Shown here piece by piece: positions 1-64,000 of a stretch of 64,000 nucleotides of DNA. The position numbers and the translations under genes are program-made. The stretch spans positions 3,534,001-3,598,000 of the forward strand of contig QYRS01000005.1 of the NCBI GenBank assembly GCA_006503535.1. Reading direction: 5' to 3'. Each line of letters opens with the position of its first letter. The first letter of the stretch is position 1. The DNA comes from Arthrinium phaeospermum. Lineage: Eukaryota; Ascomycota; Sordariomycetes; Amphisphaeriales; Apiosporaceae. The notes under the pieces are model-generated. The model ran no database searches, was not told where the DNA came from, and saw only the letters and a list, made by a program, of their open reading frames with translations.

Positions 1-593
1 TCCTCGCCATGGCGGCCGGCCTCTACATCATCCGCCGCAACCACAAGCGCATCGTCGGCGCGCGGCACCGCCCCGAGTTCAAGGCCTGGGACGTCGCCGT
101 CGTCTTCTTCATCCTGATCCAGGTCTACGTGCTGGTGATGCCCTGGTTCCCGCCCAAGGGCGGCATCTATGCGGGGAATGTTAGCTTCTTTTATGCGACG
201 TACTGCTTCGTGGGTATTGGGATGTAAGTTTATATCTCTTCTCCTCCTGCCTCTCGTTCTTATCCCGCCGTCTCTCCGGATTCCCTTTGAGATTTACTTG
301 TAGAGTACACCTTGCTTACTTCATCATCATCTAGTATTGTTGGATGCTTCATCTACTACAAGGCCTGGATCTCTTGGATCCCCAGGTGGAAGGGCTACGT
401 CATCCGCCCTGAGATCATCGATATTGGCAGCAACGGGGCGAAGTCGCACCACCTGGTTCGGGTTCCCAAAGCTAAGCTGGCTGAGTGGGATGAGACTCAT
501 GATGAGGCGGGTAACCTTCGGCGCAGGGGGGTCAGTAGTGGTGTCAAGGTATCGGATAAGGGAAGCGATGGGGAGGTGATTCAGGAGGTGTGA
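1..593 (+). CDS. Amino-acid permease (APC family), C-terminal part
   Basis: Only the 3' end lies in the window; the reading frame is open to base 1. Exons are 1-223 and 335-593, with a 111-nt intron (gtaagt donor at 224, ctag acceptor). The visible protein has two hydrophobic spans, one around DVAVVFFILIQVYVLVMPW and one split by the intron (FFYATYCFVGIG then IIVGCFIYYKAW), followed by a short hydrophilic tail rich in charged residues. This layout, with a W-W-P-R-W loop after the last helix, matches the C-terminus of fungal GABA/amino-acid permeases that import amino acids across the plasma membrane. Substrate cannot be judged from this piece. Family call is from recognition of the sequence pattern; the missing N-terminal helices would settle it. 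Confidence 0.75.
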
Positions 594-684
594 GAGATAT
601 GTTATGCTACTTGGATAACCGTATCTTGTCTGCATAATCAAAGCGTTTATTCCAAACAAATTAAACCATATACACGAAGCGCTT

Positions 685-2773
685 CTATATACCTAAGATT
701 GCCCGTTTGACACGCGTTACCAGCCTTTGCGTCGCTGCAGGAACTTTGGACATTGGGTTCCATCTTTTCCACCGCCGCTCTTTCCCCTTCTCTTCCGTTT
801 CCCAAGATTTGATTTCAGGAAGCTTGCCAGGGAATTCAGCAAGTAACGAATCTAGATGTTTGTTCAGGAGACGTTCAACACTATTGGCTGAACCACGCTC
901 CAAAGCAATCTCAAGTTCAAGCAGCTTGGTTCCATTTGGACGCATCCTTTCAGTTGAGCCATCTTTGAAATCAAGACCCATCTGTTTCGTTTCAGAAGTC
1001 CCACAGTCTTCTAATCTAAGAGCGATGAGCAGCTCTGCCATTGCATGATTCATCGTTCGAAAAGTGCCGTCCTTGGAAATTATGTCGAGAGCGTGGGAAC
1101 AAGCTCGGATTATTCGGCTATTGCTGGGATACTTGCCCTGTTCCAATAAAAGTCTGACGGCACTAACGTCTCCAAATAGTGTAACAAGTGGAAGCATCCG
1201 AAGACTCCAATTCTCAATGTCTGTTGGCTGATAGGCTTTTGCGATACTTTCTGCCTCTTCGTAAGTCTGCTGCTGGTATCTCTGTGCTTGGCGTATAATA
1301 CTTGACTTAATTGCAACCGATACTGCCCTCTCAAACTCTGGTCTAACACGGTAAAGGAGTATCCGTTCTTCGCTCTTAGACTTTCTCGCAAAAGGGATAA
1401 ATGGTCCCACAATTGTGCGTAAACTGTCCACGCTGACTACGAAGTCGTCAAGGGCAGTGATTCGTGCCACCAGCGAGATGTTTTGGTGCTGTATCACAGC
1501 ATTACAGAAAGCCTTATTCAATTCGTTTGGATCCAAACTTCCGGGTTTCCAACCAAGCTCAATATGAGACATGAACTCTGTTGTGATGGGGCCAATGAAC
1601 TCTGCAATGGACTTTGATGAGATGTTGTCGTTGGACACTGTCGTGATGACCTCAACTGCTGGATATAATGCGATCTTATGGAGAACTTCGTAAAGCCGGG
1701 ATTGTGGTGTAAACTTCATCAATGGTGGCAACAAGTCCGATTGACGGAATTGAAATCCATAGGAAAAGATATGTGTAAACAATTCTTCTTCGTTTCCGCA
1801 CACGTGTAACATTTCGGAGTAAGAAATCGCACCTCTGGAGAGGGAGATGTGGTGGTGGAAGGTCATAGTAGCCAGGTATGATGCGACGTCTGAAACCAGT
1901 GTGTCAACAGTCGACGATCCTGACTCGATGGTGACTGGAGCTTCAACCACCCTGGCATCATTTCAAGTATTGCTTGAGCATGGGAACTCAGCTCGATACC
2001 AATGAGAGAAGGTATCATCGAAAACACGCCTGACGAAATAGCTCGACGCCCATATATGACAGTTGCCTTCTGGGCCATGGTAACTTCTTGGATGACCCAA
2101 ACTCGTTCAAACCATGGCATTCTGGTCAACTGGATGAAAGTGGACGCTCGCTGATCTCTTGTGATTTTGTGTATGTCGCCTACTGGCAGGCATCTTGACG
2201 ACAGCATGTTTCTGATCTCAGGCAATGCCTTCTTTCGCCAGTTCATGTTTCTGAGCTCTCCTGCAACATCGATCATCCAGGTCTTTCAAGGGTATGATTG
2301 TCAGTTTGTAAGCTCCTATGAATAATAATGGGTACTTGACTTACCATTAAATCCTCAATTTCCACGGAACCAGCCCCAAGCCACACGAGCACGGTTTCGG
2401 CTTTCTCATAGATCTGTCTCATCTGTCCCACCTGATGTCCCTTTTCACGAGGATCTGCTTGATTGATACAAAGGGCATCGACCCACAGAATTCGATCACC
2501 GGCGCTTTGACGTAGATGGTATAAGGCATCAAAAAGGTTGCGGGTGACCGATACCTTTTGACGATTGAGTATAATAGTAGGTGAGCGTTCATCTACCTCC
2601 CCGCCCCATGTGTAAGAAAGGGCCTCGTATGGTAAACGTTCATCATCACTAACGAATGCTTGGAGGACCTCGCAACGAATATCGTTCTTGTGATGGTAAT
2701 AGCTGCAGAGACGAAGAAGGCGAATGGAATCCCTGGAAAGATCGATGGGCTTATAAGAATATATGTGCGCCAT
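685..2773 (-). CDS. HET-domain protein with C-terminal ankyrin-like units
   Basis: Heterokaryon-incompatibility type protein. Start chosen at 2773 (MAHIYSYKP), because upstream codons lie in a purine-rich leader. Exon 1 is 2773-2345; a 62-nt intron (2344-2283) joins in phase to 2282 onward. HET motifs are in order: YEALSYTWGG, LWVDALCINQ, then after the intron FERVWVIQEV. Around 1950-1900 the frame must change: the first frame runs on to a stop near 1863 while a long frame (1950-685) carries about 420 further residues. A splice ending at a TTTCAG near 1890 is possible, but I could not find a convincing donor, so a frameshift remains open. The C-terminal part has ankyrin-like helices (GDVSAVRLLLEQGK, GSANSVERLLNKH). 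HET proteins trigger cell death when partners mismatch; the partner here is unknown. Confidence 0.75.
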
Positions 2774-3722
2774 TTCAATGCTGACCTGGAACGTAAGTCT
2801 GAAAAGTTGAGGGGAAGAAAGTAGGAGATGAGGGGAAGCAACCTCAAGGAGAGTGAGAAAAGAAAAAGAGAGAGGAAAAAAAGAAGAAAAAGCAAAAAGA
2901 GCCAAGCTCGACACAGCCCGCCTACGGCTGGAAGATAGTGAGGTAAGAGCAAAATCGCTGGTAATTGATTCAATTCAGTACGCTGACATGCATGATGTGC
3001 CCGACAGAGGAAAGTGTGTCTTAGATAGGCAAATAAAAGGCGCTGTGCTTACGTGTTCTATGCATTGAAGCTTGAGTTGAGGCGGTTCAGCACCGATAGG
3101 GGGAACTGACGACTTCCAATCATAGATCCCCAACACGATGCATAAACAAGCAAAGTGAGACACTAGGAACAATGAATGTTTGCGATTCCGCCCATGGCAG
3201 TTCTGGGATATCCTTCAAGCGTCACCAGAGCTCACGCCCACCACCGTAACTACCGTCACCAACAACTAGTGCTACGATCCGCATTGGAGGGGCCGAATAT
3301 GGAGCCGATACTCAGAAATACCCTAATTGGAGTCATTTATGAGTTTCCACAAGCGCTCTGGACAGGCCGACACGACTGACCCAGAACACGGAAATATCCC
3401 GCATTACGGCACTGTCAACACTGAAATGAAGGATTGCTTCCGGCATTTTTGCGGCGCATGCCCACGCATCTGTTCGAATAACCACGCCCTGTGTGAGATC
3501 ATCAAAAATATATACCCACTAGTGAAGATGAGATTATGAAGCACGGATTTGTAAATGTATATTAGAGGATGATTATCATTCGGCATCAACAATAGACGAA
3601 CGTGTAGGTAGAACATGACACTGCGTGTACGGAACCGTCACTGAACTGCATACTTCCTCCCGCCCTCAACATCCCCGGCCTCGCCCAAATTATATGTGTG
3701 AGACCACATAACAAATAGATGC
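2774..3722 (-). other. Intergenic, no gene seen
   Basis: Purine-rich leader of the HET gene up to about 2970, then mixed sequence. Open frames of 60-70 codons are short, lack introns or recognisable motifs and I do not support any of them. Confidence 0.5.
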
Positions 3723-4151
3723 TTAGTTTGTCTTGAGAACACTCCACTTGCCAAAAGGCATAGTGCCGTTCTCGCCCTTGAGCAGAGAGGGGACGCACCA
3801 CTCACGGTTGCCCGCCTTCACCGCGGCCTGGTCACAATCGCTGCCCTCAAACTTACCCTCTCCACAGGTGTACTGGGGCGTGAAGATGAGGTATCAGGAC
3901 GATCTAGGGGCGACAGACAAGGTATATTGGCGGCTGTAGGACTCCTCTCGCGAGATCTCGTGCGATGTGCCCTCTGAGTGGGAGATAGAAGTCTCGACAA
4001 ACCAGGCGGCACCGGCACTGTAGTATCAATCTGTTAGCTTGTGCTCTGGGCGGAGTGGACGGCACAGTAGAGGTAATTACTTACGAAAATTCGTCGCTGT
4101 CCGATCGGGAATCACCGATGGTATTTCCAGTGGTGTATACACCGCTGATGC
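3723..4151 (-). pseudogene. Small cysteine-containing secreted-type protein, in-frame stop
   Basis: Reading the minus strand gives one consistent frame over two exons: 4151-4085, a 67-nt intron (gtaagt ... actacag, 4084-4018), and 4017-3723 ending in TAA. The peptide runs from GVYTTGNTIGDSRS through AAWFVETSISHSEG to a Cys-bearing end (YTCGEGKFEGSDCDQ, REWCVPSLLKG, GKWSVLKTN). A TGA at 3896-3894 interrupts it, yet the frame continues with clearly coding sequence on both sides. An acceptor-like TCAATAG just before 4151 suggests one or more 5' exons that I could not locate. I do not recognise the family; the pattern resembles secreted fungal effectors. A cryptic intron covering the TGA is possible but no good donor is visible. 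Confidence 0.55.
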
Positions 4152-4939
4152 CTATTGAGAAACAGTCGTTAATTGTCGTGTACATAGTCGCAAACGAAGT
4201 GTGAGAATCATTCGCGCTCGGCCTGGTCCGATCTACGTTGGCCCGCATCGGCGCGCGTCAGGATTGGCGAGGGCAGTCTTGGCCGGCGCTCGGTTCGCGA
4301 CACCCCAGATGAACGCTATCTCTATTTAGACGGCAACACGGAAAGAACCGCAGCGAGAGCCGGCGACGTCGCGCGAGAAACCCCTTACTCGTAGCCTGCT
4401 GGTTTTAGGCAATGGTCATCTGCACTGATGCTCACATGACTTGCTGCAACGTTGGACGAGAGGTCTAGAATGTACGATGGATGGTATTCTTGGGGTAACT
4501 GTCAGCGAGATCCCGTCCAACGAGATGGCCGAGAGCCAGGGGACGGTTTGCTTGGGTTGCATCCAAACAAGAGACGCTGTGCCTCACCACCCCTAACCCC
4601 TTGTACCAATAGGGCGGTCACCCCCACTCCCGGTGGAAGTTGGATATCAACCGAACTCCGACTGCCTCCCATTTCGCTGGGTTCCCTGCATTAGCTGCCA
4701 AATGTCATGCATTGGACACAACCAACAGCATTAGGGGTGGGGCCGGCTGTTATTGATCTGACAACCCGTGTTGCAAGGCATGCGACCAGAAATGCGACTG
4801 CACTTTCTGGGAACTCCCACATCCAGCACACCCCGGCGTTTGCCCGGCCCTCTGGGTTCTGCCTTTTCAAAACAAAGGCATTAACCAAGTTTTATCGTGC
4901 TTTTCCGTACTCAAATAGCTATTTTCCCCCTTTCAAACC
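4152..4939 (+). other. Intergenic, no gene seen
   Basis: Holds the unknown 5' end of the preceding pseudogene and the upstream region of the dehydrogenase gene. No convincing coding frame on either strand. Confidence 0.5.
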
Positions 4940-6118
4940 ATGGCGTTGTCTACTGCAGCCACTTCTGACATTAGCTCAGCCAAGCCCCTCACCTTTCCGC
5001 GCTACTTCTGCAGTCAGATCTGCGGCAAACCGCAAGTGGTAACGGGCGTCGATCTCCGCGGCCAAACGGCCATAGTAACCGGTTCCAACTCGGGAGTCGG
5101 CCTCGAGACGAGCCGCCAGCTGCTAGACCTGGGCCTCAGCAAGCTGATCCTAGCCGTGCGGGACGAGGAGAAGGGCCGGCAGGCCGCCGCCGACCTGGCC
5201 AAGGGCCGTGCCGCGGGCTTTGACAAAAGCACGACGATCGAGGTTTGGAAGCTGGACCAATCAGAGTACGGCTCGGTCATGGCGTTCGCCAACCGCGTCA
5301 AGCGGACGCTGACGCGCCTCGACATCGCCATCCTCAACATCGGCATCGCTCCCGCCAAGCGCACCCTCAACCCCTCGACGGGCCACGACGAGATCATCCA
5401 GGTCAACTACCTCTCCACCGCGCTCCTCGCCATTTTGTTGTTGCCCGTCGCCCAGGCCGCCCGCCCCCACCAGCCGCGCCCGACGCGCATCACCCTGACC
5501 TCGTCCGAGGGCGCGGCCTTCACGCGCCGGTTCCCCGTCGGCAACGTGCAGGCCCCCATCTTGCCCGCGCTCGACGCCCCCGGCAGCGCGGCCAGGAACA
5601 CGGGGGACCGCCAGTTCGTCTCGAAACTGCTGGGGCAGTTCTTCCTGCGGCGGCTCGCGCGCGTGGTGCCGCCCGCCGTCGCCGTCCTGAACGCGGCCTC
5701 GCCCGGGTCCGTCTGGGACTCGCGGTTCGGGCGCGATCGGGAGGGGACCGCGGCGGGGGCCGTGGCCAAGGCGGTCCTCCGGGGGTTCGGGCACACGGCT
5801 GCGGTGGGGGCGCGCATGATTACGGATGCGGCGGTGCGGCACGGGGCGGAGACACATGGGCAGTTTTTGTCGTTTCAGAAGGTCGTCAGGTGAGTTGTGA
5901 TTGGTCCTTTCCTTCTCTTGAGTCGTTACCCCTTTCTTCTACTGACAATATCATCCTGCAGCATGGCGCCGATGATATACACAAAAGACGGGGATATGCT
6001 CTCGGAACACCTCTGGAAGGAAACCTTGGACGAACTGGCCTTTGCCAGGGTGACAGAGATACTGATGGAGGTGGCCAATGTGACCAGCCTAGGGACCTTA
6101 CCTAATAACATATACTAG
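4940..6118 (+). CDS. Short-chain dehydrogenase/reductase with altered active site
   Basis: NAD(P)-dependent SDR of the type common beside fungal metabolite genes. Exons 4940-5889 and 5962-6118 (intron gtgagt ... ctgcag) give 368 aa. Start at an ATG in good context (accATGG). Rossmann motif TGSNSGVG follows the strand AIVTG near residue 50; the structural Asn is present (LNIG) and the catalytic Ser is in TLTSSEGA. The YxxSK motif reads QFVSK (bases 5609-5623, CAG in place of a Tyr codon), so the catalytic Tyr is Gln while the Lys stays. The C-terminal exon (MAPMIYTKDG to LPNNIY) matches the family's tail. Either the enzyme is inactive or it has another role. GC-rich third positions produce long open antisense frames that are not genes. 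Confidence 0.85.
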
Positions 6119-6489
6119 ACATCTATGTATGAACCACACATCATTGTTCCATAGTGGCTGATGAGCCGATCGAGGTGTGGAGAACTGATTATAACAACGT
6201 GTCTCCGGTGTCGTTGAGAGACGATTTATCTTTGAGTGACCATCCCAGGTTCGTAAGAATGCTAGGGAAATCTGCAAAGCTGGCTGAAGGTGAATATGTT
6301 GCAGTGACAGGGGTGCGAGCCCCATACCGGCTAGCGCGCTAGGTAGATCTCCTTTGTGTATATATAAGCAGCACAGTACTGCTGCTCTCTTTTGTAGATT
6401 CTCTTCTTTTAGACAGCACTTTATACACCATCGCACGCTCTCTCTCGTGCAACAGAATAAGTGTTCTCGTAATTTGGTTTCCCTCTCTG
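6119..6489 (+). other. Intergenic, no gene supported
   Basis: A 62-codon open frame (6154-6342) shows no recognisable motif. A tatatata-like stretch sits near 6358. This stretch probably holds the lost 5' end of the ankyrin pseudogene. Confidence 0.4.
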
Positions 6490-7951
6490 TCTGCGGTTTC
6501 TGACAAGACTTGTCCGACCAGGGTATGAATGCGGTCCCCTCGCCACCGCCATCCTCGATGATGAGGCCTCAAAAGTCACCGAATTGATCGCTAGATACCC
6601 TGGCTCTACCCAAGAAGAGAATCTTCTTAAGCAAACACCATTACACATAGCAGTTCACAAACCGCATATGCTCTCCTTCCTTCTCCCCACGAGCAGCTTT
6701 ACCACTCTGGACAAACGAGATTCTGCTGGTTTTTCACGGTTGGATTATGCTTCAAGGGAGAGCGAAAACTATGGTCGTCACATGCAGTTTGATGATGGTA
6801 ACGGTGCCTGCCATTCAGATTGCGATTGCACCCGAAGCTTGGATCTGATACTGGAGGCGGCTCTTAGATTTCCTCAAATCCTAGAGCCACACCGCGAGTG
6901 GGGCGACGGTGCAGGATTGGACAAGGCCTATCACACATATGAGAGATACATGGGAAAGTGCCACGATCGACTCCGACAGGAAACACTACGGACCCTCACG
7001 GAGGTGGGACTAGAGGCTTCGAAAGCAAAGCTGACGCCTTTCCCTGGGGCTTTTGAGGAAGATATCATCGAATCGATGCGAGAGCCTGGAACTGACGAGC
7101 CTTCATTGGGTGATCGATGTAGCGTGTGCCGAGAGTTTCATCTACAGCATCGAAAGCTCATACCAACCGAAGACTCGATCCGGAAGAGCCCCTGAGCCCA
7201 ATCCGTCAGGGGCTCTTCCGGATCAGCCCCATTCCCGCCTCACTTGCTCGTAACGGAGGCCCGGGGTTTGCAAAGCGGCTCGCGAACCTGGGGGACGGCC
7301 CGCACTGTAGCCTTTACATGATTGCGAGCCCATCTGATACCAGTACAAGAGGAGGTCTTGTAAAGTCGCACTACGCTTCTTTTGACTTGGGCAAGAAGCT
7401 GGGTATAGATACATTGTACATATCTACGCATAACGACAGCTTCTGTGCTCGGCACTTCGAAGCTCGTCCAGCGAGGAGTGCCGTAGACCACTGCGACTGT
7501 GCATGCTCGGACATGGGGTGTACATAGTTTCCTCAAGGGATTGTTGGCCTTCCTCAAGCCCCCTGCCAGAGACCGAGACGCGTCGTTTCAATTGCTTGAG
7601 TGGTGCAAGACGATGGTTCTGATCGGCTCACGAGTCCCTCCCGACCGCCACAGGGCGGCTATCCGGTTCTTCACGTTCGAGACGATGGGCCTGACGCAGA
7701 CGTGCTGTGACGCCTCGCAGATTTGCGGGTCCAAGGGGCCCTGGGAGCCGTTTCGTGGGGACGTCGGTGTCGTACAGGAGGAAGAGGAAGCAAAGTCGCG
7801 CGAACTGGATCTTCACGTAGAAGAGTTCGAAAATGAGTTCCGCAGGATGTTTACGGGTAGGGCAGGTCTCATAATTCATTATCACAGCAACTCACACCCG
7901 ACTAAAATTCCGTCTGTGAAATCAGATTTATCTTTCACGGGGCTACTCTAG
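6490..7951 (+). pseudogene. Ankyrin-repeat / Cys-motif hypothetical protein, frameshifted
   Basis: Three consecutive frames read as one protein. The first part (about 6505-7195) has ankyrin-type helices (PLATAILDDEASKVTELIARYPG, then QTPLHIAVHKP, DKRDSAGFSRLDYA). It runs into a stop inside a perfect foldback at 7177-7224. The second (to 7527) continues with a Cys cluster CDCACSDMGC. The third (to 7951) resumes one base off around 7520 with KGLLAFLKPP and a Cys-containing end (TQTCCDASQICG) and an acidic tail. The order and motifs match a recurrent but unnamed fungal ankyrin family whose C-half has this CxCxC..GC block. No start codon is evident at the 5' end. I judge it broken by an insertion plus at least one indel; multiple small introns are a less likely alternative. 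Confidence 0.6.
7177..7224. repeat. Perfect 19-bp inverted repeat with 10-nt loop
   Basis: Arms 7177-7195 and 7206-7224 are exact reverse complements (gatccggaagagcccctga and its partner) around loop gcccaatccg. It lies inside the ankyrin pseudogene and supplies the stop codon that ends the first frame. Confidence 0.95.
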
Positions 7952-7954
7952 CTA

Positions 7955-9241
7955 TCAGTCCGAGTCTTCTACTCTCTCTGAGGCTTCATCGTGGCCTTTC
8001 GTGGTAACCTCGAGCGGCGCCAAAGTCCGCGCCTCCCAAGACGTATTGTTCAGCGTCGCCCAAGCCCAGTAGTCCTGCAGGATGTAGATGTAGTCCGCCG
8101 CGACGGCCGCGTACCAGTACTTCAGCATGTAGCGGTACTTGCGAAAGAACGCCTCGAAGCTCGAGAGGGACTCCACCAGGTAGTAGCCCCCCAAAAACAG
8201 CGCGAACCGGGGCCAGAAGAGGGCCGTGACGACCCACGCGATGATGTGGACGGTCGATATGACGGGGCGGAACACGCGCTCCAGCGTCTTGCGCGCCACG
8301 TAGCCGTCCTGCCATACCTGCGGCACTTCCATCAGCGTCCGTAGGAAGTGCTGCACCGAGCTGCGCTCCCAGCGCATGATCTGCCGGAAGTAGGCCCGCG
8401 TCTCGACCCGCGAGGTCCGCAGCACCGTCGTGTTGGGCGTGTCCTGGATCGCGATGGTCCAGCCGCGCTTCTGCAGCCAGCGGGACGTGAAGGTGTCGTC
8501 GCCGACGTCGAGTCGATGCTGGCCCCGCCAAAAGTCGTTGAGGAAGGCCTCGATGTAGTCGGGGTCCTGGACGATCTCGGGGCGGATCAGGCACGTCGTG
8601 CCGGCGAGGATGAAGCACCAGCGCGACTTGGCGTAGGGGATCTTTTGCGAGGGGTTTCGGTTGTGGGCCATGCGCATCGCCAGCACGTCCCAGGGAGACA
8701 GAGATTCCGCGTTGCGACGGTCTTCGGGGACGTAGACGTCGATCATGGGCCCGGCGGCGCCGACGGTCGGGTCTTCGAAGCAGGCGGCCATGTCCCGCAG
8801 GTAATTGGCCGGCCATTGGATGCTGTCGTCGACGGTGGCGATGAGGCGACCGGTGGCGTGCTGGATGCCCTTGACCAGCTGAACCCTCCGACCACCCTCG
8901 GGGACACATACGACTTTGATAACCACGCCGTACTTTTCCCTGATGAGGGCGAGGGTCTCGTCTTGGGCGATAAGTTGGCGGATGGCTTCGGCTTCGTCGT
9001 AGATGGTGCTGATGATGATCTCCTTCGGCTTATTGAGGGCGCAAAGGCGGAGGCAGTCTTTGAAGATGGCGGGCGTGGCCTTCGTTGGGACCACGACGCT
9101 GATGTCAGTAGTCTTGTATGTGGGGTTCTCAAAGGCCCAGGCAGATCTGTAACACTCCAGAGCGTCGAGGGAGATCAGGTTATCGATGCGGCCCCATGCC
9201 CAAAAGGCGGCCAGGGCGGTTGGCGCTATGATGGAAGCCAT
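7955..9241 (-). CDS. Family 2 glycosyltransferase, membrane bound
   Basis: Intact 428-aa protein; start at 9241 (MASIIAPTALAAFWAWG), the first ATG in frame, rather than farther-upstream non-ATG codons. It shows the processive GT2 signature set: VVVPTKATP near residue 50, the nucleotide-sugar DD in TVDDS (about 138-139), GDDTFTSRW (about 247) and QIMRW (QxxRW, 287-291). Hydrophobic spans follow (IIAWVVTALFWPRFALFLGGYYL). This is the hyaluronan/cellulose-synthase-like fold, and fungal single-copy members are known from work on hyphal growth on solid surfaces, where they are thought to make a surface polysaccharide. The product cannot be deduced. Third positions are strongly GC, as in other intact genes here. 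Confidence 0.88.
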   Translation of the reverse strand: MASIIAPTALAAFWAWGRIDNLISLDALECYRSAWAFENPTYKTTDISVVVPTKATPAIFKDCLRLCALNKPKEIIISTIYDEAEAIRQLIAQDETLALIREKYGVVIKVVCVPEGGRRVQLVKGIQHATGRLIATVDDSIQWPANYLRDMAACFEDPTVGAAGPMIDVYVPEDRRNAESLSPWDVLAMRMAHNRNPSQKIPYAKSRWCFILAGTTCLIRPEIVQDPDYIEAFLNDFWRGQHRLDVGDDTFTSRWLQKRGWTIAIQDTPNTTVLRTSRVETRAYFRQIMRWERSSVQHFLRTLMEVPQVWQDGYVARKTLERVFRPVISTVHIIAWVVTALFWPRFALFLGGYYLVESLSSFEAFFRKYRYMLKYWYAAVAADYIYILQDYWAWATLNNTSWEARTLAPLEVTTKGHDEASERVEDSD

Positions 9242-9659
9242 GGTAAAGGTGGGCTGTAGAGGTAATGTTTCTATACAGAGATATTTCTCGTAGAAGCAGT
9301 TCTCGGCGTGAAGACTGCAGGCAATACAAAATGAAGTCTTCGCAACAGGCTCCCCCAACTAAATACGTCGAACGACCCCCCGTCGACTAAATGAATGTAG
9401 TATTGCTCGATTCCATTTGGCACAATGGCCATCATTATAATGGCTATTGAATTGAGTTGAGTCATTTAGACTCATCAAAGGCCTTTGACCTCCGCAAAAA
9501 GCCGTTATGGTGACAACCAGTATAGCTTTAGGTTGTCGGCAGGCGGGCTGGAGGCAAGGGACCTAGATCGGAAACAACAACAACAACACCAACAACAACA
9601 ACAATTTGGTCGAGTATGTTTGGTTCTTCGCACGTGGTGGAAGAAGCCAACGGAAACTC
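9242..9659. other. Intergenic with CAA microsatellite
   Basis: Upstream region of the GT2 gene. Bases 9573-9605 are an imperfect CAA trinucleotide run. No gene seen. Confidence 0.6.
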
Positions 9660-10150
9660 TGCCTCAATCGGCTGTAACGATACCCAGTACTCCATCGGCG
9701 GATGTCGCGAGGGGGAGCAAGGCACGCCGCATAAATCGGCTGTAATGCTATCCGGTTCTCCGTGGGCGGATGACGTGAGAGAGACCGAGGCACGCCCCAT
9801 AAATCGTCTGTAATGCTATCCCGGTTTCCGTGGGCGGATGACGCGAGAGAGACCGAGGCACGCACTCGGCTTGTAGCGCTGTCTGTCCCCTTCTCCATGA
9901 GCGGTTAACGTGGGGGAGGCCAAGGCAAGCCCGCCTAAATCGGCTCGTAACGCTGTCTGTCCCCCTCTCCATAAGCGGCGGACGTGAGGGAAGTCAAGTC
10001 CTCTTCTCCATAAGTGGTGGACGTGAGGGAAGTCAAGGCAAGCCCGCCTAAATCGGCTCGTAACGCTATCATGGCATGGTCACCTACTCGGCGGGTTGTT
10101 GATAGGAGAGTCAAGGCAGGGCGCCTAAATCGGCTGTAACGCTCATCTGC
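9660..10150. repeat. Degenerate tandem array, unit A
   Basis: About seven diverged units of 65-110 bp. Each carries a core tcggct(c)gtaacgctat, followed by a pyrimidine-rich stretch, a ggcggatgacgtgag-like block and an aggcacgcc or aagcccgcctaaa end. Cores lie near 9668, 9737, 9805, 9867, 9940, 10052 and 10130. The same core recurs as the 3' arm of the hairpin at 10911-11014. A clearly related array lies at 57413-58190. Both strands have short open frames because of the unit length, but I see no gene. Confidence 0.85.
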
Positions 10151-10910
10151 TCGTTTCTGTCCGATGCGGAGCAATCCTGTAGGGGTGGCGATGTGAACTC
10201 GGGGAGCTGTTCCAGGCCGCGTTTTGTCCTTAATCGAGTAGTGCCTCCACAAGCTGCTGAACCGGTTGGCGGAGGCTTGTGTGGGTTTGGCATTGCTCGT
10301 GTATGGTCTCGTCCCTTTATCGGCTGGTGGGTTGGTAAGTGTGGTGTTGCTCGCCTTCTTTCCTTGGCGCTCCGGATAGAAGGTGTTTCTCAAGGTCCGT
10401 ACAGAGAAAACTGTAGTGAAGCTCGGCGAGGCCGGCGAAGCCCCCGAAAGGATTGAGACGCATCGGAATGGCTGACAACCGAGGGATTGGATGAGATTAT
10501 CCGGGATATATTTGAACAACTCCAGCTGGCCGAGGAAGGAAACGCCACCTTGACAATCGAAGCTGAACACTGTCCTTGTCGGCTGCTGAGCCGGCTGACC
10601 GAAGGGTAACTCGCTGTGTGATTGGTGGTATGGGAGGTGTGGGAGGTAATTATGGCATTGCTCGCGCCCAACTCTCGACGTCCGTAGGAACAATCCGTGG
10701 CTCGAAAGAAGTAGAAGCTGATTGCCAGTGGCTGAAGTACGTGCAAAAAGCTGGGAGCTGGCTGGAGAAGGAATGTAGCCGCAGTGTTGCTCAAGGAGAG
10801 TTCGATGAAGGGGAACGAACGAGTTGCGAGGTTGATGGGTGATGAGTGATGGGTTAGGTTAGGTAGTCCCAACACTTGTGCTGTAGTGGGGTGCGGGGTG
10901 TTTTAGCGCC
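10151..10910. other. Spacer between array and hairpin of unit A
   Basis: Non-repetitive sequence with several short open frames on both strands (up to about 250 codons on minus). The long minus frame includes the array and has no recognisable motif, so I do not call it. A similar but much shorter spacer separates array and hairpin in the second copy (58190-58397). Confidence 0.4.
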
Positions 10911-11014
10911 CAACAACCACCAAAAGACTGGCGAACAGCCGAAAGGAACCTGGAAGCTCTCGTCGAGAGCCCAAATAAATCGGCTGTAACGCTATCTTTT
11001 TTGGTGATTGTTTT
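10911..11014. repeat. Long conserved hairpin, unit A copy
   Basis: Near-palindrome: outer arms caccaaaaga and tcttttttggtg, middle arms acagccga (10935-10942) and tcggctgt (10980-10987), inner arms gctctcg (10956-10962) and cgagagc (10964-10970). The 3' side carries the tandem-array core. The same structure with different bases sits at 58398-58513. Confidence 0.85.
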
Positions 11015-11133
11015 CTGGTTTTCGAATGTTTTTGGTGCAGCTTTGCTGCTTGATGTGGTTGGTTTTTCTTCCAAAAAAAAAAGGGGTGTCGTTATGGTTC
11101 AGTTGTTAATGATATTGGCCAGCAGACGGATGG

Positions 11134-11765
11134 TTAAACCTCCGGTCGGGAGGACGGACCGGCAACACACTCCTCCTCCTCTGGAGCGGAGGGGGCAGCT
11201 GGCTCGGCCTCGGCCTCGGCCTCGGTCGACTATGAAACACAAATGTCAGTATGTCCGACGACACCACCGTGATTACAGAAGTCGAAAGATATTCTTACCG
11301 TCACCTTGCGGCGGCGGAGGAGGGACCACCCTTCGGCGGCCGGCATTGCGTGGTGCGGGTACACCCAGTCCGCCAACTCGTCCATGTCGTCGGCCTGCTG
11401 CCGACGCCGCTGGCTTCGAATGAAGCCAAAATACTGGTCGAAACACCAGCGGAAGATGCTGCGGGCGTATCTCTAAACACTGCATTAATCGCCATTCAAA
11501 GGAGGATATATATAAAGAAAAACGCATAAACTTACAATGAGTTTCTTGGCCAAAGAAACGCCGCCCGAGATTGTCAAAATGAGGCCAATAATCTTCCAAA
11601 AATTGGCGTTGGTCTATACAATTGATTAATATGGGTATATTGAGATACAGGCTCACTGTAGCGAGCAGTATAGAGATATACCTGGCATTGCTCAAGTTGA
11701 CCCCGAAGGATCTCGACCTCCTTGCCACAGTTGTGGCCGATGCCGGTTGGTTCGCTATTACTCAT
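11134..11765 (-). CDS. Small single-pass membrane protein, unit A
   Basis: Not a known family to me. Four exons, all joined in phase 0: 11765-11682, 11613-11536, 11472-11299 and 11229-11134 (gt-ag throughout), giving 143 aa. Residues 1-28 hold HNCGKEVEILRGQLEQCQ, a short amphipathic helix. Residues 29-54 are a likely transmembrane span (NFWKIIGLILTISGGVSLAKK). Residues 55-112 are basic and aromatic (FRWCFDQYFGFIRSQRRRQQ, DDMDELADWVYP). The last 31 are acidic and repetitive (STEAEAEAEP) and end in PEV. A paralogue with the same exon plan and the same 78-nt membrane exon is at 58625-59222. Intact frames across four exons argue for a real gene. It sits immediately upstream, in its own orientation, of the hairpin and array. 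Confidence 0.7.
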
Positions 11766-11851
11766 GTCAATACTGATAGACTATAGTAGCAACAGTAGAT
11801 ACTGACGGGGAAAAGGAGGTTTGGACACCGTCCATTGTTGTTGTTGCTGCT

Positions 11852-11902
11852 GTGCTTGTGCTTGTGTTTGTGCTTGTGCTTGTGCTTGTGCTTGTGCTGG
11901 TG
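11852..11902. repeat. Hexanucleotide microsatellite (tgtgct)n
   Basis: About eight near-perfect copies of gcttgt upstream of the small membrane-protein gene, preceded by a gtt trinucleotide run. Confidence 0.9.
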
Positions 11903-12246
11903 GTTGCTGCTGCTGGGCGCAAAGAAAAAGGGGGCGACAAAAAAACAAGCAGGAAATCGGTATGGTGAGGGTTGAAGAGAACAGGATTCCAAAGCCAGAG
12001 AAATTATCATTAATGTCTACGTATTTACTTGCGTTTCAACCCCTGGTCAATTCAACCCTTGGGGGCAGGCTCAACAGACTGGATTTACCGCGCTACCCCC
12101 TACTGGTTATGCCATAGATAAGGACTAGATGGACGCAACCCCTACGGCAGTTTTAAACACGAAGGTATATTAAGTTATTATGTACTAGGAACATAGTAAA
12201 GCGGTTAGAACTAGTTACTCCAACAGTCATGCGCCCAGTCGCATTT

Positions 12247-13134
12247 TCAACCCACGCAGACATAACATCCAAGCCACAAGTTGCTACAGGCAGCGTCTAC
12301 AGCAGGGTTCCAAGCCATAAATTGAGACGACGTGATGCCATTCGCTTGCTCAATAGACCAGCAACCATCGCCAGACTGAACCTGGTAGAATTTCTGACAG
12401 CCACTGGTGGTGTTTGGCATCTGGGGAGATGGCCCCGTCTCCGTCGGCGTGGCAGGGGGGTTTGCTGGTTCTGTGGTAGTAGGCTTATTCGTGGGGGTCG
12501 AGCCCGGGACTCCCACGCAGACCCAGTAGCCGAGCCAGAGATTGGAACAGGCTACCAAGTGAATATAGTGGTCAGTATTACCGCACATCTAAATCCATCA
12601 CTGGGCAGTGAGCGGGGCTTGCGTACATGTGTCAATAAACGGGTTCCACGAAGCAAAGCCGGCAGCATCAATGCCGTACTAAGACTCAATGACAGAGCAA
12701 GAGTCGCTTGAAGCTACGAGGTGGAAGCTGTTGCAGTTGGCGGCAAGACCAGACTGTGTCGGCTCGTGAGGAGAAGACGGCGCCGTGGTGGTGGCCGGGG
12801 CCGCGGTTGTCCTGGTAGGATGGGCGGTGGTGCTTACCGGCGCCCTGGCTGTCGTCGTCGTCGTCGTCGCGGCGGGGCCCGAAGTGGCCGTACCGACCAC
12901 ACAGTAGTTCTGGCCGGCGACCAAGTCCCCTGGGCACGAGACGCGAGGGTTAATGGCGGCAAAGGCATCCGGCGTGAGACCCCAGGCGGCTGCGAACGAG
13001 GAGCAGGAGTCGCCATTGCTGGCACCCGTCTCGATGTCGCACTGGACTGCGACGGCCTGGCGGGCCTGGATCACGCGCGATGCGATCAGCTGCGGGGCAA
13101 GGGCCAGGACGAAGAAGGCAGTGGCGCGGGTCAT
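12247..13134 (-). pseudogene. LysM effector-type protein with in-frame TAG
   Basis: Exons 13134-12627 and 12551-12247 (intron gtacgc ... tggtag). Start at 13134 opens a signal peptide (MTRATAFFVLALAPQLIAS). LysM 1 spans about residues 30-80 (GDSCSSFAAAWGLT ... NPRVSCPGDL), a Thr/Pro linker follows, then LysM 2 (CNSFHLVASSDSCSVIES). A TAG at 12681-12679 falls inside LysM 2; the frame continues correctly beyond it (YGIDAAGFASWNP) through the intron to CSNLWLGYWVCVG and a third LysM (YQVQSGDGCWSIEQANGIT). LysM effectors bind chitin fragments outside the cell and mask them. The domain layout and its position next to a LysM chitinase match the usual fungal pairing. Truncation at residue 151 would leave one whole LysM. 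Confidence 0.8.
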
Positions 13135-13909
13135 CGTAGCGATGGTCTTCAGGGGCAATACACGGGGCAAAGGCTATTGACAGAAGACGGGAACCCGTGT
13201 CAATGCTGGCTGCTGGTCTAAGCAGGACTTCTAAACAGATATGGTGTTAAAGTAATACACTGAATATGTGGTTGCAAACCGTCTTCAACACTTCCTACCG
13301 GATGCCATTCACCATTATTTCCCACGATTACTCTACATCTAATGCCCTTTGTCCTTTCGACTTGCTTCTTCCCAGGTCGACTCGATCTAACAACGCGAAA
13401 ATATTGAACCCAACCAACAGCGATGGCAAGACTCTCACGTTGTGCAATCGGACGTTGTCCCCATCTGGGCAATTGATATTGTCGGCAATATGTTATAACG
13501 GTCGTCTGATGTCCATTATCGAGACCACCCACGTTTTGATATGCTGCATCGTGATTGGTCCGGAACAACTTCCCCTCGGAGCGCGATCCAACCCTTGTCC
13601 CTCGGTGGCTCGTTGCAACCCTACCCAGGCTAAGCATCATATCTCGGTGACCTCTTCCGGCGCAGTGACTGCGGCACAGTCAATGCTGAGGGCCTGGACA
13701 CAGCATCTCCGGATTTAAGCCTTTCGGGCCGTCCACCAAGAGCTCTTACCCCTGAACCCCCGGTCTGGGCAGGGCTGCATCAATGAGACGTGCTACGCCA
13801 CTTCGGTTCTCCAAGTAAGGACCTTTCATATTCCTCTTGACTGTGCCGCACTGGATCAGTCTCTCCTTGCTTCTCGTTCCTTTCCACGCCTATCCTCCAG
13901 TCCTTTACC
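13135..13909. other. Intergenic between LysM gene and DUF7136 gene
   Basis: Shared upstream region of two divergent genes. Short open frames on both strands (up to 150 codons) show no motifs. No gene supported. Confidence 0.5.
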
Positions 13910-14749
13910 ATGGCTGCGCTTTCGCATTTGGTCATGCTGCCCCTCGCGCTCTTGTGCTGGGCGGCGCAGGTTGGAGCCACGACCTTCCCGGCGACGGTGG
14001 AAGTCGACCTAATCTTCCCCCAGAACGAGACCTACGCGCCCACGGAAATATTTCCCTTCGTGTTCGCCTGGCAAAATGCCGCACTGGCGCCGTCGCTTAA
14101 CCCGGGCATCAACATGGTCTTCAACCTGTGGAACGATAGCAAATCGGCAGCAAACCCCGAGATCGTCCTGTCGACGCTCGACCTAAGCAACACCATCTTC
14201 AACGCCAGCGGTCCCACCTTCGTCTACGGGTACAAGCTCAACTTCACCAGCGGCCTCGGGGACGGCCCGTGGCACGTGCGTATGACTTGGGAAACGATGG
14301 CCGGCAACTGCTCCGACCACGGACTATACTTTGGCGGTGGCTACGTCCAACCTGGCGGCGTTGAGTTCACCATACAGAAGGGCGGCCGACAGCCCGACCT
14401 CGTGGCCGCCACCTCAGACAAGGAGCGCTGCAAGAACATACCGCATGCTGCCTTCAACATCACAGGCACGCAGTTTCGCCGACCCCAACCGACCCGGCCC
14501 CACGACAGTTGTGCCGTCTTCTCAGACGTGCAGCCCCGGCCGGAGGGCGATCCTTGTAAAGTCCAAGTCAGCCCCTCGGCGGCAAGCAGCATTGCGGCCG
14601 CGATCAGAAGCAGCGAGTGTGCTGTCCCCCACCCCGTTATCGGCGGCTGCAACCCAAGTAGTGCGGCAGCGGGGTGGAAGCAGGGTGTGGAGGGTTTTGC
14701 GGCTTCTGGTGGTATACTGGCAGCGTTGGTGGCTATATGGAGTCTCTAG
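13910..14749 (+). CDS. DUF7136-type secreted, GPI-anchored protein
   Basis: Intronless, 279 aa. An N-terminal signal peptide (MAALSHLVMLPLALLCWAAQVGA) precedes a domain I recognise as DUF7136 from its opening (TFPATVEVDLIFPQNETYAP), its FVFAWQNAALAPSLNP block, several N-glycosylation sequons and a paired-Cys region ending PHPVIGGCNPS. The C-terminus is a small-residue stretch and a hydrophobic tail (GFAASGGILAALVAIWSL), as in GPI-anchored wall proteins. Biochemical role of the domain is unknown. It lies between the LysM effector and the LysM chitinase; unlike them it is intact. Confidence 0.85.
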   Translation: MAALSHLVMLPLALLCWAAQVGATTFPATVEVDLIFPQNETYAPTEIFPFVFAWQNAALAPSLNPGINMVFNLWNDSKSAANPEIVLSTLDLSNTIFNASGPTFVYGYKLNFTSGLGDGPWHVRMTWETMAGNCSDHGLYFGGGYVQPGGVEFTIQKGGRQPDLVAATSDKERCKNIPHAAFNITGTQFRRPQPTRPHDSCAVFSDVQPRPEGDPCKVQVSPSAASSIAAAIRSSECAVPHPVIGGCNPSSAAAGWKQGVEGFAASGGILAALVAIWSL

Positions 14750-15392
14750 AGCAGCCGAGAGATGCTAACTCCCGGTACTGCGAGCTTCTCTTCAAGCTTT
14801 GGTTTATAGTTACTCATATAATGTTCTCGCGAGTCTGTGGTTTTATTGTGTATTAGCCTTTGTAGCCAAATCTGTCCCATACCCCCATTCTACAGCTAGA
14901 ATCAATTATACAGATGTTATTCCAAAGTCACGAAACATACTTAATCCTGTTTACTGGACGGAAAGAACATGCCATGTCATTCGCTCATGTCGGCTCCTAG
15001 TTTCCAGTTCAAGTACGACGCAACAAATAACAATGACTCGCCAGCTTTGGGATGCGTACCGTTTGCCATTTGTCCTTGGGCGAGAGTGACCCTAGACACG
15101 GGGGCCACTCCAATCCCGACTAGAGGGACCACCTCGGGCGTATTTGTGGTAACAATCTTAAATCGGTAGAGGAACCAACATGTAATTATATCCCGCGGGT
15201 AAACTTCACGGACGAATGTCCGTATTGGATTCATTGCATGATCCTGCGCCGCACTCATCACAGGGTCTGTACTGCATGTGTTAGCGATTTCATGCTCGGT
15301 CTAGAAGTGTTTTCATTGCAGAAATGTCAAAGTGAGAGACGTGCAAATTCCGCGTGAGCGGATTGGACCACAGACTGTCCTGGTCATCGCCG
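14750..15392. other. Intergenic upstream of chitinase
   Basis: No gene seen. Leads into the TATA element of the chitinase. Confidence 0.5.
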
Positions 15393-15400
15393 TATATAAA
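15393..15400 (+). promoter_or_regulatory. TATA box of the chitinase
   Basis: tatataaa about 107 nt before the ATG at 15507, in a non-coding stretch ending in a pyrimidine-rich leader. Confidence 0.55.
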
Positions 15401-15506
15401 GATCACTACCTCGCCCCTGGTTTGTAAACAATAAAAAGGACACCGCCATCGGTTCACTCGAACCCATTCCATTCCCTCTCTTGCCAGTACACTTCTGAAC
15501 ACGGCG

Positions 15507-18500
15507 ATGCTTTCTCTTCAACACGTAGCAACCGCCCTAGGCGCTGCTGCTCTCTTCCTTCCCCTTGGAGCAGTGGAGGCCGCGTCGGGCATCCAGGCCA
15601 ATCTGCGGCAGCCAGCCGCCGTCTATTACCAAGGCCGGAATGACTGCCCTGTCCTCTGCAGCGTATCGGGCCCCGACCCAGCCAACTGGACGGCCTACCA
15701 CAATCTAGATCAGGTGGCATCTTGCAAACAGACAGTCTTTTACTACTTCTCGATCCATGATGCGGTAGATGACAGCAGTATACCGCACCGCATCTACGCC
15801 TGTACTTCCTTCGGCGCAGTCAAGAAGCCGGGCGTGGAGGCGACCCAAGTCACGCCAGCGGTACAAACCCTCGACAATGCATCCTTCAAATTGGGACGCT
15901 GGAACGAGACCGCCCCGCGTGGCATCGACTTGCGGACACTGTCCAAGGATATGCGACGATTTCTGGACGCCGGCTACACGACGGCCGAGAACAGACCGCT
16001 CATGCTGTTCGCCCAAACCGCCAGCAGCACGGCCGGCTTGTAAATGGGCAAGGGCCTGCAGTTCCAATCCACGGCGGCCGACGCTCTGGTCAAGATGGAG
16101 AACGCGCTGTTCACCACCAACAGCACGGGTGGCAGCGTGGCCATGCAGCTCTGTGAGGACGGTTACGACAGTGACCACGTGTTCGGGTTCATGGCCACGA
16201 GCAATACCTCCTTTACTCCGGTGCAGTATGCGTTGCGAGGCTGGGCTAATGCGACTTGTCTGACCTTTGACACGGAGCAGGAAGTCATTGGTAAAGCCGT
16301 CTTCACGGCGCCATTAGTTTTGGCGTCCAACCAAACAGCCAACTCGACCGGGACCAATGCACCCTCCTATGGCAGCCCGTTGGCCTCCCGGCGGGCGGTT
16401 CGGGCTCGCGGTGGCTGGAGACGGACACTGGCCAACCCGACGCCGAAGCGCAACGCTGACGGATCTTGCCAGACGTATACGGTCCAGCTGGAGGATTCCT
16501 GCTGGGCCATTGCAGACGCTCACGGCCTAAAGGTCGAAGACCTCGAGAAGTACAACGAGAAGACGTGGGCCTGGAGCGGCTGCAACCGGCTCTTCGCCAA
16601 GAGCGTCATCTGTCTCACCAGTGGATCGCCGCCTATGCCCGCGCCCCTGGCCAACGCCGTGTGCGGCCCCCAGAAGCCCGGCACGATGGCACCAACCGGC
16701 GGTATGGACGACATCTCCCTTCTGAACCCGTGTCCGCTCAATGCCTGCTGCGACGCCTGGGGCCAGTGCGGCATCACGGCCGACTTCTGCACCGACACCA
16801 ACACCGGCGCTCCCGGCACGGCCAAGCCCGGCACCAACGGTTGCATCTCCAAATGCGGCACCAATGTCGTGATAGGCAGCAAGCCCAGCCAGTTTATTAA
16901 GCTGGGCTACTACGAAGGCTACGGCATGAGCCGGGATTGCTTGTATCAAGACGCCCGGCAGATCGACACGAGCAAGTATACACATCTGCATTTTGCCTTT
17001 GGCGTGCTGAGCGCCGACTACCAGGTCTCAACTGGCAATGCGCTCAGTACGTACGAGTTTGATAGTTTCAAGCGCCTGGGCGGTGTCCACCGCGTGCTTT
17101 CTTTCGGCGGCTGGGCCTTCTCTACGGAACCCAGCACCTACGATATCTTCCGCAACGGGGTGACGGCGGCCAACCGCCTGGCTATGGCCACTAGTATTGC
17201 TAATTTTATTAAGGCTAATGACCTGGATGGCGTGGATATTGATTGGGAATACCCCGGCGTAAGTTGAACCTCATTCCGTGATGACTTCAAAACTTGGGTA
17301 CTGACGGTTGCCAAGGCCCCTGACATTCCTGGCATCCCCTCCGGTGGCGAGAGCGACGGCGCCAACTACCTTGCCTTCCTAGTCGTGCTCAAGAGCCTTC
17401 TTCCCGGAAAGACCGTGTCTATCGCGGCCCCGGCTTCATACTGGTACCTCAAGGCCTTCCCCATTGACAAGATCGCCAAGGTGGTGGACTACATCGTCTA
17501 CATGACGTACGATCTACACGGCCAATGGGATGCCAAGAATAGCTGGTCGCAGGAGGGCTGTCCCACCGGCATGTGTCTGCGTAGCCATGTCAATCTGACC
17601 GAGACCAGGACGGCGCTGGCCATGGTGAGAGCCACCCCCTTTTTTCTTATCAGTGGCCCCTCTCTTTTCCTGCTACATTCACTGACTAGTCCTTCTTGCT
17701 TTAGATAACCAAGGCCGGTGTACCATCCAACAAAGTCGTCGTGGGTGTCAGTAGCTACGGCCGCTCCTTTGCCATGGCCGACCCTGGCTGCCACACGCCT
17801 GACTGCTTCTTCACCGGCACCGCCAGCCTGTCCAATGCGGCCAAGGGCCCTTGTACCGACACGGCCGGCTACATCTCCAACGCCGAGATCTTTGATATCA
17901 TCGACGGCAAAACCGGGCCCTTGGCGACTCGACAGAGCCGGATCAACCAGAACTATATCGACAGCACCAGCCACAGTCGCATTGTCGTCTACGATGACAA
18001 CCAGTGGGTCGCATTCATGGACGACGGCATCCTCGCCCAGCGCGCCGCCGTCTACCGCGGGCTCGGCATGGGGGGCACCACCAACTGGGCCACCGACCTG
18101 GAGACGTACCACGACCCGCCCGACACCAGCGACTCCTGGGCCTCGTTCCGGTCCAGCGTGGCGCTCGGCGACGACCCGTACGCCGAGGGCGCCCGCACGG
18201 GCAACTGGTCGCACATCACGTGCTCCGATCCCTCGGTGCAGGGGCTGAACACCTTCTCCCCCGCCCAGCGCTGGGCCATGATGGACGCGCGCGACGCCTG
18301 GGCCGACGTCCGCCAGGTCTGGACCGAGATCGACCAGCCCAAGGGCTGGAACTTCACCAAGTCCGTCGCCAACACCATCCACGGGCCCGAGCTCGGGGGA
18401 TGCGCCAAAATCGGCCACAGCAACTGCGACCAGACGCTGCAGTGCTCGGGCTTCGTGGGCGGCAAGGCGGGCGCGGCCGGCTACGAGATCTGGAATTCCA

Positions 18501-20195
18501 TGGTCATCATTCACGAGGTATTGCCCCGCCAAAAGACGGAACGCTGACAGCCACACGAAGCTAATCATTCTCCATCCAGATTTATGAGGATTTCCATACG
18601 GCTCTATTCGAGGCCGCCGCGGCGACTCTGGACCCGGCCCTCAGGGACTTCGAGAACTCATTTGCTCCGATTCCACCGCCGTTCGACACCAAATGGCTGG
18701 ATATTCTCTTGGCCGCCGTGAGTCTGGTGGGCACCGTCGCTGTTTCGGGGTACTTCAATTCAGGTACGTACTGTATCTTACTTGTGCCTGTCCTCGTATC
18801 TCCCTGCCAATTTGAACTAATTGGTCCCTGCAGTGCTCAAGGCCTTGCCGTACTTCAAAGCCAACTCGGTGTCCTACGACAACTACAAGGACACGGCCAA
18901 GGCCATGGTAAGCTTCAGCACTTCCATCGCCGGAACACTTACTGGCACAAAAAGCGACGGGTAAGACAGCCTCCCCCCTGCTCCTTGGGCATTTTTTCTT
19001 CAATTCCCTTGTGTCCGCTCCGCCCACTAACGCAGTGGAACCTAATCCTAGCGTCGGTTGGACGGCCGAGAAGCAAGACGCCTTTTCCAATTACATGGGT
19101 CAAGTTGTTACGGCCTGGGCGAATGTCACCGAGTTCTCCCTCAAAAGTCTATTCAGCGGCGAGCCTGATTCCCTCGAACTTCTCACCACCATGATTGCCG
19201 ACGGCAAACTCATCGACGGCACCGTCAACAACGTCCTCCTGTCCCCCGACCTCACGGTAAGCAACTCGGAGCTGCGGGGCAGCATTGCCAAGGTCCTGTT
19301 CGCCTTCGCCATCCCGCAGCTCTGGTCCGTCGCGGGGACGCGCGCCTTCGTCCTCGACTCGGGCTACGACTGCGGCACCATCGACCCGGAGTCCCGATAC
19401 CTCGACGCCGGCACCATGCACGCGACGGCCGGCTGCTACCCCCAGGGCCCCGGCGGCAAGCTGTACTACCTCGTGCACCCCTACGGCAACGCCCAGACCT
19501 GCGGCGGCGGCGACGGCACCGCCGCCGCCTGCCACGACAACCCTTTCTCGGCGCCGCCCGGGCTCGACACCCTCGACGGCTCCCGCTTCGGCGGCGTCCG
19601 GCTCGACGACCTCATCGCGGGGGCCGTGCGCACCTACCTGCAGAACGGGCGGCAGAACGGCGGGCCCGCGACGGACCCGGCCAACGGCGGCTCTTTCGAC
19701 GACCTGCTGGCGCAGGACGTGACCACGCCCGGCTTCATCCGCATCCCCGTCTGCAGCGCCGACGTAGCCTACGCGGCCTGGTCCGACGACGACGTGCACG
19801 ACGACGTGCCGAACTACCCGTGCTACATCAAGCCGTCCATCAGCGACTGCGGCGACACAACGTTCGAGGACCAGACCTCGGACGCGTCGCCGTCCGTCGC
19901 TGACTGCATGGCCATGGTGAACAACATCCGCGGCACGCAGGGCGAGTGGGAGATTGAGAACGCCGTCGGGACGCAGCACGAGATCGCGCACTCGCCCAAC
20001 TACGAGTGCAGGTTTGGCGTGCAGGGCAAGGGCAAGAACGGCAACATCGATTTCCACGTCGGCGCCAAAGATATTGTCGACATTGTCGAGGATGCCATCA
20101 AGCGGTACGGCGGCGGTGGCAAGGTCGGGGCTAAGGGCCGGATGAGCTGTAGGGGGACGGTGAAGGGTCAAGACGTTGAGTGGGGTCTGTACTAG
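15507..20195 (+). pseudogene. Killer-toxin-like LysM/CBM18/GH18/Hce2 chitinase, in-frame TAA
   Basis: Six exons: 15507-17258, 17316-17624, 17705-18517, 18580-18763, 18834-18960, 19052-20195, all with gt-ag introns, about 1,443 codons. Signal peptide (MLSLQHVATALGAAALFLPLGAVEA); LysM near residue 321 (YTVQLEDSCWAI); hevein-like chitin-binding domain near 384-430 (CGPQKPG, LNACCDAWGQCG); GH18 from GYYEGYGMSRDC with DGVDIDWE (catalytic Glu 581) and SYGRSF; C-terminal Hce2 domain (Ecp2-homologue: GNIDFHVGAKDIVDIVEDAIK to the end). This is the subgroup C fungal chitinase plan, compared with the zymocin alpha/beta subunit. TAA at 16041-16043 (codon 179) interrupts an otherwise clean frame; no indel occurs in over 4 kb of coding sequence. 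It truncates the product before every domain. Confidence 0.85.
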
Positions 20196-20487
20196 TGTTC
20201 TGCGTGCACTTAGAGGTACCAAACAGATCACAAGTACCATATCAAACTTCATTGAGCATTGTCCATTGTTGATGCCCCTTTCTGTATCCGGTTCTGGCAG
20301 AGTTGCTTTATTATGTTGGCTTCCGTCTTTGTCTGTTCATCCCACACGCGGGACCTCGTCGAGGGACAAAGGATGGACAATCCCAAATAATAAGCTCGGC
20401 ATCGAGTACTGTCCATGTCTTCCCCATTGCCAAAATTTCACTTTTGCCCACCGGGATACGGAGAAGACAGGCTCTTTGACAATAGCC

Positions 20488-22084
20488 ATGGCCAGTGATG
20501 ACAAGTTCAGACTATCAATTACTGAATCCAAGCTAACTACCTATTTTTCTGCACGCCCGAACAATTTCCAATTTGAGCGGTGGCTGGGCAGCGGCGCAGG
20601 CGCAAATGCCTATCTCGTGCGATATCGAAAGCAAGCCGGCGATCGGTGGGGCAGAATCGTGGTTAAAACGCCGCTTGGCATTTCAGAAACAGGCTATGAT
20701 GAGGACCCGTTCGGTGTAGGATTTGGTGTCGAAGAATTCAAGGAAGAAACAAAACTGTTAGACGTAAGCTCCTGTCCACCCCCCCTGTTTCCTTTGCTTT
20801 TTGGCCATCCCTGAGCTGCCGTTACTGACTTGTTTTCTTTTATCTTTTCGCAGACCATACGTACCAGGCACCTGGTCAGACTCATCAAGTTCAGTAACAG
20901 CGACGATCCTCTGAGACAAAACGGGGCCGACGACTTTTTCAAGAGATGGATCTATCTCGAATACCTCCCACACGGGACCCTCACAGAGCTTGCGCGCAAG
21001 TGCGAAGCCCATCAGGTTGCCCACCTTCCCAACAGGCTGCTGTGGCGGATGTTCATGTGCCTTCTTCGAGCGTGCGTCGCCATGGCCTACGTTCCCGACG
21101 TCCCGGTCGACCGCTATGACGAGAACGAGGAGCCTTGCCCCGTAGATGATAGAAGCATAGGCTATACCCACAACGATATGCATAGCGACAACAGTGAGTC
21201 TTCCCTTGCCCTTCACCCTACTTCTTCTTATTGGCCGACTACTCATCACCCCATTTTAGTTATGATTGGCGATATGATAAATGACCCGGATGACATCGAA
21301 CATTCAATAAGCCCAGTTGTCAAGTTTATCGATCTAGAGGTTTGTTCTCAATAGTAAGTACACCCCCACCCACCCTGGCAATCAAAGCTGTCCCGTCCGC
21401 ATCTGCCCTTACATTCCTGTTACTAACGACCCACCCACCCAAACTTACAGCGCCGGCGGAGAAGGCAAAGGCGTCCAGTCGAACCTGGAGCTCGTCTCCA
21501 GCAACATGGTCGAGCTGATCCTCTTCAAGAGCTTTTTCAACATCGACTTCGGCGAGGCTCCTACCGGGACGGACAGCAACGCCGTCTGGTTCGAGCCGGG
21601 CGGGTACCGCGACGGCTTCGCCACGACCGCCAAGCCGCTGCTCCCCGACCCCGACGACATGTTCACGGAGTGGCCGGCCCCCTGGCTGGACCCGGACCTG
21701 CGCCGGCTGATTTGCGAGTGCGCGGCCGTCAAGGAGACGCTGCGGCCCCGGCTGCGCAACGATCTGCTGACGGAGGTCCTCGAGGCCATCGAGACGCGCG
21801 ACGCGGACTACTACCGCGATAAGGACTACTGTGACGACGCGGAGGCCGAGGAGGACGATGCCATCCTCGACCTCCTGCAGCGCGTCCTGGGGGCGGCGCG
21901 CCCGGTCTCGCCCAGGCCAGAGCCCAGACCCGATGAGGACGAGGCTGGAGAGGGACCCGAGTCTATGGACGTTGATCCACCGGCGGCAGGGCCGAGTCAA
22001 CGACGTAGAGACAGGGATGGGCGGTCGGCGAGTCCGGAGAGCTCAGGGGAAAGGTTTCGACGATACAACTTTCGCCCTAGGTGA
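20488..22084 (+). CDS. Protein kinase-like protein
   Basis: Exons 20488-20763, 20854-21193, 21260-21353 and 21451-22084 give 447 aa. Kinase landmarks are in order: glycine loop GSGAGANAYLVRY (around residue 35), VVK lysine in RIVVKTPL, hinge YLEYLPHGTLTEL, catalytic loop HNDMHSDNIM (Asp and Asn kept; HRD Arg is Asn) and a metal-binding FIDLE in place of DFG. The C-terminal part is acidic then arginine-rich (DDAEAEEDDAI ... RRRDRDGRS). It resembles the many orphan kinase-like proteins expanded in fungal accessory regions; substrate unknown. The Glu for Gly in FIDLE and the lack of HRD make full activity uncertain. It directly follows the chitinase but is probably independent. Confidence 0.75.
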
Positions 22085-23147
22085 TGGACTGGTGCTTTGG
22101 ATATCAACAGCCGCTATAAGGCAGGGTCCATCGCTCGGGAGGCTCTGAGCGTGGGCATGGGCGTGCGAGGGACGTTGCCTATTGTATATCACCAATGTAG
22201 ATAATGATCTGTAGATACTGCGGTCGGTTAGTGTATGATTGCATGTGTCACTCAATAAGATATGGTCTTGATTCGGACGTGATAGTGGAGAACCTTAGTA
22301 CTTGAAATAGTACTAACATTAAGTATTCAAGCTCCACGACCCATCCGAGGCTACTTACCGACACACACGACAAGACTTCACGAGTCCCAACTTGGAGGGA
22401 TCAATATCACACAAAGTACCTAAGTCTTCCAGAAGATGACATTTCAAGTGCTGGTCCGATGTCTTGATGGCGAGCCAAATCCCTATTGCCAGGATATAAG
22501 GCGTCACTTCCGTCAGGCAGTTTGTAGCCTGCTCCGTGTGAGTCTTTTGTTCCTGCCGGGGAGCCTTGTTATGAATCGAAAAAAACAAAAGAACAAAAAG
22601 TAACATGATAAGCAACCCAAGGTCAGTAGATACGGTGGTCCCAACCCACCCCCCTTATCGCGCGGTTATTCCACCAAGCGCCAATGTTTATTCCATATTA
22701 TTCCATCCTCCTACCGTAACATTGTATAAATACGCAAGGTTTTCTGTTCCTTGGCCTTTCCCACCAACAAGGAACTTCCTGTCTCGTGTCGCCCCCTTTT
22801 ACCTGGGCGGTGCCGACGTGACAAAGGAGTTTGTGCAGCCTACGTACAGATTGACGCCGGGAACTGGGGCGCCGCGCACACCACTCTAGCCGTTGGGACC
22901 AGCTCACAGTGCCGCATATTAACGCGCGCATTACCGCCACCCTTGCACACGTGCCAATTCTTTGTTCGGTATGTCTCCGTTGACCAATGTTGTGTACAGT
23001 CAGATTATACCCGCTTAGCCTGGTAGTCTGGTATGGCACGAGACACATCTCTACCGCACTGGACACACAAAAGCCTCAGTATACCAGCCTCCTATCAATC
23101 GTGACATGGGGGTAATGCATAATAGAATGCTTTCTGTAGGGCTCTGT
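22085..23147. other. Intergenic, no gene seen
   Basis: Only short open frames without motifs. A minus-strand frame at 22355-22615 starts with a hydrophobic stretch (LFVLLFFSIHNK), but nothing else supports it. Confidence 0.45.
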
Positions 23148-23440
23148 CTATATCTTGCCCGTGCCCCGGGGGTGCTTCTTATTGTTACGGGCAATGTTAT
23201 CCTCGGTCAGGTGCTTCTCCCTTTTCAGCTTGTCCTCGTTGTACAAGAAGTCGCAGTTCAGGTACTGGTGTTCGTGGTCCAGGCCCAGCGCCTGGCCGAG
23301 TTCGTGCAGGACCATGTGCTGAGTCCAGTCCAGCGTCTTTATGGTGGCATTGTTTTCGGGGGAAGGGAAAACCATCTCTCCATCTCCGCGCCGATGTCGA
23401 TGAATCGAGGCCACGATCTGGCGTTGGATGGCCCTTGCGT
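23148..23440 (-). pseudogene. Metalloprotease (astacin-like) fragment, zinc site altered
   Basis: About 95 codons from AIQRQIVASIHR to a TAG at 23148-23150. It carries the zinc signature as HELGQALGLDHEH, where metzincins have HExxHxxGxxH: the second His is Gln. The region before is in another frame (from about 23480), and the rest of a catalytic domain, propeptide and signal peptide are missing. I read it as a decayed relic. An alternative is a truncated non-catalytic protein, but there is no start codon in suitable position. Confidence 0.6.
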
Positions 23441-24059
23441 TTCTTTGCGGCTTCCGGCGGCGGGGTGATGGCTGTCATTTGGGGCCGAGCGAGCCGGAAG
23501 CTCTTCTTTCTATATAGGTATCATTCTTTGACCACATTTACCGGCGCGCCTGCTATTCATATCGCTGAGTCTCTGGCCAATCGTCTAAATGACTTGGAGA
23601 AATCTCGCCAACAAATGCCTGTGAATGCTGTCACTGAGTTGATGGCCGAAAACCTTACTGAATACGTACCTTAGACCCATGTGAATGAGTAATTACGCAT
23701 GTCGTGTGACTATAGCTGCTTTCCTACAGGGCAGATGAATCAACTACTCTATCATGCATCCAGGTTCTGAGACCATGGTGATAGGACGACCAATATGACA
23801 AAGGAGTAGCAATGTGTATGATCCAAATGAATCTGAGTGGTGTTCCAATGCAGGGATAATGAGGATAGCCAGTCCCCCACATCTATACTTGGCTAGTTAT
23901 ACTTCTTTTATAATATTTAATTTGCCTACAATTGTCTCCAAAATGGGTAATTTTGCCTAGAACGGCTAGGTTTGGCGCGTACTCAATACGCACGGCATGC
24001 TATTCGCAGCTAAAACAGGGGGACCCGACTGGATTCTTGCCCACGGCTATCTAGAAGGC
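23441..24059. other. Intergenic, no gene seen
   Basis: AT-richer from about 23680 to 23960. No gene, RNA or repeat recognised. Confidence 0.5.
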
Positions 24060-25715
24060 TTAGCTGCCCCAGCCCTCAAACTTCCTGGCGGCCAACCTCA
24101 TTTCAAACATGTGATCAATCTCCATCATGCTGCGCCCCTTCAATTCCGGTACGAAGAACCAAGTCGCAATTAAGGCCAACACGCACAGTCCCGTGTACAC
24201 AAACGCCGTCATGCCCCCCAAGTCACCCGAATCCGGGTTGAAAATATAAGGCAGCACGATGGCCATGACGGCCGACATGACGTGGTTGACGCAACTGCCG
24301 AGCGCCTGGGTGGGGGCCCGGAGCACCAAGGCGCTCGTCTCGCCCACGATGACATAGCTCGCCGGCCAGCAGCCCACCCCGCACACCAAGATAATCGTAA
24401 TCATGAGCGCCCCGGCCAGCCATGCGGCGGTCTCGGACCGCCAGATCCCCGAGATCCCCACCGCGGTCCACAGCGCCGTGGCCCCTCCGAGGGATATCAG
24501 CGTCATCCGCCGCCGGCGGGCGCGCGAGACGACCCAGGTCCCCGCGGCATTGGAGACGATGCCGGCCACGACGCCGCCGATCATCATCAGCAGGGCGGAG
24601 CTCGAGGGGAGGCCGAGGATCTTGAGGAGGTAGCTCGCGTTGGAGAGCAGGTCCAGCCCGAACAGGACGGGCATGACGTACGCCAGCGCGACGATGAGGG
24701 TGCGCCGCAGGTTGGTGCCCTGGAAGCAGGCCCGGTATGACGCCCGGGCCGCCATGGCGCGCTCCTCGTCGATGATGGCGCGTATCCGGTTCAGCGCGCC
24801 GTGGGGGTCGACCTTGGGCGCGTACAGCGCCGTCGCCGACTTGAGGGCTTTGGCGTCGTGACCCTTGCGGAGGAGGTAGGCCGGGCTCTCGGGCATGACG
24901 CAGGCGAGGATGAAGGGGCCGACGGAGAGGATCCACTGGGAGCCGAAGGCGCCGAGGTAGCCCGTCTTGCTCTCGACGCCGTTGATGACGTAGACGACGA
25001 CGGCGCCGATGAGCTGGCCCACCAGTGTGAGGGTCGGGAAGATGGCCATGGCGGGCCCGCGCAGGCAGGTCGGCGCGTTCTCGGATACGTAGGTGACGGC
25101 CGTGGTTTTGATCACACCGACCGCGAGGCCCTGCACGGTCAGGCCCACGGTGAACATGGCGCGGCGGTGGACTTGGTTCGGCGGCAGGTGCGAGAAGAAG
25201 ATGACGGCGACGGCGATGGCGGAGATGAAGCTACCGATCATGAGCGTGACGCGCCGGCCTACGCGGTCTTGCAGCCAACCGCCTAGGGCGGAGCCGGTGA
25301 TGGATCCGACGGGGGGCAGGCCCAACCACAGGGAGAGCCAGGTCGACGGGATAATCAAGCTCCCCTCGTACAGGTCGCCGTAGTCACGCAGAAAGGAGTC
25401 GACCGAGGTGATGGTGCCTACCACGACGAGATCGTAGCCCCAGCCGACGATGGCCACCGACATGGCGAGGCAGTACCCGACCACTTTGGAGAAGCGCCGC
25501 AGGGCGGGGATCAGGGGGAGCTGCTCGTCGATCTCGGCGAGTTCACCATCATGTTTTGACGGGGAGAGAGTCAGCGGCGCCATCGAGCCGTTCTTGCGGG
25601 TGTTGTCCATGTTTGGTGTGGATGTTGATATCTCGCTTTGCTCGGACCCCAGACTGGACGTGCTCTCAGGGGGTGGCTCGTTGTTCCCCAAAGGATAACT
25701 GCGATGCTCTGCCAT
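24060..25715 (-). CDS. MFS sugar porter, intact
   Basis: Single-exon 551-aa membrane carrier. A 70-residue hydrophilic N-terminus leads to about 12 hydrophobic spans. Sugar-porter motifs are all present: GGWLQDRVGRR between helices 2 and 3, PESPAYLLRKG at the end of helix 6, and the PELKGRSMMEIDHMF signature after helix 12. The sequence resembles alpha-glucoside/hexose permeases of fungi, importing sugar with protons across the plasma membrane; the exact sugar cannot be told. The frame is undisturbed over 1.65 kb. Its antisense strand has open frames up to 161 codons caused by GC-rich third positions. Confidence 0.88.
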   Translation of the reverse strand: MAEHRSYPLGNNEPPPESTSSLGSEQSEISTSTPNMDNTRKNGSMAPLTLSPSKHDGELAEIDEQLPLIPALRRFSKVVGYCLAMSVAIVGWGYDLVVVGTITSVDSFLRDYGDLYEGSLIIPSTWLSLWLGLPPVGSITGSALGGWLQDRVGRRVTLMIGSFISAIAVAVIFFSHLPPNQVHRRAMFTVGLTVQGLAVGVIKTTAVTYVSENAPTCLRGPAMAIFPTLTLVGQLIGAVVVYVINGVESKTGYLGAFGSQWILSVGPFILACVMPESPAYLLRKGHDAKALKSATALYAPKVDPHGALNRIRAIIDEERAMAARASYRACFQGTNLRRTLIVALAYVMPVLFGLDLLSNASYLLKILGLPSSSALLMMIGGVVAGIVSNAAGTWVVSRARRRRMTLISLGGATALWTAVGISGIWRSETAAWLAGALMITIILVCGVGCWPASYVIVGETSALVLRAPTQALGSCVNHVMSAVMAIVLPYIFNPDSGDLGGMTAFVYTGLCVLALIATWFFVPELKGRSMMEIDHMFEMRLAARKFEGWGS

Positions 25716-26656
25716 TGCAGTTCTGCGGCTGGTACGATATCGATTGTCGGGGTTGCGGATCTCGGTCGAGTTGAAAGCTTGCGTTATTCAATATGTCGTC
25801 AATCCGAATCTGTTGGCTTGCTGTACTTTCCATCATCATTCCGGGGGTGATTATGTCTGCCTTATAGCCATTTGACGTCTTGCGATCTCCAAGCCACGGA
25901 CATTACCGGCGGTCGTCAAAAGTCCGGCGGGACAGGCGACTTGGCAGTCATCCATCGATGCATAAGCATTACGGCCAAGGCGATGCACGATGTTATCCCG
26001 AACTGATTGGCCCAGCCATGTGCAGGGGGGTTCCGTAAACCGCGTATAAGAGATCCTGGCTTGGCGAAGTACCTGCTGTTTCCCAAGTCGTGCAAGCGGC
26101 CGCGCCCGTGGTGGCAGTGGAGTGCCCATCTTTGCCAGGCACGGATGCCAAGCGCCAATTGCAACATGCCGTCCGGGGAGCCGCGTCAGCATTAAGTGCC
26201 GCGTCAGCGGGGATAAACGCCGGAGTTGAGACATGATGATGCATGTTGAGGTATTGTCAGAGATTAGATAAGGCGCTGGACTGCATTTAACGTATTCATG
26301 GCCGGAGTTTAGCACACGATTAGAGAGTCCGCACGCTGATGATGAGCCACAACCACACATCCAGCTCGTACAGCTTCTACGCGTTCATCTTTTCGAAGGA
26401 TTCGTTTTCACTTGTCACTATGTTAAGGATGGTATGCTTTCTTCTACGAGGCAAAAATGAGGCAAAGCGATGACCATGAGTGGACGTATATTCGTTGTTG
26501 CATGGTGCTGTGCGTGTACTGTCAGAAGGCTACATTCCCGGGACCAACCTCCCCCCATTGCGGCGTATGCTCCCCTATAACCCGAATTTCTCCTCCTCCA
26601 AGCAGGTTCGCGAATTCCCCGAGCGTTGTCCCAAGCCCGCGGTATCGACCCGTCAT
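25716..26656. other. Intergenic, no gene seen
   Basis: Upstream region of the sugar porter and 3' region of the hydrophobin. No supported gene. Confidence 0.5.
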
Positions 26657-27292
26657 CTATGCAGTCACGCCAATAGGGGTGTTGCAAACGAGGGCTTGTC
26701 CGAGCTGACGGCAAGAAAGAAGCGATAAGTCAGTCCGGATCGCATCTTGATGGGTAGCAGATGAGGGAGAAGAAGGGTGCACTACTCACAACGGGGAGGG
26801 TGCAGCACTTGGCCTGCTGGCCAGAGCCGGCGCAGATCTCCTGGAAGTTCTCGGCGCTCTTGGGGAGCTCGGATACTGTGGGGGGGATGCTCATGTTAGT
26901 CAATTGCATCCCGGCTTACTTTCTGTCTTTTTGGCATTAAAGGCTTTTGAGGGGAAAAGAAGAAAGGTGGTGATAAATTGGATAGGACAATTTTGAACAT
27001 CAAAACCCTAATTTCCAAAATAGGAGAGAAGGGGGGCCTAGGGACGACAAGCAAACCTACCGTTGGCACAGTTCAGGTCAGCAACCCCGCCCACGTCAGT
27101 GGCACAGCACTGCGGGACACTGTAGAGAAGGACGTCACGGCAAGCGTCGTAGGCGCCGCCAGGGGGGCCGCCTCCACCGGGGCAGTCGTCGTGGTCTCCA
27201 CCACCTCCGCCGCCGCCGCCGCCGTTGCGTCGGAGAACAGGGTTGGCAAAGGCCGTGGCAGCCAAGGCAAGAATGATGGCGGTGAATTGCAT
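26657..27292 (-). CDS. Class II hydrophobin
   Basis: Three exons, 27292-27061, 26875-26790 and 26704-26657, giving 121 aa; splice phases 1 and 0 agree. Signal peptide MQFTAIILALAATAFA, then a short linker with a run of glycines and an acidic patch, then the eight-Cys pattern: DDCPG, ACRDVL, PQCCATD, DLNCAN, EICAGSG, KCCTLPV, LVCNTPIG. The paired Cys and spacing are those of class II, found in filamentous ascomycetes. Such proteins assemble at air-water interfaces and coat aerial hyphae and spores. The intron positions, one after DLNCAN and one after CCTLPV, are typical. The glycine run before the first Cys may vary between strains. Confidence 0.93.
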
Positions 27293-27437
27293 TTTGGAAG
27301 GGGGAATGGGCTCTGTGGGAGCGAGCAAATAGTGAACGATGCTGAGGAGGTCTTTTGGTCTTTGGTCCAGGGGAGGTGAGGGTGGTGATGGATGGAAAGA
27401 AAGAAGGATATGACCTTTCGGCAAGAGTGTCAAAGTC

Positions 27438-27445
27438 CTTATATA
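27438..27445 (-). promoter_or_regulatory. TATA box of the hydrophobin
   Basis: tatataag on the minus strand, about 146-153 nt before the ATG at 27292. Confidence 0.55.
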
Positions 27446-29753
27446 GTCGTGGAGGGGATGATCACTCACTTGCAAATTTGACTCGTGGCGGTATCTTCAT
27501 GTCTGTGGTCGTAAGGGGGAAGGGGTATGGACCAAACTATCCGAGCTAGCATCCCCCTTCAGGAATCGCCAAACAAGTACGTGATCGACGATCTCGGGTC
27601 TATGCTAGACTATATCAATGGAATTTATACATCTATATTAACCGGCCCCTTTAGATATTCAGCTTGCCCTACGATGCGCAGCACATTCTTCCTCCAGTCA
27701 CGTTGCTCCATCTATTTTTGCTCACCATGGCAGCATAAGGTTCGCCCATGTTAGTTTCACAGCATCCCAAAAAGATGATTGCTGCCATTGTATAGCATCA
27801 ATCTTCGTCAGTTCCGTGAACGCATACCGTCCCTCGGGCCCCAATGTTAATCTGGACATATCACCAGAGTAAATGTCAGGAGATGCAACCATTTTTCATT
27901 ACTATCCACCGTATCTTGCATTCGGCCAGTCATGATTGGCTTTCCACCTGTCTGATCAGGGGTAAGTAATCCGCCAATGTGTTGTAATTTGAGGCTGCCA
28001 TGTTGTGATTCGAGTCTTGACTCTGTACCTACCCGGAAGATAGGTAAGCTCGTGTGCTCACAGCTTGACTTATGCACTTGCCCGGGCCAAGTTCGTATTC
28101 TGTCCCTTCTGGGATCGGCCCCCAAAGCCGAACTGCTGTTGTTTTCCGTTCATGTCAGCCGTTGGACACTTGGTCACACAGCAGCAAGCCGTGCAACATA
28201 GAGTGGCACTAACTTTGATCGGTGCCATTCGTATACATCGTATATCCAGTAGGATGCAGCGGCAGAGCGATATTACCTGTTAGCGAAGGAGGGTGACATT
28301 ATCCGATAGAAAGCAGATGCTGGGTCAGGTACTATTCGGCTAATGGGGATTTGCGCTCTTCATGGACTCCATGAGCCCGTCCCCACCAATCGGTGCTGCA
28401 GCCTACATGTTTCCCCCTCCGCCAGTGCTTGTCCCGCCCGGAACGGCTATTAGCAGAGTATTGATTTTGCTCAGGCACTTGAAACCTTGACACATTGAAA
28501 TCACATCTCACCAATCGATGTTTCTCCCTAATATTACCGGGTTGAACTCCAATACTAATTCCCTGTTTTATAGACAGGGCAATATGCAGGCGATGGCCCA
28601 CTGCATAGCGGTATATCGCCAGTGCTGGAAAGGGAAATGGTTGACAGGGGTACTAATGCTCGGGCCCGCCCATCCGGATAAGACACCCAGCCGTGTGCGG
28701 GGAAGGTGGACAGATACCACGGTAGATCTGTCATGTTCTCGACTCTGACAGCCCAGATTCAACACGGCTCGGTTCGTGTGACCGCCGTCAAGGGTTCCCC
28801 AGAACGCGGAAGGCGGCACAGTCCTCCGCCAAGGAGTTGGGGTCGTAGTCCAGGCTTCAAGGGGGGTTGGCCAAGGCACGGCGCTAAGGTGCCGTTGGAG
28901 ACCACGCTTCTGCTTCTATAGTTCCATTCTTAGCTGGTAGATTTAGCCGACTGTACACAATGCCCAGTCTTGCTTTCCATCGAGTCATGACCCAGGAGTT
29001 ACGGATATTGCATCGTTCGATTCGAGCGAAGAATTACGGTACCGTTGAACAGGCTGTTATTGACCGCAGCAGCCAAGACAGACACCGAGGGTAATTACAA
29101 ACGCCACTTCCATTTGCTTTTGCATGCCAAACCCCTGCCGCTTCATCCACTCTATCAGGTCTGGGCTGCAAGCCACAATGCAAAGACCGTTAGTGTGGCA
29201 GGAACAGCATAGTCTCATTTCTGTGAAGAGATGCGAGCTGCCACGACACTCGATTAATTTAGAAGTAGGCTTTGGCCCCAGGAGTGCTTTACTGGCCACA
29301 AATCATGGACCCGTCACTTCGATGGCACGCACTCGGGTGGCAGAACGAATTGCTCGCTCGGTGCTTCTGGTTGTGGGAGATAAACTGCGAGATAGCCATT
29401 ATTGGAAATCGACGAAAAGGGGGCCACCGTAAGGCTTATTGCGAGGCGGGCCGGCGCCATAACCAAGGCGTTGCGATGCGTAGGGAAAACACCATGACGC
29501 ATACCTACTGCGGCCACGCCGCGGTTGTATAAACATTACGTGAGGTTCTTAACGCTGACGCACACTGACTGGAAAGCGGCTCGTGATGTCGTCTGTTTCT
29601 GATATCTATGTCATTGTTTCACATTCTATTCTTGTCCCCAAACCCGATGATTACGAGATCAGGGAGATCTTTGCCCCGGAGTTTGTGTCTAGACCCCGGG
29701 CCAAATATGCGCGTCCCGCAGCCCGGGTGGGGGCCGGTTCCTATTGCTCTCTA
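27446..29753. other. 2.3-kb stretch without supported genes
   Basis: Several 60-100-codon frames on both strands, none with motifs, introns or conserved-looking composition. No tRNA or repeat recognised. Confidence 0.5.
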
Positions 29754-30608
29754 CTATCGACAAGTCGATACCGCCCACGGGTACGAAGGGAGGTGTTGGG
29801 GCCTCGGCCTTGGGGGGTATCTCCTAGGCGGGGAGCTGCGCTCCGGGAGCGGATTGTAACGGCTGTATTCGAGCCATGTCGGCAACGGGAGCACGTCGAT
29901 GTCGCGACCAAACCCCGTAGCCATCGCCATCAGTTTGGCGTCGGCCGGTACGGCGACGTCTCCCGAAACATGATCCGCCAAAGCAGTCAGGATCAAATCC
30001 CGCAGACCCTGCAGCCACGGGTGGGCGGCCGTGACGTAGTCGCGGATCGTTACGTAGCCTCTACCCTCCTCCACGGTCGAGGAGGCGTGGATAGTCAACG
30101 GGTCGTAGAATCTCCACGGCGGCTTTTCGCCGCAATAGCAGGTAGATGAACTGGACAGAGAGGACTGGTCGTCGTCATCCTCCAGCTGCTCATCGGAGGG
30201 CTCGTCCCACAGCAAGGTGTCACAATCCATGTGCAGTTCATCCCAGCCGCCAGCCCAACTGCGGAGGCAGGACACATCTACCGTCACTGACGACACCTTG
30301 GGCTCATATAGCGACAGCTGGGATACCGCGTGCCACGTCCCGGGGGCTTCGTTGTCGCCGTCGCTGTTGGCTCGGGGGCAGTAAAAGGGTTCCGGTGGTG
30401 GGTCTCCCGGGTCGTAGTAGGCTTGGTGCATAACCGAAACGGCCTCATCTATAGGACCGTCCAGGGACCACCGTAGACGTCGGATATTCCTGGTCATATG
30501 CGGGAGCCAATAGTCAGCTCGGAGATCTTCGTAGGAGGCCAAAGGGGGGATGGTGATCTGGTCCCCCTCAGGCGGGTCGTCAACAACAGGCGTTGCAGGG
30601 GTTGTCAT
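29754..30608 (-). CDS. Hypothetical protein
   Basis: Intronless 284-aa frame from an ATG in good context (accATGaca, MTTPATPVVDDPP); a longer version would start at 30689. No domain recognised. Visible features are an aromatic N-half (DYWLPHMTRNIRRLRWSL, YYDPGDPPPEPFYCP), a middle acidic-serine tract (EQLEDDDDQSSLSSSS), a conserved-looking block VEEGRGYVTIRDYVTAAHPWLQGL, and a proline/arginine-rich end. There are no membrane spans or signal peptide. The length and unbroken frame support a gene; it resembles lineage-specific orphans of fungal accessory regions. Confidence 0.55.
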   Translation of the reverse strand: MTTPATPVVDDPPEGDQITIPPLASYEDLRADYWLPHMTRNIRRLRWSLDGPIDEAVSVMHQAYYDPGDPPPEPFYCPRANSDGDNEAPGTWHAVSQLSLYEPKVSSVTVDVSCLRSWAGGWDELHMDCDTLLWDEPSDEQLEDDDDQSSLSSSSTCYCGEKPPWRFYDPLTIHASSTVEEGRGYVTIRDYVTAAHPWLQGLRDLILTALADHVSGDVAVPADAKLMAMATGFGRDIDVLPLPTWLEYSRYNPLPERSSPPRRYPPRPRPQHLPSYPWAVSTCR

Positions 30609-31116
30609 GGTGAGAATCTGGGCGAATAGGCTAGACGGAGCCGCACTGGGACAGGAAACATGAATGTAAGGAAATGCTGCATGGAACATATTATGCGGTA
30701 GAAGTGCCCTTTATATACTTTTCGGCCATCCTTCAATACATATCAACTCATGTCCAACATCAGGCACCAGCCGTTGTGCCACATTTGAACCCACCCGTCT
30801 AGCCAATTATAGGAGAAATGCCCGAAATCGTACCAGTGAAATCCACCCACTGTGTCCCTCTACATCTGATGCCTGTTACACTTTCGCCAAATGATCTCGA
30901 AGAATGTTCGTCATATGCATACATAATCGGGAGTACGATCGCTAACATTGAGACATAATATGATACATTCGAAATATCTAACTTGGAATACTCCAGGTTC
31001 GCTCGCTGCCCCAAACCACCAAAACAACCTGTCTAGATGTGTACACCACGCTGAATAACATCTCAGTAATGATTACATCCAGTCCCACGCCGTGACATGG
31101 CATGCAGGCGCCACGT
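30609..31116. other. Intergenic, no gene seen
   Basis: Separates two minus-strand genes. No feature recognised. Confidence 0.5.
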
Positions 31117-32471
31117 CTACCTGCCGTAGCCATGATTGCCCAGGTCCGGGCTGTTGTGGCCAGAGTGGTCCTCCCCACCAGCTGGGGCGTAGCCGCCGCG
31201 CCCCGCCGGCATGGCGGTCAGGGGCGCGTTCTCCTCAAAGACGCCCTGGCGGCGGCGGGTGTTGCTCCCCATCTTCAAACCGAACCGGAGCCCCGCGATG
31301 AACTCGGACGGGTTGAAGATGCCGGCCCAGGCCCAGACGCCGAGGGGCCCGCCCTGGTAGCGCGTGCCGACGGGATTGACGCCATGGTCGGCGGCGTAGC
31401 CCGTCTCCATGTCGGCGAGGGGCTTGTGCTGGGAGGCGCGCTCGAGGTAGTAGGGGCTGACGCTGTAGGCGTGGTGGAAGAAGATGGAGAAGGGCACGCA
31501 GAGGAGCGAGAGGATGAGGACGGGGATGCCGATGTACTCGTCGGACCAGGAGAGCGTGGCGGTCGGCTGCAGCGGGCTGTTGTGGACGACGGAGGAGCGC
31601 AGGATCCAGTAGACGATCTGGATGAGGCCCGTCACCGCGACGAGCAGCTTGAAGGCGAGCAGTTTCGCCAGGGGGCGGTGGTGCGCCAGCTCCTTCTTCA
31701 GGGCCGAGTACATGCGCAGCGCGGCCAGGACGGCCATGGTCAGGCTGACGTTGTGCGCAATGTCGAGCCACAGGTGCGCGAAGTGCGGGCTACTGCTCAC
31801 GAGGCAGTAGACGCGCGCACCCTCGGTAATGTCGGTAAAAACGGAGATGCCGAACTGGATGACGGGGTACTGGAAAATGCACCACCAGAGGTTGCGGTAC
31901 CACTCCAAGCCATTCCCCTCCTTTTGCTTACTGTCCTGGCCGCCGCCGCGACGTCTCCCGCCGCAACAGGGTCCCTTGCGGGCGGGCACCTTGAATACGG
32001 AGAAGAAGGCATCGCGCTGCGCGTCCGAGGGCGAAATGTACTGGCACATCAACAAGAAAAAGTTGGCGAGGGCGATAGCCTGGAAGAAGTCGAGCCAGGG
32101 GTCAGGTAGGCGTAGGCATTGGGGAAGGCGGCCTCGAGGAAGAGGCCGATGGCGAAGATGGGCAGGTAGCAGCAGATGCGCAGGATGTTGAGCTGCTCGT
32201 TGGGGCGGCTGAGGTGTGTGGCGTGCCGGGCCATCAGGACGAAGATGCTGACCGTCGTGAAGGCGGCGCACCCGGCCGTCACGTACAGGTTCAGCCAGTA
32301 GAAGGTCTGGCCGCCGGCGAGCGGGGCCGTCGCGGTCTCGAACAGGGGGCGCGGCATGGCGCAGAGTTGGCCGTTGCCGGCCGTGTAGTTGAACGGCTCG
32401 GGCTTGTCATCTTTTCGAGGAAGTAGGTGTACCAGTCGACTGGCGAAGTGGTGTAAGTGAGTCGGGTCCAT
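31117..32471 (-). pseudogene. Organic solute transporter Ost-alpha/TMEM184 family, single frameshift
   Basis: Multi-span membrane protein of the solute-transporter-alpha family. It starts at 32471 (MDPTHLHHFASRL), with a first span TFYWLNLYVTAGCAAFTTVS, then LRICCYLPIFAIGLFLEAAFPNAY. Near 32100 the frame must shift by one base: YLTP is followed in a second frame by WLDFFQAIALANFFLLMCQYISP, which is the family's conserved continuation. The rest is intact: WWCIFQYPVIQFGISVFTDITEG, LAALRMYSALKKEL, and a cytosolic tail. A one-base shortfall in the cccc run at the junction explains it. It may be a real lesion or an assembly error; everything else looks functional. Fungal members are of unclear substrate, some at the vacuole or plasma membrane. 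Confidence 0.78.
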
Positions 32472-34177
32472 TGCGGTGCTTGGATGTATATGTAGTTATG
32501 AGATGTGTCGGTGCTTAGTCACGGTCGTTGTGCTTTGTGAAATCTCGGGCCTGAGTTGTCAGCGCCAAGGAGTGGGAATAACGCCCATTACTTATATGGC
32601 CGGTCCCTTCCTGAGGGCCCGCCATCACTGATGCGTCAGGGTCCTTCTCGTCGCGCTGACATTCTGGCGAAGTGGCCGCGAGTCAAGGTGCAAGCGTAGA
32701 GCGCAGTGGCTTTTTCGGTTCTCGACCACTCAGGTTCCGGCGTGAACTTTAGGAGGGAGGCTTTGGCGATCCAAAGAAAGCTTAGCCATGTAATAAGATC
32801 TTAGCGCCCAGCTTTCAGGTCCCCAAAGGCGAAAGCGAATGACGATCAGTCAGGTAAGCAAAGTTTGTCATTCGCTCTCTTTCCCTCTACCCCTTGGTCG
32901 GTAAGGAAAAAACACCGTTTGAGTTGCTGCATCTGCATAGGAGGAGTCAGCATTGCGCCTCGAATTTGCGGATCTAGGACGGGAACGATAGCGACGAGAC
33001 GCAATTGGGGTAGTGCTTACCATCCTTCCTCGACTCTGGAGCTAACGAACGACGGTCTCTAGCAATGAACGGCGGGGCGGCGGACGTGTAGGGCTGTTAG
33101 AGGCTGACGATGATGCACCAGTCCAATTGGACCGTTCCCAAGCATAGCCACCTCTATTCCGGCCTTTTGGGGAATGCGAGTCGGCAGGTCGGGGGTTCGT
33201 TGGCAGGGGTCGCATCATGACCCCACGGGCGGTGGATGCGCTAAAAAGCTTCTCTCGCGGTCGCTAAACGATAGCGAGATGTGGAAATGTCGTCAGCATG
33301 AAAGAGGCGCCCGACGACAACAAGAAATAGTCAACGAAGAAATCCCTTGCCGTTTGGGCTGTGTATCTGCCCAACATCCTCAAGTAAAGCGCATAATAGT
33401 AAGTCATGGCCCACCAGCTCGCGCCCACCAGCTCGCTATCGTTTATGGCGACCTCAATTGTCAACTACGCCGTTATCGATGCGCGTTGCGCCATCGGGAG
33501 CACTGCAACGTCCTTTTGCAACGACTTAAATCCAAGCTTTTCTTTTGGTAGAAACATATGGGAGGCCTTCCAGCATGTACCAAATGAGAGAACAACGCCG
33601 TGCCTTCACAATATCCACAAGAGACTTTCAATAGGGCATCAGAACGGCGGCGGCTCATCACAACTTGCCGACTCGCATAAGAATCTAGGATGGACTCCAT
33701 TGAACGACGATCTAATCAGCCACGGCTGAAAAGATATCAATTTCGCCTTCACACACTTCTGTGCCAGTGGGGCGATGATGCACGACAGCCGTCTTAAGAC
33801 ATCGGCACGGGTCTTGAATACCTTAGGTAACCAGCATGACAAAACGTGTATGTACGCCTAAGTAGGTAGATACATATATGGAAGCGCTTCACGCTCAAGG
33901 TGTAAGTGACAGGTATAATACCGATATTACTCGATATTAGGGCAAAACGCAATAAGACTCCAAGCACCAAACGACGACCAAGTAACGACAGCAAGACCTT
34001 TAAATTGGACAATTGATAGATGCGTCAATCACAGATGCCAACAAGCGCAAACACTGTGGCGAGGATGGTCATATATACCATTTGGTTCGGCCGATGCAAC
34101 GGTACTGACTGCAAGCACAGGAGATAAAAAATCATCATCACCGCGGAACCGCGAATGTGACTGTTTGCAGTCGTACT
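32472..34177. other. 1.7-kb stretch without supported genes
   Basis: Short open frames only. Upstream region of the transporter occupies 32472 to about 32800. No repeat or RNA gene recognised. Confidence 0.45.
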
Positions 34178-35077
34178 TTACTTCCCGTGGGTGTCTTGAG
34201 GGGCGGGATGGACAGGGATATTCCACCCTTCTCTCTGCCTCAAGAAGCTTTCCACTCGCTCATGCCGGCTCAGACCGAATTGCTCAGTCTTCCGCATTTG
34301 CACGCCCTGGCTGATGGCCTCGTGTTTCTTTTCTTGCATTTCGACAAGACTGATGGTGCTTTTGTTTGCCCTCCTGGCATTGCCCATGCTACCGGCTAGG
34401 ACGAATGCGCATAATACCACGACGAACATCTCGTTGCTCATAAAACGGTCTGCTGCTTGGTCTTCTGACCATCCCGCTCGCCGTACCACCGCTCCCAATC
34501 TTCCCAGGTGGCATTCATGCTTGGGTTTCCCGGCTCATTCCGCCATGATTTCTCGGCGTGGCGGTAAACACTGTTATCCATGGAAAGCTTAGAGCCCCAG
34601 CCGGCGCCGTACAGATCATAGGCCCGCTTCCGGGTCGGATCAGAGAGAATCTGGTTCGCCGCGACGACTAGGCGGTAGCGCTCAAGTCGGACGGCATGCG
34701 ACAGTGAGTCGGCCTTGCCGGTCTGTATATGGCGATCAGGATGATAGATCTTGACGAGAGTATAGAAGCGGGCTTTGCTGTAGGGCGCATCCCGCTTCTG
34801 GTCGAAGATCTGGTACGGGGGGGTGCGGACCCGAGGGCCAATCGTTGTGGTTCACAGACGTCTCGGAGCGTTTGGGGAATTGGTCGGAGACCGTGGCATA
34901 CCGCCGACTGGACGTACGTGAGATTTCGCATTGTTGTCGTCGGGGCGAGGGCGTGTTGGAGCTGGGTTGGGCCGGGCGGAGCGGCCTAGTTGATGACGTC
35001 GTAGAAATGCTGGGCCATATAAATGTCGGCAGGTTGGAGGAGGTGCAGAGGACGACGGGAGACTTCTTCAAGAGCAT
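34178..35077 (-). pseudogene. Mitochondrial J-domain protein with two homopolymer frameshifts
   Basis: Start at 35077 (MLLKKSPVVLCTSSN), an Arg/Ser-rich mitochondrial-type leader ending in RRYATVSDQ. After WPSGPHPP the frame shifts within a run of seven C (34815-34821, g on the plus strand) into the J domain: YQIFDQKRDAPYSKARFYTL, then VKIYHPDRH with the HPD motif, NQILSDPTRKRAYDLYG. Near 34445 a second shift at a TTTT run leads to a predicted span (MFVVVLCAFVLAGSMGNA) and a charged tail ending at 34178. The domain order matches fungal mitochondrial inner-membrane J proteins that stimulate mtHsp70. Both lesions are single-base changes in homopolymers, so sequence error must be excluded before calling it dead. 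Confidence 0.72.
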
Positions 35078-36497
35078 CTTGATGGAGGTTGAATGAATTG
35101 ATTGATACTACATAGTAGAGAAGTCATGGCTATGAAGCAAAGGAGATTGCGCAGGGAACCGGTTGTTGATCAAAGAACGAGTCGGGGGCGATGGATCGGA
35201 TCTCGGCCAGGGTCTATGTCGTAGTAGGCGTAGGGGTGGTGTTTTCTGTAGTCAAAGGTTACTAATAAAGCAGATGGTTTTAGGTTGAAGAGTTGTTGCG
35301 AGCCGTCGCTAGCGAAACCCAGCTCGCCAGGAATCCCCGCGCTCAGAGCAGGCAATGGAGGGGATTGGGAGTGGCCCATGCACGGACTACAGAAAGTGTC
35401 AAAGTGCTGGAGATGGAGAATGCAAGCATCAAAGCAGTCACATGGCCAAGCTTTGAATGTGCAAAGCAACCACGCGACCGGGTCGACTCCTGCTGCGGCT
35501 GTGGTGCCAAGAGGTAAAAGCAAAGCTGGCAAGATGCACCACGATCTAGGTAGCATAATATCCCTCCAAGGCTGTTTGATAGACAGGCCAGCCCTTGCTG
35601 GCTTGCGATCTCAGATTCGATAATTGACGGGCGGGCTGATTGATTGGCCGGCTCGAGCATGGCCAAAAGGCTGCCCTTGTTTTTTTGCTCCAGTTGTAAG
35701 ACAAAACCCGGGCAATCATTGAAGGTGAGGAGTGGGTGAGCGTGGGTGAGGGCCCAATCAGTGCCAGGTCTTTAGGTTTCTCTCCACCAAAAGCCGCTAA
35801 AAATCCAACTACATGCACAGCGCACTGCACACTATCTACACTTCCCATCCCTCACACAAAAACACCCTCCACACTAGACCTCATTCCTCCAACCACCACG
35901 GTACCTCAACGCCAACAATCAAACCACCTCTACCACTTTCATCTTGGTTTCGGAGAGCAACACTTGAGCTCCCAACCCTCTACTGCCCATACGCATACCC
36001 TCGCAACTTGCGTAGTGACTCTCGCCATCGTACGGAAGCTTGTTCCATCTGCTGGACAGCTTTTTCCAATCTCCACCGTCTTCCACCCCTCATCCACGTC
36101 CATTTCAGCTTCGCCATCTTGAGGCTGAACATCCTCAAAATCTCCTCATCACAAAGTCTTGCCTTTGTCACTCTTCACGCCTGCGTAGTCCCCCGGACAA
36201 GAGCTCATCGAAACCCGGCAATAAACCCCGCCATCTCACATCCCACCTCGCGAAAGTAGCAATTTTGGTCCTGCACCGTCTTCTTCAAGGCGCCCCCTTC
36301 AACAACGACCTGCCCAGGCCACCTCTCGAACCGACTCTTTACACTGGCAATCGTGAGTTCATTGAACTCGACCAGTTTCCGAAATACCAATCTTCGCTCC
36401 CGACGGCCGTTCCTATCCACACACCGACGGAAGCCAACCTTGACCGCTCAATCTAGAAAGCCGACACTTCTTTCTCTACACACAACCCACATTCGCC
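35078..36497. other. Intergenic and long leader of the DHH1 copy
   Basis: From about 35800 the plus strand is C/A-rich, like a fungal 5' leader, up to the helicase start at 36498. Minus frames of 100-130 codons have no motifs. Confidence 0.5.
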
Positions 36498-37949
36498 ATG
36501 ACGCATTAGCAGACCAGATGCGGGCCTCAACCCTGGCAGATAACAATGGCTCATCAGAAGACTGGAAGAAGACTTTGAACCTCCCCAACAGGGACGGCAG
36601 ACAGCAGACAGAGGTAGGTGCCTGCTCCGGCGGTCTGGTGTCCGTTTTCTTTCGCATTCTGGGGTTTCTCTAACACATTGTCTGCCCTTCTGATCAGGAT
36701 GTAACGAACACGAAAGGTTCGAATGGGAGGACTTTGCCTTGAAGCGCGACCTATTGATGGGCATTTTCGAAGCCGGCTACGAGAAACCCTCCCCTATCCA
36801 AGAAGAATCGATACCTGTTGCCCTGACCGGTCGTGACATTCTCGCCCGAGCAAAGAACGGTACCGGAAAGACTGCCGCCTTTGTCGTCCCTACTCTGCAA
36901 CGCATCAACCCCAAAGTCAACAAGATCCAATGTCTCATCCTCGTGCCCACCCGCGAACTTGCTATGCAAACCTCGCAGGTGTGCAAAACCCTCGGAAACA
37001 CTTAGGCATCAACGTCATGGTCACCACTGGAGGAACTGGTCTACGAGATGATATTATCCGTCTGCAGGATCCTGTCCACATAGTAGTGGGCACTCCCGAC
37101 GTATTCTGGATTTGGCTGGGAAGAACGTGGCCGACCTGAGCGAATGCCCCATGTTCGTCATGGACGAGGCTGACAAGCTTCTGTCCCAAGAATTCACTCC
37201 TGTCATCGAGCAGCTGCTGCAGTTCCACTAACCGTGTGGAGTTGCTGGCCAAGAAGATTACCGAACTCGGATACTCGTGTTTCTACAGTCATGCCAAGAT
37301 GGCACAGCATGCGCGAAACCGAGTCTTCCACGACTTCCGCAACGGCGTTTGCCGAAACCTCGTGTGCTCCGATCTTCTGACCCGTGGTATCGATATTCAG
37401 GCCGTCAACGTGGTCATCAACTTCGATTTCCCCAAGAACGCCGAGACTACCTCCACCGCATTGGTCGATCGGGTCGTTACGGTCACCTTGGTCTGGCTAT
37501 CAACCTGATCAACTGGGAAGACCGTTTCAACCTGTACAACATCGAGCGCGATTTGGGCACCGAGATCCAGCCCATCCCCGCCACCATCGACAAGGCTCTC
37601 TACGTTTACGAGAACCCCGAGAACATCCCTCGTCCGGCGAACACCCTGCCACCGCCGAGACAGCAGCAGCAACCGTCTGCCGGTACTGCCCAGAGGAACT
37701 CCCAAGACCAGCCCCAGCGACAGCCCACCGGACCGGGGGCCGAGCGCCTCTCAGGGTCGCAGCCAGCAGCAAGGGCCGTCCGATTTCCGGGGCCAGCCCC
37801 AACAACAGCAACCCGATGGCCAACCCCGTCAATATCGCGGCAACAACAACCACCGTGGCGGAGGTCGCGGACGTGGTGGCTACCAGGGTCGCGGTGGATA
37901 CAACAACTACGGCAGAGGCAGAGGCCAGCAGCCTCAGCAAACTGCCTAG
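36498..37949 (+). pseudogene. DHH1: DHH1/DDX6-type DEAD-box RNA helicase, multiply broken copy
   Basis: Unmistakable Dhh1 sequence, the decapping activator of P-bodies. The original first intron remains (36614-36697, gtaggt ... gatcag), so this is not a retrocopy. Recognisable are the Q motif ([10 protein letters not shown]), motif I (AKNGTGKT), PTRELA, DEAD (VMDEADKLL), and the far C-terminus [16 protein letters not shown]. Breaks: a few bases missing just after the ATG; one-base losses near 36717, 37001, 37100 and 37463; a deletion at about 37229 that removes some 75-80 codons between LLQFH and TNRVELL, taking motif III (SAT) with it; and a further frame change in the Gln-rich tail. Motif VI (HRIGRSGR) can be read only in another frame. 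Substitutions are few, so decay is recent. A working copy is expected elsewhere. Confidence 0.9.
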
Positions 37950-39206
37950 TCGTCCACCAGGATGCTTCACTAGGCCACACACATCCACCGACATCGAAGT
38001 ACACGTGGCCAACCCCTTTTTCCCCTCCCTCTACATTGTACATAATTCCCTTCTTATTTTGCTTGTTGATTTGTATCATACCCATCGCGCCGTCTGCATT
38101 GGTTCTCTGTTTTTCTCCAGAATCGTCCCTTGGAAGGTTTTTATATAAATAAAGAGATTTCTCGAGATGCATCTGAGGACTGGAGGCCCAAGCACGGTAG
38201 GGCGGGAATGATTAATCAAAAGTGGCGTTCTGGCGTTTTTGGCAGTTCCATGGACGGACGCAGTGTCCCGCACAGCGAGAACAGGGCGAACTCGGTCTCG
38301 TGGACAGGGTTGGTTCGTTCTACAACGATGCCGACCTTTGCGTTTTGTTGGCAAGGCCAGGCAAGCGTGGTTGATAAGAATAGGGTAATGACGACTCGGA
38401 TGACACGATTGCGCAACTGGGCGGGTTGGCACTCGAGGTTGCAGGTTCATTCACATACTTGGAGCGTGGCCGGTTCTTGTCTATCCATATCATGCGAGGG
38501 ACAAGAGGGGTGGTGGGATTGAATACCTCGATCCATATCATGCGATATGGTGTATAGGTGGTCTTTGGCACAAGAAAAGAGGGGGAGGGCAGCAACTGGC
38601 CGCCTGGTGCTCCCGGCTCTTTAGAATGTCGGCTATACATTCTTGGACACCAGCAACCATCTCAGCTCTGCTCAACAACCGAGCGAGATTTGGCTGGCGT
38701 GAAAATCAACTGTCCGCACTCTGAGGCGACGGACGTGGCAATCTGGACAAGGTGGCATCATCCCCCGGTCGAGTGTTGACTTGGCTGGCTGGCTGAGACC
38801 CCTTGCATGTCTACCAACGAGAAAAAAAAACGACGAAAAAACACTTTTTGGAGGAGAGTCGGATCGGCTAGATGGCTTTTCGCACCAGTAAACCGTGTGC
38901 CTCATCCATATGGGTGTATTCAACGGTCCTGGTAGGCTTTCTGGTCATCTGACAATTTCTAGTGGCTTTAATAGATGTCACTTTCTCCTTCACCATGATG
39001 TGTTGCATTCTTGACGTGCTGACTTGTGAATGAGTTTGGGATACTGATGTGAAAAAGGGGCAATTATGATTGAGCGACCTGGATGGGGATAGAGGGGCAA
39101 GTTTGGCGGCTCCTCTGGCAGCCACCATGCCACTATTTCGCACGGTTGTCTAGGTGCCAGGGACCATGTGCCTGGAAATTTTGAATTGCATTGCAGTATG
39201 TAAGTA
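37950..39206. other. Intergenic, no gene seen
   Basis: Includes the 3' flank of the DHH1 copy. Short open frames lack motifs. Confidence 0.5.
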
Positions 39207-39585
39207 TGTCATTTCCCCATGGCTATTTCCAATGCTCTGGAACATTGTTGACTGCCCTACGAAATGACATGAATCAGGGGAAGCAAGCCTCTGGAAGAAG
39301 CGATGTCCGTGGCGGGGGCAGCAACCAGCGCGGGGTCCGACCAATCCCACTGTAAGCCAGCCAGTGTGCGAGTGCTATCGGCTCGTTGGCTTAGACCTGT
39401 CATTTCCCCATGGCTATTTCCAATGCTCTGGAACATTGTTGACTGCCCATACGAAATGACATGAATCAGGGGAAGCAAGCTCTTGGAAGAAGCGATGTCC
39501 GGGGGGCAGCAACCAGCGCGGGGTCCGACCAATCCCACTGTAAGCCAGCCCGTGTGCGAGTGCTATCGGCTCGTTGGCTTAGACC
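39207..39585. repeat. Tandem duplication of a 191-bp unit
   Basis: Copy 1 is 39207-39397 and copy 2 is 39398-39585. They differ by a handful of substitutions and small indels (for example gtggcgggggc against gggggg near the middle). The unit starts tgtcatttccccatgg and ends gttggcttagacc. No coding content recognised. Confidence 0.93.
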
Positions 39586-39884
39586 CAAACATCCCATCGT
39601 CCTGCCCAGCTTAAACTTTTGACACCAACATATGCTTCGAAGGAGATGGAAACGAGCAGTACAATTGCATCACGTTATCGTTCAATCTTACGATATTATG
39701 TTCTTCTTATTTGGTCATTTAGATACATCTGGCTCGTCAGACGGTCTTCTCCCCAGACTACCTAAGTAGTCATGCTGGTTCCCTTCGATGGTAAATTATG
39801 GGGCTGCAGGTAAGCAATACTTCGACTACACGCGGTACTGCTCGTTTTGCGAGTCCCGCCGCGGTGTCGGACTGGTTGGTCCCG
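39586..39884. other. Spacer, no gene seen
   Basis: Nothing recognised between the duplication and the next pseudogene. Confidence 0.4.
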
Positions 39885-41877
39885 TCATGGTGAATAGCGA
39901 CCAACTGGGCGGCCGCGACAGAGGTCGAGGGCTAACCTACCCGTCGGAAACCCCCGTGGTCCTTCGGGCCAACATGGACCCAGGCTGATGGACGTCGTAG
40001 CACGCCTTGATGAATTTCCCTCGTACTTGATGGTCATGTCAGCCGCCAAACGTCGATATGGATGAGATATTGGGATTGACTTACGACTCTCGGTCTGGAA
40101 CTCAATCTCTAAGTATCCCAGGCGCTGGACATTCGTCGGAGGGATCTCGCCTTTCTGTTCATACAACACTGATGCCATCCGACTGCTGAGTGAGGGCGAC
40201 CGAGATCGGCTCGAGTTCCTTCGCATGATGATGTCGCCAAAGGACGGCCGCCTCGTCGTCGGCTGTTCCTCCACGTCGGGGCCGTATTCGAGATCGCTTT
40301 CCTGAGAATACACCCGCAACACAAGCCGGGTCTCCCCCTTGAACTCGGGCGTCCGCCTGAACCAGCGGATCGTCGGCCGCGTTGGTCCGCCAGATCTTGA
40401 GGTGCACGTCCTTGGCGATGTAACTTCTCCTCGCGCGAGTGCACCACCAGCGCCTGCACCATCTCCAGGAATTGCCGGTTCCGCACCTTGCGCTGGAACG
40501 TCTCCCCGGTCCGGCTTGTGGTGAAGTAGTACCGCGGTATCTCCCTGCAGCTTGTGGATGCCGCTGCTGTCCGTGAGCTCGAAGGTGTGCCGCGCTTCGG
40601 GGGAGGAAGGATACTTCTAGGTTCTTGTCGTTGGCTTCGTGTACGGTATCCGTGTCTCATTGCGCGGGACTTGATCTCAATGTCAGCATACTCGACGACT
40701 TCTCCCGGAGACAGAGACAGCGAGAGACAGAGATGACTTACTGAAGTGTCGCAGGCGCATCCCCGTCATGGTCCACTCGACAATTCGGTATTCGCCGGTT
40801 TCTTGTACAAGGTATCGGTCGGACATGAGGTCGACATGACCTCTTGGGCCAAGGACGCTGTTCGCATTAGCACGGTGATCGGTTCCCAAGTCTTGGGGCT
40901 ACGTGCAGTTTCAACGGTCGACCTTGGACACCGTTTTGAACCGCCGTGATTCCATCAGAGCAGGTTGCAGTTGATGTCCTATCGCTTGATTCTCGCTACG
41001 TGGTGGGCCTTCTGGGAGTCCAGGCGGGTCATCTTGCACATCCTCCGCATCCTCCGCAATCGACGATGGATCTGGTTAGCCCGCTTGGCCTGGCTGATCC
41101 GTTATTCCAATTAAAGATGATGGCGACAAGAATGATGATATCCCGTCACCATCCGTTCCGTGCGACCGAGGACTCGGTGGGCCAGTGTCCTCCAAAAGTG
41201 GCAACACCAGCTGTTCTAGACCCGACGTCCGAAAGCGTTCGCGGCGGGACGCCGAGTTTGGAGGGCGTGAATTGGGCAGGCTGTGCTCATACCCTCGGTC
41301 AGAGTCTCACCTGTCCATCGACGTGGGAATATTGGTTCAGGAGATGCAACAAGTGGATCCCGATCGCCTGTCCGACTTGGAATCAATTTGGGCGTCGCCA
41401 TATCATCAAGCCTATCATTGCTGTAGTCTATATCAGGCACAGCACAGCTTTGAGGTCGGAGTCACGGGCCGCCAGCGACTTACAGGATTCGGATGCCAAT
41501 GTGGGCATTGAGCTCGTGGAAGTGGTCATCTATTCGCTTGTTGAAGGAATCCAATCGACCTTCGCTGAAGAGGAAAGCAGTCCGTTGTGTAGCGGACCGG
41601 ATTCCTCGTTTGGAGGATAAAGTGGCTTCATATCCTTCGAGAAAGGCCTTGCATTCTCGCAGGGTCGTGTCGATCCCCCGGTACTGAGCTTTTAGGAGCG
41701 GGATCTCGGATTTGGGGATCTTCTGCAATATGTCATTGAGGCCCTGCAGGCGTATGTTGAGCCGTTGGAGCTTCTCTATGCTTCGATCGTTGCCAAAGAC
41801 TCGAAGAAGACTTTGGATCCCAGTTTCAACGCCGACGTTGACAGCTCAATGATCGACACGATGTTGCTTGGGTCCAT
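39885..41877 (-). pseudogene. Fungal hypothetical with STAND-type helical N-domain, frameshifted
   Basis: Start at 41877 (MDPSNIVSIIELSTSALKLG), the kind of opening used by fungal STAND/NLR-like N-terminal helical domains. A one-base shift near 41805 leads to VFGNDRSIEKLQRLN and, to about 41480, QKIPKSEIPLLKAQYRG and RTAFLFSEGRLDSFNKRIDDHFHELNA. Farther down (40890-40680) comes LGPRGHVDLMSDRYLV. The block 40660-39885 reads in three frames in turn: RYYFTTSRTGETFQRKVRN, VHLKIWRTNAADDPLVQ, and RVYSQESDLEYGPDVEEQP. The switches fit single-base insertions (at ggagaagttac and at a five-G run). Introns occur between blocks but I did not fix them all. No nucleotide-binding domain is seen. Function unknown. 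Confidence 0.55.
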
Positions 41878-42626
41878 GTCGACTTCCAAGTAAACTAAAA
41901 ATTAGGTAGTGGAGGAGAATGCTGGGCCGAACCCACGCGCGACTGCGACAACGACCATCCCTGGCATAAAAAGAACACGCAGGCGGCGGAGCCCTCCAGC
42001 CATCCACTCATCCACCCTCTGGCCACGCGAGCAGGGCACTGTCATCAATCACAGATGGTCATTTCTGATTCTACTAAACGGTTGCTGCTGCTGCCTGCAA
42101 GTTGCAACACACTGTCCTGGCCCGGTGGGCTATTTTCAGCGATGGCTAGACTGGGGTGGTTCTGGCCAATAGCGGGGCCCGGCCCGGCCACGTTTTGGCA
42201 TCAACGGTCCAGAGCCCCGGACGGTGGGCGCATCGTGTTATCGACCAAATCGATAGTCGAGACCGCCAAGTTCGTTTAAGCGCGCCCCAAGAGGACGGGA
42301 CGAGTGTCAGCCTGGTACGCGTGCCGAAACGAGGGTCGGCACCTGATCTTTATCGGTAGCAGAGCCCCGTACCAAGCACGAGCTGAAGAAGACGAGCACA
42401 CCAACACCGCTGATAAACAGGGCCTCGGTGAAGGGTCACAGCCGCAATGGGCGAGATGGGCCGCCTAGGGGGCAATTGTCTCGAGCTTATATGACGCGCA
42501 TGGGAGGTCGCTTTTGGTTGCCCTGCCTTCTCACAGCGTCCCTCTCATACTGATCTTTGTTCTTTTGCCACATTGACAGTGGGTGGAGGCCAACACCGCG
42601 CAGCTCCTCTACAATCAAAAACGGTC
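41878..42626. other. Intergenic, divergent upstream regions
   Basis: Lies between a minus-strand and a plus-strand gene start. No supported gene. Confidence 0.5.
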
Positions 42627-44959
42627 ATGGGCAACTATTTCTCCAGTCTCGATCATGACATACGATATCGAAGAGGTGATCAATTACGTAAGTAGCGACC
42701 TGTGCTTCTGGTGAAAACTTCGGGACGAATCCGATCACTACACAGCAACAGGGTGCAGATACAGGGGGCTAACCGACACCTGCAGGATCCACTGGACCCG
42801 GAAGGCGCCGTAAGTCCGTGATTGATCGCCCCGGACTGGACGGCTTCAAGTGGAAGGTTTGGTGGGTCGCCGCCTCGGGCTTCTTCACGGCCTCCACAGC
42901 ATCTTCGCCACCAACGTCATCAGCCCGGCTCTCAGCTACGTCTACCCGGAATGCCAATACGGCTCCAACACGTCGCTGGTAATCAACATGGCGACGTTGG
43001 CCGGCACCACGGTCGGCATGATTGTGTTCGGAGTTTTTGGCCGATGTGTATGGCCGCAAGAGCGTGTACGGCATTGAGCTGTGCATTGTGGTCATTGCTA
43101 CGATTGGCATGACTACGGCGTCCACGGGCTATGCGGGGACGATGGACATATACCGGTGGATCGGCTTTTGGCGCTGTCTGCTTGGGTTTGGTTTGGGTGC
43201 CGAGGTGAGTGTGACACTTACCCATTCCCCTGTCAATTTGAACTCAGCACGCCGTACTAACCCAGAGTCAGTATCCCTTATCTGCGGTGATCTCGGCAGA
43301 ATGGTCGTCTACCAAGTCCCGAGCCAGGATGATGGCGGCCGTGTTCCTGATGCAGTCGGTCGGCCAAGTTGCCGCCAACGGGTTCGGCTTGGCGATCCTC
43401 GTGGGCGTGAGTCAGAAGATGGGCATCAACCCCGAGGGCAACGACGTGGAAACGGCACGTATCATTGATGTCACCTGGAGGATCATCATCGGCATTGCGG
43501 CTCTGCCCGCCTTGGTCTCCTTGTTCCTGAGGCGGCTGATCCCCGAGACACCCCTGTACCTGGCCAAGGCGGGTAAAGTTGCCGCGGCTGCCGAGGCGGC
43601 CGGACAGATTTACGCGCCGATGTCTCTATTCTGCTCAACGAACAGGACAGCGTAATGGTCACGGAAAGCATTTCGGATCAGCCCACGCAGGGAATGAGGA
43701 AGGTGCGGCGTGGCTGGGTTGGCACGGTCAGCGCGTATCTCGGTGGCGCCCGGGACTACCTCCGGCAAAAGGATCGCTGGCGTGCGCTGCTCGGCGTCAT
43801 GATCGCATGGTTGCTGCTCGATATAGCCTACTACGGTCTGGGCCTCGATAGCCCCAAGACCATCTCTACCATCTGGCTTTCAGGCAAGCCGCCGTATTCG
43901 AACCTGACCAGCGCAGGCGACGACTGCCCCAGCACCAACACCTCGACCTGGAAGGCCGACCCGTCGCAGCCCGGCATCTCGATCTACCACATGCTGAAGC
44001 AGGACAGCATCCGCAACATCGAGACCATCTCGTCGGGCACGCTCCTGGGCAGCGTCGTCGTGCTACTGGCCATCGACTACCTGCCTCGCGTGACCTGGAT
44101 GGCGTGGACGTTCGTGGCGCTCGCGGCCCTATTCGCCGTCAACGGCGGCACCTTTTTCGTCACGTTCGAGACGGACAAGCATGCCCTCACCATCACCTTG
44201 TACGTGCTGGCCCAGGTCTTGTTCAACCTGGGCCCCAACACCATGACCTTCATCATCCCCGCCGAGCTCTTCGGCACCGAGTACCGCGCCGCCTTTTACG
44301 GGCTGGCGGCGGCGTCGGGCAAGCTGGGCGCCATTTTCGCGCAGCTCATGCTCAGGCTCGTCGTGTTTGCGGAGCATCCGGCCGGTACCACTCAGAACAG
44401 CAGCGACACTAACACCGACGACAACGCGGTCTGGAACCCGAGCTGGGACAAGGGCAAGTTCGCGGGGCTGCTGTTGGGGTTTTGCCCGGCCATGCTGCTG
44501 GGGGCTTTTGTTACTTGGGTTTGGATTCCCGAGGTGCAGTTCCCGCGCGGCCATGGACACGGTTCTGATGGCCATCACCATCATCGGCTGGTTTCGTCCT
44601 CATACAATCAGGATGACAGTGGTGGAGAAAGCGGTTCTGATGAGGATGATGGCGATGATCGCTCAGATGATGGAAGGGGCGGTCGTGGCGATGTGGTGGA
44701 GGGTCGAGAGAGTCGAGGCAGCAAGCGTGGCAGCAGGGCGACGTTCCGGGAGCTGCTCAAGTTGCCCAACCGGCCGCTGGAGCATATCGAGAAGTTCCCC
44801 GGCGAGGGGCAGATCTTGGGGGCGCGGAAGAACCTGGCCCGGCTGTTTCGGAAGCGGAGGACTAAGACCAAGGGGAGGACGAGACGAGGGAGTGTGAGGA
44901 GGAGGACGGACTCGAGGACAGACAGCTCACGGGTGGTGGCTATGGAGATGGCAGGTTGA
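42627..44959 (+). pseudogene. MFS phosphate/glycerophosphodiester-type transporter, three indels
   Basis: Exon 1 is 42627-42687 (MGNYFSSLDHDIRY), then 42786-43204 and 43266-44959, with gt-ag introns. The protein is a phosphate:H+ symporter-type MFS carrier: IFATNVISPALSYVYPE, LADVYGRKSVYG, the YPLSAVISAEWSS loop after intron 2, PETPLYLAKAGK, FIIPAELFGTEYRA, LGAFVTWVWIPEVQ. Frame is lost three times by one base: a missing base near 42895, an extra T in the ttttt run 43034-43038, and a missing base near 43618. The rest is uninterrupted. The tail carries a His-rich stretch (GHGHGSDGHHHH) and a long acidic then basic extension. Such carriers import phosphate or glycerophosphoinositol. Whether the lesions are biological is unresolved. 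Confidence 0.8.
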
Positions 44960-45591
44960 TAGGTAATGGTAATGATAGTGGTGGGATGACGGAAATCGAG
45001 TTAAGGAATATATAGTTGACTATTAATGTTTGAGTACTAGATATATCTGTCTGTACATCACATGAATCTGTTTACAAACTCACGTCTGAGGTTCCTATGT
45101 TAAAATCCAGTTCAAAGACTCTCGTGCAGCTGCTGCATAAATGGGCTTTAAGTTGGTCGTAGACATGCGACAAAAGGGGACTGTTTATTATATAAGTCAT
45201 ATTCCTCTGATCAGGGCAAAATGGCAGCATCATTCAATTGACATAATATATAATACTACTGTAACAAGTGTTAAACATAAAGGATCCGATACAACGCTGC
45301 TTGGAAGAGACAGGGATGCAGACAAGGGTTGGAAGGCGTCCTTGCTTGATTTGGCCTCATGGCGTTTTCCTTGGCAAGCTTGGAGTATTGGACGCCAGGA
45401 GCTCGCAGCTACTAGCTCAAGGCAACAGGAACTACGGAAACGCCACACGCATCTCGACTGGGACGCCACCGAAAAGCTTTTGCGCATTACTGGCGACGTG
45501 CACCAACCTTGAGCAGCCTCTCTTATTTTCGAATATGGGTCACTGAAATACTGAAAGAAAAAGACGTTACCTACAGTTGAGATGTGCTTCA
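44960..45591. other. Intergenic, no gene seen
   Basis: AT-rich around 45000-45280. No gene recognised. Confidence 0.5.
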
Positions 45592-47049
45592 ATGATGCCG
45601 TTCATTCCAGAGTGTGGTGTTCTGGGTTCTATTTCCCAACTTCACGTCAGCCGATTCTTTCCTCCGCCTACAGTATTCACGACGCAAGTTGCGCTGAGCC
45701 AATACAGCCAAGAGACACCCGATCCTTTGGTCCCTAGACATGAACCAGTTCCATTACCACACCTTCACGATGCCGCATGTCGAAACGTGGTTGTGGCGGT
45801 CGTTGGACCTGTCGGCTCTGGCAAGAGCACGTTCATCAACCATCTCGTCGATGAAGACGTCGTTGTCGGATACAACGGTGGGCCTTGTGAGTCCATCAAC
45901 GCACCAAGACTAAGTATTATTCTCGTGTTCTAATCCTGAACAACAGGTACGAGAGATATCACAGCTTATAGATTCATGTACGACCAGGGCACGTGGGTCC
46001 ATTTCATCGACTCCCCTGGCTTCAACGGGGCGACCATAACCAACACCATGGTCCTCGAGAAAATTGCAGCTTTCTTGAAGCATAGCCACAGTCCCAGCAT
46101 GACGTTGGACGGCGTGGTATCGCTGCATCGGTATAGTGACCGCAGGACGTTGAGCTCAAAGCTACTGAGCGTTGAGCGTGTCCGGAACCTCGTGGACAGT
46201 CTGGCTGACGGTAACGGCGTCTTTGCTGTAATCACCTGGCATAATCTCGCTCAGAGTGGCGGCTCCGGGAGAGAAAGAAACCGGAGAGTGGGTCAGGTGG
46301 TGAGAGATGGTTATGGAGTGTTCAGGATTCGCAACACGGAGCGTTCCGCAACGGAGCTGATGAAAGACTTTCTCGCAAGGTCGAAAGGCTTCCCAACGGT
46401 TCCCCTGGCCAACCCTTCCCAGTCATCATCGTCAACGAGCCCTTCAGAGTCGGCCCTGGCTGAGGTCCAACCACCACCGAGCTTGGCCCCACCGGAAACG
46501 ACCGACTCATTGTTCATATCTGGCATCGAACTGGTAAACACCGTCCGGCCCATCCGAGAAAACTTCCTCACGGCCAGGCGTCTGGCCCCTGCGTTGTTCC
46601 GTGAGTTGGGCCCACCGTGTGACCATACCGGCTGCCCCACGGTTTTGCTAATAAAGTACAAATCAGGCCGTCGCCAATTGGACTGCATAGAAGTGACTAT
46701 CAACGGCGCCAAGACTCGGGCGGTAATCTGTACCGCGAACCAGGCATCGGTGATATCGCAGAGGTCTGCTCGGTTGTTAAGCATCGACTATGTGATCGAC
46801 TACAGGTTTGCTGGACAACTCCGAGGTCCCACGCACGCAACAATTATCGGCAGAATCCACCACACGATTCTGCAGATCGGTGGTAGGTCTTTCCCGCTTG
46901 CCTTGACGGTACTGGAGGACAACCTCCAAAGCGATGGGCAGAAGTCAGTTTTCTTTCTTGGACTCGATTTCATGCGGAAGCACGACGCGGTTGTGGATTA
47001 TTCGAGAAATGTGGTAGTGATGGAGGGCATGGAGGTTCCTCTTATTTGA
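45592..47049 (+). CDS. GTPase fused to catalytically dead Ddi1-like retropepsin domain
   Basis: Exons 45592-45886 and 45947-47049 (intron gtgagt ... aacaacag) give 465 aa; start is the first of two ATGs in frame. The N-half is a P-loop GTPase: VVVAVVGPVGSGKSTF with Walker A at residues 72-80, DSPG at 120-123, and VFAVITWHNL where fungal AIG1/septin-like members have their G4 strand. A Ser/Pro-rich linker (SQSSSSTSPSESA) leads to a C-terminal domain (about 343-465) matching the Ddi1 retroviral-protease fold: EVTINGAKTRAV, RFAGQLRGPTHATIIGRIH, FFLGLDFMRKHDAVVDY, NVVVMEG. The catalytic DSG/DTG triad is replaced by C-T-A (Cys360, TGT at 46729-46731), so it cannot work as an aspartyl protease. No membrane span. 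The fusion is new to me; role unknown, perhaps dimerisation or binding. Confidence 0.78.
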
Positions 47050-48014
47050 TAGAAATCATTTTAGGCACGTGAATTGGTAAATTTTGAGTGCAGCGGCGCG
47101 AAACTCACGGGAGTCGGTATAGAAGAGGGGGCGGTTTAGAACTAGCTGGGTATGGCAATAGCCTCAGGGTTGGTCTTAGGCAGCGCTTAGGTGCGACAGA
47201 GAACCCTAGACAATAAAGGGTAATATACGGAGTATAAACATGCCATTGCGATGTAATGATAGCACCGCTGGATAAGGCACGCGGACCTGTGAGATGACTG
47301 TGCAACGGACAAGGGTGCAACATCAAGGCGCAACAGCATGCCAAGACCAGTGCGATGTCCTGCGGAGGGTGACCGCCGTACATCGGGCCTGGGTCGAGTG
47401 GTGCCGGCATCAACCCACATGGCCATACTGTTGCGCCAGCGGCGCTCGCAACTCTAAGGTTTGCTAAAGCCTTCTTCTAAAATGGTTGACGTCTCAAATT
47501 ACTTCCCGTCTGGCCAGTGGCGACGGAAGAGGCACCATGCTTGGTGGTACCGGTGGCTTGCAGGCGCCTGATTGCACCTGTGTTACCGTAGTCGCCCGTC
47601 ACATCAGGCGCTGCACCCAATAACCATGCGACAATACCGTCGCTTCGCCCGACGGAAGGAACGGCGCATATAGTTGGAGGCGGGGTCGTGTCGATCGTAT
47701 GCAACAAGGTTGCATAGTGTGAGGCAATCTGGCACCTCGGATGGTTGATTCTCTTTTCCCATGCATCTCGTGCGCTCGGGTTTCAACAGGCGACTGGTCA
47801 CCGGGAGAGCCTGATCGAGCATCTCCCGACACCATCCTTTTAGGCACCAAAGTCAGCACGCACGCACAGCACGGTGAAATTGAGCCACCTGCCGATTCAG
47901 GCAGGTGGTTAGGCCTGAAAGTAGTAAGTAGTTTTCATTTGCTTCATTAAACTATTACACATTCTCTTCTGCCTGATTATCACTCTGAGATATTCTGCTA
48001 ATTCACGTTACGCC
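47050..48014. other. Intergenic, no gene seen
   Basis: No gene, repeat or RNA recognised. Confidence 0.5.
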
Positions 48015-50087
48015 ATGTCTGAATCAAACTACGAATCCCCATCGGAAGCGGACAGCGACGCAAGTCGGAGTAATGTCCCGTGTGCTCACATGCGATTGAA
48101 ACATTTCAAACGCATATCATTTTCTCAATTCGAGTCATTCTCAGATTCGTGTCGATTATGCCGTCTTTATAAGGATATCGCGCTAGCTTTAACACACGAG
48201 TACCTGCCCAGCCTGTTTAAACCAAATTCCATGAACGAAGTAGAGGAAAAGTTATTTCTTCAAGGCCTGGACATATCTTGGTTCAGAGGGACTGCTCCTA
48301 TATGGACGTCCATCTTCCACATATCAGGCCAAGATTATTATTTCAGCATATTCAGAGACGGAGACACCGACGTGGAAAGAAATTTCAAAGTCGAGGGTCG
48401 ACGCTTCTTGGAAGGATGTCGGGTTGGGCGACATACGAACTCCAAGATGACGTTTACGCACGCTAAAAAATGGCTGTTTGAGTGCCTAACCCGCCATACC
48501 TGCTCAAGACCGAGCTTCGAAGCGGTTCCTTTACCTGGAAGGCTGCTTCAAATCCGGGGTTCTGCCAAAGATCCAATTCGGCTGGTAAAAACCCAAGGGA
48601 GCGAATGTCCATATGTTGCTCTAAGCCATCGATGGGGCAATCCTAGGCTTAAACAACTCAAAACCACAACGAGGACAATCCAAAGCCACATGGATCAAAT
48701 CCCATGGCACGACCTGCCCGCCACGTTTCAGGATGCTGTGACAGTTTGTCGGTACATGGATGTTGAGTATCTCTGGATTGATAGCCTGTGCATCCTACAG
48801 GCCTTCGAAGACATTAGTCTCGATGAAATTGAACCCACCGAGCACGACTTTGCACAAGAGAACTCCATAATGGCGAGGACGTACCAAAACTCACACTTCA
48901 CTATTTCCGCCGACCTTGCCACTCACATGGACAGCGGCATGTTTTCTCACCTTCCACTTGACGATCACGCGATTGAAGTAATGGCCGATGATGGCAAACC
49001 CGCAATCTTGTATATCAGACAAGATGTGAACCACCGAAAAGAAGAGACTCCAGAAATCGAAACACGCGGCTGGACCCTGCAGGAATTCCTTCTTCCACCA
49101 CGAGTTCTACACTTTGGGGAGTGGGACATTGAGTGGAGGTGCAAAAAACGGCTGACTTGCGAGTGCGGACAATTGGACAGAGAGCGATCAAGGGAAGGGT
49201 GGCATCGACATCATCGTATGGAAAGGGCAAATGAAACTCCTCCTGCGGACGACGAAGGTGCTCTGAGGTGGTGGGAGGACGTCGTCCATGCTTATACAAG
49301 TCGCCAATTGACCAAGCCGAGTGATAAGCTGCCTGCACTCTCAGGCCTAGCTCAACTGCGCAAAGGAGTCAAAGGTGGCATTTATTTAGCAGGGCTTTGG
49401 AAGGATTCGATCCTTCACGACCTCTGCTGGTATCATACCCTCGACTTTCAGGTCGCAACATCAGGGGGCGTAGGTCGAAGACCACCGAGCTACCGCGCAC
49501 CATCATGGTCCTGGGCCTCAGTCGATTCAGACTCGGGATGTAGCTGGTGGTGGACTGGGACGAGGGGACTACACCCCATCTTCCCTATGGCAGAACCGAA
49601 ACCAGCCTGCACCATCCTTGAATCAGCATGCGAGGCCAAGACCAGTGATTCAACGGGTGAAGTTCGAAGTGGATTTCTTGATATCGAGGTGGCATTGATC
49701 CCAGCTGAAATCTGTCCAGACACCGAGCAAAAGGTTGCCTGGACTGTCCATAACATTGGTATTTCCTTGGATCTCAATTTTTTCAAGCCTGATTGCGAAC
49801 TTGAAGAGGATGGCCTATCATTGGGAGGCAGGGTTTATTGCGCACCAATTGCCGAAACAGCATTTTCAACTAGATTGCGATATGGCTGTTTGGTCTTGAA
49901 GAAGCTGAGTACAGATGTTTACCTGCGAGTTGGATTCTGTATCTTGGGAAAGGGGGAGTCGGATGCATCATTTTCACAAGTGATCTTTCACCATGGACGA
50001 AGGTTCGGAAGACCCCCCCCCCCAATATTTAATCTGGAAGACCATGCATTGCCAGATAGTGTAAAGGTGCGAGTAAGAATTTTTTGA
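48015..50087 (+). CDS. HET-domain protein, intact
   Basis: Single exon, 690 aa, from MSESNYESPSEADSD. The HET core lies around residues 190-350: YVALSHRWGNPRLKQL, LPATFQDAVTVCRYM, YLWIDSLCILQ, then the post-HET RGWTLQEFLLPPRVLHFGEWDIEWRC. Next comes the usual downstream module, YTSRQLTKPSDKLPALSGLA, YRAPSWSWASVD, and a beta-rich end. An N-terminal Cys-containing stretch (SDSCRLCRLYKD) is also common in this group. Such proteins act in allorecognition, with cell death on mismatch. A long C run near 50018-50027 sits close to the 3' end and would be a fragile point. It differs in architecture from the HET gene at 685-2773. Confidence 0.9.
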   Translation: MSESNYESPSEADSDASRSNVPCAHMRLKHFKRISFSQFESFSDSCRLCRLYKDIALALTHEYLPSLFKPNSMNEVEEKLFLQGLDISWFRGTAPIWTSIFHISGQDYYFSIFRDGDTDVERNFKVEGRRFLEGCRVGRHTNSKMTFTHAKKWLFECLTRHTCSRPSFEAVPLPGRLLQIRGSAKDPIRLVKTQGSECPYVALSHRWGNPRLKQLKTTTRTIQSHMDQIPWHDLPATFQDAVTVCRYMDVEYLWIDSLCILQAFEDISLDEIEPTEHDFAQENSIMARTYQNSHFTISADLATHMDSGMFSHLPLDDHAIEVMADDGKPAILYIRQDVNHRKEETPEIETRGWTLQEFLLPPRVLHFGEWDIEWRCKKRLTCECGQLDRERSREGWHRHHRMERANETPPADDEGALRWWEDVVHAYTSRQLTKPSDKLPALSGLAQLRKGVKGGIYLAGLWKDSILHDLCWYHTLDFQVATSGGVGRRPPSYRAPSWSWASVDSDSGCSWWWTGTRGLHPIFPMAEPKPACTILESACEAKTSDSTGEVRSGFLDIEVALIPAEICPDTEQKVAWTVHNIGISLDLNFFKPDCELEEDGLSLGGRVYCAPIAETAFSTRLRYGCLVLKKLSTDVYLRVGFCILGKGESDASFSQVIFHHGRRFGRPPPPIFNLEDHALPDSVKVRVRIF

Positions 50088-50245
50088 TTGAATATCTGCT
50101 TGTGACTTCAAAAAAACCACAAAAAAAAACATTTATAGTGTTTTTTCCTTTAAAGACAAGATTTTGTTACTTGACCTTGAAGCCGGATTGGTTTGATGGC
50201 AACAAAAAGTAAAGACAAAGAAGCCACCGGCTGTTGGTTTCCTTG

Positions 50246-51338
50246 ATGGTACACGAGACACCAAGAGCGACGATGGGCTGGTGGTGGCCTCGCGACTTAT
50301 CGTTTCGGCAGGACCCACCTCGTGCGTTCGCGAAGACTCGCCGAATATGTCAATGCCGTCGAGCAATACACACACAGAAAGCTCACCCACAAGGAAGACA
50401 TCGAGCGAGCATTTTTGGGGCTTGGGAGCATTTTCGAGACAAGCTTCAAAACCAAACTGATCTACGGACTTCTTGAGAGCGTCCTGGACGTGACTCTTCT
50501 ATGGCGACCACAGGTTCCCTTGAAGCGGCGGATCTGCTCAGACCCTTTCCCCAGCTGGTCTTGGGTGGGCTGGGAGGGCGCCGTTCGATACGCCACTCCC
50601 TTTCACCTGGATCGGGACAAAGACGGCGCCATCAAAAGCTATGAATCGGCGGCCCTAGGAGAGGAGGGAATCAGACCGCTGTTGCAATACTATGTATGGG
50701 GTTGTGAGGAGCGGCTCTGGGAGCCCGCAAACGTCACGGGGCGGGGTTTCCCGCATCCGAATATGGACTTTCCGGACGGGTGGCAACGGTCCTTTCCGGA
50801 AGGACGACAAAAGGCGACCGGCGAGAACCAACCCTCCAGTCGCCCCACAATGCCGGAAGGCTTCGAGGATGAGAACTTGCTCCAGCCATATCATCTGATG
50901 TTCTCCACAAAGTCAATCAAGTCCTTCCGACTGGGCCCCGATGCGGAAAACGTGGGCCTTTACAAGTTCGGCCCTCACAGACCGGAAGGACCTCACCACG
51001 TTGTGATCAAAGACGATCAGAATCAAACCATCGGCGCCTTGACTTTGGACAAATCCGGCCCTGTGCCAGTCAAATCACGACATTACGAGCTCGTTGTTCT
51101 CGCAGAAGCACACGGTCTGAAGGAAGCTCCGACGAAGACACACGGTCTGAAGAAGGCTCTGGCCAAAACAGACGGCGCGAAGGAGGAATACACTGTGGAC
51201 GAGTTCAAGGACTACCTTGTCATGCTGATTTTCAATACTGGACGCCGTAATGTATACGAGCGTCGGGGTCTGGGACAGGTTGGAAAGCGATTCTTTGAGG
51301 AGGGGAACGCAGAGATAAAGACAATCATCCTGGCTTGA
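50246..51338 (+). pseudogene. HET protein remnant lacking its HET domain
   Basis: An open frame from about 50246 to 51338 has no ATG near its start. It begins within the post-HET region (TYRFGRTHLVRSRRLAEYV, EQYTHRKLTHKEDIERAFLG, SDPFPSWSWVGWEGAV) and runs to the C-terminus. The HET core is missing upstream; the preceding 150 bases hold only A- and T-rich sequence after the intact HET gene. It includes a short internal repeat (AHGLKEAPTKT, THGLKKALAKT, DGAKEE). I read it as a headless relic, possibly left by recombination between neighbouring HET genes. It is not a duplicate of the gene at 48015, since the shared region differs clearly. Confidence 0.7.
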
Positions 51339-53885
51339 ACACCGATGTGGTTGGGCCGATGGATATTGAGTGCAGAGACGAGAAAGAATACGGGAGACTG
51401 TACTTAGGCGATCATTGAAGTAGTGTATGGTTAGTAAATTTGGCTTTCAGGCGGAGCAAAGAGAAACAGCCAAAGAGGGCAAGTGCAATTGATAATGGTG
51501 TTAGTAGCAGGCCAACTGTGACACGCGAAACGGCGAGCGATCAGGCGTAGCTGGCGGGTAGTGGTGTGCGCTGGGCACGGGTCCATCATCGACTTGGTCC
51601 AGCTTGACTGACTATGATCCCCACCATACATGTATCGCCCAACGAAAAAGAGCGACCACGCATGCATGGGAGTCTCGCAGCCTGCAGGCCGAAGGGGGAT
51701 ATGAAAATCTAGAATCCAAAAGCAAAGCACCTGGTTGGTTGTGCGATGTGACATCTATCTCATCACATCCTATTGGCGGATAAAACGGTCGTGGGTGCGG
51801 GTCTTCTCGATTGGGACAAGCAAGAGTGCGTCGACGCGCCAGAGGATGCGACTCTGGTGTAGCCCGCTGCATCACTGCGAATGCTTTTCGAGGGTAACCT
51901 ACTCTCTGTGAGGGTCTTGTTTCTGTCAGGGAGGCTTGATATGAGTCGAAAAGGTAACAAGAGCTTGGACGAGCCTCGACATGCTAGAATGCTTGTATAG
52001 AAGATGAACGCAGACTCGAGTAGCTCCGCGGAAGCCACCTGCGTTGAACTATTTGGAGACTCCTCGAACATTTCGAGTGTATTGACACTTCCTTCTCAGA
52101 CCTTTTGCTTCTTCCGGGAAGACTTATTACGAAACGAAAAAAAGAAAAAGAACAGAAAAAAAGAGGCTGCTTGCATGGAGCGCATGAGATTTGATATCAA
52201 TGTCCATGCGGCGTCAAAGGACAAGGACCAAGTGATTCCATTGGCCAAGGCCAATTTGTAACGCCGATAGTGACGATGACAGCGAGGATGGCTTGCGCGA
52301 CGAGGTTCTCGGCGCGGTGTGGCTTCCGCAGTCGTCCCAGCTGTCCCAGTCAACTGGACTGTCCCTCAACTGGTGATATCTCGGTTCGGTCGGCCATTAC
52401 AATCGGGGCTCCTCTTGGCTGTATCGTAATATGGTTGGTATTTGTTCGTCGTGAGTCTCCTCGCGAGAGTCTCCTCGATGTCGTCCTATTGCTCCCGTGC
52501 TTCCCGATGGGGTCATGGGCTCGGTGCACTTCGTCCCACAGGTCTTGACCTATGAGTAGTGAGGATGCGGGACGATACTGGGCGTGATCTTACATGGTGT
52601 TCAGTCGGTGTAGGTACACGCCCGATAGCGGAGAGTAGAGAATGAGATGTTTGAAAAAAAAAAACATGTAGTTGTATTATGCTCCTGAAGACTTCAAACT
52701 TGATGGAGCTCTGGGTTGCACGTGCAGGACCGCACAGTGGGGCTATTCGGCACTATAAACATTAGCGCATCCATTAGGCAGGGTCGGGCCCTCTATTTGC
52801 TGCTCTCTATCTCGCCTGTTGGTTGCCTACATCATGAATAGCCTCACATTGGGCAAGAGGCTAGGAAGAAACAACAAGCTACCTAACCCCCTTGAGCGCG
52901 GAATGCAGCTGGAATACTCTGTCTCGCAGCCAGCTATGTCGTCATGGCCTCTTGGTACCCAAGCTAGTGCACGCTACCCCGTCGGATCCTTATTAAAGAT
53001 TAGAATTAGCCGCGCCGAGCCGTGTAATTGTCAGAGATTGTCCCACAAAACTGGCCCCTGAGCAGAAGAGTAGTGCCCTGGGGTCTATCCAACTGGGCGC
53101 ACGGATATTCCCCTAAGAAGAAGAAGATTGTACCATTTTCTTATCTCACCAAGAAGGGCGCTCCATGCTGAGCATCACTGGAGCCTCGCGGCGATTGCCG
53201 TATAGGCGAAACACGTTTTGGGGACTAGGAGATGACCGCCGGTGGGGAAGGCCCGGTTCTGACAGCTCACGGTTCACGATCGACATTGCCGGTCGGCGGT
53301 CCCACTTGGCCAGGGGAAATTACTGTACAATGCCACTGGTCAGGGAGCCCCACCGCGACCCATTGCCGAACATGGGGGCCGTGAGGTGACATGGATGCGA
53401 CAGGCAGGATAGGCCAGCAGATAGACTGCGTCACCCTAGCGCGGGGAAATGCAGGGCCCAGTGAAAAGTGCTTGTCCAGAGAACCCTTAATCACGCGTCT
53501 GGAAGATCCGTATCTCAAGACTGACCAAAGAGACGGGGCGAGCGATGCCGTCGTGCCCGCCCAACAGCGCACCCAGCAGGGTATCATCTCGCCTGCCATT
53601 TCACCCTGACTAGGTCGGGTAGGGATTAGGGAAAGAAAGAAGAGCGAAGCCAGAATGTATAAAACTTGGTGGCCTTCCGGACGACAAGCGGTTTGAATTT
53701 TTGTTCTATTCCCATCCCTTCTTGAAGATATCAACCCACACTCCTTTACTTTCTGTCACTCTTTAACCCACAACCAGCTTCGGCTTGTCACTCTTTTCAA
53801 CACCTTTACGACCTATACCACCTTTTACGACCACGCCCTCCAACCAAACCCACTTTTATATTTCTTCGATATCTTCATTCTCAAG
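51339..53885. other. 2.5-kb stretch without supported genes
   Basis: Short frames without motifs. The last 250 bases are the upstream region of the following gene, with tataaaac at about 53658 and a C/T-rich leader. Confidence 0.5.
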
Positions 53886-54827
53886 ATGCGCTTCTCCGGA
53901 TTCTCCACGGCCGCCCTGGCTGCTTTCTCTTTCGGTACCGCCTCGGCCAACCCCATTGCCGTGCCCGAGCAGGCCGCCAAGCGCGGCCTCGTTGGCGGTC
54001 TTCTCGGCGGCGGCTCCTCTGGCTCCGACAGCGGCAACGCCTCCGACGGCGGCAACAACGGCGGCGCTTCCGGCCTCGGCCTGAACCTGCTGCCCGAAAT
54101 CACCGGCAAGGTTGAGGGCATCCTCGGCCACGTGGTCGGTGGTCTGCTCGGTGGTGTTACCGGCGGAATGTACGTGCTAATCTCTTTTTCCTCCCCCACA
54201 TCCTCAACCCACCTACCAACATGAGACTGAGACTGACTCCACAACCCGCACAGTGACCTGAACAAGATCCTCAACAGCGGCGAGGCCCTCACCGTCCTCA
54301 CCCGCGTCGAGGGCATCGTCGGCAGCGTCGCCTCCGAGGGCCTGCAGGCCGTCGACTGGGCCACCGAGATCACCGACGGCCTCCTGGGCGTCAAGGTCAC
54401 CTTCGGCGGCGACAACGACGTCCTGTCGGGCGTCGTCGACACCGCCGTCGACATCGTCGGCCAGGTCGAGCCCCTCGTCAAGGACGTCCTCGGCGGCACC
54501 GCCTCCGTCACCAACCTGGTCAAGGGCCTCGCCCCCGTCCTCGGCAACGTCGGCCAGATCGTCTCCAAGCTGACCGGCAGCGTCGTGGCCGGCACCACCG
54601 AGGAGATCGACAGCGTCCTGAAGCAGGTCCTCGGCACCGTCCAGGGTCTCCTTTCCGGCGTCCTCAACGGCACCGGCGACCTCCTCAAGGGCGTCACCGG
54701 CCTCCTCGGCCAGGGCTCGCAGCTCCTCTCCCTCACCGGCCTCGTCACCAAGGGCTTCGCCCAGAAGGCCGCCATGACCCAGCTGGCCGGCCCCGTGAGC
54801 CAGGCTCTCAAGGTCCTCCAGAGCTAA
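53886..54827 (+). CDS. Secreted hydrophobic-repeat protein
   Basis: Exons 53886-54169 and 54254-54827 (intron gtacgt ... cgcacag) give 285 aa. Signal peptide MRFSGFSTAALAAFSFGTASA is followed by a short propeptide-like segment ending in a KR (Kex2) site, a Gly/Ser/Asn-rich stretch, and a long run of Val/Leu/Gly-rich amphipathic segments (VEGILGHVVGGLLGG, VDIVGQVEPLVKDVLGG, VLKQVLGTVQGLLSGVLNG, LLKGVTGLLGQGSQLL). No Cys. Nearly every codon ends in C or G, the most biased gene in the window, which usually marks strong expression. I do not recognise a named family; a cell-surface or extracellular role is likely. The bias leaves the antisense strand open for over 300 codons. Confidence 0.82.
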
Positions 54828-55199
54828 ATTCGGTAATTACCCACCACACACACACAATTACCAAACGAACGACAAGATCAACATTGTTTTATATGGAGCG
54901 AGCGGGGATCGATCAGTCTCAGCGGGCTTGGTTTTATGAAGCATCACGGGGTGATTCATGGATCTATGATCTATATTTAGGGACGGGCTAGTCGCGAAAG
55001 ACTACAAAAGTTCTTTTTATCTTTAAATGTATATACTTTATCAAGCATGTCAATGACATTTTATGACTTTGGAAACCACTGAAGAAAGACCTGTGTGTGA
55101 CATATCCCTTGCTCTTCCGCTAATTGCTTGATGGCTCCTATCACGTTCGGAGCCTGCAGGATTCGGTTCGCGAGGTAGGAAGAATGAAGAATTGGTTGG
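54828..55199. other. 3' flank, no gene seen
   Basis: AT-rich 3' region between two converging loci. Confidence 0.5.
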
Positions 55200-56880
55200 G
55201 ATGATGTAACTCATACCCTGTGTTCCAGCAGTCGGCGCCGTCGCCGTCCTTGTGACCCGTCCCGCCGGAGGAGTCGATGTTCGTGTGAAGACCAAAGCCC
55301 ACCTTGTTCTTGGGCACCCCCGTCTCGTCCAGCAGCGCTGCGTAGAAACCTGTCGGCCTTGCTCTCGTCCAGCGACCAGTACACGCTCTGATGGTATGGG
55401 TTCTTCGGTCCGTATCCGCGCTGCGAGTAGTCGGGCGGGCAAGGCTCTTTGACCTTCACCATGGACGTTTTCAGATGGCAGTTATTGCCTGGTACGTAGT
55501 CGCCGCGGCGCTGGATGATGGAGTAATAGGTGGAATTTGAGAAGAAATCGCCATCCATGTCGTCGCTTTCTCGATCCACCTCATCGCCCTGTACTTGTTC
55601 TTCCATAGTGCTACCTTTCAGCAGCGCCTCGTCGCGGCGGCGTTTGGTACAACATTCTCCCTCGAAGCAGTACTTGCAGTCATGGCAATAGCTGCAGCAC
55701 AAAGAGATCTCCACGACCTCGCATGTGAAGAAGTCGTTGCCATGCTTCATCATAAAGTCGTGGAATTGACTGTTGGCGCTGCCGGCCACTGCCATGGCGT
55801 ATACTTTGAATTTTTCATCGTAGTCCAGGTCCATCATGTCGTTATACTGCGACAGGGAATCCTTGAGCAGCCCGGCAAGCAACTGCAGTATATACTGGGG
55901 GGCACACTCTGCTGGCCAGCTAGCGATGGTGACGTCGGATAAGTCATCGAAATGGCCGGTGGGAGCATCATCACAAGTCACCAAAGGGATATTTGATGTC
56001 GCGTCGTCGGGACAGTCATCAACTTCGTCCACATCCGGATCGCAGGACCCTCTGCCAGATCCACGGCCCAGTCAATGGTCCCGGCGAAATTCAGACGTTG
56101 CCATCGCGACTTGCGGGCTGCCTTGACGTCTTCGGTCATGTAGGCAACCCATTGCGTGCCTCCCCAAACGGCATAGTTGGTATCGGTCTTGGAGTCGTAC
56201 CAGGACGCGACGTCTGTGGAGGCGTTGGTGTAGATGATGTCGTTGATTTCCGCGTTGGAAATGTAGCCGGGCGTGGCTGTACACTCGCCCGGCTCGGCCT
56301 GAGAACTGCCGTCACCGTTCGGAGTGAAAGTGCACATCGGTCCAGTACACCCGGCGTGGGTCATCTTGAAAGATCTTCCGTAACTCGAGACGCCGACTGC
56401 AATCAGCCTGGTCGGCACGCCGGCCTTCGTGATCATTGCTAGCGTGAGCATGGTCTCGGTCAAGTTTACGTGACTACGGAGACTGCTGCCTGCCTCACAG
56501 CCATCGTTCCTGGGTTGCCTGCAGGACCTGTGTGGTTTGTGAAGTTGTCGGGCGTAGCACCGCATCTACCCAACATGTTGCAGCAGGCATTCAGCGAGCA
56601 CAGGTTCAAGCCGGCAATGGCAGTACCGTTGAAGGGCATTTGGGTCCCGGGAACGGTCGGGCCACATTGTGCATTGGCAACCGGGTTTGGCAAAGGGGGT
56701 TTCCCTGTGCATAAACAGATGGTCAACAACGCGGGAAGATTGTTGCAGTCGCCAAACGTGTTGTTGAAAAAGTCGATCTCTGGTTGGACAGGCCATACTC
56801 TGCACCTATGGTCGCGCAGCCTTGCCTTCCTGCACGATGTACTGTCGTTAGCAGGCTGTATTGCTCTGTAGGACTGAACA
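55200..56880 (-). pseudogene. Second LysM/CBM18/GH18 chitinase, active-site region deleted
   Basis: Reading downward: LysM end (YIVQEGKA, GAEYGLSN, NNTFGDCNNL) behind an acceptor-like ctgctaacgacag; then CGPTVPGTQMPFNG and LNACCNMLGRCGATPDNF of the chitin-binding domain; then directly RSHVNLTETMLTLAMITKAG and VGVSSYGRSFKM of late GH18. The middle of GH18, including the DxxDxDxE catalytic motif, is absent, so some 200 codons are missing near 56465. Downstream is the subgroup C tail (CTKRRRDE, GDYVPGNNCHLKTS, SVYWSLDESKADRF), with a one-base shift near 55355 before VPKNKVGFGLHTN. At least two more indels occur in the LysM. It parallels the chitinase at 15507-20195 but is a distinct paralogue. 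Confidence 0.82.
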
Positions 56881-56926
56881 TGACTCACGGAATAGCATGA
56901 ACCGTTCTTGTGGCTAAGGAGGCTAA

Positions 56927-57410
56927 GGGTGTGTTTCCTTTTTATGAGCTGGCTGATTTTGGCTGAACTTTTATGGGATAATCGCATAAGGCCTCGGAAG
57001 CCGCATACTTCAAAAGTGTGTTTCCGTCTTCCAGCTGCTTATTCTCCAGCCGATGTACACTTCAACCGGCTGATCGACGCTGATCGAGGATCCTTCAGCC
57101 GGCCAATCACATCGACGGCTTCGGCTGAACTAAGAAGCCGGGCGATAAGCGCTGATTCTCGAGAAGCCAGCTTATTCGAGGTAAGTTGTATGAGTGTGGT
57201 ATTGCTCGCGCTCGTCCCTCGAGTCCGGATGAACGTTGTCTCTATTTCAACACCAGTACGGAAGGGGCCGTGGTGACGTCGATGAGCCGACGAGGGCTTC
57301 AGCCGATGAGCTGGTCCGATAAGCTGGTCCGAAAACGCTGGCTGAACGTTGGCTGAAATGCATTGATTTCGTACCCCAAATCAGCTGGCTGATGAAAAGG
57401 AAACACAGCC
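56927..57410. mobile_element. 484-bp TIR element with TAA target duplication (PIF/Harbinger-like MITE)
   Basis: Imperfect terminal inverted repeats of about 34 bp: left ggg tgtgtttcctttttatgag, right end gatgaaaaggaaacacagcc, both flanked by TAA (56924-56926 and 57411-57413). GG-starting ends and a TAA duplication fit PIF/Harbinger-type elements. No transposase frame, so non-autonomous. The interior repeats cggctgaac- and agctggt-like words. Confidence 0.75.
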
Positions 57411-57412
57411 TA

Positions 57413-58190
57413 AGGCAGGCTGACCGAGTCGGCTCGTACCGCTGTTTGCCGTCTCTTGTTGACAGGGAGGACCAAGGGAGACAGGCCTAAGTTGGCTTGT
57501 AACGCTGCTTGCCGTGCCTGGTCGACGAGGAGGGTCAAGACAGCCGCCTAAGTTGGCTGCTAACGCTGTTTGCCGGGTCTGGTCGACAGGTAGGGCTAGG
57601 CAAGCTGTTGTCTCTTGTCGACGGGGAGGGCCAAGGCAGACCGCCTAAGTTGGCTCGTAACGCTGCTTGACGTCCTTGGTCGATGAGGAGGGCCGCGGCA
57701 GACCGCCTAAGTTGGCTTGTAACGCTGCTCGCCATCTTTTGCTGACGGGGAAGACCAAGGCAGACCGACTAAGCTGACCGTAACGCTGCTTGTCGTGTCT
57801 GGTCGGTGGGGAGGGCCAAGGGAAGCAGGCTGTTGTCTCTGGTGGATGGGGAAGGTTCGGAAGGCCGCCTAAGTTGGCTCGTAACGCTGCTCGCCGTCTC
57901 TTGCTGACGGGGAGGGCCAAGGCAGACCGCCTAAGTTGGCTTGTAACGCTGCTCGCCGTCTCTTGCTGACGGAGAAGACCAAGGCAGACCGCCTAAGTTG
58001 ACTGTAACGCTGTTTTGCCGTCTTTCGAAGATGGAGAGGGCCTAGGCAGGCTGTTGTCTCTGGTGGATGGGGAGGGTTCAGAACACCGCCTAAGTTGGCT
58101 GCGAACGCTGCTTTGCCGTCTTTCGAAGATGGGGAGGGTCCGGCAGGCCGCCTAAGTTGGCTGCGACGCTGTTTCGCCGCCTCTTGATGA
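57413..58190. repeat. Degenerate tandem array, unit B
   Basis: About ten units of roughly 60-75 bp with core gcctaagttggctcgtaacgctg, each followed by cttgccgtctcttg-like and gacggggagggccaaggcag-like blocks. It is related to the array at 9660-10150 but has its own consensus (gttggct in place of atcggct), which also matches the adjacent hairpin's 3' arm. Confidence 0.88.
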
Positions 58191-58397
58191 GCCCTGGCGA
58201 GTCTGGAAGCTGATGTTCTGAGTTGGTCGGAGGTTGTTGCCGATTGAAGGCGAACGTCCCTCCCCCGCTGTGGGGGGAACTCTTGGGGCAGCCATAGCGT
58301 GACTTGCGGTGGGGTTTTAGCGCCTAGGTGTGCTGAGCCAGTACCTAGGGTGACCGGTGAGGCAAGTAGGTGTGCTGTGCTCAGCCAATGCAGTGCC

Positions 58398-58513
58398 AAC
58401 AACCACCAAAAAAAGAGCTGACAGCCGAACAGGAAGATTGGAAAGCTCTCGGTTTTCGAGAGCCCAATAAGTTGGCTGTAACGCTGCTTTTTTTTGGTGA
58501 TTGTTTTTTAATT
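58398..58513. repeat. Long conserved hairpin, unit B copy
   Basis: Outer arms caccaaaaaaa and tttttttttggtg, middle acagcc (58421-58426) and ggctgt (58474-58479), then gattgg (58436-58441) and ccaat (58464-58468), inner gctctcg (58445-58451) and cgagagc (58457-58463). Loops and flanks differ from the copy at 10911 while pairing is kept. Confidence 0.85.
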
Positions 58514-58624
58514 TTCAAATTTTTTTGGTGTTTTTGTTGTTGTTGTTGTGTGGTTCCAAAAAAAAAGGCGGCATCTTCGATCATTCATTGTTGATAATGA
58601 TGTTGACTTGCGGCGGCCGGGATT

Positions 58625-59222
58625 TCAAACCTCCGAAGAGGCAACAGCCTCGGAGGCTTGGGGCTACATCGTATCAATCAGTATCAATGTCAATAGAAGC
58701 GATTCAGGAACGGGTAGTCTTACGGTGGGGGCGGGGCGAGGTCGTACGACCGCGAGGTCGTAGACCTCGTCGCCGGCCTGGCGGTGGCGTTGGCCGGCCA
58801 CCCACCGGCGAACCCAACGGTAGCCACGGATGGCTCGTTTCTACACATTATATGATACACCCGTCAGCTCTGCTCCATGCGATATTGAGAACAACGAGTA
58901 TGATTCGCTTACAATGGTTCCCTTGATGAGTCCCGCCACGGTGATGACGGTGAGCACGTAGCCGATGATCTTCCAGGCTCCTAGGTTGGACTATATGTCG
59001 GCAGTTAGCTATGGTAAGCAATAGAGAATAGGTTAGTTATAAAGCGTAATATAGTATTCGCATACCTCGAGGCGGCGGACCTCCTCCTCGAGGAGGAGGA
59101 CCCGCTCCTCGCAAGCGAGGCGGGTGGGGGCAGCAGGGCTATATCGTGGTCGTTAGTACTCAACGAACTGGCACACTGTCGGCATTCAATACTGACAGGA
59201 CATTGTCTACCGTGGTAGACAT
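58625..59222 (-). CDS. Small single-pass membrane protein, unit B
   Basis: Paralogue of the gene at 11134-11765. Five exons: 59222-59197, 59138-59066, 58990-58913, 58840-58724 and 58663-58625, total 333 nt or 110 aa. Intron 1 has a gtcagt donor and a perfect ctaac branch site. Residues about 10-33 are charged and helical (CEERVLLLEEEVRRLE), aligning with the Cys-led helix of the other copy. Residues 34-59 are the membrane span (WKIIGYVLTVITVAGLIKG), again coded by a 78-nt exon in phase 0. Then comes a basic stretch (RWVRRWVAGQRHRQ) and a short tail ending SSEV. Both copies are intact, while much around them is not. Family unknown to me. The hairpin and array lie just downstream of its stop. 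Confidence 0.68.
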
Positions 59223-59576
59223 TATGATGATTGATGGTGTTGTGGTTGGTGGTGGTGGTGGTCTGACTTAGTGAAAAAAAAAAAAAAAAAGCTCGAAAAA
59301 AAGGGGCTGGCGGCGGCGATGTTGTTGTTGGTGTTGAGATGTGGGAGCTTGAAGAACAGAAAAGTTCAAGATCTTGTTGAGAATTCACATTATCTACTAT
59401 GTTCCCAACCAGTAGTGGACTCATCGGTCCAGTTGATACGAATGCCACACCCCTCAGTGATTATACCATTTCCCTCTAGTGCCCTGCGGTAACTCGTTTG
59501 CTTGGTTCTTTCCCCAGATGTGCCGGACAACGTCTTCTGGATGTGCACCAAGCCAGCAACAATGGTCTGAAACCAA
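59223..59576. other. Intergenic with poly-A tract
   Basis: Upstream region of the small gene; a pure A run of about 17 lies at 59274-59290 and a gtt run at about 59320. No gene. Confidence 0.5.
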
Positions 59577-60368
59577 CTAATTCTCATTGTCGCATTTTTG
59601 TTCTCCCATCGTTCCTCCTAGGCACGTCGGAACATCCACCAAAGAACGTCGTATTCTCGCTGTCGCAGCAGGTCCGACTGCGTCAATCAACATGCCAACG
59701 ATGTTGGTCTCTCGAGCCCGGGCGCCCAGATGCAGGGGCGACAAGCCCTCGAGCGTCGGCCCCGCAGGGTCGGCGCCTGCCGCCAAAAGTTGCTTGACCA
59801 ATTGCCCAGATAGCGTAGAAGCCAGGTGTAGGGGATCAATCCCTTCGTCATCACATGCATCGACGTTTTTGGTCTGGCGGATAATCCATTTTATCATCTC
59901 CCCGACGTTGCCCGGGGTATCAGAGTCCCAGTACCCGACACTGCAGAGGACATGCAGAGGTAGTCTACCAGCCGAGTTGGGCTGGTTCACGTCGATACCA
60001 GTCTCTAGAAGCCGTTCTAAATCAACAACAGGGGGTCCGGTTATGGCAGCCTTGTGGAAGGCAGTATCTCCCGCATGGTTGGCTTGGGCAAGGGTGGCAT
60101 CGAATGTCGATGTCGCGTACCCTTGGGGCGGAGAGCTGTGTAAAATCTGATACAGAGCGGTGATGCTCATTCTCGGGCTCAACAGAAATCGCCTGCCGCG
60201 AAGGAAGGCTCTGGAGTGAGCACATGCACCTGCGAGCGAGAGGACTGGGCGCGCCATTTTTGGCCAGGCAACAAATCCAATCACAAAGATTGTAGGAAAT
60301 GGTGTTGGTATCACCAGTTCAGGGGCTACCGGCACTGCTAAAAGGGGCGTCACGTGCGCACCGCGCAC
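59577..60368 (-). pseudogene. Ankyrin-repeat protein fragment
   Basis: An open frame of about 263 codons; an inner start MSITALYQILHSS (about 60170) is as likely as those upstream. Ankyrin units are clear: AGDTAFHKAAITGPPVVDLERLLETGID, AGRLPLHVLCSVG, EGIDPLHLASTLSGQLVKQLLAAGAD, GLSPLHLGARARETNIVGML. The protein then ends in an unrelated short tail (TCLGGTMGEQKCDNEN) where more repeats would be expected, and no leading domain is present. So it is either a small ankyrin protein or, more likely, a piece of a larger recognition-type protein. It sits between unit B and a TIR element. Confidence 0.5.
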
Positions 60369-60665
60369 GAAGCATCAGATCCTTCGTACGATGGATCTGA
60401 TGGGCAACACCACAGTAGATAGAAAAAGGATCATGGATAAGTATATACTATCAGAACCCAACCACCTAGTTACAATCGTACTATAGCCCATTCAACATTT
60501 AGTGACTGTCAATCGGATCCTTTTCCGCGCCTGTTCCACCAATGGCTATTTTTGCCAAGCATCAAACAGCGAAAGAGTGGACGTCTATTTAAGATTTTTT
60601 GCCTCCATCTAAGACATGGCGGTTGGTGATTTGCTGGTGGAGCATCCTAGACTTGACTCGCTTAT

Positions 60666-61371
60666 GACGGCTGCAGAGAGGGCTCACTGTAACAAAAGAA
60701 TAAAATAACTATTTTTACGCTAAAATTCGGATACATCGACCCCCCGACGCCCATTTCCATCGTTATCGATACGCTCTATGTACCTTTGGGACGTCGGCAT
60801 CGACATCAATCGCGACCAATTGGCAGTCACCGGTCGAGAGAGCCGCTTCAAAGGCCAGCTCGAATGCCGGCTCGAATGCCGGCTCGAATGCCGGCTCGAA
60901 TGCCGGCTCGAATGCCGGCTCGAATGCCGGCTCGAATGCCGGCTCGAATGCCGGCTCGTTGAATGCGGGCTCGACTACCGGCCAGTCCTCGAAGGCTGGC
61001 TCCTCGAATGCTGGTTCTTCGAATGCTGGCTCCTTAAATACTGGCTCGAATGCTGGCTGGCTTGAATGCTGGCTGGCTTGAATGCTGGCTGGCTCGAATG
61101 CTGGCTCGAATGTATATGGCCCGGTCGGCGACGAGCGAGATGGAAATACGCACGGGGTCGAACCGGACCCTTCTAATCGAGCCAGCATTCGAGCCAGCAT
61201 TCGGGCATTCGTCGCCGACCCGGAGCCAGCATTCGGTTAGAGCTGGAAAAGGTACATGTATACGCTTATGGAGGGCCTTAGGGGGTGTCGGAAATAGTCG
61301 GATTAGAGGTAATTTAAGTGAAAAATAGCAATCTTATCTTTTTGTTACAGTAAGCCCTCTCTGCAGCCGTC
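60666..61371. mobile_element. TIR element enclosing a 12-bp minisatellite
   Basis: Inverted ends of about 61 bp: left 60666-60727 beginning gacggctgcagagaggg, right 61311-61371 ending ccctctctgcagccgtc, roughly 85-90% matched. Inside is the tandem array at 60858-61116 and an inverted partial copy near 61172-61225. No transposase. Exact ends and target duplication are unclear, since outer flanks do not match. Confidence 0.7.
60858..61116. repeat. 12-bp tandem array (gctcgaatgccg)
   Basis: Eight exact copies at 60858-60953, then degenerate copies (gctcgaatgctg) to about 61116. The unit is a multiple of three, so both strands stay open (AFEP repeated on minus), which I regard as a by-product. 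An inverted set lies at 61172-61225 with matching gtcggcgacga / tcgtcgccgac flanks. Confidence 0.92.
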
Positions 61372-61483
61372 CTTGTGATAGCAACCTAGCTAAAAATAGA
61401 CAAGCCCTCTTTTGCTGCTTAATCTCCGTTAGAGGGGTATCTAATCTTTTTCCCGCGCAAACCCCGCCACCCCTGCCAATCCA

Positions 61484-62842
61484 ATGCGTGCGCTCCCGGG
61501 CACAACACAAGGTCTGGACGACTACGCCGCAAGCCTCTGCGATCTGCTCGAGTCTCCCCTGGTGCGTCAAATCACTGGCGGCATTCATGTTAACGATGCC
61601 CTGATCCACAATGCGTGGGATGCGCTGCCCGAAGAATGGACTGGTTGGTGGTCGTCGCTACCTGACCACCGTCTAGCGCAGCACCATCTGATTGACAGCA
61701 TCGACGATGACCACACTTCAATTGACCCAGACCCAGCTATCGGGGTACCACCAGATTCACTCACCAAATGGCTGGAACAGCTTCGTTCGGCTTCCCTGCC
61801 CCGCACGCAGCGAGCAGGGCCCTGCATGGATCTGCCGCCCGAGCTGACCGCTCAGATGATTACCAAGAAGATAGCCGAGGTGTCGGTAGCTGCAGCTTTC
61901 ATCCGAGATGCATGCACCGAAAGGAACATCACCCACGTCATCGATATTGGTTCGGGCCAGGGCTATCTTTCCGTCACTCTTGCCTATCTTTTCCCGCAGC
62001 TCCGGGTCCTGGCCATTGATGGCAGCATATCACAAGTCGCGGCCTCGGCATCATTTGCAGAGACATTGGGGATTCCCCAGGACAAGCTCGCGCACCTGGT
62101 GCGCTACGTGGATCGGAAGACGCCCGCCCTGGCCGGGGAGATGGCCGCCTGGGCCGACGGGCAGAAGTGCATCCTGGTTGGACTTCACGCCTGCGGCCAG
62201 CTCTCCGAGCACATGCTGCGCTACTTCGCCCAGCTCCCCTTCGTCGACTCCCTCGCGGCTGTGGGGTGCTGCTACAACCACATCGTGCCGCGCTCCCCGG
62301 AGTGCCCCGACGGCTTTCCCATCAGCGGGAGACTGCGGAGCCGGCACGTCACCCTGAGCGCGACCGCCCTGATGACGGGCTGCCAGGCGCCCAACAACTG
62401 GGAACGAACGGATCTGAGCAGCCCGGACTCGACCTTCTCGAACCGGCGCCTCTACCGGGCCATGTTCGAGAAGCTTCTCCACGACAAGCAGATCGACATC
62501 TCGGCCAAGAGCCGCACGCCTTGGGGAATCCGGAAGGGCGACACCGTCAGCTTTGCCAAGTTTGCGCGACGCGCCATGCACAGTCTCGAGATTGAGGACG
62601 AGGCTGTATCCGATGAAGAACTCATCGAGTATGACGAGAAGTACCGGCACTGCAAGGGGCAGATCGCGATCCTCTGGACCCTCAGCGTGCTGTGCTGCAA
62701 GCTGGTAGAGAGCATGATAGCGCTGGATCGGTATTGCTACCTGATTGAGCAGGGGGCTAGTGAGGTAGACGTAGTGCCCATCTTCGATTACCGCGTTTCG
62801 CCACGGAATCTAATGATGGTGGCCCGGAAAGAACCAGTCTAG
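61484..62842 (+). CDS. METTL25/RRNAD1-like methyltransferase
   Basis: Single exon, 452 aa. A helical N-domain (DDYAASLCDLLESPLV, NDALIHNAWDALPEEW) precedes a SAM-binding Rossmann domain: MITKKIAEVSVAAAFIRDA, then motif I HVIDIGSGQGYLSVTLAY, LRVLAIDG, KCILVGLHACGQLS, and the family hallmark VGCCYNHI. The C-terminal helical part (GQIAILWTLSVLCCKLVESMIALDRYCYL, FDYRVSPRNLMMVARK) matches METTL25 relatives. This group is a putative SAM-dependent methyltransferase linked to ribosome or translation roles; the fungal substrate is not established here. The start ATG at 61484 lies only 113 nt after the TIR element, which therefore sits in its promoter. Confidence 0.85.
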   Translation: MRALPGTTQGLDDYAASLCDLLESPLVRQITGGIHVNDALIHNAWDALPEEWTGWWSSLPDHRLAQHHLIDSIDDDHTSIDPDPAIGVPPDSLTKWLEQLRSASLPRTQRAGPCMDLPPELTAQMITKKIAEVSVAAAFIRDACTERNITHVIDIGSGQGYLSVTLAYLFPQLRVLAIDGSISQVAASASFAETLGIPQDKLAHLVRYVDRKTPALAGEMAAWADGQKCILVGLHACGQLSEHMLRYFAQLPFVDSLAAVGCCYNHIVPRSPECPDGFPISGRLRSRHVTLSATALMTGCQAPNNWERTDLSSPDSTFSNRRLYRAMFEKLLHDKQIDISAKSRTPWGIRKGDTVSFAKFARRAMHSLEIEDEAVSDEELIEYDEKYRHCKGQIAILWTLSVLCCKLVESMIALDRYCYLIEQGASEVDVVPIFDYRVSPRNLMMVARKEPV

Positions 62843-63109
62843 AATCTCAGGCATTACCAAGGCCCCTACATCGCTCGAACGAATAGTCACGCATGACGGC
62901 TGCTGATCGAAAGCCATCCAGGTTGGTGGTGACCATGGCTTGCCAAGAGTATTTATTGTTAGTGCTAGGGGCGCGCGAATTAGGTGACGCCACCCACGTG
63001 CCTGCTTCAGCCAGCCAACGATAAGAACAACCCCGCGCGGTCGGATTGACCATCGCGAAGAGTTTTCCATCACAACGACATCAGCTTTTCGCAAGCCCCA
63101 ACCCGATTC

Positions 63110-64000
63110 ATGTACCAAATAGGCTGCTCAGCCTGCACGATGCGCCGTCGGGATTCGGAACCGTGGTTTGCCCCCTACTGCCGATACTGTGGGTTTGATA
63201 TCGAGACGGGGCAATCCTTCATGGCCGGTAAGTAGGGCTCCAACGGTGTCGCCCGTGCGCACTCCGCTGCTATTGCAGCTTGCTTGCTTGCTCAACGCAC
63301 CCACGTGACATACGGCCTGACGCTCCCCACTTAGTGACTGACCAGGGCCGGGTGACGAGACCGTACACGCACCCCTCGAAGCGATTCGAAGACGACTTTC
63401 GCCCCCCCTGGACGGAACGGGACGGGCACATCCACGAAGTGGCCTACCGCGCCCGGACCGGCGTCCTCATCGGCTGCCACGTCGCGTGCTTCGAGTTCGC
63501 GACGGCCAAGTTTGTCGACGTCGACGCCGCCAAGGCCAACGACCACGACCACGGGCAGTCGCTCCGGCTCTTCCGGGCGACCGAACGCGCCTTCCAGCCG
63601 TCGGCGGCGTACAGCCGGCGCCGCTTCGACTGGCTGCGGGACAGGCTGGCGTGCTGCGTCCGGGCGCGGTACCCGGTCCTGCCGATGGAGCTCTGCCTCA
63701 TGGTTGCGGGGGAGCTCGTGCCCGAGTACGCCATCGCGAGCCTCGCGGGCGTAGTAGCGAGTTCTCGTCGTGACGGGCGCGGCGGTAATGGCGGTCGGCG
63801 CCTGGTGGACCGGGGAGACGACGTCTGGGCTCGGTACGTGCACCTTGATGGCGTCCGCTACGTGGCCAGCCTGTCCAATTCTCCCGGGCGCGGCCACACG
63901 ACGAGACTCTACGCCGCCGGGAGGGACTTGGAGGACGGTAGACACGTCCGATCCCGCCCCCCGGCCGGCGTGAACTTGGTGGAGAACCATCTGGGCATCG
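63110..64000 (+). CDS. Cys-motif / F-box-like protein, 5' part
   Basis: Runs off the window. Exon 1 is 63110-63227 (MYQIGCSACTMRRRDSE), a 107-nt intron (gtaagt ... cttag), and exon 2 is open from 63335 to the end with no stop. The start has a zinc-ribbon-like pair, CSAC and CRYCG. Then come TRPYTHPSKRFEDDFRPPW, RARTGVLIGCHVACFEF, and an F-box-like helix LPMELCLMVAGELVPEYAI near residue 190. Fungal genomes have many such proteins with an N-terminal Cys pair and a later F-box-like region; the function is not known, possibly substrate recognition for ubiquitin ligases. Third positions are GC-rich as in intact genes here. Confidence 0.65.

What the first reader, a model, noticed from the sequence alone, without database searches (positions are those of the whole stretch)
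11134..59222. Two paralogous tiny membrane-protein genes, 46 kb apart, each tied to an array and hairpin
Genes at 11134-11765 (143 aa) and 58625-59222 (110 aa) share the order helix, WKIIG-containing membrane span in a 78-nt phase-0 exon, basic stretch, tail ending in EV. Both are intact across four to five exons despite abundant pseudogenes nearby. Each is followed by the same hairpin and tandem array. A gene family that travels with its own repeat could be a selfish or recognition module; I know no named family for it.
Basis: partly seen in the sequence, partly recalled or inferred. Interest (0 to 1): 0.78.

Follow-up and report, generated by a model that had tools for sequence, protein, structure and literature searches.

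The report
Fungal mini membrane-protein genes with hairpins
Two small, spliced membrane-protein genes in this fungal genome belong to an unnamed, locally duplicated family, and each is followed by a conserved RNA-type hairpin and a tandem array that repeats one arm of that hairpin; what the genes do is not known.

Summary
The observation largely holds. Both genes are on the minus strand and share a five-exon plan (exon 2 = 73 nt, membrane exon = 78 nt, intron phases 2-0-0-0). Gene 1 probably starts at 11835 (149 aa, not 143). In three loci a strongly folding hairpin lies 110-121 nt after the stop (z -6.7, -7.6, -5.8). Beyond it is an array whose units share only a core of about 18-20 nt, and that core copies the local hairpin's 5' arm (22 of 26 candidate units closest to their own hairpin).

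Whole-genome searches place every detected relative in the distal 0.5 Mb of one contig: three gene+hairpin+array loci, two truncated copies with damaged hairpins, a four-unit cluster without hairpin, and a membrane exon sitting in frame in an unrelated gene. Apiospora marii has a close relative of the cluster. The membrane exon shows pN below pS.

So the family is real and extends beyond the window, but hairpin and array are not obligatory companions. Best reading: local segmental duplication of a gene with a structured 3' UTR, the array having grown from the hairpin's arm. A selfish or recognition role is neither shown nor excluded; pairing between hairpin 3' arm and array is not consistently locus-specific.

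The parts
11134..11835 (-). Gene 1, five exons: 11835-11807, 11754-11682, 11613-11536 (membrane exon), 11472-11299, 11229-11134; 149 aa
   Evidence: Spliced; intron phases 2,0,0,0; hydropathy; start at 11835 inferred from the shared GTCAGTAT intron and equal exon 2 length
10912..11012 (-). Hairpin 1, 121 nt after the gene 1 stop
   Evidence: Fold -49.7 kcal/mol, z -6.67; distance; family
10234..10390 (-). Decayed pieces of a dispersed repeat between hairpin 1 and array 1
   Evidence: 75% identity to C7:2223485-2223569 and a second 61-nt match to L047
9656..10143 (-). Array 1: 7 units by eye, starts 63-113 nt apart, core AGCGTTACAGCCGATTTA as in the hairpin 1 5' arm
   Evidence: unstructured as RNA, z +1.69
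58625..59222 (-). Gene 2, five exons: 59222-59197, 59138-59066, 58990-58913 (membrane exon), 58840-58724, 58663-58625; 110 aa
   Evidence: Spliced; pN<pS in the membrane exon against four relatives
58398..58505 (-). Hairpin 2, 119 nt after the gene 2 stop
   Evidence: Fold -49.4 kcal/mol, z -7.61; distance; family
57427..58190 (-). Array 2: 11 candidate cores, mostly about 62 nt apart, core AGCGTTACRAGCCAACTTAGGCGG
   Evidence: unstructured as RNA, z +0.92
56922..57414 (.). Dispersed repeat with inverted ends (MITE-like) abutting array 2
   Evidence: Relatives on C7, C10, C8, C5, C2 and C9; inverted arms 56923-56962/57375-57414, 83%

Best explanation
These are two full-length members of a lineage-restricted (Apiospora-type) family of small, probably single-pass membrane proteins: an N-terminal helix with a conserved cysteine runs into a membrane helix, followed by a basic juxtamembrane stretch that by the positive-inside rule faces the cytosol. 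The gene, its 3' hairpin and the sequence beyond are copied together by local segmental duplication in the distal end of one contig. The hairpin most likely works in cis, in the mRNA's 3' UTR (stability, translation or processing). The array is a minisatellite that grew at each locus from the 5'-arm core of that locus's hairpin. Shown: gene architecture, family, pN below pS in the membrane exon, hairpin folding propensity, array-hairpin sequence relation. Inferred: expression, topology, the hairpin being inside the mRNA, its cis role, the direction of array origin.
For: All detected members lie on C5 between 3.237 and 3.666 Mb, including 12 of 12 matches of the A. marii protein at E<=10 (worst E 0.13). 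pN<pS in 10 of 10 pairs of the membrane exon. The hairpin is 79% identical over 126 nt between loci 1 and 2 while their membrane exons differ at 40 of 78 sites; stop-to-hairpin distance 121, 119 and 110 nt. Hairpin z -6.67, -7.61 and -5.81 in loci 1-3, but -0.30 and -2.58 beside the two truncated copies. 22 of 26 candidate array cores closest to their own hairpin. A. marii relative, profile E 2.5e-23, modelled with one continuous helix 16-52 across helix and membrane exons (single sequence, mean pLDDT 58).
Against: No transcripts seen. Covariation is thin: the RNAalifold covariation term is unfavourable (+0.81); three pairs change on both sides in four sequences, reached by 88 of 500 shuffles, and two of those three rest on the decayed copy at C5:3509.9 kb, leaving one. 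Hydropathy is marginal. Hairpin conservation could reflect gene conversion. Selection was measured on one 78-nt exon without a significance test; the weakest pair, genes 1 and 2 themselves, is pN 0.49 against pS 0.57; locus 3 and unit D were left out because their frames are broken or their exon is of another length. The truncated copy at C5:3663.3 kb still folds better than 199 of 200 shuffles, so hairpin integrity does not track gene integrity cleanly.
Confidence: 0.55

Rival explanations
1. A selfish killer (spore killer-like) or allorecognition family: fast-evolving small membrane proteins, toxic or signal-giving, with the hairpin and array as control or target sequences.
For: Small, domainless membrane proteins restricted to one genus are what is reported for Spk-1 of Neurospora sitophila (134 aa, two predicted membrane spans, no domain, no similar sequences outside Neurospora; PMC8092558, passages). 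A review says that spore killer systems involve transmembrane proteins among others and that drive suppression often involves small RNAs (PMC12941216, passages). Two HET-domain frames lie in the window.
Against: No cross and no presence/absence data. Hydropathy supports one marginal span, not two. HET genes are common in such fungi (recalled). The same anatomy fits an ordinary orphan family.
Confidence: 0.15
2. The hairpin is a small-RNA precursor and the array its target: the 3' arm pairs with array units (self-silencing, or a killer-target pair).
For: The 5' arm core is repeated in the array in the same sense in 3 of 3 loci, so the 3' arm can pair with array transcripts; mean duplex energies -13.4 to -20.0 against background means -9.7 to -11.2 kcal/mol; the hairpin 1 arm pairs best with its own array (which left out one of the 8 candidate cores of array 1).
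Against: Pairing is not consistently locus-specific: the hairpin 2 arm pairs better with array 1 (-18.1) than with its own (-15.0), and the hairpin 3 arm better with array 2 (-20.0) than with its own (-17.4). No small-RNA data.
Confidence: 0.1
3. The hairpin is a foldback or MITE-type transposon near the genes, and the array a by-product.
For: The hairpins of loci 1 and 2 have about 14-nt complementary ends; a dispersed repeat with inverted ends abuts array 2 and decayed pieces of it lie beside array 1.
Against: Whole-genome pattern and DNA searches find the hairpin at five places, all beside family gene sequence on C5; a model search of the 223.8 kb held finds the same five. The abutting repeat is a different sequence.
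Confidence: 0.05
4. Neutral debris: decaying segmental duplicates with no function in protein or hairpin.
For: Several copies are truncated or frame-broken; arrays and captured fragments look like unselected churn.
Against: pN<pS in 10 of 10 membrane-exon pairs, intact five-exon frames in two copies, a related cluster in A. marii whose best-matching stretches are 77-88% identical (other stretches, with gaps and stops, 31-55%).
Confidence: 0.15

Closest known systems
Spk-1 (Sk-1 spore killer, Neurospora sitophila), PMC8092558, passages read
   Same: Small protein (134 aa) without recognised domain, predicted membrane spans, relatives only within its genus
   Different: Two predicted spans and a demonstrated killing phenotype; the passages read mention no hairpin or tandem array; here one span, five exons, no phenotype known
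rfk-1 (Sk-2 killer, Neurospora intermedia), known here only from passages in PMC6185902 and PMC8092558; the primary paper is not held
   Same: Very small killer gene (39-aa model in PMC6185902) in a rearranged region
   Different: No sequence relation was tested; a tandem repeat beside it is recalled only and was not in what I read
Hairpin RNAs silencing sex-chromosome conflict genes in Drosophila simulans, PMC10292708 (search listing with title and start of abstract only)
   Same: Hairpin RNA tied to a fast-evolving conflict gene family (details recalled)
   Different: There the hairpins target the gene family (recalled); here the arm matches the neighbouring array, and no small-RNA evidence exists

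Membership tests
Fungal spore killer (meiotic drive gene) | Biased transmission or spore death in heterozygous crosses | not testable with these tools
   No crosses or strain data
Fungal spore killer (meiotic drive gene) | Sequence relation to a described killer family | tested here: inconclusive
   No Pfam family at E<=1 for gene 1 or gene 2, which tests only families that Pfam holds; no killer protein was compared directly
MITE or foldback transposon (hairpin as element) | Dispersed copies with inverted ends at unrelated sites | tested here: not met
   Hairpin at five places, all beside family sequence on C5 (for the stretches held)
Known structured RNA family (Rfam) | Match above gathering score | tested here: not met
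   0 matches in the whole window against 4227 families
milRNA/hairpin RNA precursor | Precise small reads from one arm | not testable with these tools
   No RNA data; long imperfect hairpin present
The family described here (helix + 78-nt membrane exon + basic exon) | Shared exon plan and W-K-x-x-G membrane exon | tested here: met
   Genes 1 and 2, cluster units A-C, A. marii P0001; W39, K40 and G43 invariant in 5 of 5 aligned; P0001 reads WQVVG there, so K is not invariant with it

The most novel reading that the evidence does not exclude
Each locus is a self-contained killer-and-target or self-silencing cassette: a fast-evolving membrane protein gene, a hairpin RNA in its transcript, and an adjacent array made of one hairpin arm that serves as the recognised sequence, so that divergence of the core between loci (three different cores, three matching arrays) sets specificity. 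The membrane exon itself can be spread as spliced sequence into other genes.
Probability: 0.07. Interest if true: 0.85.

Novelty: new variant of a known kind. Interest (0 to 1): 0.45.

Why it matters
Small orphan membrane genes of fungi are a place where spore killers have been found (PMC8092558, passages), and such spliced mini-genes are easily missed by annotation. This family comes with a hairpin that changes less between loci 1 and 2 than the membrane exon does, and with arrays that record one arm of that hairpin locus by locus; that combination gives a concrete handle for finding relatives and testing function. The in-frame replacement of about 40 residues of an unrelated gene by the family's intronless membrane exon would be a traceable case of exon transfer.

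Tried and rejected
Rfam and tRNA scans: nothing. Protein search with a 102-aa version of gene 2: none at E<=1 among 8 candidates; the five-sequence profile then found one A. marii protein. PDB by sequence: five rows, all E>=0.3. PDB by fold: nothing at E<=0.001, from a low-confidence model. Arrays as tandem hairpins: rejected, they fold no better than shuffles. Array as co-adapted target of the 3' arm: not supported for two of three hairpins. Literature searches showed, in the rows listed, no paper on this family or on hairpin-plus-array cassettes in Apiospora; that is the listings only. One search used a structure string that I had set out of register; its counts are void, and one search replaces it.
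Full report
Where it is. The window is C5:3534001-3598000 of a 48.4 Mb genome in 19 contigs; C5 is 3,737,750 bases long.

The genes. On the minus strand, gene 1 (11835-11134) and gene 2 (59222-58625) splice into 149 and 110 aa through four GT..AG introns each. Exon 2 is 73 nt and exon 3 is 78 nt in both, and the intron phases are 2,0,0,0 in both. Hydropathy gives one marginal span per protein, followed by 7 or 8 Lys/Arg in 25 residues. A cysteine stands in the N-terminal helix of the copies I could read (HNCGKE, LACEER, LNCEEK, LACEET). No Pfam family at E<=1 for either gene. The A. marii relative scored PF18159 at E 0.013, below its cut-off, which I do not count.

The family. In the same genome, DNA and protein searches found: locus 3 at C5:3237 kb (gene-like exons, hairpin, array; its ATG frame is not continuous with the membrane exon as read); a truncated gene 1 copy at C5:3509.5-3509.9 kb; a truncated gene 2 copy at C5:3663.0-3663.5 kb; a cluster of four units at C5:3652.2-3654.8 kb, the fourth assigned by eye; and a membrane exon at C5:3665505-3665591. 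A further decayed membrane exon downstream of locus 3 was seen by eye only. All are on C5, as are 12 of 12 matches of the A. marii protein and 5 of 5 of gene 1. These searches score only best candidates, so the count is a lower bound. In A. marii a relative of the cluster is annotated as one 242-aa protein, PG991_001578, profile E 2.5e-23, the only hit at E<=1 among 7423 candidates; its best-matching stretches are 77-88% identical, others with gaps and stops 31-55%. Synteny was not checked. That collection holds predicted proteins only, and mini-genes of five exons are easily left unannotated, so absence elsewhere says little. The census is thus two full-length genes with complete hairpins, one locus with a frame problem and a bulged hairpin, two truncated copies with damaged hairpins, and the rest without hairpin.

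Constraint. In the 78-nt exon, the proportion of nonsynonymous differences is below that of synonymous differences in 10 of 10 pairs among gene 1, gene 2 and units A, B, C, from 0.10 against 0.45 (gene 2 and C) to 0.49 against 0.57 (genes 1 and 2). No significance test was made, several pairs are near saturation, and locus 3 and unit D were left out. This suggests purifying selection in the lineage, not in each copy. In the alignment, W39, K40, G43 and K56 are among eight invariant positions in five sequences.

The hairpin. It lies 121, 119 and 110 nt after the stop in loci 1, 2 and 3 and folds far better than shuffles: z -6.67 and -7.61, -5.81. Beside truncated genes it is damaged: z -0.30 at 3509.9 kb and -2.58 at 3663.3 kb, the latter lacking the 5' outer arm yet still beating 199 of 200 shuffles. 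A covariance model finds only these five hairpins in the 223.8 kb held, besides three antisense matches at the same places, and none in the four-unit cluster; four of the five built the model and match by construction. Between loci 1 and 2 it is 79% identical over 126 nt while the membrane exons share 38 of 78 bases. Covariation is weak: RNAalifold's covariation term is +0.81, unfavourable; three pairs change on both sides, a count reached by 88 of 500 shuffles, and two of the three rest on the decayed copy; percentage paired and covariation score are each reached by 18 of 500. The register is right: 85.5% of cells pair, against at most 49.2% when slid.

The arrays. TRF gives periods of 68 (with a 39-bp stretch) for array 1 and about 62 for array 2. 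What they share is a core that equals the 5' arm of the hairpin. By edit distance (up to 5), 7 of 8 candidate cores in array 1, 9 of 11 in array 2 and 6 of 7 in locus 3 are uniquely closest to their own hairpin; the other four are one tie and three closest to another hairpin; the reverse strands give none. A strict core pattern, up to three mismatches, finds nine places in the whole genome, all in arrays 1 and 2. The arrays are not tandem hairpins (z +1.69 and +0.92). I read them as minisatellites grown from the local 5' arm. The alternative, that the hairpin's 3' arm targets them, predicts best pairing with the own array; this holds for hairpin 1, but for hairpins 2 and 3 another array pairs better (with one of the 8 candidates of array 1 left out as out of phase).

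Churn around the loci. The locus 3 array is interleaved with degenerate pieces of a gene whose fuller copy is at C8:78.9-77.7 kb: 74.8% over 357 nt and 78.0% over 127 nt; from its sequence I recognise a cystathionine gamma-lyase-type enzyme, a recalled label not checked by a call. A dispersed repeat with inverted ends abuts array 2, with relatives on six contigs, and decayed pieces lie between hairpin 1 and array 1.

The exon patch. At C5:3664818-3665903 a 362-aa open frame contains the membrane exon of gene 2, 87 instead of 78 nt through a 9-nt duplication, in frame and without introns. Five orthologues (A. marii PG985_007831, A. saccharicola, A. sp. TS-2023a, two unnamed; the five hits at E<=0.001) all have there about 40 other residues, QQYFPHVGQLRT or similar, in the alignment; so here a segment seems replaced rather than inserted. 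The bases next to the exon match spliced neighbours 7 up and 3 down for gene 2, 8 and 6 for unit C, 7 and 2 for B, 3 and 0 for A, against 2 and 0 for the introns of all four. This suggests a spliced, cDNA-like donor; an intron-poor genomic copy such as locus 3, or an assembly error, is not excluded.

How it most likely works. A small membrane-anchored helical protein with a cytosolic basic stretch, whose mRNA carries a structured 3' UTR; copies multiply and decay by local duplication at a contig end. Shown are sequence architecture, family, pN below pS and fold propensity; expression, topology and the hairpin's role are inferred. A killer or recognition role stays open: it resembles Spk-1 (PMC8092558, passages) in size and orphan status only.

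Verdict. A real, unnamed, lineage-limited family with an unusual RNA-type companion; the claim that it travels with its own repeat as a selfish module is not shown.

Noticed in passing
C5:3665505-3665591 (L024:7755-7841): Membrane exon of gene 2 sits in frame, without introns, in an unrelated gene, where five orthologues have about 40 other residues.
   Followed up: yes
L033 about 5827-6657; C8:78540-78895: Degenerate pieces of an enzyme gene (cystathionine gamma-lyase type, recalled label) interleaved with array cores at locus 3.
   Followed up: partly
window 56922-57414: Dispersed MITE-like repeat with inverted ends abutting array 2; relatives on C7, C10, C8, C5, C2, C9.
   Followed up: partly
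window 60666-60716 and 61321-61371: 51-nt inverted repeat, 88% complementary, enclosing a GCCGGCTCGAAT tandem array.
   Followed up: no
window 2276-2974 and 47928-50084: Two HET-domain open frames.
   Followed up: no
window 16044-20192: LysM and GH18 chitinase-like frames (chitin-binding match below cut-off) followed by an Hce2 domain frame.
   Followed up: no
C5:3653400-3653700: Foreign-looking proline- and serine-rich coding fragment between cluster units B and C.
   Followed up: no
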